NCBI GenBank assembly: GCA_002049455.2
Contig: KV918770.1
Coordinates: 1-64,000 of the forward strand
Direction of reading: 5' to 3'
Length of the DNA: 64,000 nt
Origin: Porphyra umbilicalis
Taxonomy: Eukaryota > Rhodophyta > Bangiophyceae > Bangiales > Bangiaceae
Positions within the stretch are counted from its first letter, which is position 1, and each line of letters starts with the position of its first letter. Both the position numbers and the translations under genes were made by a program. The notes beneath the pieces are model-generated. The model was not told the origin of the DNA. It searched no databases and saw only the letters and a program-made list of their open reading frames with translations. This document shows positions 1-64,000 of this stretch, piece by piece.

Positions 1-2900
1 AAGGGGGAGAGAGCCGGAGGCGACCTTAGTGGGAGGGGGGGGCAAGCCACTGCCACCGGGGGTGGGGGGAGGGGGAGAGTGCGGCCGACATTTCATCTCC
101 AATGATGGGAAATGGGGGGGGATGAGGGCAGACGACAGATGTGCAGAGGGGGGGGAGGAGGGTGACCGGCACATAGGAGGGGGGGGGGGGGGTGTAAGTG
201 GTAGACAGGAGTGGAGGGTGGAGGTAGGGGTGTGAGCGGCCGATAGGGCGACTCGCACAGACGGGGAAACCGCGCGTGGATGGCCTGCACGGTAACGACA
301 AGACCATCATAGAGTTCGTAATGACGGTGGTGGAAGAGGCTGGCGACGGCGGCGGCGTGGCAGCATCTGCCGGTAGGTGGCGACGGACCGGGCACCCGCA
401 ACGGGTGCAGGTGACTGTGGGATGCGGCTTCGTGGGACTGTCGTGTGGCCTTTTACCTGATACAAACTAGTCTAGCGACAGATGGCGGGCCGTCCAGCAA
501 CATCTCCACCCCCCCCCCCCCCCAGTTCTTTGCCGAGGTCCACACCAGCGCTGGCCGCCGCACTGCAGGCGCTTCGCACCCACCTCATTCCAACAGCAGT
601 GAACTCCCGAACCGCCACCCCTCCAACACCCGAAGGCCATCGGCCATGAACGCCGCTGGCGACACCCCCGCCATACTCCCCTCACGTCCTCCACTCGCTG
701 CACAGTGAAAAGGCCTTGTGAGCAGAGCTGAAGTCCGCGCAGCAGGCCCGTTGCCACCCCCATGCCCCCGCAGTCGTGAACTCCCCCACCCCCACGTCTC
801 CCAAACCTTAAAGCCATTTACCACGAGCGGCACCAACCACAACCCCCCCCCACCCACCCTTCTCATCTACCCGCCTCGCTGGCAGGAAGTGGACAGCGAG
901 GGCTGGGTGAAGAACAGCACCAGACCGGTGGAAGTCTCCCCCAACCCCTGTTCCTCCCCTCGAGCGCTGGACTGACGCTACTGATACCCCCCCCACTGTG
1001 CCCCTTCTCCCTCGACCGCCGCACCAGCTCGTTTTGCCGCTAGATGGCACTGTGCCCCCATTGTGCCACGACATACTGGGCCCTACCACGCGGCACAGAA
1101 TACAGAGGGGTTGCCAGGCGTCGCCCCCACTGCCCCCCAGGAATCGAAGGCTGTCGGCCGCAGGCGGCACCGGCTGCACTTCCCCCCCTCCTCCCCCCAG
1201 CTTTCCCCCCTCGTTGGCCACCACAGCACTGGCTGCCGCGCCGCTGTCTCTGTGCCCCCCCCGCGCCTCCACAGGCGGAGACCGTGCCACGCAGAACACA
1301 AGGGGCGCGAGTCGTCGCCCCCTCTGTACACGAGGGACAAAAACCCGACAGAAACACCAGCCAGCGTTGGTCGTAACACAACCTTCTATCGCCCGCGCCG
1401 AACAAGGTTCTAGCTCATCAGCGGCGAGTGTCCCCCGTCCGCCCCCCCGTCACCGACGAGGGGAGACGGCCCCTACAGCATGTTCGATCGGTCACGCCTG
1501 TGTTGCCACTTGTAAGCCCCGCGACGCCCTCTCCACCCCCCCCGCAAAAGACGGTGACCAGAAGCAGACAAAAGTTTAGTGGACTGATAAACAGCTGGGG
1601 TGCTCTTTTCTGACGCCTACCTCCTCCACCCCGCCGTGCCCCAGTAGCCCGGCTGCGGCACTGCCACTTCCCAGCCTCGACGTGGCGCGGACAACCCCCG
1701 CCGCTGTCCCCCCCTCTTTGAAGACATTCTCCGTCTCCCCCCCCCCCGTCGACGGCACTCTCACCCTCCCGGTGCTCTTCATCCTGCCCCAGTCATCATG
1801 TCGCCCGCCGTTGAGGGCGGGCTGGTTCCCGCGGCTGGTGTCTGCCGTCGCTTGCTGCTCGGCGGGAGCGTTCATGGCGCTGGTGGCGTTTGCGACCGGA
1901 ACGCGGCGTCAGACGTGGAGCTGCGCGACGGGCAGGCGGGTCCGGCGTGGGGTTGGTGGGAGGCAAAGTGGGGGGAAGAGCTAACAGACGCGGGTGCCGG
2001 CGATGAACGATGCACGGCGGCGGCGGGGTCAGTGCGTGCAGACGACCAGTTGATGGTGAGGTGGCTATTTACCCTCACCGCGATTGGTCCGCCAGCAAGG
2101 CACCGAGGCGCGTCCCTCGGTCACTCCGCTCCGCCCGCTGCGCCTCTCCAGGGACGTTCCCTCGCCCCGCTTGCTCCGCCTGCCCAAGGCCGTCCCGTGC
2201 TTTGTCCCACCCCTCACCCCCGCGCGTCCGCCGCACACACGGACGCGGCGCCCAGCGGGCATCCGCCCCAATTCCGCCGTGCGCCGCCTCCCTCCACGGC
2301 CGTCGCCGAGCGGCAAGACCGCCCGACACGAACTCCACACAGCTCCCCCCACGGGGACCCCCGCGGACCATCCCCGCGCGCCGCCGCGTCCGCCAGGCCG
2401 CTACACCCACACCGCTGCCAATGGACCGTCGGCGGACAGGCGGTCGTGGGCGGCCGTACGCAGCACCGTGACGCGCCGCTCGCGCGACGCGCTCGTCCCC
2501 CCCGGCCCCCCCCCCAATGCCGCTCGCTAGCGGCCGCGGGCGGCGCGGGACCCATTCTGGAAAGGATGGCGCCACGGCGCGCGGCGAAGCGCGCGCCGCG
2601 CGTGGGCGGCTGCGCCGGGGGATCAAGTGGGCGTCGGGCGCGCGTGCGGTGCCGCGCGCCGCCGGTGGGCGTAATGCGCAGGAGGGCATGCCGCCGCCAT
2701 CCCGCTCGCCGCGCGGTGGCAGCACGGGCGTGGCCGCGCCGCCCGTCGCGAGTGTGCCCCTGCGCGTAAACGCCACGGCGGGTGGGCGGCGCGGCGTTCA
2801 GGATCTTGGACGCTATGTCTTAAGGCAACCCTGGCGGGCGAGGGCGCAGGTCGACTGGAGCCGGCCGGGGCGCCACGCCGCGTCAGCTATGTGGAACGTG
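1..2900. other. Low-complexity G-rich then C-rich block, no supported gene
   Basis: Positions 1-470 are strongly G-rich on the plus strand, with runs of 6-12 G. From about 480 to 1800 the skew reverses, with many runs of 6-14 C. From 1800 to 2900 the DNA is CpG-rich and balanced. Long ORFs exist in several frames on both strands at once, as expected from a stop-poor GC-rich composition. None shows a recognisable domain or a plausible composition, so I call no gene. The G runs could form quadruplexes on the plus strand and the C runs on the minus strand. Confidence 0.5.
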
Positions 2901-3009
2901 ACGCCGTGCCGCACTCAATGGCACGATGAAAATAATAATTTGAACTTACGATTGGCATAGCTGGGCCGCTTCAAATACATGTAGACCCCCTTCGATCCTT
3001 CTCTTGGCG

Positions 3010-3125
3010 ACGCCTTGCTGACGCCCTTCTGCGTTGGGGCGTCAAGGGCGCATGACGCCCAAATGACGCCCTGGTGACGCCCTTAACGACGCCCTCAAAA
3101 ACGCCCTGGGCGTTCTGAGCAACCC
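3010..3125. repeat. Short interspersed GACGCCC repeats
   Basis: The heptamer GACGCCC or its complement recurs about nine times in 115 bp. An imperfect inverted repeat, TTGGGGCGTCA facing TGACGCCCAA, lies at about 3033-3061. It could be the end of an old transposon or a simple expansion; no partner end was found. Confidence 0.4.
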
Positions 3126-4164
3126 TACTCTGAGCACGCCGTAACCGAAAATTTTCGCGAGAGCTGTCGGTCCGCTTTAGAGAGGAGTGGTCCAGATCGA
3201 TAATTTCTCGTTTCTGAATGATATTCCCTGGCCTTTAGGACAGGGTGCTCTCAAAGTGTAGTGATGCACACATATACTTAGATCACGGGACTTGATCTCC
3301 GTTTCAGAGGTGGCAGTCTGCATTCGTGTCCTCAGGGATCTGAGGGCGTGTCGATGTTGGAAGGGTCGCGATGACGCTAAAAGCGAATAGAGTTACGTGG
3401 CTGAGAAGGACTGTCCTGCCACAAGGGTCACAGGGCCCGGACGGTGCCTGCCCCCCTACCAGAGCAGACCCACCAGTGTCGCATTCCACAAATATCGGAG
3501 CCACGTGTCTAACGTGGCTAAACGTGGCAGCGTATGCAGAAAGCATCACACACAGCAATCCGTTCTATGCGGATCCGTCCACAAACGGACGGTATCGACT
3601 TGTAAAACCGATAATATTCCACGATAAGTCCTTTCGAATGAAAATAATCAGGGTACATAGGCCTTTCGTAATCTGGGGCCCCGGTCTCCATAGAGGGCCT
3701 CGATGTGGGCGTCGAGGCCATATTTCGAACGGATCCGAACCAATTTAGAGCCAATCTCATCGCTGGCACGACGTGCTGGAGGACTCGGACGACCGCTGCG
3801 GTCACCACGTGTAGCCCCAATGATCCCGAATGATCGCATCTCGTTCTTGTCCGGAAGCGAGGGACGTCGTAGGCGGCGTGATTGTGCGGGAAACGTTGCC
3901 GCAGCACACGCGCAGGGGATTGAGGGCCTACAGGCGATCTGAAACGGCCGTAAGGACCTGCGAATGCTCGACCTCGAGAGTGAGCCACGCTGTTCAAATG
4001 TATTGACACCACCTCGCGCGTGCCCAGGCTCAGAAAACGAGAAGTGGAAGAGTCACGGCCGAGGAGGAGTGGAAGGAGAGTCATGGCCCGAGTCGAGCGC
4101 ACACAACGACCCACGTGGCTCGCTCACAGCCATGCAGCGCTTGTTCCCACGATGTACACTGGAC
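3126..4164. other. No recognisable gene
   Basis: This stretch has less extreme composition than its surroundings. The longest frame is a minus-strand ORF at 3518-4114 (198 codons) with no recognisable domain and no compositional support. I see no RNA gene or repeat. Confidence 0.35.
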
Positions 4165-4345
4165 TAAGGCCCCGTCAGGGCCCACGGGGCCAACAAGGGT
4201 GGGAGCTCGCATAATCGGGCCGGACCCGCACTCGCGGGCCTGATTGGAGGAGATACACTGTGAGGTGGCCCCGTCAGGCGTGGTCGGGCTGGTGTCGCCG
4301 GGCTGCGCCCGCATAAACGGGCCTGATTTGAGAGAGGGGGTGGGG
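4165..4345 (+). repeat. Candidate left end of a PIF/Harbinger element
   Basis: A TAA at 4165-4167 precedes GGCCCCGT at 4168, which pairs with ACGGGGCC ending at 4191. The decamer GGCCCCGTCA recurs near 4265, and cgcataa-cgggcc motifs recur at about 4211 and 4311. PIF/Harbinger elements are known for 3-bp TWA target duplications, GG-starting termini and subterminal repeats, so this could be the 5' terminus of the element carrying the transposase at 4542. I did not find a matching right end. Confidence 0.35.
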
Positions 4346-4541
4346 GCCGCGCCACTGCCCTCTCGATTTCGTCACCCGTAGCCCAGCCGACGGTCGCGAC
4401 CGCACCCTCTCCCCACCGCGCCCACCGTCGTGGCGACCGCTCCCGACCACCGTCGTCGTGCCCCCCACGTGCATTCGCACCGTCGTGCTCACCGTCTTCT
4501 TCCCCCTGTTCTTTTTGTGGCCCATACCGGGCCCGCTCCCC

Positions 4542-6071
4542 ATGGATGCTGTGGCGGCTGCCGATGGCTCATTTTACGACAATTTGGACGTGGCCGTGGT
4601 GCTTGGCCATGGGGCTGGCCTGCGCATCCGGAGGGCGCTGCTGACCGTGCGCGGGCGAGTGGAGAAGCTCCCGTTTGGTGGTTCTCGCCCTGGCCGACGG
4701 CCGAACCGGGACCGCAACTTTGACCTGGGCGCGCACTCTATCATACGTGACTACTTTGGGGTTGGCGGGGAGCCGCCTGTCTACAGCGAGCGAGATTTTG
4801 AGAAGCGCAATCGCATGCCGCGAGCAATTTTCAAGTGGGTCTTCACGGCCGTGCGCAATGAGCCGTGGTGGCGACGCTCGATTAACGCGACTGGGCGGCT
4901 GCAGTCGTACCCCATCCAGAAGCTGCTGGCGGCGTTGCGGGTGTTGGGCTACGGGGAGCCGTTCGACCGTCCCGACGAGTACTTTCGCCTGTTGCCGTCT
5001 ACCTTCGCGGAGGCAACCCGGCGCCTCACCAACCTCATCGTCGACAAGTGGGAGGCGACGTACCTGCGCCGCCCGACCGAAGACGAACTCAAGCACATCC
5101 TCACCCGCAACGCGGCCCGTGGCATGCCGGGCTGTATCGGTTCTATTTACTGCACCCACTGGCAGTAGCTCAAGTGTCCCAAGGCTCTGGCCGGCCAGTA
5201 CCATGACCGCAAGGGTAAGCGCTCCGTGGTGGTTGAGAGCATCTGCGATGAGCACACGTACATCTGGCACTTTTTTATTGGGGCTTCTGGGAGCTACAAC
5301 GACATGAATGTGCTGGCGTGTTCACCCCTGATGCTTGACGTGAACGCGGGTGTGTGGCCGCCGCGGAACATCAACTATACACTGAACGGCCGTACCCGTC
5401 GCTTGCTTTATTACACGGCCGACCAAGGATATCCCCGGTATGCTTTGTTTGCAATGACCCACCCCAACCCGGTCACCCCCAAGCGGCGCGTGTACAACCG
5501 GCTGCAGCAAGCTGTCCGGAAAGACGCTGAGCGATTGTACGCCGTCATGCCGTCGCGCTTCAACATCATTCTACGACCAGCACGCTTCACGACGGTATTG
5601 CGGATGATCAACACCGGAAAGGCGGTGGCAATCTTGCACAACATGGCCATTGAGTGCACGCGGAGCGAAATTTTGGCCCAACGGTGCATCGACGCGGCTG
5701 CAGAGGTGCGACAAGCTGTTGCTGATCTCCAAGGGAAGCGCCAAGGACCGGGCAACGAGAAGTCGGAATGTGGGAGTCGTCAAGGATGTCCTGCTGCTGC
5801 TCGCGCTGCAAGTGAGCGCCAACCGGCGTTCTTTATTGACAATGGACCAAGGGGCCCAGGTGTCTGGGGGCCACCGCAGCCCGCGGAGCATGAGGCCCAA
5901 GACGATATGGTGGAGACCGGCACCGAGCAAGACGTGGTACCTGGCTCCCTGAGGCACACAGACGGGGCCGAGTGCGAGGCCAAGGACCGCGACGCTCACT
6001 TCGCGTTGCTCCACGACCTCTCGGAGCACATCTTTGCGGACAGGGGCCGTCTACTGTTGCCCTACTGTTGA
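4542..6071 (+). pseudogene. PIF/Harbinger-type DDE transposase (plant_tran / DDE_4 family), inactivated
   Basis: The translation follows the plant-type Harbinger transposase family closely. An N-terminal region contains RDYFGVGGEPPVYSERDF and a YLRRPTEDELKHIL segment. The DDE core follows: GSIYCTHW for the usual GSIDCMHW, IWHFFIGASGSYNDMNVL, YYTADQGYP with the second Asp, and RKDAERLYAV with the Glu, then an HDLSEHIF tail. The ATG at 4542 is chosen because the 28 codons upstream in frame are hydrophobic and unlike the family. Two lesions make it dead: the first catalytic Asp is Tyr (5148-5150), and an in-frame TAG lies at 5166-5168 where the family has Trp (TGG to TAG). There is no frameshift. 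The Myb/SANT-like gene at 7154-9028 points toward it and may be its ORF1 partner. Confidence 0.85.
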
Positions 6072-7150
6072 TTTTGGCCAGCATTCCGGGGGCGTGTGTA
6101 GCGCGCGGCATACAACAAATGGTTTTTTTTTCCCCGCTAGGCAGGGGTTTTTTTTCCTTGACACACATGTCTTCATGTCTTGCCGTCGAGGGGATGACGC
6201 CGAGCGTGGGTGACCAGTCAATGATGGACAGGGTGACCGTGGCCACTGCGTTCGTCGGGGCCGCAGTGCGAGCGTCAGCCCAGTATGTTGCCCGCAACGC
6301 CAGCGTCAGCCCAGTGCGTTGGCCGCAAGGCGAGTGTGAGCATAGTGCGTTCGCCGCACCACGAATGAAAAATAATGATACAAGTCTCCCCAGACACTTG
6401 TCAAGATACCTGGATGAGACATTCGGACGGCCTTTGTGTGCTTTCGGCTTCGGGTTCCGGCCTTGTCTATTCCTCTGGGTGGTCCATGTGCCAGCAGCCA
6501 TTGTATGGTGGCCGACATTCTGACGTTGCCTGGCGTGGCCTTCATCATTTCTTAAGCCTCAGCTTAGCGCACTAGCCAGCCCCAACAACCCCTACGTCGC
6601 CCTACACCACATGTGGCCCATTCGTGGCCGCCTTCACCTCACCCCTTCGCCTCCCTCTTCCTCCCTCTGCCCGCCTCGCCTTTGCCTATTTCTGCCTCGC
6701 TTGGCCTGGACCTTCGACACGACCCATATTTCTCAAAGAGTACTTCTGTCGGCTTTGTCGTGTAGATGTCGGCCTAAAGAGATAGGCCATTTGCTGTACA
6801 GCGCTTGACGCAAAGGAAAGGCATCATCACGCAATGAACATGCACAATGCAAAGTGGTGGAGCAGGATAATGGAGAACGAGACACGAAAGAAAAGAAAAA
6901 GCAAGTAGAAAATGCACAAGACACAAGTGATGCAGCGGATACCGCTGCCCGACACAAGGTGTCACGCTCAGTGTGTTGATGCGGCCGCGACACGCGGCCG
7001 TCCTCTTGCGCGGCGCCGATCTGAGGGCCTTACCTTGGTCGTACGTGGAGTAGTCAATCCACCTGGCCTGAGCCAAGGTCGTTGTTGAACGATGCCGTGG
7101 TCCCGGACGCGGTAGATGTCTTGGCGCGACCGCGTCGGCCTCGGCCAGCC
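6072..7150. other. Intergenic, one short direct repeat
   Basis: No gene is supported. Two adjacent copies of a roughly 30-bp unit beginning GCGTCAGCCCAGT lie at about 6271-6330, directly after the transposase. They could be part of the right subterminal region of the Harbinger element, but no terminal inverted repeat matching 4168 was found. Confidence 0.3.
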
Positions 7151-7153
7151 ACC

Positions 7154-9028
7154 TCAGCATCCAAGTCCTTGTCCATCAGGGGAACCATCATTGCCCACGC
7201 CGCCGCTGATCCCTTCGTCGGCGCTGCCTCTCGTCAGGGCGCCTGCCACCAGCGCGGCGGCCGCGTCAGCGGCCGCCTCGACAGAAGTGGTCGGCTCGAC
7301 CTGGGAGCCAACAGGTGTCGGTGGTGGCACTTGGTGGTGGTCGTCCCCCATGTCGTAGATCTCATCATCACTCTCGTTGTCGTAGGGAGAAGAACGCACC
7401 TGCTGAGAACGACGCGGCCGGCTGGACGTCGGTGGAGGAGGGGAGGCAGGCAAAGACAAAGAGGAAGTGGAAGAGGAGGAAGTCACATCAGCAAAGCGTA
7501 CCGTCCGCGTCCGCTTGCTCAATTGGCCGCGACCAGGGGCAGCACAGCGACCGCGTCCGCGGCCACGAACGGAAGCCCGACCACGGCCGCCACCACCGCG
7601 TGAGTTAGTAGCGTGCAAGTCCTCCTCTTCGTTGCCATTTAGATCACCTTGGAGCTCAGAACGTCCACGGCGGCGCCCGACGCCGCGGCTTGAACCACCA
7701 CGGCCACGATGTGGCGGCCCCTCAGAGGACACCTCGAAGTCCCCGCCGTCTTGTGGGCGGCGCTCGTCCTTGTCCTTGTCCTCGGCCTGCTGGACTCGCC
7801 GGCGCATCTCCAGCGCCCACCTTCTGCGACCGCACTCCGAGTTGACTGCCGTCGGAGTTGACCAAAACGCCAAAGCAGTGCGCTGCGCCGCCGAGTCGGC
7901 GAGCGACTCCAGGGCGGCCGTGCTGTCGGCCGCCTCGCTCATGAGATGAACCTCAGCTCTTGTTGCGGCCTTGGCGGCTTTACAGCCTATAGGCCGCTCT
8001 TGGAAAACGCTCTTCTTGCCACGGGAACAGGTGGAAGACAGCGGGGCGCTCCCGTCGCCATCGTCGTTGCCGTCGGTGGCAAGGTGAGCGTCCTCACCGT
8101 CGTCGTTGTTGCCGAGAGATAGTGGATCTAAGTCAGCAGCCTCGGCCTGTGAAGCGCCCGGCGCTGTCGAGTTGCGGTGCGCCGCCGTACCTGCCAGAGC
8201 CACGACCGTCGCCCCACCACCAAAGCGGTCAATCTCCTTCAGGATGCGCCAGTTGCTCAGTGGAGGGCACGGAAGGTTGTCAGACACAGAGAAGTTGAGC
8301 CCATCATAAGGGTTGAGGCCATTGTACTTGGCCTTGGCCGCGCCAATGAGCTGCTCCGGCGTTGGATGCCCCGTCATCTTGAGCCTTAGTACCGCCAAGT
8401 AGCACGCCTTGAAGCGATTGACGCCGGGGAAGATGCCGTACCTCATCTCCTTCATGATGGCCGGTGTTGAGCGTGCGCGCCGCCGCTGGACTTGGTTCAT
8501 GTCGTCTGGAAGACGGCGGCGGAAGCGGTCCGACACGTCCTTGTCAAAAGTCTCCAGGGTCTGGTCCACACCCACCTCCGAGTTCAACGCCACCTCCTTG
8601 TAGACGCAGGCGAGCACGTTACGCTCGGCCTCGATCCATGAAACACCGCGCGTGCCGCGGCCGCAGCCGCCGGCATTGGCACGGGGGTTATCCTGCTGCT
8701 GTCGCTCCTCCAAGAGGCCGCGAGATGCGGCGGCCTCGGCACGGAGCCTTGTCACTTCGGCACGCAGCCGCTCCTCCTCAGTCTCGAGCAACGACCCCTC
8801 CGGTCGCCGGGCAGCATGCCCGGCAAGCTCGCCGTCGCCCTCCGTCGTTGTCTGCTCGTCTCGCCCCGGTCGTGTTGAAAATCCCGCCGCCGACCTTGGT
8901 GACGCGGGCCGTGCGGGTGCCGCCACAACCGGTGCGATCTCGTCCGTCGGCGTCGGTTCTGCAACAGTATCCAGCGGTCCATCGTTGCAGGTGAAGTCGG
9001 CCGTGTGCTGGCCGTCCGCGTCGGCCAT
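7154..9028 (-). CDS. Myb/SANT-like (NAM-associated, GST-T3-like) DNA-binding protein
   Basis: About 624 residues from the ATG at 9026-9028. The frame stays open to 9385, but that part overlaps the upstream gene. Residues about 80-112 form a Glu/Arg/Ala heptad-rich coiled coil. Residues about 130-250 contain SWIEAERNVLACVYKEV, GVDQTLETFDKDVSDRF and a distal SNWRILKEI block. This is the pattern of the trihelix/Myb-like domain of plant 'glutathione transferase T3-like' and NAM-associated proteins, with aromatic anchors at regular spacing. The C-terminal third has acidic tracts and RG/RGG boxes (RGRGGSSRGVGRRRGR), suggesting nucleic-acid binding. Such proteins are often the ORF1 partner of PIF/Harbinger transposases, and the transposase at 4542-6071 lies convergently next to it, but co-membership is inference. 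It has no internal stop. The true start or an upstream exon is uncertain. Confidence 0.6.
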   Translation of the reverse strand: MADADGQHTADFTCNDGPLDTVAEPTPTDEIAPVVAAPARPASPRSAAGFSTRPGRDEQTTTEGDGELAGHAARRPEGSLLETEEERLRAEVTRLRAEAAASRGLLEERQQQDNPRANAGGCGRGTRGVSWIEAERNVLACVYKEVALNSEVGVDQTLETFDKDVSDRFRRRLPDDMNQVQRRRARSTPAIMKEMRYGIFPGVNRFKACYLAVLRLKMTGHPTPEQLIGAAKAKYNGLNPYDGLNFSVSDNLPCPPLSNWRILKEIDRFGGGATVVALAGTAAHRNSTAPGASQAEAADLDPLSLGNNDDGEDAHLATDGNDDGDGSAPLSSTCSRGKKSVFQERPIGCKAAKAATRAEVHLMSEAADSTAALESLADSAAQRTALAFWSTPTAVNSECGRRRWALEMRRRVQQAEDKDKDERRPQDGGDFEVSSEGPPHRGRGGSSRGVGRRRGRSELQGDLNGNEEEDLHATNSRGGGGRGRASVRGRGRGRCAAPGRGQLSKRTRTVRFADVTSSSSTSSLSLPASPPPPTSSRPRRSQQVRSSPYDNESDDEIYDMGDDHHQVPPPTPVGSQVEPTTSVEAAADAAAALVAGALTRGSADEGISGGVGNDGSPDGQGLGC

Positions 9029-9158
9029 GTGTTGGCCAGACGTTGAAGAGGAAGAAGTAGATTGCAATCGCCCTTGTTCTCGAGATTGGTTGCAGACGTC
9101 GACACGTGCAGCGCGGCCACAGTCACAGCGGCCGTCGCGAAAAAGTCGGCCAAGGCCT

Positions 9159-10049
9159 CTACTTGTCTTGAGGGAGAGGCAGTCGGCCCAACGCCTTAAG
9201 CTCCCACCAGACCGGCGGCTGGGGCAGATTGAGGTTGACCCAGAACTCCTCACGCCGGCCCTCGGCGTTAGGCAGCGTAAGACGGCGCTCCCAGCGCGGT
9301 GGCTTGGCTCGTGCGGCCTCCACCTCGGCCTCGCGCTGCTGGGCCAGTCGGTGCTGGTAGCCTTCCCAGTTGACGGTCTGCTCACGGCCCTTCTCGTCAG
9401 GGGGAATCCTGATCTCCTCCGGGGACGCCCAGGGGCAGGGGCACCACGGCGGGCACGTCACGTGCTCGCTGCCGACAGAAGCAGCGCACCGACACACAAA
9501 GCAAAAGCGGGGATGCGCACGCCGCTCCTCCGTGCGGCTATAAAACCCACGGTTCCCCTGCGGGATCCACGTCCACCCCCAGCCCGGTTGCGCGGCGGGC
9601 CGGACAGCCCACGGACACGAGCAGGTGCTAGGGCACATTGCAACGTTGGCACTCACCCGCTGCGACCGCTTACAAAGGGTGCAGATGCTCCGTAGCCCCC
9701 GCTGCAGCTGCGACTTTGAGATGGTAGGGGCCCGGGGCCCATACCGCGCGCGGGGAGTGTACGCCGGGGAGTCGCCTCGGGTGCGACTGCGAGTCGTCTG
9801 CATCTCGGCCACCCCAGGTCCAGTGTCAGACACCTCCGGCATCACCGCGGTAGCAGCAGGTCCCGCCGCACGACTCGGTGGTGAAGAAGCATCGTCACCG
9901 CCAGTGTCGGAGCAGGTCGGCATAGGGGATGTGGGGTGTGGGCACGTCGCCCCTGCTGTGTCACGAGGGGCTGGCGCCGACGCCTCCGGGGCTACGCGTG
10001 GCGGCGTCGGGGGCGGCGTCATACAGAAAGGAGGGGGGGGGGTAGCCAT
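9159..10049 (-). CDS. Hypothetical protein with duplicated CX2CX12CX3CXCPW motif
   Basis: An open frame of 296 codons. The first 110 residues are Pro/Ala/Thr-rich and probably disordered, so the start is uncertain. Two copies of one Cys pattern follow: CTLC...CPSTCSCPW and CFVC...CPPWCPCPW. In both, the spacing is exactly C-2-C-12-C-3-C-1-C-Pro-Trp, which suggests a duplicated zinc-binding fold that I do not recognise. The C-terminal 80 residues are basic and aromatic (VNWEGYQHRLAQQREAEVE, then a Trp-rich segment). The end overlaps the in-frame extension of the downstream Myb-like ORF in another frame, so the two may be exons of one gene. A donor-like GTAGAG sits at the stop codon. Confidence 0.5.
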   Translation of the reverse strand: MATPPPPFCMTPPPTPPRVAPEASAPAPRDTAGATCPHPTSPMPTCSDTGGDDASSPPSRAAGPAATAVMPEVSDTGPGVAEMQTTRSRTRGDSPAYTPRARYGPRAPTISKSQLQRGLRSICTLCKRSQRVSANVAMCPSTCSCPWAVRPAAQPGWGWTWIPQGNRGFYSRTEERRAHPRFCFVCRCAASVGSEHVTCPPWCPCPWASPEEIRIPPDEKGREQTVNWEGYQHRLAQQREAEVEAARAKPPRWERRLTLPNAEGRREEFWVNLNLPQPPVWWELKALGRLPLPQDK

Positions 10050-10314
10050 GTGGCCGGCTCGGGTTCAGTTCGGAAAGAGCCGTAGTGAGTTGGTGGCTCC
10101 GCCGTTCCGCAAAACCACAGCCACAGCGACAGGTACGTGGCTAGGTCGCTACCGCTCGCAGTGTAGACACGATGGGTGGTGAGGCCGGTGACGGCCTGGA
10201 AGTGACCGCGGTCAAAAAAAACGGTCGTCGCTCGCAAGCGGCCGACACAGAGGTAATGGCAGCGCAGCAGCTCGGCGGAGGTACATGAAAGCTCAAGGCC
10301 GCGTCCAGGCTTTC

Positions 10315-10475
10315 ACAAGCGTCAGGGCGCTGACGGCCCGCTGAAAGAGGCAGGGCGCTGACGACCCCCTGCAAGTGGTGGCACTCGGCAGGGCGCTGAC
10401 GGCGCCCTGCGACCGGCTTGGCGCAGACGGCGCCCTGCGACCGGCCTGGCGCAGATGGCGCCCTGCACGAGGCTT
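10315..10475. repeat. Imperfect tandem repeat built on CAGGGCGCTGACGGC
   Basis: About five imperfect units of roughly 30 bp. Each contains a near-palindromic core in which CAGGGCGC or GGCGCAGA faces GCGCCCTG. Unit spacing is irregular. There is no coding support in any single frame. Confidence 0.5.
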
Positions 10476-12180
10476 GCGACCCCTAGGCCAGAGCGCGACA
10501 GAGAGGGATTGGGCCCCAACTCGGGCCCGGTGAAGGAGGGTGTGGCTCACTGAGGGCCCAGGGCAGAGGGGGTGTGAGTCAGAGGCCCGAAACGAGACGT
10601 GCAGGCACAATGAGACTGGGCCAGACGAGGCTGGGAAATCTCGTTCCAGGCCCGGGAACAAGCGGCACGCCGTCTAGAGGCCTCTCAGAGGGTGCTGTCC
10701 GATCTCACGAGAGAGGGTGCTCGCCTCGTATGCCTCAGATTTTGTGTCACGCAATCCTGATTGCATGTTCTGCCTCAGTTTACACTGCGATCGTCTGAGC
10801 CCCTTTCAGGAAGGATCGGAAGCCCCGCCCGACAGCTTGGCTGTCGAGCTCGAGCCAGCCTGTCTAGGTGTGTGATCTTAAAATTGTCCACGAGCAGCGC
10901 AGATGGCCACCCTGACAGGGATGCGTGATGGGCCCGAGAGACAGTGGTGAGTCACGTGAAGGCATATGATGTTGGCATTCCTTGCTGTGCTTGCAGCGCC
11001 TCCGTAGACAATGGCTCCACGCGGAAAACAGAGATCACTTTAAGTGGGCCGACCGAGCAGGGGCAGCCACACGTGTAAAGCGTCTTTCAACTGTGCGGAG
11101 ATATCTGTGTGCAGGTCGTGGCCTGCCTCCATGCGGCGCCTCGCCAATCCCGTCGGGCCCGCTGTGTCAGTGAAAATCAGAGTGGCACAGGAGCCTATGG
11201 CCTCACCAAGAGCCCATCCGGTGCCACCAAAAAAGGCCGTGGCCACGCCTCACGCTTCCCTCAACGCACGGGTCGAAATCGGACGCAGAGGCGCCCAAAC
11301 GCCCAGCTGTCGACGCACTCGTTTATCCCTGCGGCCAATCAGAACCGCCGCTGACAGCCATGTACGTACGGACCGCCAACCATACCGGGCCACCCGCAGC
11401 CACGCGGCCGGGCAACCTGCTGCCACACGCGTACGTGTCCCCATCGCTCATGATCCCGAGGCTGGGCATCCAGATCCCGCGACGCGCCATTTTGCGTGGC
11501 ATGATTAATCGGCGTTTTTATTGGACAGCTGTGCCCGATGTTGGAAGGTGAGATCCACGAAACGGAAGGAGTGCGAAACGGTGGCACTGATGCCTCCCGA
11601 TGAAAACCCTGAAAATTCTCAAAGCGATGATGCACCAGGCGAGAGACACGCTCGTGCGGGTGGGTGCCTCCCAAGCCACGCGTCTGACTCAGTCTCCGCC
11701 ATATCTCGAGCACTAGTCCTGCGCCAAGGAGCAACTGTCTCCCTGGGAGCCGATGAGCAAAAAGAGCCTGCCATCAAGCCACTGCAAAAAAAAGAGATGG
11801 CGCTCTCGGGCCAAGTGGAGGTCTCGCATGCTCCTCGCGACAATGTCCCGACCTGACGCCTCCATTGCATGTGAAGAAGATGCCACGCGCGCGCGACTGT
11901 TTTTGAGGCGAAGCCACAAAACATGGAAAACGAACGCATTATGCCCACGCCCTCATGACAGAGAGAACTACCATGTGACGGCGCCAGCATCACCGCGGCC
12001 GCCACGTACGAGCGGCCGGGCCAACCTCTTCAGGGCGGCCGCGTCGTACAGGCGGCCGCCCAACACTCCCCATTGCGGCCAAGTCATACAAACGGTGCCG
12101 CGCTACCCTCCCCGCTGCTCACCAAGTTCATAGACGGACCCCTCAAAGTCACCCCGAGTCACTCTTTCGTCACATGCTCC
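10476..12180. other. No recognisable gene
   Basis: Short ORFs occur in all frames (longest 154 codons, 11044-11508 plus) without recognisable domains. A cluster of GCGGCCGC-type motifs lies at about 11990-12060. No RNA gene was seen. Confidence 0.35.
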
Positions 12181-13413
12181 CTAGGAATTCGCCCACTCAG
12201 AATCGTCGTGCTCAGCATACCCGTACCCGAGAACCCCGGCCTTGGCAGCTGCGGACGCCATCCCGGCGGTCACGCTCGAACCCGGCTCGGCCTTGGCCTT
12301 AACCTGTTCCGCCTTGGTCTTGACCTGCTTGGCCAGCGGATTGGCCAAAATCACTTTGACGATGACGACGTCGTCAGCGTCGTCGTCTTCAACATGGGCC
12401 ACCAAGGCCTTGGCCTTCCCCTTCCCCTTGCGTGACGCGCGCTGGGAGGCCGGACCGGCCTTGCCCCTTGCCATCCCCGCCACCCCCACAGAGGCCGCCA
12501 CAGAGGCCGCCGCGGCCTCTCCCTTGACCAAGTCCGGCGCTCGGGTCGACGACGCGCCGGCCTTAGAATGACCCTTCCCCTGCACGGTGACATTCCCCTG
12601 CACGGTGGCATTCGAGCGGATCGCGCGGATGGCCGCCGACGCGGGAGCCATAGCCGCGTCGGCCGCCAACACCTCCTCCTTACCCACGCCGGTGTAGCCT
12701 TCGCGGATGGCCGTGCAATTCACGTAGGCCATGCCATGTGGCCCCGCGTCGTCAACCGCCTTCTGGGCCTCGACGCACTTGCGCCTCTCGGCCCAGTAGA
12801 GCTTGATGGCCGCGCACTGGCGCATCTTGGCCGCGAGCAAGCGCTCGGCCAAAAGGAAGGCGACGGCGCGCTGCTCAATAGTAGCGCCACGCAGCGCCGC
12901 CCGCTGCTGCCTTGTCGTCCACTGCAGGCCCAGAGTCTCAACGGCCGCGAGAGCACGCTTAAAATCACCGGCCAGGAACTTGTAGGTGGCCGTGAGCTGC
13001 TCCACAGTGGGAGTGGCCGACAGCAGCGCCGCATCCTTGGCCGACTGAACGGCCACGTCTCTCTCAGAGCCAACGTTGGAAACACCGTCAATGTGCATCG
13101 CGGCAGTGTTGGCGTGCCCTTGGTCCTTCATCTCTCGGCGCTTGGCGACCTTGACGACCTGGCCAGCTGTGGCCGGATGCTCTTCGGCCTTGCGCTTGCA
13201 GCGGCAGGCACCGGCCTCGTCCGAGGCCGCACCTCCCGCCTTGGCCGTCTTGTACATCACCGGGGTATCGACCGCGCCCGTCCCGGCGTTGCTGGTGCCA
13301 CCGGCCTTGTCAAAGGCCGCCAACGACTCAAAGTCCTTGTGGATGACAGTGATGATCTTCTTGGCCGCGGTCTGGCCACTCATGGTAGCCTCGGCCATGT
13401 CTTGCTCGTACAT
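12181..13413 (-). CDS. Hypothetical Ala/Lys-rich protein
   Basis: An open frame of about 410 codons from the ATG at 13411-13413 (MYEQDMAEATM). It stays open to 13713, and the segment just upstream could also be coding. The first part is predicted helical (KKIITVIHKDFESLAAFDKA), then a basic stretch resembling a nuclear localisation signal (CRCKRKAEEH, VKVAKRREMK). A long Ala/Leu/Arg helical region follows, about residues 130-250 (FKRALAAVETLGLQW, FLLAERLLAAKMRQ). The C-terminal region is Ala/Lys/Gly low complexity, ending with an acidic patch (HVEDDDADD). I do not recognise a family. The plus-strand ORF over 12568-13518 is rejected as its shadow because its composition is less protein-like. 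Confidence 0.45.
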   Translation of the reverse strand: MYEQDMAEATMSGQTAAKKIITVIHKDFESLAAFDKAGGTSNAGTGAVDTPVMYKTAKAGGAASDEAGACRCKRKAEEHPATAGQVVKVAKRREMKDQGHANTAAMHIDGVSNVGSERDVAVQSAKDAALLSATPTVEQLTATYKFLAGDFKRALAAVETLGLQWTTRQQRAALRGATIEQRAVAFLLAERLLAAKMRQCAAIKLYWAERRKCVEAQKAVDDAGPHGMAYVNCTAIREGYTGVGKEEVLAADAAMAPASAAIRAIRSNATVQGNVTVQGKGHSKAGASSTRAPDLVKGEAAAASVAASVGVAGMARGKAGPASQRASRKGKGKAKALVAHVEDDDADDVVIVKVILANPLAKQVKTKAEQVKAKAEPGSSVTAGMASAAAKAGVLGYGYAEHDDSEWANS

Positions 13414-15681
13414 GTCGAGCGAGCGCTGCGCGCAGCACAGTTGATCCAGGAGTCCGTGGGTGTACGACGCAGACGGCTTGGCCCAGAGAGTGGCCAACGT
13501 CGCAGTGAAGAGGCCTGAAGCGACGGCCTGCGCGCAAAGGGAGCAGCGACGGTGACAGTCGTGATGGCCTGGTCGAGTGAGGCCTCGTGCGTGCACGACG
13601 TGAGATGCACAGAGATATGTAGGGAAGTGTCTGCGTGCGTGTTGGAGGTGAGCGGTGGGCGGGTGGGTGCCGTGAAGGAAGGCGAGAGAGGCGTGGGTGG
13701 GTAGACACGGCACGGTGGTGAGCGCCGTTGTGGAAACTGGTGAGCGCGCCGGTAGGAAGGCACGGGAAACGGTCGGCTCCGCTGGCTGACCCGTTTTTGA
13801 GCGCCCCCTCCGTGGCCTGTGACCTCCCTACCCAGAAAGCACCGTGGGCCTTCCACACGACCCGTGCAGGCTTCCAAAGTACAGCGGCTGCGCGGACGGG
13901 CCACTAGGCTCCACAGCTTTTATGGCTGTCAGCTTTCTACGATTCTCGGAAGCTTGTTGTGATTGCGCTTTTTCCGTCGCACCCCTGCAGGCTCCACCAA
14001 CACCCGGAAGGAAGTCGTGATTGCCTGTTCCCCGCCCCCCTGCCTGCCGGCACCCTGGAGGACAGCGCCTGCGCGAATGCGAATGGACCTCTTGAGAACA
14101 CTGCTTGCGCCAATGCGATACGAGGCTCCACAGCCACGACTCCCGCCAGGCTGCGACGATCCTTGTTCTGGATTTGCTCTCGGCCTGCAAACATGTCTAA
14201 AAAGGGAGGGTCATCTCGGACGCACGTGCAATGTTATCAGTGGTCAGCTTTTACGGGCATCGTGAGGTGCTGTCTGGACGTGTCAAAAACCACTGTGGGG
14301 CTGCGAAGAGGAGCTCTTCGACTGTTTTTCTGCGGCTCGCGCCTTGATGGCTGCGCCTGCCAACAAAAAAGCTGCGCCACATCAGACTAGAGGGCGCAAA
14401 ACAAGAACCACCCACCGACAGTGCTTCTACGGCTCGTACGTTGCCGCGTAGGCGGAATGGGAACGTATCAGGGCCAGCTGTCGTCCGAAGGCCCCCAAGT
14501 GTGACAGGCGGCGGATATCGCCGCGTCTCGTGCGCTTCTGTCAGCGTCTCTCGGCAACGTAGCTCGGCCGACCGCAGCCTGCTGTTGCCGGAAAAGGGTT
14601 CGGAAACGAGATCTCCACGACTCGTTCTCAGCTGGTGGATCCGTGAAGCATCGTAGCCAGGTCACCTGTCTTTTGGAAGTGTCGGCGTGAGTTTCTGACA
14701 TAATCTGGCGACCTCATATTGCGTCTGCTGCCTGTCTGCTGCCTGTGAGACACGTGGTGACCTGAAACGACGTCTCAAATGGCGGGACGATCGGTTTATA
14801 GCAGACGATTTCTGGGCAAGTGGCCCTCTGCTCGGAGACGCTTGCCTCGAATTCAACTCTGATCGCCAGCATATTCCATGCCAATCGCACTACTCACACC
14901 TGGCACCTCGAGCGTCCCACAGAAGGCATCTGAGCCTGCCTCTTGTGGAACCGCAGAGCCAACAGTGAGGGTTCGGATTTCCACAAATGTTCATCTTGAT
15001 TTCAAGATGTAGCCCCCCTGTTATTCAATAAATACACCTCACCTGCGCACCTGTGTTGACATCAGGGTCGGACGAGGTTCGACACCCAATCATTTCTCTG
15101 CACGTTCGTGTACGTGGCGCTCTTAAATCTGATGGGATGTGGACTCGATACGGATTGTTGGGTGTGCTCTCACCCCCCACCGCCCCGAGTTGGGCGCGGC
15201 GACCGCGCGCAGCGACTACGGGGGTTGAACGCGCCCGCGATGACCCGCGGGTGATCGTGCCTGCGCACCGGCTTCTGTTGCGGCCGCCCGTCGGCCTGCC
15301 ATCTAGCGGCGCGTTTAGAGGTGCGCTGAGCGGCGGAGTGAAGGCCCCTCCCGTCGGCGTCGCGCGACGCCGGCGAGCCGCCGCCGTTACGGTGCCGGCG
15401 GCGGCACCCTTTTCCCCGCCCCACGTTTCCCCCGCCACGGCAACGTGGCTGTGCGTGCCCCCATGCGCGCTCGCGGCTATGGAGTCGGCCGGCGTGCCCG
15501 GTGTCGATGCGTCGCCAAGCGCGCCACCGCCCTGAAGGCCAGGGTATTGCACGCACGTGCCTGGAATTGAAAAACCAAGGCTGATCGTGGGCGCACACGT
15601 TGCTCGCTTAAGCGTGCTATCTTCTGTACTGTTTTGAATCGTTCGACCAATGAGAGAGCATAGAAGATTGGGGTCGGCTTG

Positions 15682-15719
15682 GGACCGACCCCATTTCCGG
15701 TCGGGAATGGGGTCGGTCC
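15682..15719. repeat. Strong hairpin with 14-bp perfect arms
   Basis: The arm GGACCGACCCCATT pairs perfectly with AATGGGGTCGGTCC around a 10-nt loop. The related word GGCCCCATTTC recurs at about 15727 and 15829, which suggests a small structured repeat or a MITE relic. Confidence 0.6.
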
Positions 15720-16624
15720 GGCACAGGCCCCATTTCTGAAACCAACATATGCGTTGTACTTACATCATTTGGTTTGGTTGAAACGAAGCCTAAATGGGGT
15801 CGCAGACGTTGATGCGGGAGCGTTCCGGCCCCATTTCCTTAATATTGAGACACGTCTTCGCCACGTTTGCGCCACGTTTCGCAAATATGACTTGGGACCG
15901 ACGTTGCAGTCGATAGGAAGAAAAACGCATGGGGGCTACCCGGGTACAATACATGCAGCTCCGTGTACAAATACCACCAGCACCATCTTCATTGCTGCGA
16001 ACTCTTCTGTGAGACGACTTAGCACGGTCCTCTACCACCGTAAACAGCGGCGATTATGGTGGGCAGGGCCTCATTTGAGCTATCGCAGGTCAAGATACGC
16101 GTTCATCTCTGGAAGGATTGCGTCTCTGTCATCGGGTGTGTGGTTGAGAGGTGCAGATCTCCACCGGGATTTTCGGCTGTATGCTTCTTGTCTGTCGATC
16201 TGGAGCCACACACGGGTCTAGTTCGTTGGCTCTGATCCCTTCTCCTGTCCCACAATCCGCCTCCCATACACTTAGGCTCAGAATAGAAACGCCCTCTCGC
16301 CCGCAACGCTCGCAGGGTCAGACATGCTGCCGAAGCCCCATGCGGAAGCGGAGCCCGGCCCTCGCCGTGCGGACCGACACCACACCGAGTACCCCCGCCT
16401 TTTCCAGCTGGCACGGCCCCTACAAAAGCCCGCCGAGCTGCGTTGTATCATTCCGAGCTCAGCTGCATCAGGCCTGTATCTCGTCCTTTCCGTTTTTGTC
16501 GAAAAACTCCGCGGGTGAGGGCATGGCTGAGTACTGAGCATGGCTGAACATTGGGTATAGCTGGGAACTGTGTACTGGGCGTCGGGTGCCGTGGTGAGGG
16601 GGGGCGGGGGAGGGCAGCGCAGGC

Positions 16625-16813
16625 AAGGAGTGAGCCGGGACTGCATCCTCGCTTGCGAGGCCACGTCCTACTTCTTCTATTGGTACGAGAGACGGGTGCT
16701 TGCGGGGGGGGGGGGGGGGTTAGGCAATGCAGCAAAGGAGTGAGCCGGGACTGCGCCCTCGCTTGCGAGGCCACGTCCTATTTCTTCTATGGGAACGAGA
16801 GAAGGGTGCTTGC
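16625..16813. repeat. Two-copy direct repeat, about 79 bp at 110-bp spacing
   Basis: Units at 16625-16703 and 16735-16813 both run from AAGGAGTGAGCCGGGACTGC to GGGTGCTTGC with few differences. A G-run spacer separates them. No coding function is apparent. Confidence 0.75.
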
Positions 16814-17475
16814 TTGCCCCCGCAGGGACAGGAGGCCGCGAGAGGGTGTTGGCTGCGGCGGCGGCCAGAGCGGGTAACGCCGGGAGAGAGGCGTCAGGCT
16901 GCGAAACTGCCTGCTCTCTTCCCACCCACCGCCCCGAAGTGGGCGCAACCTTCCTCTGCTCGTGGGCTGCACGATGGTGTCCTTCTACGTATTTCTTGCC
17001 CTACTCGGCACAGATCCGGTACTGAGCACCGCACCCGTTTAGTGTATCAAGTCGCACTTGTAAGAACTTGAGCGGACTTCATAGAGCTCTTAATCACGCC
17101 CTAATCTCGTCGCCAGCACGCCACAACGAGTTTATTGGACGGGATACGAGCAAACACTCCCAGCGTGCGAGCCCGTTTTCAACGAGCGTTTACGAGCAAT
17201 TTGAGCCAGAACCGGGCTCGTGGTGGATCCAGCAACGAGGTGCACTGCGCTGCCACCGCCATTGCCGGTCATGCTGACGTGTCACATGTGCCGTCCGACG
17301 CGGGGATCAAGTGCGGGCGGGCGTCACGGTTGAGAGTGGTCGCCGCACGGAATTGAAAACGCGTCTGGGACGCCATCGACATAGGCAAGCGCAGCGCGCG
17401 TCGTCACCGAGTTTCAATCGCGACGTGGCTGGTCGCCGGCAGCATCCATCCCCCTGAATAACGAAGTTGAACAAG

Positions 17476-17783
17476 TACAGTGCGTTCTCGTTATAAGAGA
17501 CAGCTGATTCAGCTGAATATGAATAAAAGTGGCCTACACGGACTGGAATGGAAGACTCGCGACCCATATTCTCTTGTAAATGATTCTCTTATTGCTGTCT
17601 TCCCAATTTTGGCCGATGTGGTCTAAGTCAAGACAGGCTCTCGGTCAACTGCCCATTGGTCGAACAACTTTATCCGGCTGAATGGATGGCTGAGAAACTG
17701 TTTCGCACAGTTGATCACCCCTCTTGACATCGACGACATCGGCCAAAATTGGGAAGAGAGCAATATAACGAGAACGCACTGTA
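17476..17783. mobile_element. TA-flanked MITE with Tc1/mariner-type terminal repeats (composite)
   Basis: The left terminus TACAGTGCGTTCTCGTTATA (from 17476) has its exact inverted copy ending at 17783, both including a flanking TA as in Tc1/mariner insertions. The element of about 304 bp has no coding capacity. Inside, 17599-17619 and 17736-17756 form a second, perfect 21-bp inverted repeat, the outer left part of which replaces the expected right terminus of the first unit. The structure is best read as one MITE copy joined to, or invaded by, a second copy. A related shorter copy lies at 22376-22502. Confidence 0.8.
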
Positions 17784-17926
17784 GCGACAATAAGCAAGAG
17801 TATCTCCACAAGTGGGGTGCCCACACGGATTGGGCACCGACAAGGAGGCCAGCACGGCTGGCCCCGCAATGACGGATTACCAACACGACAACCCAGGTCT
17901 GGCGTCTGTACGTCCACCCGCCCCCG

Positions 17927-20143
17927 TCACACCTCGTTTTCCTTCATGTCCCCGTCCTCAAGCTCCGCATCCTCGTCCTGCTCCGCGGCTGCCGCCGTCA
18001 CAGCCTCTTCCTTGGTTTCAACCTTGTTCTCGAGAGCCTCGAGCACTGCCAGTTTTGCGTCCGACGCGCGGGCGTCGAGGTTGTTGATCAAATTGAAGCC
18101 GGTCAGTGCAGCGTCACGCACGCGCTTGCGGGAATCCCGTTTAGCGAGAAAGAGGGCCTTGCGCGCCACCATCCGCGCCGTGTGGGCCTCCGTGTGGGCC
18201 TTGACCTCGGCAGCCGGTATCTTGTGGCCGGTGAACCTGCGGGCGCGGCCCGTGGCGGACAGGAAGGCGGCGCGGCCACGCGCCGCGAGGCGGGATGAAG
18301 GTTTGGCAGCCTTCTTGGCCTCCTTCGCCTCGATGGCAAGTACCTCGACGGCGTCGCTGTCAGCGTCGGCCTCGGCGAGGGCCTCCTTGGCCTCTTCCAC
18401 GACCACGGCGAGGGCACGCGCTTCCGCATCGACGGTCATCGACATGATGGCCTGGAATTTGGCAATCGCCGCATCCTCCCGATGGACAAGGCTCGTATCC
18501 GAATCGGCGGTCAGCGGGACCGCCGGGCGTGTCACGGAATCCAAGCCGACGGCGACGACCGCCGCCGCTGGTGCCACCGCCGCACGGGAGAGCGGGTTGA
18601 GCTTGCACGCAAACATCGCGCCCGCCCGCACGCACTTGTGCCCAGCACCGCAGTCCATAAGGGTGAACTTGGTGCGCGTCACGCAGCGCCTGCGGTAGCA
18701 ACGCGCGCAGCCACAATCCTTTTGCTTTCGACAGCGCACACCACCGATGCACACAAACCGCTTGGCAGCCGGGCCCCGACGTTCGCACCAGCCTGTCGGC
18801 CCGCAAAACAGCGCCCGGCGGCGGCCTGTCGGCTTGCGGCATTTGCCAAACCAGCGCCGGCACACGCCACACCCGCAGTGTGCAGACTTAGTGCACTCGC
18901 ACTTGGCCTCGTCCTGGCAACGACAAATCAGCCGGCGGTGGGACTTGTTGGGGTGCCGCACGCACGTGGCGGGGGCGCGGCATCGCAAAGCCGTACGGGC
19001 GGCAGTAATGACACAGGCGCCTTTGACGCACATTCCGCAGCCACACTGCCGGTTGGATGTGCAGGACAAGTACGGCGCCTCGCGAGCGGTCTTGGGCGAG
19101 GGAACGACAGTCGGTGGCGGCGCGCCGACCGGCGTCGACCGCGTCGACCGCACGTCGGCCACGTACTTGATGCACCCCACCTTGACCGCATACTCGGCGG
19201 ATATCGCAAACGGCTCCATGACGTCATCGAGCGCGATGGGCGAACCGTTCTGGGTGCCGGCGTAAACCTCATTGGGGAAGCGCCTTTGTCGCATTGACCA
19301 GATGTAGTCAATAAAGGCGTGGTGGGACCAGAAAACCACGTCGCCCGCCGCGCGGCGGAGCGAAAGCATGTCCCCATTTGCGGTATGGCTGAACCCGCCG
19401 ACGCCAACGTGCACCAGATTGTGCTCCGTCTCCAGGGCCCAGGAGAACATGGAAAAGTTGAAAGTCGGCTCCTCCCAGAGCGACGTGATGACGGCCTTGT
19501 CTGGGTAGGCGAGGAAGGAGAGCATTTTCCCGGGCTTGCCTGAATCGAACCCCCGCTCCACGTCGTGCGCCTCCTCGTTGTGGATGGTGTCAACGTGAAA
19601 CTTGTCAAATGCGCCACCGTGGATGGCAGCGTCGCGCTTGGCCGCGCCGAGCTCCCGCGCCTGCCAAACGGGAGCCATGCCCGGGTCTGCGGCGTCCATC
19701 GACCAATCCCAGTAGGGGATGGTCGCGTTTGGCTCCACCGTCCGCAGCGCGTTCTCGTAGGCGAGCAGAAACAGCCGGTGCCACGCGAGAAAGTGGGTGC
19801 CGCCGTGCGCCTTGCGCGTGGCCTCACCGTGTAGTTGAACAAATCGTTCGAACCAGTCGAGAGACGCCCGATCCGCCGACGTCTCCCGCGCGTGGAGGCC
19901 CGTCACGGCCCGCTGGTAGGTTGCCCACTCAGCAGCGGTCAGGGAGCCAACCTCCTTGCGGACGCGCGGGTCATTGTCGCACGTCGCGGGGAGAGTCTCA
20001 GGGAACGGCTGCGGCTGTTGGGGGGTCGCCGCGGCCGCCAAGGCGGCACCTGTGGCCAGGCCGAGGACCACCCCGGCGACGGCGGCGGCAACGGTGCGGC
20101 CGCGGCGAAAGCGGCCGCGGCCCGCGGCGACGGCGAGCGCCAT
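17927..20143 (-). CDS. Tyrosinase (type-3 copper oxidase) with three Cys-rich modules and helical tail
   Basis: 738 codons from the ATG at 20143 to a TGA. Residues 1-16 are basic and 17-39 hydrophobic Ala/Val/Leu, a likely signal peptide or signal anchor. The catalytic domain spans about 45-330. The CuA ligands are H105, H113 and H122 (HGGTHFLAWHR). The CuB ligands are H241 and H245 (EHNLVH) and one of H274/H275 (FWSHHAFIDYIW). IPYWDWS is also typical. All six copper ligands are present, so oxidation of phenols to quinones is expected in the secretory pathway or outside the cell. Residues about 360-515 hold three repeats of a CGCG-x-C-x4-C module, each followed by two more Cys pairs, probably disulfide-bonded. 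The last 200 residues are Ala/Glu/Lys helical and end in an acidic tail. It is a single exon with no stop, unlike the decayed neighbours. Confidence 0.92.
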   Translation of the reverse strand: MALAVAAGRGRFRRGRTVAAAVAGVVLGLATGAALAAAATPQQPQPFPETLPATCDNDPRVRKEVGSLTAAEWATYQRAVTGLHARETSADRASLDWFERFVQLHGEATRKAHGGTHFLAWHRLFLLAYENALRTVEPNATIPYWDWSMDAADPGMAPVWQARELGAAKRDAAIHGGAFDKFHVDTIHNEEAHDVERGFDSGKPGKMLSFLAYPDKAVITSLWEEPTFNFSMFSWALETEHNLVHVGVGGFSHTANGDMLSLRRAAGDVVFWSHHAFIDYIWSMRQRRFPNEVYAGTQNGSPIALDDVMEPFAISAEYAVKVGCIKYVADVRSTRSTPVGAPPPTVVPSPKTAREAPYLSCTSNRQCGCGMCVKGACVITAARTALRCRAPATCVRHPNKSHRRLICRCQDEAKCECTKSAHCGCGVCRRWFGKCRKPTGRRRALFCGPTGWCERRGPAAKRFVCIGGVRCRKQKDCGCARCYRRRCVTRTKFTLMDCGAGHKCVRAGAMFACKLNPLSRAAVAPAAAVVAVGLDSVTRPAVPLTADSDTSLVHREDAAIAKFQAIMSMTVDAEARALAVVVEEAKEALAEADADSDAVEVLAIEAKEAKKAAKPSSRLAARGRAAFLSATGRARRFTGHKIPAAEVKAHTEAHTARMVARKALFLAKRDSRKRVRDAALTGFNLINNLDARASDAKLAVLEALENKVETKEEAVTAAAAEQDEDAELEDGDMKENEV

Positions 20144-20611
20144 GACAGCCGCCAGAGAGGAGGGGGGGTGGTGTCACCCCGGGGGGTGGCGGAGTGAGGT
20201 GGGAGGAAGAGTGGGGTGGGTGGGTGGAGAAGTCACCACCTCGAAGTGCCGTGCCGGGGCGGGTCGGAACGATGCGCGCTTCGCCTGCCACCCACACGCC
20301 AGAGCTATAAGCCCATTGCCGCCGTCGCACGCACTCGGTCGCCCAGCAAGGGAACGAAAAGGACACCAAGAGCAACGGTACAGGCAACCTCACAGATGCC
20401 ACCTGCTTGTACCCCCCCGCATGAGGTGGTGCTTGTCGGACGGGTGGTCCACCAGCAGCGGGACACCATCAAGGACGCACCGTCCCAGCCGATCAGACGG
20501 CACGACCGCTGGCATCAAACAGCCGGTGCGGGGCGTGCATCATGCTGCCACTGGCGCTGGTTGCTGACAGCGGCAGCAGCGAGCACAGCCGCTGCACCCC
20601 GTCCGCCGGCG

Positions 20612-20727
20612 CGGCGAGGACGGAGGGGGTGTCGCACGCACGGCGAGGACGGAGGGGGTGTCGCACGCACGGCGAGGACGGAGGGGGTGTCGCACGCACG
20701 GCGAGGACGGAGGGGGTGTCGCACGCA
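20612..20727. repeat. Minisatellite, four perfect 29-bp copies
   Basis: Four identical 29-bp units start at 20612, 20641, 20670 and 20699, each containing GGACGGAGGGGGTGTCGCAC. Because 29 is not a multiple of three, the repeat shifts frame at each copy, so it is not a protein repeat. It lies about 470 bp upstream of the tyrosinase start. Confidence 0.95.
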
Positions 20728-20849
20728 CGGCGCCACTATCCGTCACGGGCAGTGGAGGAAGCGGGGGGGGGCGGCTCCTCCCCCACCGCCACCGCGCCCG
20801 GCCGTCTCAGGCCGCCGGTGCCTCACGGTGCCCGATGAGATTGCCCACT

Positions 20850-22375
20850 GACTGCCGCCATGAGCAGCACAGCGGTCGCCAAAGCAGCGAAGCGGTGAAG
20901 GCGCGCCACAACCACCGACGCAACGGCGACGGTCGTTACCGACGATGACGACCGCTCTCTGATGATCGGCGCCGCTCGACGAGCAAAGGTCATGGGGGCG
21001 GGGCAGAGAAGTGTTGATCTACAGAGCAGGCGGGCGCGATATCACGCTTGCAGCGGGCGCTCCTCGGACGAAAAGCAAGCTTGCCACGGGGGCCGAAGCG
21101 GGAGGCCCACTCCGAGGACAAGAATGTTTTGAGAAGGCCTTGCAAAGCTCCTGTGAGATGGCCTCAGCATGATTCGGAGGATCATGCGCACATCACTTCC
21201 GTGGATCAGCGAAAATCCTACATTTCAGATTGCCTCATTCTCGAGTGACCTCTGTGATTCGGCAGTTCATCACTACAGTTCTGGACTCGTTCAACGGATC
21301 ATCTTCGGGACTGACTCTGGGATCGTTCCAGAAGCAGTGTCATCCTGACCCACTGATCATCTCGGGGACTGTCATTCGAAAAAAATGTGAGGACTTGTTC
21401 AACTGATAGTCTGACTGCCTCTTCCGCAAACAAAATGTCTGCCTACTCTGTCAACAGTGTGAACAAAAACCTTTTGATACTCTCTCCGTTCAGACCAATG
21501 CCCATCGTGGAATATGTTATATCACTCATGCGCTTGAGTTTCTGTTGCGAGTGCATTTGATACTTTTTAAACCGGGGGATCGCGAGTTCGGGACGTGCTG
21601 TGTTAGTACGATAGGGGACGAGATTGCCACTGAGCTGAGAACGAATTTACTGCGCGTGAAGGAGACCCAATCATTGATAAATCGCGACTGAGTGCGTCCG
21701 GGACTTCACGGTATTCTCGATGTGCGAGCCGACGCATGTTTACCCAGTTCCCATCCCCTCTGCGCCGGGAAACAGCGTGTCGGTCGCGCGACTACCAAGT
21801 CGAATTGAGGCTCCCTCTGCACACGTTTCGTGGCCCAGGACACGCTCCATGGGCAGGTCTTGCTCTCTGATCGGTTTCGGCAGACCCTCCTCACGCCGTC
21901 GCTCGAAGTAGTCCAGGCTATCATCTACGATCGAGTCCTTGAGGCAGAAATCTAGATCATTCTTGCGCACTCGTTCACTCAATCTATGTCGACGGTCCCC
22001 AGGATGATTGTACTCCGACGCCAGGACAGTCCTGAGCACGATCCTCAGGATGATCTTACTCCCACTTCAGGACAGTTCTCAGCACGATACGCAGAACGAT
22101 CAGAACCAGCGAATCGGAATGATCCTTCATGAGCATGGGGCAGCAACTTCGCCGGACAATTGCCGAATCTGCAGGTGCTGGTGTGAGGATGATTCCCACT
22201 GAATATCGGTGCAGATGGTCTTCGAGCACTTCTGAACTCCACTGCGGGCTCTGTCTCCAAGATCAACAAAAAGTGGGCATAATTTGATCGCATGATCAAT
22301 GTGCGACAGTTCTGCGAACCGTCGGTGGGCGTGTTCGAATCTGGCAGTTCTCAGTTTTAAGGAATCGGGGACAAA
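20850..22375. other. No recognisable gene
   Basis: A less GC-rich interval with only short frames. No tRNA, repeat or promoter signature was identified. Confidence 0.35.
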
Positions 22376-22502
22376 ACGCTGTGTACAAGAGACAGCTGAT
22401 TCAGCTTAATATGAATGAAAAATGGCCTACACGGACTGGAATGGAAGACTCGCGACCCATATTCCCTTGTCAACCATTCTCTTGTAACGAGAACGCACTG
22501 TA
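22376..22502. mobile_element. Second, shorter copy of the 17.5-kb MITE family
   Basis: The stretch from AAGAGACAGCTGATTCAGC to GACCCATATTC matches 17490-17575 with few changes. The right terminus TAACGAGAACGCACTG followed by TA is complete at 22500-22502. The left terminus is degraded. This copy shows what the intact short MITE looked like (about 125 bp). Confidence 0.7.
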
Positions 22503-22979
22503 TCATCGTAGGCGGGCATTCCTCCTCCTTTCCTCTCCCCCCTCCCTCCCGTTTTGGTCGGAGGCCCCCCAGCCCTAGAAGATTGCACCGTGCTTTGTGA
22601 AACCTTCTTGGAAGAAAACTTTAGGTCTCAGAATAAAGATAATACGCTTTTCACAGAATACGGCAGATCCCTGTTTTTTTGACCCCCCCCGTTTCCAGGT
22701 CAGACCTGAAGTGAACGTGTTCAAACGTGCTGTCAACACCTGACACAGCCAGCCGCCCAATCGAAGGCGCGGCTTCGTGGACCGGTTGAATTCATACATT
22801 GGTCACGGGAGCCTCGTCCTATCTCACGAGAATGTCCCAAAACGCACGGACTTGGCGTCGCTTGGGGCGAAATCTTGTGGGGAAACTCTGGCGACCTTCG
22901 ACAAGCGGCCCGACGCCGCACTCTCCTTTCTCGTCGACTTGGCCACGGTGAGGCAGTGATGAGGTGGAGGCGGAACTCG

Positions 22980-23760
22980 CGGGAGGTGTACGACGGCATG
23001 CAAGTTGCCGCTTGCCGTAGGCGTACAGTTTGTGCTTTTCGCCGGCGTGACGGCTGCGGACGTGCAGCTGGACGTGGTGTCGGGGATGGTGCAGCTTGTC
23101 GTGTTGCACGGCTTGCACGTTGCCACTTGCGTTCTGCGTGCCATAGGTTCTTAATGGTGGCGTGGTGGCCGCGGACGTGAAGCTTGACGTGGTGGCGGGG
23201 GTGGTGCGGCTTGTCAAATTGCACGGCTTGCACGCTGCCGCTTGTGTTCAGCGTGCCATTGGTTCTTAATGGTGGCGTGGCTGCGGCGGGCGTGGAGATC
23301 GACGTGGTGGCGGGTGTGGTGCGGCTTGTCGAGTGGGACGGTGCGCAAGTTGCCGCATGCGCGCTGCGTGCAGCTGGTACAAATTTTCGGAGTGACGGCG
23401 GCGGACGTTGCTGTGGACGACGAGCTGGAAGTGGTGGCGGGGGTGGTGCGGCTTGTCGTGTGATACGGCGTGCACGTTGTCGCTTGCGTGGGGCGTGCAC
23501 CTTGTGCTTCTTGTCGGCGTGACTGTGGCCGACGTGGCGTTGGCCATGGTGGCGGGGATGGCGCGGTATGTCGTGTGGGACGGCGTGTTCGTTGCGATTG
23601 CGTGGGGCGTGCACTTTGTGTTTCTTTTCGGCGTGGCTGTGGCCGACGTGGAGCTGGACGTGGTGGCGGGTGTGGTGGGGCTTGTCGTGTGGGACATCTT
23701 GCAAGGTGCCGCTCGCATGGCGTGCGGCGTGCAGTTGGTATCGGGGTTGGGATATCTGCC
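22980..23760. repeat. Satellite-like tandem array, copy 1
   Basis: Degenerate units of about 90-120 bp recur with the order GTGGTGCGGCTTGTCGTG, a GCACGTTGCCGCTTGCG segment, then TTCTTGTCGGCGTGGCTGTG. Frames are open on both strands across the array because the unit lacks stops, so the 420-codon minus ORF here is not good evidence of a gene. The same family forms the array at 26390-27715. Confidence 0.7.
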
Positions 23761-23894
23761 TGAGTTGGTGTATATGTATTGGTTGCTTACATGGTTGTCG
23801 GAAGTGTCGCAAATCGATCAGTAGTTGAAGAAAAATGTAGCGACTCAGGGCAAGCAAACACAAGTGTACCACAGCAAAGCAGCGCACTACCTCT

Positions 23895-24013
23895 TCACTC
23901 AGAACGGCCCTTCTCCCTCCACTTGTACGGCTGGCACACATGCGCCGCGTAGTCGTCGACAGAGCGGTAGTGGCGGCCGCACCGCGGACACTCATACCAA
24001 ACGCGGGCGCCCT
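23895..24013 (-). CDS. Possible terminal exon with a C2HC-type finger
   Basis: The frame reads WYECPRCGRHYRSVDDYA then AHVC, giving C-x2-C-x12-H-x-C, followed by a short basic tail and a TGA at 23895-23897. A splice-acceptor-like CTCACAG precedes it at about 24014. It may be the last exon of the zinc-finger gene that ends in frame at 24108, but the joining donor is not resolved. Confidence 0.35.
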
Positions 24014-24107
24014 GTGAGACCACTACCGCCACCGGGACGCGGCCAGCCCCATTCGTCGGTGAAGCCGACGCGCCGCCTGGTCTCGTGCGTGCCGAATAAC
24101 CATACGC

Positions 24108-24776
24108 TCATGCGTTATCGCCAACATCAGTTGACTGCGGAGAAGCGCCGGACGAGCCAGAGTCGCCAGACGAGGTTGGCAGCCGTCCCCTCCCCGCGTG
24201 AGCGGCGTCCGCAAGCTTCTCTGAACCCAATGCATACGCGTCGTCGTCGCGTCGGCGCTTGTGTCGGCGGGCGTGAGAAGGAGGTGGCCCGGCCCCACCA
24301 CCACCAGCAGCCCCACCAGAGCCAGAATACTCGCCGCGGCCGGCCGCTAACGCGCGAGCGTGGGAATGAGCGGTGGAGCCTGTATCGCGCGCGGCAGCCG
24401 CAGGCTCAAGGATACCAGCACCGTTTTCAGCTTCACGCAGCACGTCTGCAAATCGAGCATCGTCGTCTCCAGCGCCCCTGACTTCTGTCACCGATGCACG
24501 CAGACGAAGCAACAGAACATGGAGCTCGGCGTGCCGCCCGCTGTCCTTCAGAACAGCCACGGCGCGTCGGTGGCCAGCGCCACTCACGTGACTGATGAGG
24601 CTTTTCGGGGCGTCGTTGCTCGTAAGGCACGCCGGGCACGTCCAACGAGTAGAGTGGCTGGCGTTGCCGGGCCCGCGCGTCGCGGCGGTGCGGAACGCCC
24701 TCTTCTTGTGTGGCGCCCCGCGGACGTGCTCATTCCAGCTTGCCTCCCCGGTCATCAGGATGTTGCACGTCTCACA
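24108..24776 (-). CDS. U1/matrin-type double zinc-finger protein (partial, probably spliced)
   Basis: Two zinc fingers of the U1-type lie close together. The first is CETCNILMTGEASWNEH with a His five residues later. The second is CPACLTSNDAPKSLISH, also with a His five residues on. Both fit C-x2-C-x12-H-x5-H, typical of proteins binding double-stranded RNA or splicing RNA. The first Cys pair lies upstream of the first ATG and is preceded directly by an in-frame TAA. The sequence TTTTAAAAG there looks like a splice acceptor, so an upstream exon is expected. A Leu-rich helix and a Gly/Ser/Arg-rich tail with RRHKRRRDDD follow. The role in RNA binding is family inference. Confidence 0.55.
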   Translation of the reverse strand, partial: CETCNILMTGEASWNEHVRGAPHKKRAFRTAATRGPGNASHSTRWTCPACLTSNDAPKSLISHVSGAGHRRAVAVLKDSGRHAELHVLLLRLRASVTEVRGAGDDDARFADVLREAENGAGILEPAAAARDTGSTAHSHARALAAGRGEYSGSGGAAGGGGAGPPPSHARRHKRRRDDDAYALGSEKLADAAHAGRGRLPTSSGDSGSSGASPQSTDVGDNA

Positions 24777-26389
24777 CTTTTAAAAGCCAGAAGGCTCAGG
24801 CCGCGGAGGTAGGGGGGGGGGGGGTGATGCGGCGGCCATGTTGTGAAAAAACACGGGAAGGGCGGGCAAGGTGAAGCCGCGCAGCGAGCGGCTGCAACAC
24901 CAGGAAGGAAGACGACCGACGAGATGCGCGACGGAGACAGGGCCACAGGCATTGCTGAAAACGCACCCGACAGATAGTCGTGACCCTCGGTGGCCGCACT
25001 ACTGCCGGTGCTGCACACTGTGACCCATTCTGTGGGCCAAAACGATTCCGTCTCACATTGGGAATTACTATGATTTTCTGCACTCTGAGGACAGAAATGA
25101 TGCAGTACACAGCGTCTTTCTCCGGGGTTGGCAAATGAGGCGATGGCGTCAGGAGCGAGTGTTGTAAGCATGATACTCAGTACCCCGGCGTTCCAATGTA
25201 GTCCGCGACTGCGTCTCCGGCGCATCAGACTTGCCAAGCCAATGCGTCCAAGTCGACGCGCGAAGCTGCCGTGGGCGAAGCGATGAAACAATCCGGGGCA
25301 CCACGGCTATGACATGTTGCCGTCCTTGGCCGCCGGACGCATCGCATCCGAGTGCAGCTCTGTTGTTGCGTCCGACGCATTTCAGCCCTACGACGAGCTG
25401 CCGAGACCCGGTCGGGAGCGGCCGCCGCAGCAGCGCTTCGCAGGAGCGAGAAAGAGTACGGCACGTTCGTCATGACCGTCTAGAGGGGTTCCGGCTCAGT
25501 TACACGTACCGCCATCAAATACCACTCACATATGTACTCTGCCGATCCGACTGCTGTCAAGTAATGATGCTCGACTGATTCATCCTCCATCGTGCACGGC
25601 CAACGATCGATCGGATGTGCGCGACGACTGTGCGCGCCAAGTGTGAAGCCCCCTGCTATGGCGTGTGAGTTGTCGCGCGAGAACAGGACGCCAGGCTATG
25701 CTTTTCGCCATATTCTTGTTGTCCTATCTCAGCTTTGCAGTCCGCTGTTTTCGGAACAGCTGCGCAGCGCTGGCAAAGAACGACGTGAGGCAGATATCAT
25801 TTTCTTTCTCGCTCCACAGTGGAGCGACATCGCCAAAGAGCGGGACATGAATGCCGAATCAAGTGGAACGAGGAGACGACTGGCGGACGTACCCCTCACC
25901 TGTTCGGACTGTGGTTCATGTCGTCTACTATTTGAAGCTTCGTCGTCTACGGGCCGGACGACAATCTGTCGCCCAGTGGAATAAGTGCGTGTGCGGAGAA
26001 TCGTCAGAGGACTTCTCAGTGGGTCTTCACGGTCCTACCGCTGATCCACGGCTCGGGAGCCTCCGTCGCCCGCCGTGTCGGCGTGTTTGGCTGCCAGTGC
26101 GTCGCATCGGTCGTCGTTTCCTGAAGATGACAGCCCGACGTCTCGTTTTCGTGTAGAATCCGTGCTTTATTCTTTGACGTAACTATTTAGATAATTCAGT
26201 AGGAGGAAAGCGCCTCAACAAGGCCTCCTCCCATTGTGGTGGCAGTGCCGATGTTCGCCGACGCAAGTTGTACGCAATGCCGACGGCCTACAGCGTGCCG
26301 TTCGTCGTCATTCTTAACGTGATAGTGCCCATCGTGAGGGTAGCCTGAGTATCGGAAGAATTGAGGTCTGATCAGTCAGGTGGCGTCCA
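24777..26389. other. No recognisable gene
   Basis: Frames at 24755-25291 (minus) and 25592-25984 and 25851-26156 (plus) were read and not recognised. A G12 run lies near 24811. No repeat or RNA gene was seen. Confidence 0.3.
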
Positions 26390-27715
26390 AGTCGCGGCCT
26401 GCGTGGGTCGTGCCATTGGGGCCTTGTGGTGGCGTGACGGCGGCGGACGTGGAGCCGGACGTTGTGGCGAGGGCGGTGCGGCTTGTCGTGAGGGACGGTG
26501 TCCACGTTGCCGCTTGCGCGCGGCGTGAAGCTGGTTCATTTTGTCGGCTTGGTTTGGGGGGACTTAGAGCTCGACATAGTGGCGGGGGCGGTGCGGTTTG
26601 TGGTGAGGGGCGGTGTTCAAGATGCCGCTCGGTTTTGCGTGCAGTTTGCGCTTCTTACCGGCGTCGCTGCGGCGCCCGTGGTGCCGGACGCGGTGGCATG
26701 GACGGTGCAGCATGTTGCAAGCGACAATGCGTAAGCCTCTCCCTGCGTGGGGCGTGCAGCTGTTGCTTTTTGTCGGAGTGGTGGTGGCGGAAGCTGCGGC
26801 GGACGCCGAGCTGGAGGCGGTGGTGGGGGTAATTCGGCTTGTCGTGTGGGACAGCGTGCGAGATGCCGCTTACGTGAGGCGTGTAGCTGGTGATTCTTGT
26901 CGGCGTGGCCGTAGCGTGGGTGGTGCGCTTCGTCGTTTGGGACAGCTTGCATGTTGCGGCTTGAGTTAGGCGTGCAGCCGGTGCTTCTTGTCGGCGTGGC
27001 GGTGGCGGACGTGCAGCCGGACGTGGTGGCGGGGGTGGTGCGGTTCGTCATTTGGGACGACATGCATGTTGTCGCTTGCGTGAGGAATGCAGATGGTGCT
27101 TGTTTTCGGCGTGGCGGTGCCGGGGGCGGTGCGTTTCGACGCCTGGGACGGCGTGCACGTTGCCGCCTGCGCGGGGCGTGCAACATGTGCTTCTTGTTGC
27201 CTGGCGGTGGCGGGGGTGGTGCGGCTCATCGTTTTGGATGGCGTGCACGTTGCCACTCGCGTGGGGCGTACACTGATGTTTTTTGTCGGCGTGGCTGTGG
27301 CTCACGGGGAGCTGGACGTGGTGGCGGGGCTGGTGCAATTTGTTCGGCGGGACGTCTTGCAAGATGCCGCTTGCATGGCGTGAGCAGCTGGTGCTTCCTG
27401 TCGGCGTGGCGGTAGCGGGGGTGGGGCGGTTCGTCGTTTGGGACGGCGAGCATGTTGCGCCGTGAGTGAGGCGTGCAGCCGGTGCTTCTTGTAGGCGTGG
27501 CGGTGGCGGACATGCAGCCGGACATGGTGGCGGCTGTGGTGCGGTTTGTCGCGCCGAACAGCTCGCAGGTTGCCTCTTGCGTGGGGCGTACACTGATGTT
27601 TTTAGTCGGCGTGGCTGCGGCGGACGTGGAGGTGGACGTGGTGGCGGGGGTGGTGCGGTTTGTGCAGCGGGACTGCTCGCCTGGGCGGACGCGTCTTGTG
27701 TCTGAGGCGCGGTAG
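26390..27715. repeat. Satellite-like tandem array, copy 2
   Basis: About a dozen degenerate units of the family seen at 22980-23760. Distances between the TTCTTGTCGGCGTGG anchors are about 115 bp or about 91 bp. The difference is an optional block GACGTGCAGCCGGACGTGG in the long form. Neither period is a multiple of three, which argues against a conserved protein repeat although all frames are open. Confidence 0.75.
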
Positions 27716-27849
27716 CGGCGCTCAGAGTGAGAACCTCTCGCCGGACTTGGCACGTGACGACGACATCTGGCTGCAGTGATGCATTCGCTTCACAGGTTGC
27801 GCAGTGCGTGAGGGCCGCATTGCTCTGAAGGACGGGTAAGCATCCGTTG

Positions 27850-28249
27850 TGTGAAGTGGGAGGTGTTTGGGTGGGTGCGTTGTTTTACGATGGATGGTTC
27901 CCAGGCCCGAGACAAACCGCCTCATAAGCCCCAGACGACTCCCGCGCCCAGCGACCCCCGGGAAACCCCTCGCCCATCGAGCGTGCACAAAGCACGCAGT
28001 GGCTCTCCACAATCGGAGAGCACACCTCCGGTGCGCACAGCCAGTCAGCGCCCCATGTGCGGCGAGCTAGGCCACTCAGCACCACACAAATCCGGACCCA
28101 GCACCTCGCCAATCTCCCGGAGACTCACTACACACGGGTCACCTCCGAGAAGCAAGTACATACAATTTCACACAAATACACAATGGCCGGATAAGTATAC
28201 GCAATACAAGAACAACAGACCGTGTGGACTTGCCGAGCAAGGCTCAACA
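27850..28249 (-). mobile_element. Solo LTR of a copia element, 400 bp, TSD CGTTG
   Basis: It begins TGTGAAGTGGG and ends CTCAACA. It aligns along its length with the 399-bp LTR at 39031-39429, including the GTTGGGTGGATGCGTTG-like start and the GCATAAGTA-like end. Perfect 5-bp duplications CGTTG flank it at 27845-27849 and 28250-28254. No internal retroelement sequence is left, so it is the product of LTR-LTR recombination. Orientation is taken from the full element. Confidence 0.88.
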
Positions 28250-28419
28250 CGTTGTTGAACAAAACGGTCTCGGTAAAGCTTTGATGAAGGACTCGGATGT
28301 AGCCGTGGTTAAGCAAAAACCTGCTGGGGACTGTACTCGAATACCAGCGCCATCTCATGCTGGAACAGTAAAGCAACGGACAAGGGTGGTATGGTGTGAG
28401 TACGAAGAGCAACGTCGAT

Positions 28420-28821
28420 TTATGAGACAGGCGGATCAGGCACAAAATGGTGAGCGGGACAAGCAAAGTCATTGGCGTCCAGCGGACGTTGAGGGCGACA
28501 AGCGACCACATTATCATTGCGCAGCTCCCACCGACCAGCCCGGAGTACCTGAGAGCACGGCTCGTGGCCGACCCCCTTGCATACTGCGCAAATCCTGTGA
28601 CACACACCCCCGCCGTTAAGATCACGATGGAAATGAACAGACAGAGGAAGATAAAACGCATCATCGACAGGAAGAGTATGGCGACAAGCAAAATCGCTGT
28701 GCGGGCACGTAAATTCGTTGTGATTCTGGTGGCCGATGGGCAGCACCCCCCCGCAGTTTTCGCATGTCGACATGCCTGAATTGGAGGAGTCAGGGTGACT
28801 GACAGAATGGGACGTGGACAT
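28420..28821 (-). CDS. Small Cys/His-rich hypothetical protein
   Basis: 133 codons with about ten Cys and many His: STCENCGGVLPIGH, FTCPHSDFACRH, CHRICAVCKGVGHEPC. Paired C-x2-C motifs followed by His suggest zinc binding. No family is recognised. It could be one exon, since the flanking frames carry no clear continuation. The solo LTR lies 170 bp beyond its stop. Confidence 0.35.
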   Translation of the reverse strand: MSTSHSVSHPDSSNSGMSTCENCGGVLPIGHQNHNEFTCPHSDFACRHTLPVDDAFYLPLSVHFHRDLNGGGVCHRICAVCKGVGHEPCSQVLRAGRWELRNDNVVACRPQRPLDANDFACPAHHFVPDPPVS

Positions 28822-29849
28822 CTGCGAAGAACGGCAGAACGATGGTCTTCAACACCCATTCCACCATGTCATGCACGCTGCACGCAGCGACACGGGCGGT
28901 ATATCGCGCTGCAGCAATCCACGGGTTGTACAAAAAACAGAACTTCAAATAATTCTCGACATCAAGAACCATTGGCAATCGGGCTTCCCGAACTCAAACA
29001 TACCGTGACGCCCAGAAGACTGTTAGACAGAATGAGCGACCACACCATACAGTGGAGCACGCGTGGTGAGCGCATGAGTGGGGGGCTCTCTCTTGTTGTG
29101 CAGAATGGGGCTTGGAACCAACTCACACATCGCGTGCTCCGAATGGTGATTCTCAACACCGCAAGAGGGGATGGCGCAGTCGCTGGCGACGGCAGGGGGC
29201 TGGTGCGATTCGATCGGCAGCAGGAATGGCGATACTCGACGGTGACGGCTGTGGAGTCGACGACGTTGACGGCTGACCCGGCCCGAGTTCGACAGCAAGA
29301 TACAGCGCAATGACGGATTCTGTGGTCTTTATCTTCATTTTTTTTTTTCAACCAGGCGAGCCACCTCTCTGGACGATCGATGCAGCCGAGATCTGTTGGC
29401 TCAACACGAATGAGACCATCCATGACCACCGACCACCAATCCTAAGGCGTTGGGGTGCTGCCGGGAGCACCGTCTGCGGACTGAGTGCAGCGAGACTTGA
29501 CAGAAACGTAATTCGCTGTCTGAGCCTGGAGCAATGAAGTACCCTCAGCACCGGATTCAGGCCCAGTGCGCCCACATTAGGCTTTATCCGGACTAATGTG
29601 CTTCACGTCATCGATGCTCATACGTCGGCATCGCGGAACAAACGTTTTTCTGTACCGCAATGCGCCAGCAGCCGCACGTTGCGCCCTCTCCGGCTCCTCG
29701 CCACAGTGCCTCAGTGCCAGACATCTTTCCACCCGACTGCATGCCCGTCCATTGCCGACCGACTGGGTCGGACAGATGGCGCACCCAGCATGGTCACGCC
29801 TGGTGCTCGTCTTTGGCGTGGAGAGCAAGGGTCGTTGCGGGAGGCACTT
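28822..29849. other. No recognisable gene, one small hairpin
   Basis: Only short frames. A hairpin with perfect arms CACATTAG and CTAATGTG lies at 29572-29599. The Tc1 transposase frame stays open down to 29577, but the family's conserved region ends near 29860. Confidence 0.3.
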
Positions 29850-30929
29850 GATTGTCTGACGCTCTTCCCCATAGCGAAAGATCGAATCAGATTGAAGACA
29901 ATGTGAGATATACTCGGCGATGATCGACTCAACGGACTTGCGAACCAGATCGAACTGCCCGATGATCTGGCGTCAAGAGAGCTTGCTTGCCGCTGTCGCC
30001 TGCAACCAATTCGGGTCGTCCAACAAGTCCGGCATCACATACACCAAGTTCCGGATCACAATCTCCAAGTCATTGAAGACGCCCTTGATTGGTTGCAGGT
30101 CGAGACTGTACGGTGGTAGACGCAGAGAGGGGATGCCGTTGTTTCAGAGGAACGTGTTCCCACCAGCGTTGTGGATGGGCGCATTGTCGAACAAAACTAC
30201 GCAATTGTTCGACTCCTGGATCCACGGGCGCCCCGGAACATACACACCCAGCTCCGGGATGAGCAGTTGCAGGAACAATCGCCAGTCCGCCGACATCAGC
30301 GCGCCTTTCCCCACCACCACGGACTGGAAGCCCAAGATGAGGCCATCACATGATACTGTCATCGTCGTGCTTGTCCGCGGAACCGACAGGAGGTTCCGAC
30401 CGTGGACGTTGTCGCGCTCGCGAGCCAACGCCTGTAGTTACAGTCGGAAGACATCGCCACCCTCTCTGTATGTCTCCGCGAATGACACGATGCAGCACTA
30501 GGGGATGTTTTTCCGGACGAGGGCGTGGACGCTCTTCACGGCGGCCGACGACTCACGAAAGAGACGGAGCGAGCGCTTGCGTGTGAAGCCTTACTTGGGC
30601 AAGTGCCGGTCGATCATACTCTTGGATGCACGCAGAGCAATAAACGCGCCGCTGGGGTGGTTGCACATCAGCTTGAGCATTTCGATGTGTTCCCGTAACA
30701 GGGCACGCGGGTGCTCTCGCACCAGGTGCACCACGGCGGTCATGAGCGTCCTGTCAAACCGGCAGCTGTTGTGGTGCTGGTTCTGCCGCAACGGGTCCCT
30801 CCATACTGATCCGTGCTCGCGGTAGTATTTGGACCAGCGCTTGAGAGTTAACTGCTTGACGCCGATGTTCTTATAAATGACGCTCTTGCGCATCCTATTC
30901 CGCAGCAAAGTCACAGCTACAAGACGCAA
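29850..30929 (-). pseudogene. Tc1/mariner (IS630 superfamily) transposase with five in-frame stops
   Basis: A single reading frame carries the whole protein. The helix-turn-helix part is VKQLTLKRWSKYYREHG. The catalytic core includes TTMTVSCDGLILGFQSVVVG, WRLFLQLLIPELG and VVLFDNAPIHNAG with the second Asp. The C-terminal block is LPPYSLDLQPIKGVF, where the family has NPIEEVF. Stops occur at 30591-30593 (TAA), 30498-30500 (TAG), 30438-30440 (TAA), 30144-30146 (TGA) and 29973-29975 (TGA). No frameshift is needed. The catalytic Glu is Lys, and the first Asp block is degraded (SFAET for FIDET). Terminal inverted repeats were not found. Confidence 0.8.
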
Positions 30930-31082
30930 GTCGACGCTGTCTATCTCAGCCAGTCAGGATAGCACAGGCACTAGCTCCTCAATGACCAAGCCCTGCTCAG
31001 CAACGTGCTCAAACAGACACAGCAGCACGCCAACGCGCACTTGCACGACTCGCCAAAGCAACACGCCAGCCCGCACTTGGAC

Positions 31083-31330
31083 CCGTAGCAGCACCGCCAA
31101 AAGCATCGCGTGCACTGCCTCAACAGCCGTGCGAAGGTGTCCACCAGGTACACCGCTTCTGCCGCCGCCACGAACAGCTCAACTGCGTCGTCCACGACGC
31201 GCAAGAGCATCACGCCAGCTATCAGTTGCACCCGCAGCAGCACCGTAAGCAGCAGCGCGTGCAAAGCCTCAACAGCCTTGCCAAGATGTCCACCAGGCGC
31301 ACCGCCTCCGCTGCCGCCTCCGCGAGCGTC
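31083..31330. repeat. Two-copy tandem repeat, period about 148 bp
   Basis: Units starting near 31084 and 31232 share GCAGCAGCACCG, GCCTCAACAGCC and GTCCACCAGG(T/C)(G/A)CACCGC. A less clear third copy may precede them. Composition is A/C-rich on the plus strand, and a frame reading VRVLGDGSVVSLCTLC crosses the end, but no gene is supported. Confidence 0.5.
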
Positions 31331-32238
31331 AGAAGACGAGCATACGACACACCAGGTCCGCGTCCTCGGCGACGGCTCCGTCGTGTCGCTCTGCACGTTG
31401 TGCTGCGCGCACTACGCGCGCCTGGGCCACCCCCCCCCCGACATGCGAACCGAGGCATCCATGTCCGCGTCGCTGTCGGCGCACGTCCCCGTCGCCGACG
31501 GCGGCCGCGTCTAGATGCGAAAGCCGATCCGCCACGCGCTTCTTGCGCGCCTCCGTCACCTCCCCCCCGCCATGAAAACCAAGCCGACCGCGTCCGCGTC
31601 GGCGACAGCGCCCGTGTCGTGGCGCGATGCCGGGTGCGCTACGCACTCACTGCGCGGCTCCGCCCCAGCCGCTCGGAGCCTTAAAACAACTCTCCAGACG
31701 GCGCCGACGTGGTGCCGCCGTTAAAGCACAGCGACACACTGCGCATGCGGCCGCTCTTCAACTTCGGGCGCCACGGCGCCCGGCACCAGCAGGCAAACGA
31801 ACGCAACGTGAGCACCGCGTGTATGCGTCTCCGACCGGTAACTTCGTCGTGCGACTGCACTTGCGTGTGTCAGAGATATTGTTCTCACTGTGCAATGGCG
31901 CGCGATCATTGAATGACAGCTCTCAGGAAACTTACAGAGATCCGCTCCACCGCCCCCCTCTGTAGCGCACAAATCCACTAGATTTTGACTTTCTCGAAAG
32001 TGATACGAACAAAAGAAAGGCTCGTGTTGTGCACGCAATAGGAGCCGTCCTCGAATTAGCGACGACTCTCGGGCGCACACGCTGGGCGCAGAAACAAAAG
32101 GCGCGTCGTATGGTCGTCATTGCACAATAAGTTCAGGTGCGCTTCCAGTGGCACAAACGACGCGCTCAATGCACCGGAAAAATGGAAGCCTTTTCAATGA
32201 CAAAGGACGGGGCACAACGCGAAGCGCGCATGAGGTTC
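31331..32238. other. No recognisable gene
   Basis: CpG-rich with frames open on both strands up to about 31700, then ordinary composition. Nothing was recognised. Confidence 0.3.
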
Positions 32239-32817
32239 TCATTGATGCACCTCGCCGGCGGCCGACGGCACCGCGTCGTGTAGGTCCCTGAGAAGCAGCA
32301 CACGTACACTTTCCTCAACCCACCCTGGCACTTCGTATCCATCATCAAACAACGACTCCTCTCCGGCGCACAGCGGCACCTTTGCAAACAGCCTGACTCT
32401 AACCTCGCCACACACGCTCAACAGCTTCGAATCGACGTTGGCATGCTCCGTCGTGCGGAGGTTCATGAATTTCATCCGGTTGCCCACCCGTGTAGCGTCT
32501 ATGTTCACCGTCTTAATGATGAAGTACAGGATGCTCACCCCCTTGGCGTCGTACACGCGCCTACGCGAGGCCGCCTCCACATATGAGATGAGGTTACCGA
32601 CGTACCCACCAACAAGGTCCCCTTCCGCCGCACCTTCAGCAGCGAGGAGACCGAATCCGTGAGCGTCCGAGCGACCGAGCACGCAACGAATGCGGGCATC
32701 GACTTGAAGTTGGACGTTAAGACAGCAACGGCGGCCTACAACGCCTCCGGCAGCGACACCCCCGCTCTGAACGTCAGCCGCAATCAGCAACCTCGCAACT
32801 CGTAGTACCTGCCCACC
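32239..32817 (-). pseudogene. E(z)-like histone methyltransferase, SET domain fragment
   Basis: The translation reads as an Enhancer-of-zeste SET domain: CCLNVQLQ..., VLGRSDAHGFGLLA, VGGYVGNLISYVEAASRR, VYDAKGVSILYF, IDATRVGNRMKFMNLR, then VCGEVRVRLFAK and GEESLFDDGYE. E(z) SET domains transfer methyl groups from SAM to H3K27. Here the NHS motif of the SAM/active-site pocket is NLR, and the terminal Tyr-containing motif is altered, so activity is doubtful. The frame stays open from the end of the domain to the gypsy junction at 32818. It continues without a break on the far side of the element at 50414, where the E(z) CXC region is found. The gypsy therefore landed between CXC and SET. Confidence 0.8.
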
Positions 32818-32822
32818 GGCAC

Positions 32823-33469
32823 AGTAGTACTACCGGGCCCCCTAGGCGCCAGGGGGCCGCCGCGGGGACGTCGGCGGCGCCGGCGGACGCGGCACCCGAC
32901 AGGGGGTGGCGACGCCAGCGGCGGTGGTGGCCGACGGGACGGCGAGGCGGGGGCCGGGACGATGCGGCCGCCCCGCTGCCCGGCTCGGGCCACCGGAGGA
33001 GCGTACGCGACCCGCCTCACCCGGCACGCGGGCCCCGCGGGAGGCCGGGTTGGCGCGCCCGAGAGGGCGCTGGCGCGCCTGAGAGGGCGCGGCAGGCGAC
33101 GGCCGACAGGGCGCCACGCGGCGGGTGCAGCGCGTTGCGCGTGGGACGGTTACTCCCCCTTGTCTGTAATGATCGCCTCGGGGGACTTGAGATGCACGGA
33201 GGGAATTATCTGCATTGGTTGGTGACGGCCCGGGTCAATTCCCATTTGGGGGAATTGGGCCCGGGCGACGGCTTCCGCCCTTTTAGGACGAAGGGCGACG
33301 ACGGTGGGAGGCACCGTCGTCGCCGGCTGGTACACCGTGTCTTCATGTCTTGGCGTTTCGATCGGCCTGAATTCCCGGACCTCGAGACCCATAGCGGGTG
33401 TCGCGCGAGCGGCCGAGACGGCTGTTACTTCGCTCCCCCGGAGGTCACTCCCCTGATTGTGGTACTACA
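32823..33469 (+). repeat. Gypsy 5' LTR
   Basis: Ends GTGGTACTACA. The start is mutated (expected TGTAGTAC, found AGTAGTAC), as judged from the 3' copy. It is directly followed by the primer-binding site. Confidence 0.88.
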
Positions 33470-33471
33470 TT

Positions 33472-33490
33472 TGGCGCTCCGGGTGAGACC
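33472..33490 (+). promoter_or_regulatory. Gypsy primer-binding site
   Basis: TGGCGCTCCGGGTGAG starts two bases after the LTR. The leading TGG is the complement of a tRNA CCA end, the usual gypsy arrangement. The particular tRNA is not identified. Confidence 0.6.
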
Positions 33491-33617
33491 CGCTGCACGC
33501 ACGCGGTGCGTATCGCGGATCGACACTTTTTTCGGTACCAAGAGTCGGGGGACCTTCGGGGGTTGTATTGCGGTGCGGTGACGGAGGACATCCGATCGAT
33601 ACGCGGGCCCCGCTTCC

Positions 33618-36100
33618 ATGGCCCGCGGATCTTTCTCATCTTCCCCGCTCGACGAGGGCGCTCTTCCGTTTAGGATGCCCGGCACTAGCCAGGTGACGGA
33701 CGCGCCACCGGCGGGAGACCTCGAGGCAACGCCGGCGTTGGGCGCCGTGGCCCCCGTTGGGGGTGGACGGGCGGTCCCGGGTGGCGGCGGCGGTACGGTG
33801 GCAGGTGAGTCGAACTCCCTGCCGAAGAACCCCGGCCACACGCCGACCACCAAGGCTCGCCCTCCTCCCGGCGCGGGACGGACGTCTACGCTGGCAGAGT
33901 CCCAGCGTGGGGGCGTGGGGGTGCATCCCTCGGCCCTGGATGGGCAGGGCAGTGCCCGGTCGGGGCGCCGCCCTTCGGCCCACCTCGCGTGGAGGCGGTT
34001 GGAAGCTCATCGGGTACCCGGACTGGTGGGCAGCCCGCCAGCCTGGGACCGATCCGAGCAGCGGACGCGCTGTCGCCGGAGGAAGAGGAGCGACAGCGTC
34101 AGGAGCTACAGACAGTTTTCGGGGTCACCCCGGAAGACGTGGCCCGGGCACAGTGGAAGCGTACCACCCGGGACCACTGGTCACTCGACGCACTGTCGAA
34201 GGTGGGTGGGACAGGGCCCAGCCTACATGGGATCGTCGGCGCAGCAGCCCAAGGGGTGTCGTGGCCGGCGACCGACACGGGACACCTGCGCCACCTACGC
34301 CAGGTATTCCGAGACGCAGCGGAGGAGACGTCTACCGCGGCATCGGACGGGACCCCGGTCCAGGCGCGTAGCGCGGCCGTCGCCATGCCTCTCGCCGCGG
34401 CCCAGGGGCCGTCCCCCGCGTCCGCGAGCGCGAGCGCGCCGGCACAACCGGGACCCGGACCGGGCGCCCCCGGGGGGCGTCCGGCCGTTGGGGGCCTCGG
34501 CATAGCGGGGTCCACCCTCACAATGAAGGCCGCGCTGACCGCCCGACGCGGTCGCAGTCGCAGCGGGCCGCCAAGCGTTGGCGCCCCAAAGAGGTTTCGA
34601 CGCGGGGAAGCCGCCGGCGGCGGCACTTACGACGCGACGCGTCGCCCCAGTCCTCGGGGCCCCCCTCCTCGACCGCGAGCGAGCCCAGTCCGTCGGACTC
34701 GTCCTCCGACTCGAGCGGGGCTGACTCGACGGGTAGCAGCAGCGGCGTGACATCCGCCTCTGCCGCCGGCAGCAATCCTGGAGCAACCCGCCGCCGACAA
34801 CAGGCACGTGCGGCCGACAAACGCTCGGAGCGTGCCATGGTGCAAAAGGCACTGCGCGCCTTCCGGCGGGAGCAGCGGAAGGACACCGTAGTCGACCCCC
34901 GCTTCAAGGTACTACTGTCGGCAGAGCGGTACCGGATCGCGCAGCGAGGAGGCCGCCTGCACTTCCCGCGAGGCAACTCCATCCGCGTCATCCGCGCGGA
35001 CATCAAGGCATTGATGCGCACCTCGCCGCAGTTCGCGGGTGACACCCCGCTGGGGTTGGTGGCGTTCCTCGGGAACATCCAGACGGCGTGCGACGGGCGC
35101 GGCCTGAATTAGGGGACAACAGTGACACTACTGCAGGACGTCGTCACGAGCGAGGTGCTCGTGGTGCTTCAGCGAGCCAAGGATGAGCATGCCTCGCGGC
35201 AGCTCACGTTCAAGCGCGCGGTCCGTGCGCTGCTCAATGAGTACCTCGACGGGGACGACCTGGTGGACCACCTTCAGTCGCTCATGCAAGCGTCCCTGAA
35301 GAAGTGGGAGGACGAGCACGAGTTTGCGAACCGCATCCTCGATGCCAACCGCGCCTTGGGCTCGGTCCTGCAAGAGTCCGAGCTGAAGAGTATCCTACTC
35401 AACGGCGTCGGACGGGAAGACCGGGCCCTTGGGCGGAACTTCAACTTCAAGGGCCGGAACTTCCCCAAGCTACGCAAGTTCCTCGCCAAGACCGGAGCAG
35501 CCACCCTTAAGGCGCGGGGGTTCAAGCTCCAAGCCAAGCCCAAGGGGAGCACCCCCCGGTCGGCCGGTGGCGAAGAACGGGAGGCCCGTCGGGCCCGGCC
35601 GGCGGCGTCCGTCGCCCTCCCGGTGGGAGCCGCCTCGGTCGCGGCGGCCCGCGCCGTCACGGATTACGGGACCGGGGCAGAACGGGCCGTGTGGGCCGCG
35701 GTACTGGCCGCATCGGCGACGCCCGTCGAGTACGGCCCTCCGGACGACGTCCCGGTACTACCGGTGGATAGCCTCCTGCACGCGTCGGGCTGGCAACAAC
35801 AGCCCGCGTGGGGCGGGCGCCCGGAGCTGTGCCCCGTTCGTACGGGGGCGGGGCGCGGGCGCGGCACCCTGGCGCCGGGCACCCCCGCGTCCCCGCGGAC
35901 GGGTACCATTTTGTCGCACTCTGACCTCCCCCCGAGGTTCCCTTGTGGCTGGGCCCCTCCACCGCGCGGTGGCGCATGGGGTGGCGCGCCTGAGACGGGG
36001 GCCCCGCGCCGGCGGCGGGGGGCCTGCTCGTTCTGTGGCCACGTGGGACACTGGGTGTGAAAATGCTCCGCCCAGTTCCCCATAGTGCGGGCCCACGGAC
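33618..36100 (+). pseudogene. Gypsy gag, frameshifted
   Basis: Gag is spread over three frames. The N-terminal Pro/Gly part (33618 to about 33990) continues in the frame of 33989-34640 with ELQTVFGVTPEDVARAQWKR. A Ser/Asp-rich linker then leads into the 34747-36060 frame with the structural part (RFKVLLSAERYRIAQRGG, LRKFLAKTGAATLKARGF). That frame has a TAG at 35110-35112 between GLN and GTTVTLL, where Trp is likely. It ends in a zinc knuckle, CSFCGHVGHWV-stop-KC, where a TGA at 36058-36060 replaces one residue of C-x2-C-x4-H-x4-C. Assembly of capsid is the family function. Confidence 0.75.
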
Positions 36101-36859
36101 GCGCGCTGCGCGGGGCCGTCGCGGCACACCGGAACGGATAGGGACCCGCACCGCCGGCGCCCCGGCCTCTGGGCGCGGGACCGCCTTTCGCGCCCCTGCC
36201 GCCGGCCGTACCCGGCAATGCGTCCGGCCCGCAGGGCACGGCCGCGTTCGTCCACGCCGTGAAAACGGATTATCGGGCGAACCCGGACGCTTCGGGCAAC
36301 GAGGGGGAGAGCTTCTCCGAGGAGTGGGCCGCGGGCGCCGACGACGCGGGACACGGGGACGGCCGCACCTGCCACGCTCAGGGAAACGCGTAAGGGGCAG
36401 CCCCATGAGTGGGCTGCCCGCGGACGGCGTCCGTCTCCAGGCACACCGGCACTGTTACATCACGGCGACCCGCCTGCGCCAGGTCCGGAAGCGGCGGGCA
36501 GCAGTGGGAATACCGCCAGCGCCCGCCTTCTGCCCCCGCATCCTAGCGCTGCCTGGCAAGGGCAGCAGTGCCGCGGCGGAAGTACCTGACCATTCCGCCG
36601 TCCCAGCGGCGCCGGAGGCCACCGAGACTGTCCCTCCGTCTCCGCAGGTTGCCGCATCGGTACTGGCCCTTGGCCACTCCGACCCCCGACCGTGGGGCCG
36701 TGGGGATGGCATTCCTGCGGACACACCCGCCAATGAGGCAAGCAGCGGGGGCGGGCTCCGACGGCGCCTCGGTGGTCGTGCCCGGCGCGAGCGTACCCGC
36801 TTCCGCCACGACGCCGCCGCCGTCGCGTACCCCGCGGAAGCGCCGGACACCCCGTCCGG

Positions 36860-37700
36860 GGGCGGGGAAGAGCTCCTTTCTCATCCTCCACAACTACCGC
36901 ATCGTGGCCTCTCTGGGCCTGGATAAGCTGTCCCTCGTCGCGCTCGGCGTCGTCCTGAACACGGGGGTGGACCCCAACCTGGTCCGCCGGAACGCCCTCG
37001 CCCCTGACTGGTTCCGCCAGGTGGTTCCTCCAAGGAGGAATAGCCGGTACGCCTCTAGGACGCCAACAACGCGCGGTTGCGCACTAGCGGTACCGTCACG
37101 CTGTGGCTTCAGATGAGCGGCCGGATCGTCCCTGTACCCTTCCTCGTCGTCGAAGTCCTGTCGGTCCCAGTTACCCTGGGCTTTAAGTTCACCGAAGACC
37201 ACGCCCACGCCATCCTGCCTCAGGACCGATCCATCTGTTGGACGGACAAGTCCGTCACGGCGATCCTGCGGGGGCCATTGGACGATGGCGACCGCTCGAT
37301 GGGCGTCTCCTGCGTTCTCCGCTCGACGCACAGGACGCAGCTCCCGCCGTCGGCGGCCACGGTCTTCTGGGTGCGAACCATGTGGGGAGGCCTGGGCCAG
37401 GTGTTCGGCGACTCGCGCCTGTTCACAACAGATTCTGTCACCATTGCCAACGGCGTGCACGACATCGTGCCGGGGCCATCCTTCCCGGTCATCGTGTCCA
37501 ATTTCGGCGCGCGTGAGGTCATCCTCCGGCAGAGGGCCAAGGTCGGCTACGTCGAGCTGCTCACTACGGGCGTCGTGCAGGTGCCCCACGGGGCAGCCCA
37601 TGAGACGCTGCCCGCCCCGGCTTTCACGACGGCAACGGCCGCCGAGGGCGTGGTGGAAGCGGTGTCGGGCACCCGGTGCGACCCTACACCGAGGCGGGGC
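36860..37700 (+). pseudogene. Gypsy aspartic protease, catalytic Asp lost
   Basis: KLSLVALGVVLNTGVDPNLV matches the retropepsin active site, but the invariant Asp of D-T-G is Asn (AAC at 36958-36960, a GAC to AAC change). The remaining fold continues after a frameshift near 37060: TVTLWLQMSGRIVPVPFLVV, then a Pro/Gly linker. The protease would cleave the Gag-Pol polyprotein, but this copy cannot. Confidence 0.7.
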
Positions 37701-39030
37701 CCAGACACGGCGGCGCCAACGGACGGGGGCCCGCGGCGCCAGAGCGACCCCGGGATCCTGGCAAAGGGGACGCCTTGCCTGTCGCAGGGCAACGCGGACC
37801 CCCATCCCAAGTGGAGGATGTGGAACTACCGGATGCCGATAAGGCGCTGCAAGCCCGGATCCGCCGCATGCTGGACCAGCACAAGGCAATGGGGACGGGC
37901 CAGGCGCTAGGCGTCATCAAGGCCACTCAACACCGCATCGACCTGAACGCCGGCGCCAGGCCCGTCCGCTTTGCGCCGCGTCGCGCGGGCCACACGGCAC
38001 GGGAAGCCGAAACGGCCGAGATCAAGCGGCAGCTGGAGGCGGATTTTATCGAACCGACGTCGTCGGAATGGGGCTTTCCGGTCGTGCTCGTCCCTAAGAA
38101 GGATGGCACCCTCCGCTTCCGCGTCGTTTATCGACTGCTGAACTTCGTGACTAAGAAGAACTCATACCCACTGCCCCGAATGGAAGAGTGCATCGACAGC
38201 CTCGGCGTGGCGACCATCTTCTCGACGCTGGATTGCAATGCCGGCTACTGGCAGGTTGCCATCGCACCCGAAGACATTAAAAAGAAGGCTTTCGTGTGCC
38301 ACGAGGGCGCCTACCAGTATAGAAGGATGCCGATCGGCTTGACGGACGCGCCCGCGACGTTCCAGCAGGCGCTGGACATCATCCTCTCCGGGGTGAAGTG
38401 GCAAAGATGCCTCATCTACCTCGACGATGTCATAGTGAATTCCAAGACGGAGGAGGAGCATGTCGGCCATGTCGATCGCGTCTTACGCCTGCTGCGAGAC
38501 GCGGGAGTGACACTCCGGCTGCCTAAATGCCGGTTCTTTCGTAGGACCTTGGAGTACCTCGGGCACGAGATCAAGCCGGGCCGGCTTGGCGTGATGGACG
38601 CGCACACGCGTGTACTGCGCGTGGCGCACTTCCCCACGACCCGCACGCAAGTCCGGAGCTTCGTGGGGATGCGCAACGGCTCTCGCCGGTTCGTGCCGAT
38701 CTTCGCCCGGATAGCGGCGCCATTGAAGGACCTTATGGGGTCCACTGCCCCTATCCTAGTACCACCCGCCACGCCATTGCAGCAGCAGGCGTTCGACCGG
38801 CTCAAGGAGGCGCCCACGACCCCACCGATCCTCGCACTCTCGCGGCGCGGGCAGAAGTACGTCCTCTACGTTGATGCCTGCGGGATGCAAGTAGGCGCCG
38901 CCCTGCTCCAGGAGCAAGACGACCGAAAGCTCCAGCCGGTCGCGTATTTCAGCCAGCGGCTGGCGAAAAAACGAACTCCCCTACTGGGCCACGGAAAAAG
39001 AGTGCCTGGCGGTCGTCTGGGCGTCGCTCA
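37676..39030 (+). pseudogene. Gypsy reverse transcriptase and first half of RNase H
   Basis: The RT core is well kept: EADFIEPTSSEWGFPVVLV, LPRMEECIDSLGVATIFSTL, QYRRMPIGLTDAPATFQQAL, and catalytic YLDD at 38417-38428. RNase H begins YVDACGMQVGAALLQE. An A6 run at 38966-38971 has one A too many and shifts the frame. In the other frame ATEKECLAVVWASL follows directly, up to the copia insertion at 39030. The rest of RNase H lies at 44885-45011 beyond the nested element. Confidence 0.88.
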
Positions 39031-39429
39031 TGTGAAGTGAGCGGTAGTTGGGTGGATGCGTTGCTTTACTCGAGAGCGGTCTGAGGCGCGAGGCCAGCAG
39101 GCTCTTAACCCCTCCGTGTGCCTCTCTCGCCACGTCCTGCCGGGGCACCCCCCGCCAGCGCAGTGCTCCCTCCCTTAGAGGGTACATGCTCTCACCACCC
39201 CACAAATCGCGACGCCCCTCGAGGAGCCCACGAGAATCCCCCCGAGCTCAGCTCCAAAGTGAGCTGCCCGCGAGATACAAGTACAAGTAATTACATCACA
39301 CACATATAGCAATGCATGTCAATGGCACAGCCAAACAAGCCGATGACCGCATAAGTAACTCCTGGAATTAGCCAGGCAGTCCGCCGTAACTCCGACTTAC
39401 CTGCGCGGGCTTGGGAGGCTGCCTCAACA
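39031..39429 (-). repeat. Nested copia 3' LTR, 399 bp
   Basis: In element orientation it starts TGTTGAGGCAGCC and ends CTTCACA. It contains a 65-bp segment (about 39044-39108) missing from the other LTR and present in the solo LTR at 27850, so the full form is ancestral. Confidence 0.9.
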
Positions 39430-39440
39430 CTCCCCCCAGC
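39430..39440 (-). promoter_or_regulatory. Polypurine tract of the nested copia
   Basis: In element orientation GCTGGGGGGAG abuts the 3' LTR, the expected plus-strand primer. Confidence 0.75.
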
Positions 39441-39699
39441 ACCCCACATTCCGCGCCATCGACGCCTCAGCGCGGTCACAACCCGGCCCGACCACTGCGA
39501 CATCTCCCGCCATCATCCGCAGTCGAGAAAATGCCCAAGTCGATCCCCAGGTTCCAGGTGTTGCACCTGCAAAATCGACCTTCGCCAAAATCACCAAAAT
39601 CACGATCGATGTGAAGCAGACGTCGAGGTGAGTGCAACGCACTAAGGCGCGTCTCGAACTGAGACGATCCGGCGCATCGGCGGCCCGTCAAAGTGCGGG

Positions 39700-40209
39700 C
39701 GTAAACGCAGGTCATCGACTTTGCCGAAAATCGGCTCGACCCGTCGGAGCTGTAGGCCTACAGCTCCCTTAGCCAAAATCGGCCAAAATCGACTTGCACC
39801 AAATCGATTCGGGCCCGACCGGCCGACTTGGCCCGAAGCTAGAGACTTCCAGATTCGGGCCCAAGACCACAAAGAAATCGACTTCACCAAAATCGACTCG
39901 ACCCGTCGGAGCTGTAGGCCTACAGCTCCCGGCCGAAATCGCCCAAAATCGACTTAGGCCAAATCGAGTCGGGCGATCGCCGCGAACCCGCGGCTGCGCC
40001 ACTGGTCGGCCCCAGTGGCGCCACAGCGCCCCAGGACGGTCCCAACCGGCCGTCCCCCCCAAGGCAACAGCGCCCCATTGCCGGCCCCGAGCAAGTGGAT
40101 AGTTGCGCAACTGTCCACGGCCGGCACCGGCCCGCAGCAAGGTCGACGGAGGTCGCTGCCGCGAATCCGGGGCTGCGCCACTGGACGCCTCCAGTGGCGC
40201 CATGGCGCC
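39700..40209 (-). repeat. Palindrome-rich 3' region of the nested copia
   Basis: A perfect 22-bp palindrome centred on TGTAGGCCTACA lies at 39746-39767 and again at 39908-39929, inside a longer direct repeat. Inverted repeats GGCGCCACTGG / CCAGTGGCGCC occur at about 39992-40022 and 40173-40205. A near-palindrome around AGTTGCGCAACT lies at 40098-40117. The word CCAAAATCGACT recurs several times. No protein is encoded. Confidence 0.85.
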
Positions 40210-43200
40210 TCAGCACTCCCCCAACAAGGGGTCGCCAAGCCCGGCGCCCCGCGCAGCCGCGCCCAGGTCTTCACCAACCCCGACGGCAGCCCGGAAAGCC
40301 GTGAACGCCGGCGACGGCAGCGGCTTGGTGAGCCCATCCGCTGGCATGTCGGCGCTTGGGAGGAAGTAGAAGGCCACATCCCCGCGCGCCTGGTAGTCGC
40401 GAACCATGTGGTAGGCGACGTCGACATGCTTGGTCCGCCCCGTCGCCTCGGGGTTGTTGACCAGCGCCAGGCAGGACTGGTTGTCCTCCCCCATCGGCAC
40501 GGCTCCGCCGTCGACGCCCAGAGCCGACAGCAGCTTGCGTAGCCACAGCGCCTCCTTGGTCGACATCGCGGCGGCCACGTACTCGGCCTCGGCCGTCGAG
40601 GTGGCAACGGTCGACTGGCGCTTGCTCGCCCACGCAATCGGCCCGCCATTGCAGGTGAAGAAGAAGCCGGTTGTCGACCGACGACCGCCGATGTCGCCGG
40701 CCCAGTCGGCGTCAACAAACCCTTGCAGCGGCTCGCTGCCGCCGTAGATCACCCCCAGGCGAGTCGTCCCGCGCAGGTAGCGCAAAACCCCCTTGGCGGC
40801 GCGCATGTGGTCCTCCTCAGGGCAGGACATGAAGCGCGACAGCACCCCCACGGCAAAGGCAATGTCTGGCCTCGTCGTGGTAGACAGGCAGAGGAGGGAG
40901 CCAACCAACTCGGCGTAACGGTTGCCTTCCGGCAGCAGGCCCTCCCCTGTCTTGGTCAGCTTGATCCCCGACGCCATCGGTGTCTTGTTTGGCGTCGCCT
41001 TGTCCATCCCGAACGCCTCCAGCAGCGTCGCGGTGTGCCCCGGGTTGCTCAACGTCAGAGTCTTGGCCGCCTGGTTGCGCATGACCTTCATGCCGATAAA
41101 GTCCTTGACCTCCCCCATGTCGCGCACCTCAAACTTGGCAGACACGAAGCGCTTGACGGCCTCGACCCCAGCCAGCTTCTCACCCGCCACGATAAGGTCG
41201 TCGACGTACACGAGGATAAAGATGCACCCGTGCACTGGGTGGTGCCACTCATAGAGGCACGGGTCCACCTTGGAGCGGACCGCCCCCATCTCCTTGAGCT
41301 CTTTGTCGAGCTTGATGCCCCACAGCCGCCCCGCCTGCTTTGTCCCGTAGAGCGCCACGTTAAGCCGACACATCTCCTCCAGCCCCTCCGGTTCGACACC
41401 GTCGGGGAGTTTGATGTACATCTCCTTGTCCATCTTGGCGTTGAGGAAGGCTGTCTTGACGTCGACATGGTGAATCTCCCAGCCCATGGCTGCCGCCACA
41501 GCAAAGAGAGCACGTGTCGTGGCCGCGTTGGGTACCGGAGCCCACGTCTCGTCAAAGTCTCGTCCGGGCACCTGGTTAAACCCTTGGGCCACGAGTCGAG
41601 CCTTGTAGCGCGTCAGCTTGCCCTCCGCGTCGTGCTTGATGTCGAACACGAATCGCGTCTTGATGGCCTTGTGATTCTTGTTGTTCCCCTTGGTCTTGGA
41701 CCAGGTGCCAAGGTGCTTGTGTGCCGCCACCTCCTCCTTAATGGCCTGCTTCCACAGCGGCCAGTCAGGACGAGCGCGCGCCTCCTTCTCGTCTGCAGGC
41801 GGCTTGTGCAAGTCCCAGCCCGCCTCAGCCGCGGAAGCGTTACCGCTTGCCAAGTACGCCTTGGGTTCCTTCTCCCACCATGTTACCTTGGGAGCTGGCT
41901 TGCGCTTCGAGCGACGAGGCCCCGGTGTGACGCTGTCACTGGCCGCAGGTGCTTGAGCAGCTGCGGGTGTCGAGCCACCGACGCCGTCCTCGTCCTCCTC
42001 CTGGCTATTGCCGGCAAAGGAAGGAGGACCGACTTCGTTGTCTTTGTCAGAGGTGTCGTCGGGGGAGTACTCGTCCACTCGCCCGCCTTCTGCGTCGAGC
42101 ATGTCCATTGCCCCTTCCGTGGCGCCGTCCTTGGTGCCGTCATATTCCGCAGTCAGCCGGGGACCAGCGCTTGACCCGACTGCTGACATCTCGACCTTCG
42201 CCGGGTTCTCCTCCATCAGCACGTCCCGATGCTCGAAGACTTGGTTTGTCTGGTCCTCGAGGATGCGGTAGGCCTTGCCACCGACAGTGTCGCCGACAAA
42301 ACGGCCGACGTCGGTCCTCGGCTCCAGCTTGCGCTGCTGCTTCTTCGGCTTGAGCGCCCACGCCCGACTCCCCCAAACGCGGAATCCCGCGACGTTGGGG
42401 CGTCGACCCGTCAGCGCCTCGAGCGGCGTCACATCGAGCCCCGCCTTGGGAGATCGGTTGAGCACATGGTCGACGAAGGCCAACGCCTCGGCCCACAGCT
42501 CTTCGTCCGCACCGGCGTCAAGCAGGGCAGCACGCACGCGCTCCATCAGCGTGCGGTTTACCCGCTCCGCCTTGCCGTTCTGCTGCGACTTGTACGGCGC
42601 CGTCATCCCAGACATGATGCCCTTATCCTCGTACCACGCCTTACGATCGTTCGTGACGTACTCCTTTGCACCGTCGTGACGGACACGCTTCACTTTCACG
42701 CCCGTCAGCGTCTCAAGCTGCTTGATGCGCGTCTTGAGCACCTCCGGCGCCATCCCCTTTGTCTTGATAGGCGTAGCCGTGATGAACCCCGTTGAGTCCT
42801 CCAGCGCCGTCATAAAGTAGAGGGAGCCACCCAGCGACTCAGTGAGTGGGCCACCAATGTCGGTGTGCACCAGTTCGCACTTGGTTGTCGCTGTCGACGA
42901 GCGGGGGCTGGGCGACTGAACCATCTTGCCGTCGACACACGGCACACACACCGTGTCAATGACGCGCTTGGCATCTGCCACTGACGACGGCATGCCGTCG
43001 ACCATTGTGGCCGCCCGCTTGAGGTTCTCCAACCTCAAGTGGTTGAACCGACGATGCCACAGCTCCGCCTCCCCAGCTATGCGCGTCGATGCCGCGCACG
43101 CCGACGCCCTGACCGGCGTGACCTTGAGCACGTACTGCTCCAGGTCGTTGACTTTGCCGACAACGGACGCCTTGTCGAGCACTCCGCTCGAATAGACAGC

Positions 43201-44388
43201 ATCCCCGTCGCTGAGGATGTAACAGGCGTTTCCGACGAACACTGCCGCACCACGATTGCGGTCAACCGCTCGAACCGAGAGCAGGTTGCTGGTCAGGTCC
43301 GGCACGAGCATGGCCTCCCCGAGCACCATGCGCGTCTTGGTTTTGCCCTTGCCAACGTCCATGGAGACGTGGCCGTGCCCCCTGATGGGTACCTTTTTGC
43401 CGTTGGCCAAGGTGACCTCGGCTCCACTTCCCGCCGTCCGGACGGTGAAGCCCTTATCCCCGGCGGCCATGTGGTTGGTTGCGCCAGAGTCGAGCACCCA
43501 AGTTGATAACCCCCGTGTGCTCCCGGGAGCCTTGCTGCTCCCAGCATTGCCAGTAGAAGCAGTGTAGGCCAGAGCGGCACCCGCGTCGGGCCCGCCGCCG
43601 TGGCCGCCTTCACGACCACCACCGCCGGGCTTGCCCTTGCCCTTGGCCTCGTCCGCCTTCTTCTTGTAGCAGTCTCGCTGCATGTGCCCCTTCTTGTTGC
43701 AGTAGAAGCACACGACCGACTTATTGTCAAACGGCTTCTTAGGCGCCGCTGCCGCAAAGGCTTGTGACTTGACACTGCCAGAAGGCTTGGCAGCGCCGAC
43801 AGAAATGCTCCGCTGCTCGACTTGAAGCAGCTTAGCCGTCACGTCCGACATGATGAGCTTAGTGTCCTTGTTCTCCAAGACCGTCCTGAGCATCCCGTAC
43901 TCTGCAGGGAGCCCCGATAAGACACGCAGCGCGAGCGTGTTGTCGTCCACCGGGTCTCCGAGCATGGCGAGCTCGTCCCGGAGCATCTTGGCGCGCGGCG
44001 CAAACTTGATGATGTTCTCGTCGCCGCCCTTCTTCAGGCTGCTCAGCTCGTCCATGAGCCGCAGCAGCTACGCGTTGTATCGCGCCTCGAACATGACCTT
44101 GAGCGCGTCCCACGCCTCTCTGGCCGTGTCAACCGACGTGACCGTGTTGAGATGCACGGGCTTGACCGACATCTGGATGGTCGACAGCGCCGCCTCGTTC
44201 ATGGCGTCCCACGCGTCGACCACCGGGTCGGACTTCTTGTCGTCGGACAAAGATGCCGGTCGGTCCGTCACGACCGCCGCCCAGAGCTTCTCCTTCTTGA
44301 GCTGCGCACGCTTGTACGCTGCCCACACCTTGTAGTCGTCGTCCAGCTGCGCAAACCGCGGGCCGCCATAGCGGCCGTGGTCTGCCAT
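40210..44388 (-). pseudogene. Copia gag-pol polyprotein with a single TAG in gag
   Basis: From the ATG at 44386-44388 the frame encodes about 1392 codons with one stop, TAG at 44068-44070 in the gag part (the neighbouring sequence suggests a former CAG). Domains in order: gag; zinc knuckle CFYCNKKGHMQRDC; protease WVLDSGATNHM; integrase with an HHCC finger (CVPCVDGK), core Asp residues (VHTDIGGPL, RHDGAKEYV) and Glu (QNGKAERVNRTL); RT with LVYVDDLIVAG; RNase H with DADWAGDIGGRRSTTGF and TAEAEYVAA. All catalytic residues are present and there is no frameshift. Only the stop, which could be suppressed, keeps this copy from looking functional. Confidence 0.9.
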
Positions 44389-44530
44389 GTTGACGACCTC
44401 GGCGCCGCACAGCGCCGCACTAACGACGTAGGGAGCAGAACACGCCCGCCCGACGCCGGAATACACCTCGACCCCACCAACGTCGTCTCGCCAGCGACCG
44501 CAGGGAAGACGACGGTTACCACCAGCGACA

Positions 44531-44545
44531 GCTGGGCCCATAACC
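44531..44545 (-). promoter_or_regulatory. Primer-binding site, complementary to initiator tRNA-Met anticodon arm
   Basis: In element orientation GGTTATGGGCCCAGC directly follows the LTR. Its complement GCTGGGCCCATAACC is the anticodon stem-loop stretch of eukaryotic initiator tRNA-Met. This indicates half-tRNA priming as described for Drosophila copia, not priming from a CCA end. Confidence 0.85.
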
Positions 44546-44879
44546 TGTGAAGTGAGCGCCCCTCCGTGTGCCTCTCTCGCCACGTCCTGCCGGGGCACCC
44601 CCCGCCAGCGCAGTGCTCCCTCCCTTAGAGGGTACATGCTCTCACCACCCCACAAATCGCGACGCCCCTCGAGGAGCCCACGAGAATCCCCCCGAGCTCA
44701 GCTCCAAAGTGAGCTGCCCGCGAGATACAAGTACAAGTAATTACATCACACACATACAGCAATGCATGTCAATGGCACAGCCAAACAAGCCGATGACCGC
44801 ATAAGTAACTCCTGGAATTAGCCAGGCAGTCCGCGGTAACTCCGACTTACCTGCGCGGGCTTGGGAGGCTGCCTGAAGA
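44546..44879 (-). repeat. Nested copia 5' LTR, 334 bp, with 65-bp deletion
   Basis: Identical in layout to 39031-39429 but lacking 65 bp next to the PBS-proximal end. The first bases are TCTTCAGG for TGTTGAGG. The deletion must have arisen after, or during, integration, since both LTRs derive from one template. Confidence 0.9.
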
Positions 44880-44884
44880 GCTCA

Positions 44885-45011
44885 AACTCCGCCCCTACCT
44901 TGAGGGTGACCGATTTCTCGTGCGCACGGACCACGACTGCCTCCGGTGATCCTCAACATGGAGGGCTCCGGTAACCCCCGATCGGCACGCTGACGCTCAC
45001 TCCTGAGCGAG
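44885..45011 (+). pseudogene. Gypsy RNase H, second half after the nested copia
   Basis: Immediately after the second GCTCA, the frame continues KLRPYLEGDRFLVRTDHDCL, which completes the RNase H segment left at 39030. A one-base deletion follows in the Trp codon (CGGTGATCC for an expected CGGTGGATCC), then LSELEVDVAYKPG, with one TGA in place of Trp. Confidence 0.8.
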
Positions 45012-46786
45012 TTGGAAGTCGACGTTGCCTACAAGCCGGGGATGACGCATTACATGGCGGACAGAATCTCCCGCCTGGAGTCAGGGGGTAGGGACGAGAC
45101 GGCGTTCGACGACGCTGTCCCCGCCTTCGCCGTGCGGACAAATACGGTCCGGGGGCTCGACGCCGCCAAATACGTCGGCGACCCCACGTTCCGTGACATC
45201 GACCGCGACGCGGTGCTCTCTGCCCAAGCCAAGGATGGGTACTGCCAAGAGGTTGTCAAGGCCCTGAACGCCGGCCGGCGCATCCCGTTCTTCGAGGACC
45301 CCGATGGGATCCTCCGCCGACGCGCGGATCCCGACGGCGCACAGCAAGTGGTGGTCCCGACCTCCTTGCAGGAGCGGGTCCTCCACCTGGATCACGCCTC
45401 GACCCTCGCGGGGCATGCCGGTGAGTCCTGCATGTACGCGGCGACGCGGCGGTATTACGACTGGGAGGGAATGGCGGCCGACGTCGTCTCCTACGTTAAG
45501 AAGTGCGACAGCTGTGCGCGACAGCGGGTGCGGCCCCTGGCACGGCGCTCGCCCCTTACCCTGTTCGCCGCCACGATGCCCTTTCAGGACATCGCGGTGA
45601 ACCTCTACGTGCCCCTCGACAAGACAACCGCCGGCCACCGGTTCATCCTGGTGATCACCGATAGGTTCACCAAACTGGTGCGTGCCATCCCGATGGACGG
45701 TACGTCAGCGGTGGACTGCGCATCGGTCCTCCTGGACTACTGGGTGGCTGCCTATGGTCCGCCGGACCGGCTGCTCTCTGACGGGGGACCCCAGTTCACA
45801 AGCCACTTCTGGGGCAAGGTTTGCAACCTGCTCTCCATTGAGCCTAAGGTGACATCCCGTCGCACCCACAGACGAACGGGCAGACGGAGAGGTTCAACCG
45901 CACGATGCACACGATCCTCAACCACTACGTGGCGGAACATCCGCGGTCGTGGGACCAACTCCTCGGGGCCCGTACGCTGGCGGATAATAGTCGCCCGCAC
46001 CGGAGCACCGAGGTCGCGCCGTACAAGTTGGTCATCCGCGTGGGGGTGTCGAGCTGGGCGTTCAAGGACTTCCCAAAAACCGGGGCGTACTCTCTCAGGG
46101 CGCAGCGCGGCACCGCTGCCGAGAAGCGGGCCCAAGCCGCCCTCCTGAACAGACTCGTGCGGCTCATCCCTCAGATGCGGGAAACGCTCAAGGCGACTCA
46201 AAGGCGCTACAAGCACGACCACGACAAGCGCTTTGCGCAGCGCGCGAAGAAGCTCACCGTGGGCAGCTGCGCGTGGCTGCGCGACCACGCCAAGGAGGAG
46301 GGTGCCGGTGGCAAACTGAAGCACGTCGCCCGCGGGCCGTACCACATGGTTTCCAGGGACGGACTCACGGTCCTCCTGGACGTGGATGGGGAACACCGCC
46401 GCGAGAACGTCGCGCACGTCGTCCGCGCCTGGGGCGCGGCCGCCGAGTACCTCGCCCAGCACCCCGCGCTGCGGGAGGCTCGACCGTTTCACGGGGCGGA
46501 GGCAGACGGCCAGCAATACGCCGTGAACCGCATCGCGGACCGCGCGACATTGCCCGACGGGTCCCTCCGAGCCCACATTTACTGGACCGGGTACCCGCAT
46601 CCCACCTCGATGGACGCGGCGAACGCCCCGCACGAGAGGCTGCGCGTTTACCTACGCCGCGCCACGCGTTTGGGGTTGCCCCACACGTCCGCCGACCCGC
46701 CGCCGGCGGCCCCGTTAGACGCGGCGCCCGCCATCGGCACCGCCACAAGCAGCGCCGCAGCGCCACCCCCGGCCGTCCGCGCCTAA
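45012..46786 (+). pseudogene. Gypsy integrase with chromodomain-like tail
   Basis: The frame from 45012 carries the HHCC zinc-binding domain (HLDHASTLAGH then CDSCARQ), then the catalytic core with DIAVNLYVPLDK, ITDRFTKLVRAIPMDG and LLSDGGPQFTSHFW. A frameshift near 45860 moves to the 45905-46786 frame, which resumes HPQTNGQTERFNRTM with the catalytic Glu and runs to the TAA. The C-terminal 50 residues (AVNRIADRA...HIYWTGYPHPTS) resemble a degenerate chromodomain, as in chromoviruses that target marked chromatin. Confidence 0.82.
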
Positions 46787-49745
46787 CTTTTTGGGTCGGC
46801 ACAGCGGCTGGGCGCGGCAGGGGGGGGGGTTGTGGTTTCTCGGGGTTTGCTGGGGTCTATGGGTCTGTAGAGACGTGCGGGGCGGCAGACGGGGAGCGGA
46901 CGCACCACGCGGGAATCCACTGCTGGTCGCATAGGCGAAAGGAAGCACAAGGCGACAGTCGCGACTTTATGACGCGGTGGACGACTGCTTAACGCCGTCG
47001 AAGCAAGAACGGCGCTGAAGGGGCAAGGGCGACGCCCCCAGTCGTGGCTGCGATACTCCCACACGTGGACGGGGCGGCCCGCCTGTCGCAGGACGCGCCG
47101 CAGAGCGGCGTGAAACTGCTTCGCCCGCGTACGCGGGGACTCCAGGCAGGGAGGGACGACGCCGGCGAGCATGATGCGGGGGTACTCGACTATGGCAGCG
47201 GTGCCCTCGCGGGGCCCCACTGCGGCCCAGTTGACGGACGGGTCGTACCCGAACAAGGCGACAACCTGTCCGGACGTCAGCGAGTCCCGCCACTCCGTGG
47301 CCATCACCGGGATAGGGGGCGTCCATAACGCGGATAACCACCAATCGTGGGCGATGTCCGGCTGCCCCTGGATGGGGGTCGCGACGGGACCCGTGACGCC
47401 CAGCTCAAGCGGCGCCGGCGCGGGACCGTCGTTGTTGTACCCCTCATCCCAACACGCGGAGCGCGGACCGGCGGCCGAACTGATACCGGCGGTCGGGTAG
47501 CACCCGCCGCCACGGCGGTGCGCAGGGCCCCAACAGCGGTTCCCGCCGGCGTCGTCCCCGTGGCCGCGACCGCCGTCAGCGGGCCACGCGGGCCCGTCGC
47601 GGCCGGTGGCCGCATGGCCGCGACCATTACCCGACGCGGGCGCCCAGCCGCCACCACGGTCGTGCCTTACATCGGTGTGGCGGCCATGCCCGCCCTCCCA
47701 GCGATCCTTGCGGTCGCGACGGGGGGCAGCGGCACCGCCGCCCGACTCGGGCGCCCACCCGCCGACAGGGCTGTAGTCGGCTGCGCCGGAGTGGTCGTCA
47801 CGCCCCTAAGCGTCCCAGCGACCGTCACGCGCCGCGCCGGCGCCACCTCCCGGGCCTCCGCACGTGAGCCCCAATCGGCTCCACCCGCAAGGGTCAACGC
47901 GGCCAAGCGGCGGGGGCCGGCGGCAGACCCGTCGAGACCCCTGGCATTTTCCTCCCACTCGTCCTCCTCAAGGTCCCGAGGACCGTGCTCGCCCCCGAAG
48001 GGCCCCCACGCGGGGAGGGCGGCTGGCCCCGCGGCCGCACCCGGAGATGCGACGGCCTGGGACCCGGAGGCCAGGAACCCCGACTGGGCCGGGCCGCCAC
48101 GCGCCATGTCGGCGTGACGCCGCTTCCGCTCGCGGTAAGCAGCCGACGCGGCCGCCTCCCCCGCAGATGGCGGAACGGTATCCAGGTCGGTCGAGGGAAA
48201 GCCGGCCGGCACCGTCCAGGACCCCACCGTCACGGGCAGCGCCGGCGGCGTGACGTCCGCGAGCCGGGGCTCCACCAGCATGACCCCCAACGGGGCTTGC
48301 GGCGACCGCGGGACGCTCACGACGCGAACGTAGTTGCATCGCCGATCACCAACGTTTTCCACTTGGTGGGGCAGCAGTGTGCTGGGCGCATGCCGGCTTT
48401 GGTCTTGATGGTACGGTAACCGGTCTTGGACCGCCTGCCAGGGCACCGCCCTCATGATGGCGTCGTACTCCGCCAAAGCGTCGGCGACGGAGCCGTCACC
48501 CGGCGCTAGGTCACCGACCGAGAACTTCTCCGTCAAGGCGTAGTAGCACGGCGACGACCGGAAGACGCGGTGCGTCTCGCGGTCCGCCCATAGCAGCCCC
48601 GACACGATGGCGGCCGTCATCATGACGTAGGCGTAACCCTGGGTAGGGTGACACGGTGACGCCTGCAGCAGCGATTGCTGCTGATGTAAGACGGGCGGAT
48701 ACTCGTGCGTCAGCAAACGCGGCGTCGCGTACCGCCCGGCCATCGCAGGCGACAAGGGCGCCCGCGCCGGCGCCAAGCAGATTCCGGAGCGCATAGGGAG
48801 GAAGAAAGCCCCATGCACCGCCCGTCGGGCGGTCACGAGCTCACCGCGGGAGCGGCGCGCGGCCTCCAACGCCAAATCGGCCGGGGCGGTCGCCGCGACC
48901 ACCGGGGCCAGGGAGAGTAGGGGCCCTACGCCCCAGAAGTTGACAGGCGCCAAGGAATTGCCAACTGGAACCGCGGGGCAATGGCGTAGGCGGGTGTGCC
49001 AGTCGTCGAGGTAGGCGTCCTCCTCGTCGCCGGCGACCAACCGTTGATCGGCCACGGGGTGCGGAACCAAGAGCCCCCGACCCACATTGCACCTAAACAT
49101 GCAGCGCAGCCATCCCGCGCTGCCGCCGACGGAACGGACGAAGGAAGCGAAGTCGCGGTCGGCCGCCGGCCGGTCGTCGTACCCCGCCGTCTTGGCAAAC
49201 TCCTGAAAGGACCGCCACACGGCGTGCGACCCACCCGTGTCTCTAGGATGGGCGGGCTGGAAGACGTCACTGACGAGCTGCCAGTCGGCCGAGGCGACTG
49301 GCGGCCCCAACGGAGCGAGCCACGCCCGGACGGCGGGTGGCGCCGGCCGTTGCGGGATCGCGGGGGCAGCCTGCCCCAGAAGCAGCGGACGCTGCTCCGG
49401 CACGCTCGCGGATCCCCTGCGAGGGCCAGGGACAGGGCCCGCCGCTATCACAGGCGTCGGCGACGTCGCTGACTCGGCCCCGGTGCCGGCCACCGCAACG
49501 GCGCCCGCCGGGCGGGGCGGCTTTCGCCACTCCCGGCCGTTCGGGTCGTACGGGAGCCACATGCCCGGCGGCACCGACGAACAAACGGCGACGGTTGAAC
49601 AACGCCCGGGCGGTCCCGGCGTGGTCGGCGCGGCGGACGTCGACGCCGGTCCCGAAGCGGCGGCCGCCCTGGACGGGCACGACGCGGGCGCGTGGGACGG
49701 ATCCCCGACGGGGCCGGCGGAAGGCGTCGCCCGGGACGGCTCCAT
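46783..49745 (-). CDS. Antisense accessory ORF of the gypsy element, unknown function
   Basis: On the strand opposite pol, a frame runs from an ATG at 49743-49745, just inside the 3' LTR, to a TAA at 47667-47669 (about 692 codons). After a break it resumes in another frame from about 47490 to a stop at 46783 that overlaps the pol stop codon. The N-terminal 150 residues are Pro/Ala-rich. The middle reads like a folded protein: DWQLVSDVFQPAH, FQEFAKTAGYDD, FASFVRSVGGSAGWLRCMF, VNFWGVGPLLSLAPVV, RVFRSSPCYYALTEKFSVG. The last part reads DIAHDWWLSALWTPPIPV and VVALFGYDPSVNWAAVG. Antisense ORFs at this place are known in some plant gypsy elements. I do not recognise this one. Confidence 0.6.
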
Positions 49746-49760
49746 CTCAGCCGATGAGGA

Positions 49761-50408
49761 TGTAGTACTATGAGGCCCCCTATGCGCCAGGGGGCCGCCG
49801 CGGGGACGTCGGCGGCGCCTGGGGACGCGGCACCCGAAACGGGGTGGCGACGCCAGCGGCGGTGGTGGCCGACGGAACGGCGACGAAGGGGGCCGGGACG
49901 ATGCGGCCGCCCCGCTGCCCAGCTCGAGCCACCGGAGGAGCGTACCCGACATGCCGCACCCGGCACGCGGGCCTCGCTGGGGGCCGTGTTGGCGCGCCGG
50001 AGAGGGCGCTGGCGCGCCTGAGAGGGCGCGGCAGGCGACGGCCGACCGGGCGCCACGTGGCGGGTGCAGCGCGTTGCGCGTGGGACGGTTACTCCCCCTC
50101 GTCTGGAATGATCGCCTCGGGGGACTTGCGATGCACGGAGGGAATTATCTGCATTGGTTGGTGACGGCCCGGGTCAATTCCCATTTGGGGAAATTGGGCC
50201 CGGGCGACGGTTTCCGCCCATTTAGGACGAAGGGCGACAACGGTGGGAGGCACAGTCGTCGCCGACTGGTACACCGTGTCTTCATGTCTTGGCGTTTCGA
50301 TTGGCCTGACTTCCCGGTGCTCGAGCCCCATAGCGGGTGTCGCGGGAGCGGCCGAGACGGCTGTTACTTCGCTCCTCCGGAGGTGACCCCCCTTATTGTG
50401 GTATCACA
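49761..50408 (+). repeat. Gypsy 3' LTR
   Basis: Starts TGTAGTACTATGAGG and ends GTGGTATCACA, followed by the GGCAC target duplication. It aligns over its whole length to 32823-33469 with many substitutions and small indels. Confidence 0.9.
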
Positions 50409-50413
50409 GGCAC

Positions 50414-50882
50414 GGTGCACGCCGTCATCCGGTGAGTAAGGCACACCGTCGACCCCAGTTTTTGGATGCCAAAGCGTACTGTAAGTGTCGCAGGCATCGG
50501 GGTCGCACTCTCTGTCCATCGCGAAACACGGGCAATCATCCGTGTCGCACCTCTAAGGCGGCTCACATGCACATCAGATGCGACGACCGCAGAACCGAGA
50601 CCCAGGCGCTGGGACACTCTCGCCGATTGAGTGTGCACAGCCTATGCCTGCTGAAGACGGCGAGCCCGCCATCCAGCGATACTGAGCGCAACCACACGTC
50701 TTCTCGCACGCCAACCCGGTGCGTGCGCACCGAAACCGCTCCTCTGTACTCTCCCTGCTGTGAAGCAGGGCGCAAATTCGTGCACCTTGTCCGGCGCGCA
50801 GGGGTCGTCCTTGCTGTTGGTCGTGCCCGATTGACGGGAGGCGCGAGAGCTGCCAAGAGATCAATTCGGGGCAGGGGGGCAC
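50414..50882 (-). pseudogene. E(z)-like gene, CXC (pre-SET) fragment
   Basis: The frame contains RFRCARTGLACEKTCGC and, further on, RCDTDDCPCFAMDRECDPDA. Those are the first and last parts of the Cys-rich CXC domain that precedes SET in Enhancer-of-zeste proteins. Between them two stops occur in the same frame: TGA at 50574-50576 and TAG about 30 bp further on. The frame runs open into the gypsy junction at 50413 and is in register with the SET fragment at 32817. A plausible 206-bp intron (50742-50947, GTGACG to ACAGAG) would join the SANT2 fragment upstream. Confidence 0.72.
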
Positions 50883-51394
50883 TGCGACGCCGTTGCCGAC
50901 CCCCTGATGTTCTCGTCCAACCCACCGGCGCCACTCCCCGCCGTCACCTCATAACTTTCGACAGCTTTAAGGCCAGGGTCCTGCAGCAACCGCTCCACCG
51001 GTGAAGCGCAGAGCAGAGAGAGCCCCGGAACCTTCGAAAACTCAGCCACGCGGCGACACGTCTTGGCAGCCACAAACCGAGAAAGGCGGCAGGTATCCTG
51101 CACACCGAAGATTTCAGCTCCCATCTGCAGCCGCTCCACCTGGTCAACTCGCCAACCGCCCACAGCACGAGGCACGGAACGCATGAACGCTCGCACGCGG
51201 GGGTCGAGACGGCACTCAAAGCGCCCACTGGGCACCTGTGCGATTGCCGAGTGGTGGACTCGGGCGCGACGCCCACGCCACAGAGAAGGCAACGACGTCC
51301 GCTGCCAGACGTCATCGACTCGTGCAACTTTTACATCTTCCGCAAGCATGGTTGGAGGCCACCGAGCATCGGCGTCGCGCTTCGAAGAGGAGGT
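50861..51394 (-). pseudogene. E(z)-like gene, SANT2-like fragment
   Basis: The reading frame includes WRVDQVERLQMGAEIFG then DTCRLSRFVAAKTCRRVAEF. This matches the E(z) segment before CXC (aromatic start, C-x-I/L-A, then K-T-C-x-x-V-x-E-F). The frame is open to the copia insertion at 51394 and continues in register at 56359 on the far side, after removal of the copia and one GAGGT. The stop at 50861 lies beyond the proposed donor at 50947. Confidence 0.65.
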
Positions 51395-51812
51395 TGTTGG
51401 ACTGTGATGCTCGTCGCCGACTCCACTGGCGGTTCGCGGTTGGACGATGGTCGGTGACCCTTATGGTACCCCACATGGTACATTTGCGAGACGTGGTCAA
51501 GTTGCACACATTTGTGTTGGGTCATCTTGGGGCGTTACTTTTGGCATGTTTTGGATTTGATCTTCGCTTTGCTCTAGTGGCTTTTGATTTGGTGAGTGAT
51601 TCGATTTGGTGCGAGGGCGTGGGCGTCGGTGTGGGCGCGAGAGGGGGGAGCACTTGGGCCGGTGGGGACTATTTTAGAGGTGCTCTCGGTTGGGAGAGGC
51701 GGGCGAACCTGAGGACAACGAACAAAGCATGTTCGCACACACACACACAAGCTCAAGCCACTCAACCACTTCACCGTGGTCCCCCAACCCCTATCCCCAC
51801 TGCGATTCAACA
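51395..51812 (+). repeat. Young copia 5' LTR
   Basis: Starts TGTTGGACTGTGATG and ends GATTCAACA. A short CA microsatellite lies near its 3' end at about 51736. Confidence 0.95.
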
Positions 51813-51826
51813 GGTTATGGGCCCAG
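51813..51826 (+). promoter_or_regulatory. Primer-binding site, initiator tRNA-Met anticodon arm
   Basis: GGTTATGGGCCCAG directly follows the 5' LTR and is complementary to the CTGGGCCCATAACC stretch of initiator tRNA-Met, as in the other two copia-type elements here. Confidence 0.85.
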
Positions 51827-51973
51827 AGCCGGGGCTGTGACAAGAGCAACGTGTGCCAGCTGGTGTCGCGGCGGTCGCGGCAAGTGCGAAGAAGACGAGG
51901 TCAAGGTGGTTCAAGGACGTGACGGTCAAGGCGAACGGCTCGGCAAGGTCGGGCGCTACGACAAGACGACATC

Positions 51974-54900
51974 ATGGACGGAGGCGCTGCCGGCATGGGC
52001 GGCATCAAGATCGACAAGTTGACGGAGACGAACTTCCACGAATGGCGTCAGCGCATTAAGATGGTCCTCGCGCTGCGCGACCTGGACGATATGCTTGACG
52101 AAGACGGCAAGCCGACGGACGCGGATGCCCGCGAGTTGGCGGTGTGGAAGCGTCGAGACACGAAGGCGAGCGCCATCATTGGGCTCACCCTTGGATCTGA
52201 GCAGCTCGAGCACGTGTCGGGCTGCAAGACGACGGCAGAAATGTGGTCGACGCTGCAAGGTGTCTTCTAGCGCAAGAGTTTGATGAACAAGATGAAGGCG
52301 CGACGCGAGTTCTATACCGTCGAAATGACCGTCGGTGAGGGCATGCTGGGCTACATCAACCGCGTGCGCAACCTCGGCGAGAACCTCAAGGCCATGGGCG
52401 GCGAGGTGACGGAGATGGACGTTGCTATGAGTGTCCTCAACGGGCTGACGTCCAAGTACGAGAACCTGCTGGTGGCTCTCGACGCCAAGGGCGAGGACGA
52501 GCTGAGCCTCGACTTTGTCAAGAGCCGCTTGCTTCAGGAGGAGCGGCGGCAGGCGGACAAGTCACCGTCGACCAAGCGCATTGGCGACATGGCACTCGTC
52601 GGCGCCAACTATCGAGGTCAAGGCCGCCGTGGTGACCTCTCCAAGATCGAGTGTTACTACTGCCATAAGTTTGGGCATATCTCTCACGATTGCCCAGAGC
52701 TCAAGGCCAAGAAGCAGAGACAGGACAAGGTGGCCGCGATTGCGGCTGACGATGGTAGCGACAGCGACGACGCTATCTGTTTGGTGGGCAATGCGGCTGA
52801 CACCGATGACATCTCCAAGTCGTGGCTTGTCGATTCTGCGGCGTCTGCACACATGTGCTGGATGCGCGGGTGCTTCGACGAGTACCAGACGACTACGGGA
52901 CGCAGCGTCACCATGGGTGACAAGGGGTCCGTAGCCACGGCGGGCGTCGGAACCGTCGTGCTCAATGTCATCGTTCACGGCAAGACGCGCAAGATCAAGT
53001 TGGAGAAGGTGCTCCATGCTCCTACCATGGGCTTCAACCTCATGTCGGTCGGCATGATGGAGGAGCGTGGTGCGGAAGTGTCATTCAAGGGCGGTAAGAC
53101 GATCATCAAGATTAGCGACAAGGTCGCTGCGTGCGGCACGCGGAAGAGTGGGCTCTACCACCTGGACATGGCCCCACTGTCGGATATTGCTGCGGTGGCC
53201 TCTCTTCAGCTCTGGCATGAGCGCCTTGGGCACGTCAACGTGGCTGGCGTTAAGCGGATGATAAAGAACAAGGACATCGATGGACTCAAGTGCTCTTCCA
53301 TGGCGGTCAAGGACGTCTGCGAGCCGTGCGTGTATGGGAAGGCGGCTATGACGCCTATGCCTAGTGCAGGAGGAGGTCGAGTGACCAAGCGCCTGCAGCT
53401 CGTGCACTCGGACCTGGGCGGGCCAATGTCGGAGCCGTCGCGTGGCGGTGCGCTCTACTTTGGCACCTTCACTGACGACTTCTCCCGCTGGACAGACGTG
53501 GTCCTCCTGCAGAAGAAGAGCGATCTGCTCTCTGAGTACAAGAAGTGGCTGACGAAGGTTCAGCTGCACACGGGAACCAAGATCAAGATCCTACGCTCCG
53601 ACAATGGCGGCGAGTATGTGTCGAACGCATTCAAGGCTCTTCACGATGGGAACGGTACGACGCACCAGACCACGGTGCCCGACACGCCGCAGCAGAACGG
53701 GGTTGCTGAGCGGCTTAACCGAGTTCTCGTGGAGATGGCTCGCACCATGATGCGACACAAGGACGTCGATCGGGATCTTTGGGCGGATGCCATCAAGACG
53801 GCGGTGTACATCAAGAATCGCGTCACCAGCCGGGCGCTTCCCGTCGGCAAGACGCCTTTTGAGCTGTGGACCGGGAAGAAGCCCGACGTAAGCCACATGC
53901 GGGTGTTTGGGTCGACATGCTGGGTGGTGCTGCACAAGAGTCACATCGACGGCAAGTTTGGCGACAAGGCGGCGAAGGGCGTCTTCTTAGGCTATCCTGA
54001 CGGCAGCAAGGCGTACAAGGTCATCCTCGACGACGGCAAGGTCGTCAAGGCACGAAGTGTCGTGTTCGCCGAGACGAACGTAAGCGAGGTGGCAGAAGTT
54101 GCAGAGGAGCTCCCCGGAGACGAAAACGTCGAAGTCGAGACGGGCTTGCGTTCTACAAGCGACGGCGAAGACGCAGATGCTGACAATGACGACAAGGATG
54201 ACAAGCAAGACGATGGATCTGACAAGTCCGCGGACGACAATCAAGGTTGTGGCGGCTCTCAAGACACTCTGCGTCGGAGCGGTAGAGCGCGGCGACCACC
54301 TGTCGAGTACTGGCGCCCGGTGAGCCTGGTTGCTCACGAGGCGCCCACGACGTTCGTTCAAGCCGTTCAAGGGCAGGAATCGGCTAAGTGGCAGATTGCC
54401 ATGGACGAGGAGATGGAGGCCATCCGCAAGAACAAGACTTGGCGCTTGACGGATCGCCCGGCCAGTCGACGCGTGCTGAAGGGCAAGTGGGTGTACAAGG
54501 TCAAGAACGAGGTTGACAAGAACGGGAACAACAAGACGCGGCACAAGGCGCGCCTGTGCTTCATGGGGAACCGGCAGATCAAGGGGCTCGACTTCAACGA
54601 GACGTTCGCGCCAGTGGCCAAGTTCACTACCATCCGATGCATCCTGGCGATGACGGCGGCGAACGGGTGGGAGCTACATCAGATGGACGTCAAGACGGCA
54701 TTCCTCAACGGCGACCTTGACAAGGAGGTCTCCATGGAGCAGCCAGACGGCTATGTCGATCCGACGTATCCTGACAAGGTGTGTCGTCTCCTCCAAGCGC
54801 TGTATGGGCTGAAGCAAGCTCCCAAGATGTGGTACGCCAAGCTCGACGACTTCCTCAAGTCACAAGGGTTCAATAACATTGACCCGGATGCATGCCTCTA

Positions 54901-55900
54901 CCTCCTTATGGATGACGGCGAAATCATCATCGTCCTGGTGTACGTCGACGATCTACTGTTGGTGGCATCAAGCCTGGCGGCGATCTACAAGATTAAGGAC
55001 GCTCTGCACAAGCGTTTTGAGATGAAGGACCTGGGTGAGGCGAAGGTCATCCTCGGGCTAGAGATTAAGCGTGACAAGGCGTTGGGCACCCTCAAGCTGT
55101 TGCAGGGCAAGTACGCGGCGCAAGTGCTGGAGAAGTTCGCGATGGCGGAGTGCAACCCGATCGGAACGCCGCTGGAGGTGGGCCTGCAGCTGGTCAAGGC
55201 CGACGAGAGCGACGACACGCTGCCCTACCGCAAAGCTGTCGGCAGTCTGATGTACCTGATGGTCGGGACACGTCCTGACCTCGCCTTCGCTATCGGGAAG
55301 CTGAGTCGGTTTGTTTCGTGCTACGGCAAGGAGCATTGGGCGGCGATCAAGCGCGTTCTACGGTACGTCAAGGGTTCGATGGACAAGGGGCTGGTCTTCG
55401 ACAAGAGCACTTCCTGTGTTCTACAGGGCTTTAGTGATGCCGACTGGGCGGGTGACCACGAGACGCGACGTTCGACGACGGGCTTCACCTTCATCTTTGG
55501 CGGAGCAGCCGTCAGCTGGGGTTCTAAGTTGCAGAAGACGGTGGCGCCGTCGACGATGGAAGCTGAGTACATGGCTCTATGTGAGGCCAGCAAGGAAGCT
55601 GTTTGGCTCAACAAGCTCGTGCAAAGCGTGGCAACTCAAGGGCTGCGGACAGCGATCTCGGGCGGGCCGATCAACATCAAGGTCGACAACAGCGGGTGCA
55701 TTGACTTCTCCAAGAACCCCGTCGAGCACAAGCGCACTAAGCACATCGACATTCGCTACCACTTTGTGCGCGAGGCCATCACGACGGACAAGGTGACATT
55801 GGAGCATTGTGCAACGGACGACATGGTGGCGGACCCGATGACGAAGGAGCTCGGCAAGACCAAGCACGACAAGCATGTCGAGGCCATGGGGCTTTGCTGA
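51974..55900 (+). pseudogene. Copia gag-pol polyprotein with a single TAG in gag
   Basis: About 1308 codons from ATG 51974 to TGA 55898-55900, with one interruption: TAG at 52268-52270 (MWSTLQGVF-stop-RKSLMNKM, most likely a former CAG or GAG). Domains: gag with KIDKLTETNFHEWRQRIK; zinc knuckle CYYCHKFGHISHDC; protease WLVDSAASAHM, where the usual DSG is DSA; integrase with LWHERLGHVN, CEPCVYGK, LVHSDLGGPM, LRSDNGGEYV and QQNGVAERLNRV; RT with MDVKTAFLNGDLDKEV and LVYVDDLLLV; RNase H with DADWAGDHETRRSTTGF and STMEAEYMALCEA. Only the stop separates this young copy from apparent integrity. Confidence 0.93.
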
Positions 55901-55935
55901 AAACAAGAACCGCCGCGGCAACAAGCAAGGAGGAG

Positions 55936-56353
55936 TGTTGGACTGTGATGCTCGTCGCCGACTCCACTGGCGGTTCGCGGTTGGACGATGGTCGGTGACC
56001 CTTATGGTACCCCACATGGTACATTTGCGAGACGTGGTCAAGTTGCACACATTTGTGTTGGGTCATCTTGGGGCGTTACTTTTGGCATGTTTTGGATTTG
56101 ATCTTCGCTTTGCTCTAGTGGCTTTTGATTTGGTGAGTGATTCGATTTGGTGCGAGGGCGTGGGCGTCGGTGTGGGCGCGAGAGGGGGGAGCACTTGGGC
56201 CGGTGGGGACTATTTTAGAGGTGCTCTCGGTTGGGAGAGGCGGGCGAACCTGAGGACAACGAACAAAGCACGTTCGCACACACACACACAAGCTCAAGCC
56301 ACTCAACCACTTCACCGTGGTCCCCCAACCCCTATCCCTACTGCGATTCAACA
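55936..56353 (+). repeat. Young copia 3' LTR
   Basis: Same length as the 5' copy, with two differences seen (CATG versus CACG near the CA repeat, and CCCCAC versus CCCTAC near the end). It is preceded by the purine tract AAGCAAGGAGGAG. Confidence 0.95.
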
Positions 56354-56807
56354 GAGGTACCACCTGCAACGGCCGAGCTTTCGCCAACAGAAGCGCCGAC
56401 AACGTTGCTAAAATAAAGTGACCCAGTCCCGCCCGCAGTGGTGCGCCTGGTGCGTCCCACGAAATGCCCGGCGACGTCGCCATCGCGTGGGGCAACAGCA
56501 GCGCTTTCATGCACAAAAGTGGAAACCAGCGGGCGGCCGCGGCACCCTTCATCTGGCCCAACGTCTGTGCGCCGCGCGTGGGCCACGGTCGAGCCAACAC
56601 GTAGCTCAACACTCGGACCAAAGTGCAGACCCGTCGCTCTCGCCCACTAGAAGATTCCGAGAGCCGTGCGCCTGCGCCGGCGCGTGGGGCAACTGGGGCG
56701 ACTTCCGTGTAGCCCCAAACGTGGTGGGTAGACCACTCTAGCCCGTCTGCGGCCGCACCGTCGGCGCCACGAGTAAGACCAACCGAGCGAGGGCGAAGCG
56801 GCACAGC
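56354..56807 (-). pseudogene. E(z)-like gene, middle fragment between copia and the small LTR element
   Basis: Two minus frames are open here. One runs from the small-element junction at 56807 and is in register with the MCSS-like fragment at 57596-57884. The other (MAHARRTDVG from 56586) is in register with the SANT2 fragment across the copia. A splice or a frameshift must connect them. The sequence is Ala/Gly/Ser-rich and has no recognisable domain of its own, so its assignment rests on frame continuity and position. Confidence 0.5.
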
Positions 56808-57029
56808 TTGTGTGTTGAGAGGTCAAAAACCAACTACGCCACATGACCGGTGTGACTGGCCTGGGGAGCTGAACATCACCAGTTCAACGCTCCCCCCAGC
56901 TCCTCAGGGCCAGGCTCGTCTGACCCACGACTCGGAATTGCCTCTCCTGCAAGTTCCTTCGTCCCCCTCCTGGGGCGCAGCCGTGGCGATTCTCGAACCC
57001 GCGACCTCTCAGAACTAAATCCAGCGCGA

Positions 57030-57044
57030 GCTGGGCCCATAACC
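57030..57044 (-). promoter_or_regulatory. Primer-binding site, initiator tRNA-Met anticodon arm
   Basis: GGTTATGGGCCCAGC in element orientation next to the LTR, identical to the site in the nested copia. Confidence 0.8.
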
Positions 57045-57427
57045 TGTTGAAACGCAGTGGGGATAGGGGATGGGGGACCACGGTGAAGTGGTTGAGTGGG
57101 TTGAACTTGTGTGTATGTGTGCGAACGTGCTTTGTTGGTTGTCTCTCCCAAGCGCCCCTCTTCCCATCAAGGGCACTCCTTAAGTAGTCCAAGTCGGAGC
57201 ACTCAAGCCCACCACGCAGCCCAAGCAGCTCGCCCGCGCACGCGCCCGCCCACACTCTCAATCAAAACGCTCACCAAATCAAAGCATCAGGGATCAAAGC
57301 AAAAGCCCACGCAAATCAAAGCATCAGAAGCGCAAGAACAAAAAATGTGAAATCGCAAAACTTTCACTCAAAATCGCACGGGTACAAATGTCGAATGCAC
57401 CAGCGGTCGCCAAACCGCAAGGAAGTC

Positions 57428-57522
57428 GCATGGGTAGCCTAGTGGGAAGTAGGCACCGACTCTCATTAGGCGTGACCTTCGGGTCGCGTCCGGGAGTCGG
57501 GGGTTCGAACCCTGTCAATACC
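57428..57522 (+). tRNA. tRNA-like sequence (pseudo-tRNA) inside an LTR
   Basis: A perfect D arm (GCCT/AGGC) begins a box-A-like TAGCCTAGTGGG at 57435, and a box-B-like GGTTCGAACCC starts at 57502. The acceptor pairs at five of seven positions. Between them CCGACTC and GAGTCGG could form an extended anticodon stem, and GTGACC-TTCG-GGTCGC forms a hairpin like a long variable arm or an intron. CTCAT in the loop recalls Met. Anticodon and T stems compete for the same bases, so a functional tRNA is unlikely. It lies antisense in the 546-bp LTR and may be a SINE-like insertion. Confidence 0.45.
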
Positions 57523-57595
57523 TGGTTTCTTGAATTTTTGCTTTTTACAGCAGGAGGGCTTACAGCGGCGTTGAGCATGACGCTCCAACATTGTG

Positions 57596-57884
57596 GGCCG
57601 CCGTCAAGTGCCCCGTGCAGCCGACAGGCATACCGCAAACAGACGAGGCACAAGAGAAAATCCAAATGTCGCCTTCCCGGCACGCGCACTTCGCCCGCCA
57701 GCGCTATAGCGGGTCCGGCAACACTTGCGCCTGTTGGCGCAGCGTGGCCTGCGCCGAGCAGAGTGCCGATAGAAGGCAGGTTCGTGGCAGCCTCAGCGCC
57801 GCCATGAGCTCGAACGACTGTGCGTAGCTTCCGAACGGCAGCAGCGTCGTTACGCATCGCGTCGCTCCCGTCTGCGACTTTCAA
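57596..57884 (-). pseudogene. E(z)-like gene, MCSS-like Cys/His fragment
   Basis: The frame ends FLLCLVCLRYACRLHG just before the small LTR element. This fits the conserved E(z) stretch with L/F-C-x-x-C-x-x-Y/F-D/A-C-x-L-H-G that precedes the second SANT domain. Upstream is an Ala-rich linker. The frame is in register with 56807 once the small element and one TTGTG are removed. The frame change to the upstream ORF at 57881 implies an intron or an indel. Confidence 0.6.
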
Positions 57885-58447
57885 AATAGCTCGGCTTGCC
57901 GCAGAGCCCGCACACGACTCAAAGAGGGGGGGCGAGCGGCTGCGATGTCGGCCGCTGACGCCGCAGCCGCAGACGTGGAGGCCCCAAAAACTACCGATGC
58001 GCCTTGCACTCGGGCCTCGGGAGGGCCACTCTCGCAGCTTGCAAAGGCAGAACCAGCCACACGGCCGCCCTGATCCCGTACAGCGCCGTTAGCGAGCACT
58101 ACTTGGAGGCTGGCGCCACCCGTCAGCTGCTCCAGAGCGGCTTGGCGGGTGGCCTGCGCCTCGCGCTCTGACGCGGCTCGGCGGTGGTGATCCCCCCTCC
58201 GCTGGACGAGCTCAACCACGTGAACCATGGGAGGCAGCGTCTCGCTCAGCACCTCGCTCAAGGTGTGCACCACTGCCGGTGAGTCACCAAGCGCTTGAGC
58301 GACTGCGTATACGCCAGCGCGCTGGGCCATCTGGAACGTCCGCTCTTCAAGCAAATGGTATCGATTGCCGAGGTCGGTAGGCTCATCGTCTGACGCGTCA
58401 CTGCCGTCACTGTTGCAGTCGGACGCCGTCCACCCGTTTTTACGCAT
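57881..58447 (-). CDS. Possible N-terminal part of the E(z)-like gene
   Basis: 188 codons: an acidic Ser/Asp start (SDGSDASDDEPTD), then helical GNRYHLLEERTFQMAQRAG and HTLSEVLSETLPPMVHVV, then Ala-rich. Acidic-then-helical composition fits the EZD region of plant and protist E(z) proteins only loosely. Position and strand directly upstream of the MCSS-like fragment are the main argument. It could instead be an unrelated gene. Confidence 0.35.
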   Translation of the reverse strand: MRKNGWTASDCNSDGSDASDDEPTDLGNRYHLLEERTFQMAQRAGVYAVAQALGDSPAVVHTLSEVLSETLPPMVHVVELVQRRGDHHRRAASEREAQATRQAALEQLTGGASLQVVLANGAVRDQGGRVAGSAFASCESGPPEARVQGASVVFGASTSAAAASAADIAAARPPSLSRVRALRQAELF

Positions 58448-58909
58448 GATGATCGCCGCTGCAGCATGCGCGTCTTCGGTGTCTTTGAATTAAGGAGTGT
58501 GCCTGAAGGAGGCAGCGCCGTAGACCCGTCGCCACGACCGCCGCATCGACTTGTACGCTGACGCCGTCAGGAGATGCTCAACCGCGGGCAGTACCACAAC
58601 TGGCACCGCCCACTCTGGGGAGTCAGTTGCGGCAGTGGTCGCCCTGCTTGTCGACCAGGAAGCCACACAAGCAACCTCGGCGGCGTCAATGCCACCAGCT
58701 TCACGCGCGGCAGCAGCAGAGCCGTGGCCAGTTGCGGTGGGCAGGGTAGGGGGTGACGAGCGACACGGTTGGGGGACGCCGTGGAAACCCGCTCTCAAAC
58801 CGGGCGGGGCAAGCGGCGAGGCTCGTGACACTCGCATGAACTCCAATACCTGCGCTGCCTCTCGCAAGGGGGTTTGCTCTGTCTGGCATCCAACTCCACG
58901 ACGGCGGCT

Positions 58910-59431
58910 CTAATCACTCCATTGGCCTTCAGCAGGACTTCCCCTGCCTGCAGAGCCACCACACGAGCCGCCGCGGCCACTTGGGCCACCTCGAGGCATT
59001 CTTGTCGCCTCCACGAGCAATACGTAGCCATCGCAAAGAAAGACCGAGGCGCCCGACCTCACACCACACGGATCAATCGCAGCCTCAATGGGTGCCGGGC
59101 GGACTTCGGCGCCCGCTCCTGCCGCCGCCACATACCGCGCACACCTCAATACCGTGTGACGGTCCACATAAATAGCATTACGAACTTCCGCGCTGCGACG
59201 CTGACACGCGCGGTACCCTGCTCGCTCGTACAGACGATAAGCAACACGATGTATGCTGCGTGCATCGCCAGCAACAGCAGCAGCGCGCTCAGCTTCTTCA
59301 GCGTCCGAGTCGGCATCAGATAGGGGTCCTTCCGCGTTTGGCCACTCGTCCACGAATGCCTCGTCAGAGCCACGACGCGCAGCATCCATCTTGTGGACCC
59401 AAGACAACCACGAGGCAGCGACCAATGGCAC
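58910..59431 (-). CDS. Hypothetical protein or exon
   Basis: 173 codons with an acidic segment (DADSDAEEAERAAAVAG), a basic-aromatic part (RVAYRLYERAGYRACQRR) and VRNAIYVDRHTVLRCARYV. No domain is recognised. It lies on the same strand upstream of the E(z)-like fragments and could be their first exon. The interval 58448-58909 contains another unrecognised minus frame (58490-58867). Confidence 0.3.
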   Translation of the reverse strand: MPLVAASWLSWVHKMDAARRGSDEAFVDEWPNAEGPLSDADSDAEEAERAAAVAGDARSIHRVAYRLYERAGYRACQRRSAEVRNAIYVDRHTVLRCARYVAAAGAGAEVRPAPIEAAIDPCGVRSGASVFLCDGYVLLVEATRMPRGGPSGRGGSCGGSAGRGSPAEGQWSD

Positions 59432-59994
59432 GTTCTCGCGACCGCTGACGGCTGACAGCGACCGACAATGATGGCATGAAGATCAAAGCACGTCCGCTTG
59501 CTCGAGGTGCTTCGGAATTGACACAGCAGCGGGGCTATCTGGTGCTTCCACTCAGATGAGACCAATCAGAATGTGACATGAGACATGGGCGGCGTGTTTG
59601 CGACCTCAAATTCGATCCTTGTCCCATTCATATTCATCAATCGTGCATATAATTTGGGCGCTCCGGACGCATCCGTCCAACACACAAGCACCGCGCCCCT
59701 TGCGCAGCTCGAGGCCGAGTTCGTTCCACTTTGTCCGGCCCAACGCCCAACTTCGGCCGTCACGCCCCTGACTGAACGCCAGTGGCGTTCACTGCCGCTG
59801 GCGCCATGGTCGTTTGCAGGACGTCACCGCCCAATCCTCACCTCCTCCGGACGCCCAGCCATCCACAATACCCCATAACAGCGAAAGACACACCTTGTAG
59901 ACGACAGCGACACCTTCGTGCCACGACCTTCCTCCAATCTCGATAGCTGTCACACGCCCGATTCACCCGACCGCCTGCGTGACGCGGTCCGTTT

Positions 59995-60625
59995 TCCGCG
60001 TCGGCGCCAGCCCGGGTTCGCGTCGGCGCCGGCGACGCCACGAAGAACCGCTTGCACGACGCGCACCCTGCTCCGTGTCGGCACCGGCAACGTCGTCAAG
60101 CGCAACGTCCCAACCTGCATCTGTTCCACCTTCACGACGGTCGTGATGCTCGCCGCAGTCGCCGACGACGGGACGTGCAACAAATGGCTCGTCGTTTCAA
60201 CGACGTACAGAACTGCCTTTACGACAAACGGCTCGCGCGACGTGCTCTCTGCTCCGCGGTGGCTCCGGAAGCGTCGTCACGCGCACGGTCCCCACCTGCA
60301 TCTGTGCTACCTGTGTGTCGGTCGTGATGCCCGACGCAGTCGCCGACGACGGGACGTACACCAACTGGCCCGTCGCTTCAACGACTTACACAACTGCCGC
60401 CACGACCAACGGCTCGCGCGACGCGCTCCCTGCTCCATGTCGTCGCCGGCGACGCCACGACCAAAAACGTGCGCGATGCGCTCCCTGCTCCGCGCCGGCA
60501 CCAGCAACGCCGTCACGCGCACCGTCCCCACCTACATCTGTACCACCTGCGCGTCGGTCGTGATGCCCGACTCCGCCGCCGACGACTGGACGTGCAACAA
60601 CTGCGTCGCCGTGTTGCCGAGCAGG
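59995..60625 (+). repeat. 181-bp tandem repeat able to encode a Cys-rich module
   Basis: Anchors CTGCTCCG start at 60068, 60249 and 60485, and a degenerate one at 60430, giving a period of 181 bp plus one 55-bp partial unit. Each full unit can encode VPTCICxTCxSVVMP, then DDxTCNNC or a decayed form, that is C-x-C-x2-C and C-x2-C. The third unit is the best preserved (WTCNNC). Because 181 is not a multiple of three, the module changes frame from unit to unit, so this may be a decaying gene or a non-coding repeat. Confidence 0.6.
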
Positions 60626-61137
60626 CGCGGCGGGGGGAGCCTTCCCAACCTTTTGCAGAGCGCTTGATGGCCGCCAACTGCGATGCCGTATGGACGACGG
60701 CGGTGTTGCGCGTCCATATGTAAAACATGTACGTGCAATATGTATGCATATTGCATGTATGTAAAAAAACAAAATGCACTCATTAGTAGTTGTTCTCTTC
60801 CCCCTCTTCATTCTCGCTCACAGCACCCCTGCAGTATCCGTAACCACGACTGTTGGACGGATCGGCTGCACCAGCCGTGTCGTCCCGGGCCTCCACGTCA
60901 ACGTCCGACTTCCCGTCTGCCCCCCCATCCACACATGCATGACCGAGCACTGCCGCCGCCACCATACTCTCTATGAAAAACTTCTGGCACGGGCTGGGAG
61001 GTCACTCGGGCCACCTACACGCGCCGCGTTTTCCGTGGGGGGAGACGCCTCGCGCGAGCCCGCCCACCCCCCTCCTCCTCCACCAGTCTCCGTCGTCAAT
61101 ACCCTTCGATCGACGCCCGAGGGCAAATCCAGAGAAT

Positions 61138-61998
61138 TCATCGAGCGCGCTCGAACATTGCGACTACCTGGTGCCTCCTCGGAAGCACGAACACCACGGC
61201 TCGTCCCAGTCCCTGCTGCAACAGCCATGCCCTACAGAGCCCGCAGCAGATCCCAATCCCTTGGCCGGCGGACCCGATGGTCGAACTGGAATCACCGGCC
61301 CCCCCTGAGCCACCACCACGAGGAGTGCGACCACAGTTATCAACTTGACCAAGAGCGGCCTGACCGCGCCCGCCGCTGCCCGCAGCACCCCTTCCCCGAA
61401 GAGCCCCACGCCCCACCCCATCCCCCGCCGCTGCCGTCGTGGCCGAAGCAGCGGCGGCCCGCGCCGCCTCGACGGCCGTCTGGTCGGGATCTTCTCTATC
61501 AATCGCCATCGCCTGAAAACGTGGCCGGTTATCCGCGTTGTTTGACCAGGCGACGATGCCGGTCCCCGCCATTAAGTCGGTCGCCGCGACCGTACGCATT
61601 CCCGATTGATGAATGTTGGCGACGATGTCGGCAGCTGCCGCAGCCGCCTGCTGCGACTGCCGCCAGTCGGCCCCGCAAGCCGCGTGGTGCGCACGCGCCC
61701 ACTCAGCGACCACAGCGTCAGTGAGGAGCGGGTAAACGTAATTAGAGCTACGAAGCGGTGGCGCCGTCCGCCGACGCGTCACGTTGCCCGTCTTGTTGTC
61801 CATTTGGAAACGATCCGAAGACAGCAAGAGGGTGCTGAAAAGGTGCCCAACGACGGGGCACTTGGTGTACTTCGTGTGGTGGCGACAGTCCACATCGGGA
61901 GCAGGCCCCGTCTTCGCGAAAAGGGTGCCCAACTGGATGCGCGTGACGACGAGACATAGTCTATTGCGGGCGTTCAGCGAGCGCCCGGGCCGCATCAC
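61138..61998 (-). CDS. Hypothetical protein
   Basis: 286 codons. The N-terminal 110 residues read like a folded protein (RLCLVVTRIQLGTLFAKTG, DCRHHTKYTKCPVVGHLF, NYVYPLLTDAVVAEWARAHH). Then comes Ala-rich helix and a Gly/Arg-rich tail. The H-x-K-Y-x-K-C-P-V-V-G-H-L motif vaguely recalls the catalytic C-terminal part of Crypton-type tyrosine recombinases, but the match is too weak to name it. No stop or frameshift. Convergence with the RecQ fragment suggests unrelated neighbours. Confidence 0.4.
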   Translation of the reverse strand: MMRPGRSLNARNRLCLVVTRIQLGTLFAKTGPAPDVDCRHHTKYTKCPVVGHLFSTLLLSSDRFQMDNKTGNVTRRRTAPPLRSSNYVYPLLTDAVVAEWARAHHAACGADWRQSQQAAAAAADIVANIHQSGMRTVAATDLMAGTGIVAWSNNADNRPRFQAMAIDREDPDQTAVEAARAAAASATTAAAGDGVGRGALRGRGAAGSGGRGQAALGQVDNCGRTPRGGGSGGAGDSSSTIGSAGQGIGICCGLCRAWLLQQGLGRAVVFVLPRRHQVVAMFERAR

Positions 61999-62059
61999 GG
62001 CGTTTGATGAGGCACTTCTAAGGGCTGATGCCGCTGACTGGCGGCCTATTCTCTCTTAG

Positions 62060-63297
62060 GCTGAGACGCGTCTGCAAGGCCGCCGACGGCTCGCCCTGAT
62101 GGGCTCTGTTCGCACCGGAAATGAGGCGCAGATGGCGGACATCCTGCTGATGACTTCTCCCATCGTCGGACGCGGCATTTTTGTGCGGTCCAACCTCGTT
62201 CTCTGTATCATGCCTCGTCCTCCTGCTTTTTTCCTGTCCTTCTTCTACCTGCTGGTGTAGATTGCCGCTGACGAGGAGTGGTGCTGGAGAGTGGGGTACG
62301 TTACTTGCTGAGTCGTGTACGCTCGACGGAGGGACGGAAACGTCATCATCTACGCCCGCTCTCAGCTTGCAGTCGAGCAGTTGGTCTCCGCGCTCAAGGA
62401 GTCGATACAGCGCCGAGTTGCTTGAGCTGTCGGAGCGCTACCTTCGACCTATGCGTACCATGCTGGCTGTACGACGCGGGCTGCAGTAAAGCGAGCTTTT
62501 GCTCAGTTAACCGGTTTTGTCTCCGTGTCCACTGTTGCGTTCGGCCTGGGCATTCATTGTGCCCATGGCCGAACCATTTTTCACTTCGTAAGTGTCTTAA
62601 CATTTGCTTCCTTCTTGTATCTTCTTCTCTATTGTGCTACATAATTTGGAGATTGAGTTCCATATTGTGGAGCGACGCCTGACGCTTTCTGACGGTGACT
62701 TGCTGCTTGCCCATCGGAACCCGGCATACTCATTCTTTCTGTATCGTGCTTGAATGATATGCACGACTCTCTCAGGACGGCACGCAATTACTTTCCGAGT
62801 ACGTGCAGCAGATCGGGCGCGCCGGCCGGGACGGAGATGAGGCGCTCTGTACCTCCTTCTTTAACGAGGAGGACAACTTTGAGGTGAGAAGTCTGATCGA
62901 ACGGTCCGTGACCCCAATGGATGCTGCATGGGACATCATCAATCGTGTCGTGGAGTCATCATCGCCTGGCGGACGGCCGTCCCTTCTCTGCCGCGCTGAG
63001 TGGAGCATGTTCGACATTCATCCTCGTCAAAGTGACACGCTACTCACGCTGTTGTATCGTGTTGTAGTAGCCCTCGCCGAGAAGCCCGCGCCGGACAGGT
63101 TTCGTGTTTCCCCTGGCACGACGTCTGGCGATGCTGGCGACGTTCAATGCCTTTCGGTGCCTGCTCGTGCTTTGTGGCAGCAGCATCTCTGCCTTCTCTT
63201 CGAAGAGCCGCGGTCGTCAAGGCGCGTTAAAGGTGCCACCACGACGGTAGATGAGGTCGATTCGTGTTCTGTCTTGGCTGTTTCTTGTTTCTTTGTT
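62060..63297 (+). pseudogene. RecQ4-like DNA helicase, 3' half, decayed
   Basis: Recognisable parts in order: MADILLMTSPIVGRGIFVRS (the S-F/R-x-N-L block) at about 62130-62200; NVIIYARSQLAVEQLVSALK at about 62340-62400; AYHAGCTTRAAVKRAFAQ with VSTVAFGLGIH and TIFHF at 62440-62590; and EYVQQIGRAGRDGDEA (motif VI) from about 62797. The RecQ4-type region EVRSLIERSVTPMDAAW and DIHPRQSDTLLTLL follows. Introns are likely at about 62218-62262 and 62593-62776 (CTCTCTCAG acceptor). An extra A before NVIIYAR and a TGA after SIQRRVA break it. Motifs I and II, the ATP-binding half, are absent upstream. The tail is cut by the element at 63301. Confidence 0.7.
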
Positions 63298-63300
63298 CTA

Positions 63301-63923
63301 TGGTGCGTGTCCAAAAAATGGGACATGGCGGTTTTTTCTTTTTTTCTCGGCCCAGTGGCCTTCTGCAACGGTCCCATAATGTAATGTGACCAACTCGGTC
63401 CCAATATGCGTTCAGAACAGCCCCTGAAAGTGTTAGCAGAGGCGGCACCTCCTGACGTGTCATGGGGAAGAGTGTAATTCATTGCAACGTCGACAGGTGA
63501 CGATCACGCGGCCCAATCAAATGCACAGATACTAGAGTAGGCATGTGCTAACAATTTGTGCACCAAGAAAAGGGCACCACCTTACAAAACGTGAAAAAGA
63601 CCGCCATGCAGCCCCCTGTGAGGAAAACACGATTTGGGACATACCTCATCGAAGCTCCAGTTAGCACTTGAGCTTTGGCGTTGCAAACCTTTAACCCCAA
63701 GAACCTTAACAAGACTAGCTCCAAGATCGGGGCTATCTGAGAGGTCCACAGAACAGGGCCCACAGGCGGGTATTACGAAGTTGTCAGCCAAGCACGCGTC
63801 GGGAGAGGCTCTTTCCATGGAGGCCAGTCGAGAGTTTTCTCGTACTCCTTGCCGCCTGCCCCCGTGCAGTGATGTGCCCGTCCTTCAGAAAACGCTCATG
63901 TCTCATTTCTGGGACACGCATCA
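63301..63923. mobile_element. TA-flanked inverted-repeat element (MITE-like), 623 bp
   Basis: The left end TGGTGCGTGTCC-AAAAAATGGGACATG and the right end form imperfect terminal inverted repeats of about 35 bp; the right end reads GGACACGCATCA on the plus strand. TA flanks both ends (63299-63300 and 63924-63925), as for Tc1/mariner-type insertions. No transposase frame lies inside. It truncates the RecQ4-like gene. Confidence 0.65.
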
Positions 63924-64000
63924 TAGTCAGACTTGTTTTAGTGTTGTTTGCTTGTATGTCGCTGTCGTTCATTCTTGAATAGTGTGTGTCTTCAAGCGCC

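Follow-up and report, generated by a model that had tools for sequence, protein, structure and literature searches.

The window, a stretch of 64,000 nucleotides of Porphyra umbilicalis DNA, carries a broken Enhancer of zeste (E(z)) gene which, judging from its sequence and that of its relatives, is most likely cargo of a dead giant transposon and not a host gene. Taken as a whole, the observations are very probably best explained by a giant Tc1/mariner-type transposon copy that has decayed and whose E(z) gene was split by later insertions. The later splitters are a gypsy element with a copia element nested in it, a second copia element and a 0.78-kb LTR-like piece (Table 1). The proteins encoded by copies of this transposon family are a DDE transposase, a companion rich in Cys and a protein of E(z) type. 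A transposon family with its own Polycomb histone-methyltransferase genes is unusual and is undescribed in the literature searched, where no description of an E(z)- or PRC2-bearing transposon was recognised (mostly by title or start of abstract, with few subscription journals).

Table 1. Features of the decayed element, its E(z) gene and the later insertions (positions in the window).
Feature	Positions	Strand	Evidence and remarks
115-bp tandem-repeat blocks	22992..27673 (22992-23740 and 26431-27673)	.	
Two-finger C2H2 (zf-met type) protein remnant	23901..24824	-	E 1.0e-34; zf-met 2.5e-6; 2 stops
Small conserved ORF of element	28423..28848	-	36% identity to 126-aa homologue in C192
Tc1/mariner-type transposase remnant	29916..30941	-	E 6.8e-139; first catalytic D replaced by A, E by K; 5 stops
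Tandem repeat (149 bp) in the E(z)-transposase interval	31044..31318	.	many copies in C187
GGCAC site, flank	31417-32825		C187 79112-77702; 90.3% identity
E(z) SET segment	32320..32730	-	tblastn best E 4e-34; NH of SET motif to NL
Ty3/gypsy element	32823..50408	+	RVT_1, RNase H, Integrase_H2C2; terminal repeats 93% alike; GGCAC at 32818-32822 and 50409-50413
Copia nested inside gypsy element	39109..44874	-	RVT_2 1.2e-57; terminal repeats 99.4% alike
E(z) CXC segment	50388..50765	-	tblastn E 5e-19; two stops
GAGGT to GGCAC sites	50405-51394		C187 77713-76723; 90.5% identity
E(z) SANT-like segment	50975..51277	-	tblastn E 1.6e-8 and 1.1e-7
Ty1/copia element	51395..56353	+	RVT_2; terminal repeats 99.1% alike; GAGGT at 51390-51394 and 56354-56358
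TTGTG to GAGGT sites	56354-56815		C187 76727-76262; 86.7% identity
778-bp LTR-like insert	56813..57590	.	TG..CA ends; TTGTG at 56808-56812 and 57591-57595
TTGTG site, flank	57595-57859		C187 76265-76001; 86.0% identity
E(z) MCSS-like segment (CLVCLRYACRLHG)	57612..57860	-	tblastn E 5e-8; DNA 86% identical to C187
E(z) N-terminal segment	58070..58567	-	best tblastn E 3e-12, queries transposon E(z) proteins
Cys-rich companion remnant	61504..61923 (open frame 61141-62055)	-	43% to C192 companion, E 1.5e-33

An earlier note on this DNA had described minus-strand fragments of E(z) type that follow the order of the gene, and tblastn with the proteins of relatives confirmed this. Five segments were found, the N-terminal one being additional to those first listed; the best matches span 58555-58070 (N-terminal), 57860-57612 (MCSS-like), 51277-51023 (SANT), 50765-50445 (CXC) and 32730-32320 (SET). 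The SET segment is 81% identical to those of C313, C5, C482 and C187, and the CXC segment falls under the threshold of the genome-wide CXC search. The two CXC stops that had been reported are present in the joined sequence, and the gene copy is dead, as had been claimed. The motif had been called a damaged NHS; H-to-L occurs in the window, but S-to-R is not specific to it, since C187 reads NHR and thus has this change in common with the window.

The three insertions into E(z) are precise. Each gap had been read as exactly one LTR element with a perfect 5-bp duplication; the duplications are exact at all three inserts, but 'exactly one' is inexact because the gypsy gap also holds the nested copia. 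Coding in the 778-bp insert was judged from the list of open reading frames alone. That the fragments were once contiguous is borne out by relative C187, which runs unbroken through all three sites and is 86-91% identical there. Removal of all three inserts still does not yield a single open frame, and homology along the rejoined gene passes through frames 1, 3, 2 and 1. The flanking frames, which had been given as in register at every site, are so across the TTGTG and GGCAC sites but differ at the GAGGT site; two more frame changes both lie away from the insertions. Small indels would be compatible with the length differences of 4 and 1 bases between the window and C187 segments (462 against 466 and 990 against 991, window first).

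The remnant of the element is wider than first stated, with the companion at 62 kb, the transposase at 30 kb and the C2H2 gene at 24 kb. The companion had no Pfam match in the domain scan, and the transposase has lost two of its three catalytic residues. Companion, E(z), transposase and C2H2 follow each other in the window with the order and spacing of its own lineage. There are 13 close SET relatives (75-81%), and in 10 of them E(z), transposase and C2H2 recur in the window order on one strand; another close relative, C286, has no listed partner gene. While C261 and C192 alone were compared, the window copy might have been inverted internally, a reading that was dropped on finding the same order in the 10 relatives. 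No convincing terminal inverted repeats (TIRs) of the window copy emerged, either with the end pattern of the family, which gave 8 matches where 8.2 were expected, or by a search for inverted pairs run with no control, in which most pairs returned were rich in G+C and did not resemble the ends of the family. A tblastn search of the window and 10 kb beyond with two SUZ12 proteins gave a single match, in the flank (E 0.37).

An E(z)-type gene that is dead and has taken three insertions would also suit a host E(z) paralogue decaying by chance, or a genuine preference of retroelements for a silencing gene, as the earlier note had proposed. The host-gene reading is contradicted by the 13 SET relatives with their shared transposase and C2H2 order. 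Dozens of transposon-linked relatives exist, and the likely host E(z) is found separately on C76; it groups with Pyropia, apart from the transposon E(z). Against a preference for E(z) stands a copia element that sits in the companion gene of C317, a sister copy. With this evidence, chance decay of a host paralogue and targeting of a silencing gene are both very improbable, and the E(z) is best treated as transposon cargo.

A red-algal source is indicated by a 185-kb contig bearing 10 of the 11 phycobilisome-family matches, one of which was checked and proved close to R-phycoerythrin beta chains, and by the match of C76 to Pyropia. Across the 84-Mb genome, 76 E(z)-type CXC matches exceed the Pfam cut-off (PF18264), C76 among them, in open frames of up to 1420 aa; excluding C76, 29/75 are in frames at least 900 aa long. 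Many copies are broken. One Tc1/mariner-type transposase family occurs within 30 kb of 62 of the 76 (at most 5.7 expected) and the companion near 61 (8.2 expected). SUZ12 VEFS boxes number 26 in the genome, and 23 of these have an E(z) at a distance of no more than 30 kb, where 1.4 would be expected; only 23/76 E(z) have SUZ12 nearby, and the association takes several gene arrangements. A SUZ12 or C2H2 gene lies within 30 kb of 66 E(z) matches, and when the transposase is also counted the figure rises to 72, with recurring order and spacing. Fourteen E(z) matches, some at contig ends, have no transposase within 30 kb. Conversely, 44/104 transposase matches have no CXC within 30 kb, including that of the window, which counts as such because its own CXC is too decayed, and 56 of 150 companion matches are near neither E(z) nor transposase. 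Among 12 transposase matches at 41-45% identity, 11 are near a companion and none is near E(z). That E(z) was gained a single time, by one branch within an older family of transposase and companion, and was afterwards retained under some constraint is supported but not proven.

The limits of the element are best seen in C261:53519-77227, a 23.7-kb copy bounded by TIRs with TA at its ends, which contains transposase, Cys-rich companion, E(z), SUZ12 and C2H2 genes. C228 is a second TIR-bounded copy of 21.8 kb. The left border is common to three copies whose flanking DNA is unrelated. The family end pattern gave 19 matches against 0 for reversed-pattern controls, and 17/19 start with TA, which is part of the pattern. 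DDE_3 scored over the cut-off in both transposases scanned (6.7e-11 and 4.2e-10). A size of about 20-30 kb would be in keeping with an endogenous virus; this origin is hardly credible given the TIRs with TA and the DDE_3 transposase. Moreover, the scanned non-retroelement ORFs match no viral family, and a single scan of viral contigs yielded no confirmed relative. In DDE_3 transposase, TIRs and terminal TA the family resembles Tc1/mariner (ITm) DNA transposons; it differs in the length of the C261 and C228 copies and in carrying three to five additional genes, PRC2 subunits among them.

The element-borne proteins share SET, CXC and a putative SANT-like segment with E(z)/EZH2, and a VEFS box with SUZ12, of the PRC2 core. 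Both SET and CXC (PF18264) exceeded the Pfam cut-offs in all four E(z) proteins examined; an Ezh2_MCSS match (0.012, one of the four) was below its own. HTH matches in the domain scans were likewise below the cut-off. A SANT region may be indicated by an alignment to EZH2 (residues 733-859, 12.8 bits). For one database protein, P0001 (99% like the C117 copy), the best solved relatives are EZH2 and EZH1 (EZH2 E 1e-31). All 18 sampled transposon E(z) fall in one clade (support 100/99). By regular expressions, on proteins picked for length, the NH of the SET motif is kept in 17 of the 18, the GEYxGE-type motif in 16 and the FxYGY-type in 15. The VEFS box was detected in a 688-aa frame of C184 (1.2e-11, 45.0 bits against a cut-off of 23), with a Zn_SUZ12 match of 21.4 bits against a cut-off of 28. 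Unlike the known PRC2 core, the element E(z) is multi-copy and transposon-borne and has a long N-terminal part with no Pfam match, and no EED-like gene stood out among the element ORFs conserved between lineages.

The sole unsaturated comparison of diverged E(z), between C192 and C20 (proteins 66% identical), gave a dN/dS of 0.37, and SUZ12 of C184 and C233 gave 0.45. The near-identical C261 and C71 E(z) gave 1.55 on 21 changes and dS was saturated in most other pairs, so that the case for constraint rests on few comparisons. The broken copies, and the C261/C71 pair with no constraint, are what would be expected of an inert passenger, that is, a host E(z) caught by accident and copied along Pack-type with no benefit to the element. 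This is quite improbable in view of the C192/C20 ratio, the share of CXC matches in long frames and the several arrangements with SUZ12.

An old role of PRC2 in transposon silencing has been proposed (PMC8788455, PMC11160669), and knock-out of the host E(z) in one red alga, C. merolae, released transposon expression (PMC13353863). The latter would accord with an anti-silencing decoy, in which element E(z) and SUZ12 sequester host EED/p55 or act as competitors of host PRC2 and the element escapes silencing. No PRC2 subunit other than E(z) and SUZ12 was seen in the elements, so that those of the host would be needed. A pure decoy has no need of the SET motifs kept in most sampled proteins, nor of dN/dS below 1 in diverged pairs, and it is considered unlikely, though less so than the passenger. 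A possible course of events is that the element-borne E(z) would join element-borne or host SUZ12 and the remaining PRC2 subunits of the host. With the C2H2, companion or SUZ12 proteins as guides, the complex would then place H3K27 methylation on element chromatin. Such methylation might limit the element's own transcription and the damage to the host, or claim chromatin from competitors. Slightly more tentative is the wider proposal of a mobile Polycomb: a Tc1/mariner lineage with a once-captured E(z), and SUZ12 in several arrangements, may possess a PRC2 core of its own, apart from the corresponding host subunits, by which H3K27 methylation would be written on the chromatin of the element.

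Systems named for comparison are KDZ elements with TET/JBP cargo, retrotransposons with DNA methyltransferases, SETMAR and the RecQ motif. The giant algal DNA transposon Sola1-1_Ec32 of Ectocarpus likewise carries an accessory protein, a ParB plus DNA-methyltransferase protein suggested to modify the element's own sequence; the present family differs in its Tc1/mariner-type transposase and in a cargo that consists of a histone methyltransferase, often accompanied by SUZ12 (PMC12477816 for Sola1-1_Ec32). Mariner elements have also been linked to silencing by host PRC2, which they recruit through a silencer (PMC4777549). There, DNA sites co-opt the host PRC2, whereas here the element encodes subunits.

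Transposons that carry PRC2 genes reverse the relation of silencer and transposon and allow self-silencing and counter-silencing to be tested against each other in a natural setting. If the mobile Polycomb proposal is true, the silencing machine itself would be under transposon control. Where E(z) and SUZ12 genes are counted in red algae, the figures may reflect numbers of transposons.

Five segments of E(z), the Polycomb histone methyltransferase gene, were matched by relatives' genes on the minus strand of the window and are collinear with the gene order; an earlier note had recognized four of these, all but the N-terminal part. The same note described each gap as exactly one LTR element with a perfect 5-bp duplication; exact duplications were found at all three insertions, but one gap consists of a gypsy element that itself harbors a copia. 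When the sequence was joined at the three sites, the claim that the flanking frames are in register held across GGCAC and TTGTG, whereas a frame change spans the GAGGT site and the other two of three changes lie away from the insertions. Overall, the homology runs in frames 1, 3, 2, and 1, with stops. This gene has decayed by small indels and stops as well as by insertions. A relative on another contig of the same genome, C187 (also L043), retains a 737-aa open frame over the fetched part and is unbroken at all three sites, where it is 86-91% identical to the window. The insertions were therefore precise.

Features of the window and of two giant transposon copies
Feature	Location	Strand	Remarks
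E(z) N-terminal part	window 58567-58070	minus	match to relatives
E(z) MCSS-like segment	window 57860-57612	minus	match to relatives
E(z) SANT segment	window 51277-50975	minus	match to relatives
E(z) CXC segment	window 50765-50388	minus	match to relatives
E(z) SET segment	window 32730-32320	minus	match to relatives
Gypsy element, copia nested inside	window 32823-50408		between exact 5-bp duplications
Copia element	window 51395-56353		between exact 5-bp duplications
LTR-like piece, 778 bp	window 56813-57590		between exact 5-bp duplications
748-aa frame with tyrosinase domain	window 17927-20173	minus	8.5e-26
RecQ-like helicase piece, IGRAGRDG	window 62780-63100	plus	adjoins companion remnant
Small mariner-type MITE-like element	window 63299-63925		ends TATGGTGCGTGTCC.. 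/ ..GGACACGCATCATA
C261 copy	C261 53519-77227		DDE-type transposase, Cys-rich companion, E(z), SUZ12, C2H2 protein, small ORF
C228 copy	C228 100421-122253		bounded by second TIR pair

The window SET is 75-81% identical to that of 12 copies (C313, C5, C482, C187, C113, C59, C286, C92, C25, C2, C177, and C131). A thirteenth relative, C155, is 79% identical over a shorter part and is absent from the genome CXC list. In ten of these (C131, C5, C113, C177, C313, C482, C187, C2, C92, and C25) a transposase lies 2.0-4.8 kb and a C2H2 gene 7.9-11.1 kb downstream of E(z) on the same strand, measured from hit start to hit start. After the gypsy insert is discounted, the window spacing (about 3 and 9 kb) agrees with these. 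C59 has the same gene order at 19 and 25 kb, and C286 has no listed partner gene near E(z). The window transposase is interrupted by stops, and its first catalytic D and its E are both gone. The C2H2 gene of the window copy has two stops. The ends of the window copy were searched for and not found. The window's MITE-like element also occurs in nested copies adjoining the C192 element (C192:43166-44998). IGRAGRDG is presumably a RecQ-type helicase motif, and this piece may belong to a host gene or be further cargo.

Comparison of copies of the giant Tc1/mariner-type element revealed a left border common to three of them, with unrelated flanks. The inverted ends of the C261 copy match, and a genome search with the end pattern found 19 places, several of them paired, against none with the reversed control. 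The C261 transposase belongs to the same family as proteins with a DDE_3 match, and its SUZ12 was identified by VEFS.

In the 83.8-Mb genome, 76 E(z) CXC matches exceeded the cut-off, the window's decayed CXC not among them; the window SET piece returned 95 rows, some being parts of one gene. CXC and SET domains were found in all four relatives scanned, and EZH2 was the best solved relative of the one E(z) protein compared. All neighbor counts used a distance of 30 kb, and expected counts presuppose uniform placement, with some matches being pieces of one gene. On this basis, and with partial lists for transposase (104 scored of 377 candidates) and companion (150 of 200), at least 62 of the 76 E(z) have a transposase nearby (expected at most 5.7) and at least 61 a companion (expected 8.2). 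E(z) lies near 23/26 VEFS boxes (expected 1.4) and 51/72 C2H2 matches (expected 3.9). Among the matches listed, 60/104 transposases have E(z) nearby and 44 do not; of the 150 companions, 94 are close to E(z) or transposase and the other 56 to neither. For 72/76 E(z), a transposase, C2H2, or SUZ12 gene (one or more of these) lies nearby, the exceptions being C76, C278, C286, and C412.

Genome-wide, SUZ12 and the two-finger C2H2 gene are nearly mutually exclusive in copies that carry E(z), as though the one stood in for the other. Only 3/76 E(z) have both nearby, and in one of these (C113) the C2H2 gene is 21.6 kb off, adjoining another E(z) copy. For two VEFS-box genes, no E(z) CXC match lies closer than 30 kb: C154:158788-159168, with E(z) SET pieces ~2 kb away, and C6:429693-430049, which resembles the transposon form and may be a copy that stands alone or has been domesticated.

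A CXC-SET tree of 30 proteins, midpoint-rooted and computed under program warnings of long branches and uneven composition, placed all 18 transposon E(z) (six from the genome, 12 from the protein database) in a single clade (100/99). The remainder comprised five fungal proteins, five long 'lgn' proteins (P0018-P0022; 40-87% alike in local alignments), which may be host genes or cargo, and a pair formed by C76 with a protein of Pyropia vietnamensis. The 'lgn' group and this pair join only weakly (81/59). C76 is likely the host E(z), with no transposase within 30 kb among the matches listed. The likely host SUZ12 lies on C478 and shares 27% identity with the C184 form across ~131 residues. Transposon-type E(z) also occur in the database under ena/jgi sources (P0001-P0006 and P0008-P0017), whose source may be this species or a close one; no P. 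vietnamensis protein was among the matches listed in two word-limited searches, one of which scored only 8000 candidates.

Of the 12 distant transposases listed (41-45% identical to that of C228), 11 lie near a companion and none near E(z); E(z) was therefore probably acquired by an older element that already carried transposase and companion. Such elements without E(z) form a wider genome-wide set. Counted over better-aligned codons only, which lowers dN, dN/dS was 0.37 for E(z) (C192/C20; dS 0.50), 0.45 for SUZ12 (C184/C233; dS 0.22), and 0.06 for transposase (C192/C228; dS 1.66). In the near-identical C261/C71 pair, the ratio was 1.55 for E(z) (21 changes) and 0.92 for SUZ12 (7 changes); dS was high or saturated in other pairs.

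E(z) is described as stimulated by SUZ12 and ESC, and on its own it is far less active than the complex of four subunits (PMC8788455). In Cyanidioschyzon merolae, TE expression is reported after E(z) knock-out (PMC13353863), and for animal mariners, host PRC2 can reportedly be co-opted for silencing (PMC4777549). In algae, giant transposons are already documented whose accessory proteins may mark the transposon's own sequence (PMC12477816); no description of a transposon bearing E(z) or SUZ12 was recognized in the literature search. The chief rival reading is that transposon E(z) acts as a decoy. We favor a role in which transposon E(z) would mark the chromatin of the element together with host EED/p55 and a SUZ12 supplied by either the element or the host; the C2H2 or companion protein could serve as a guide.
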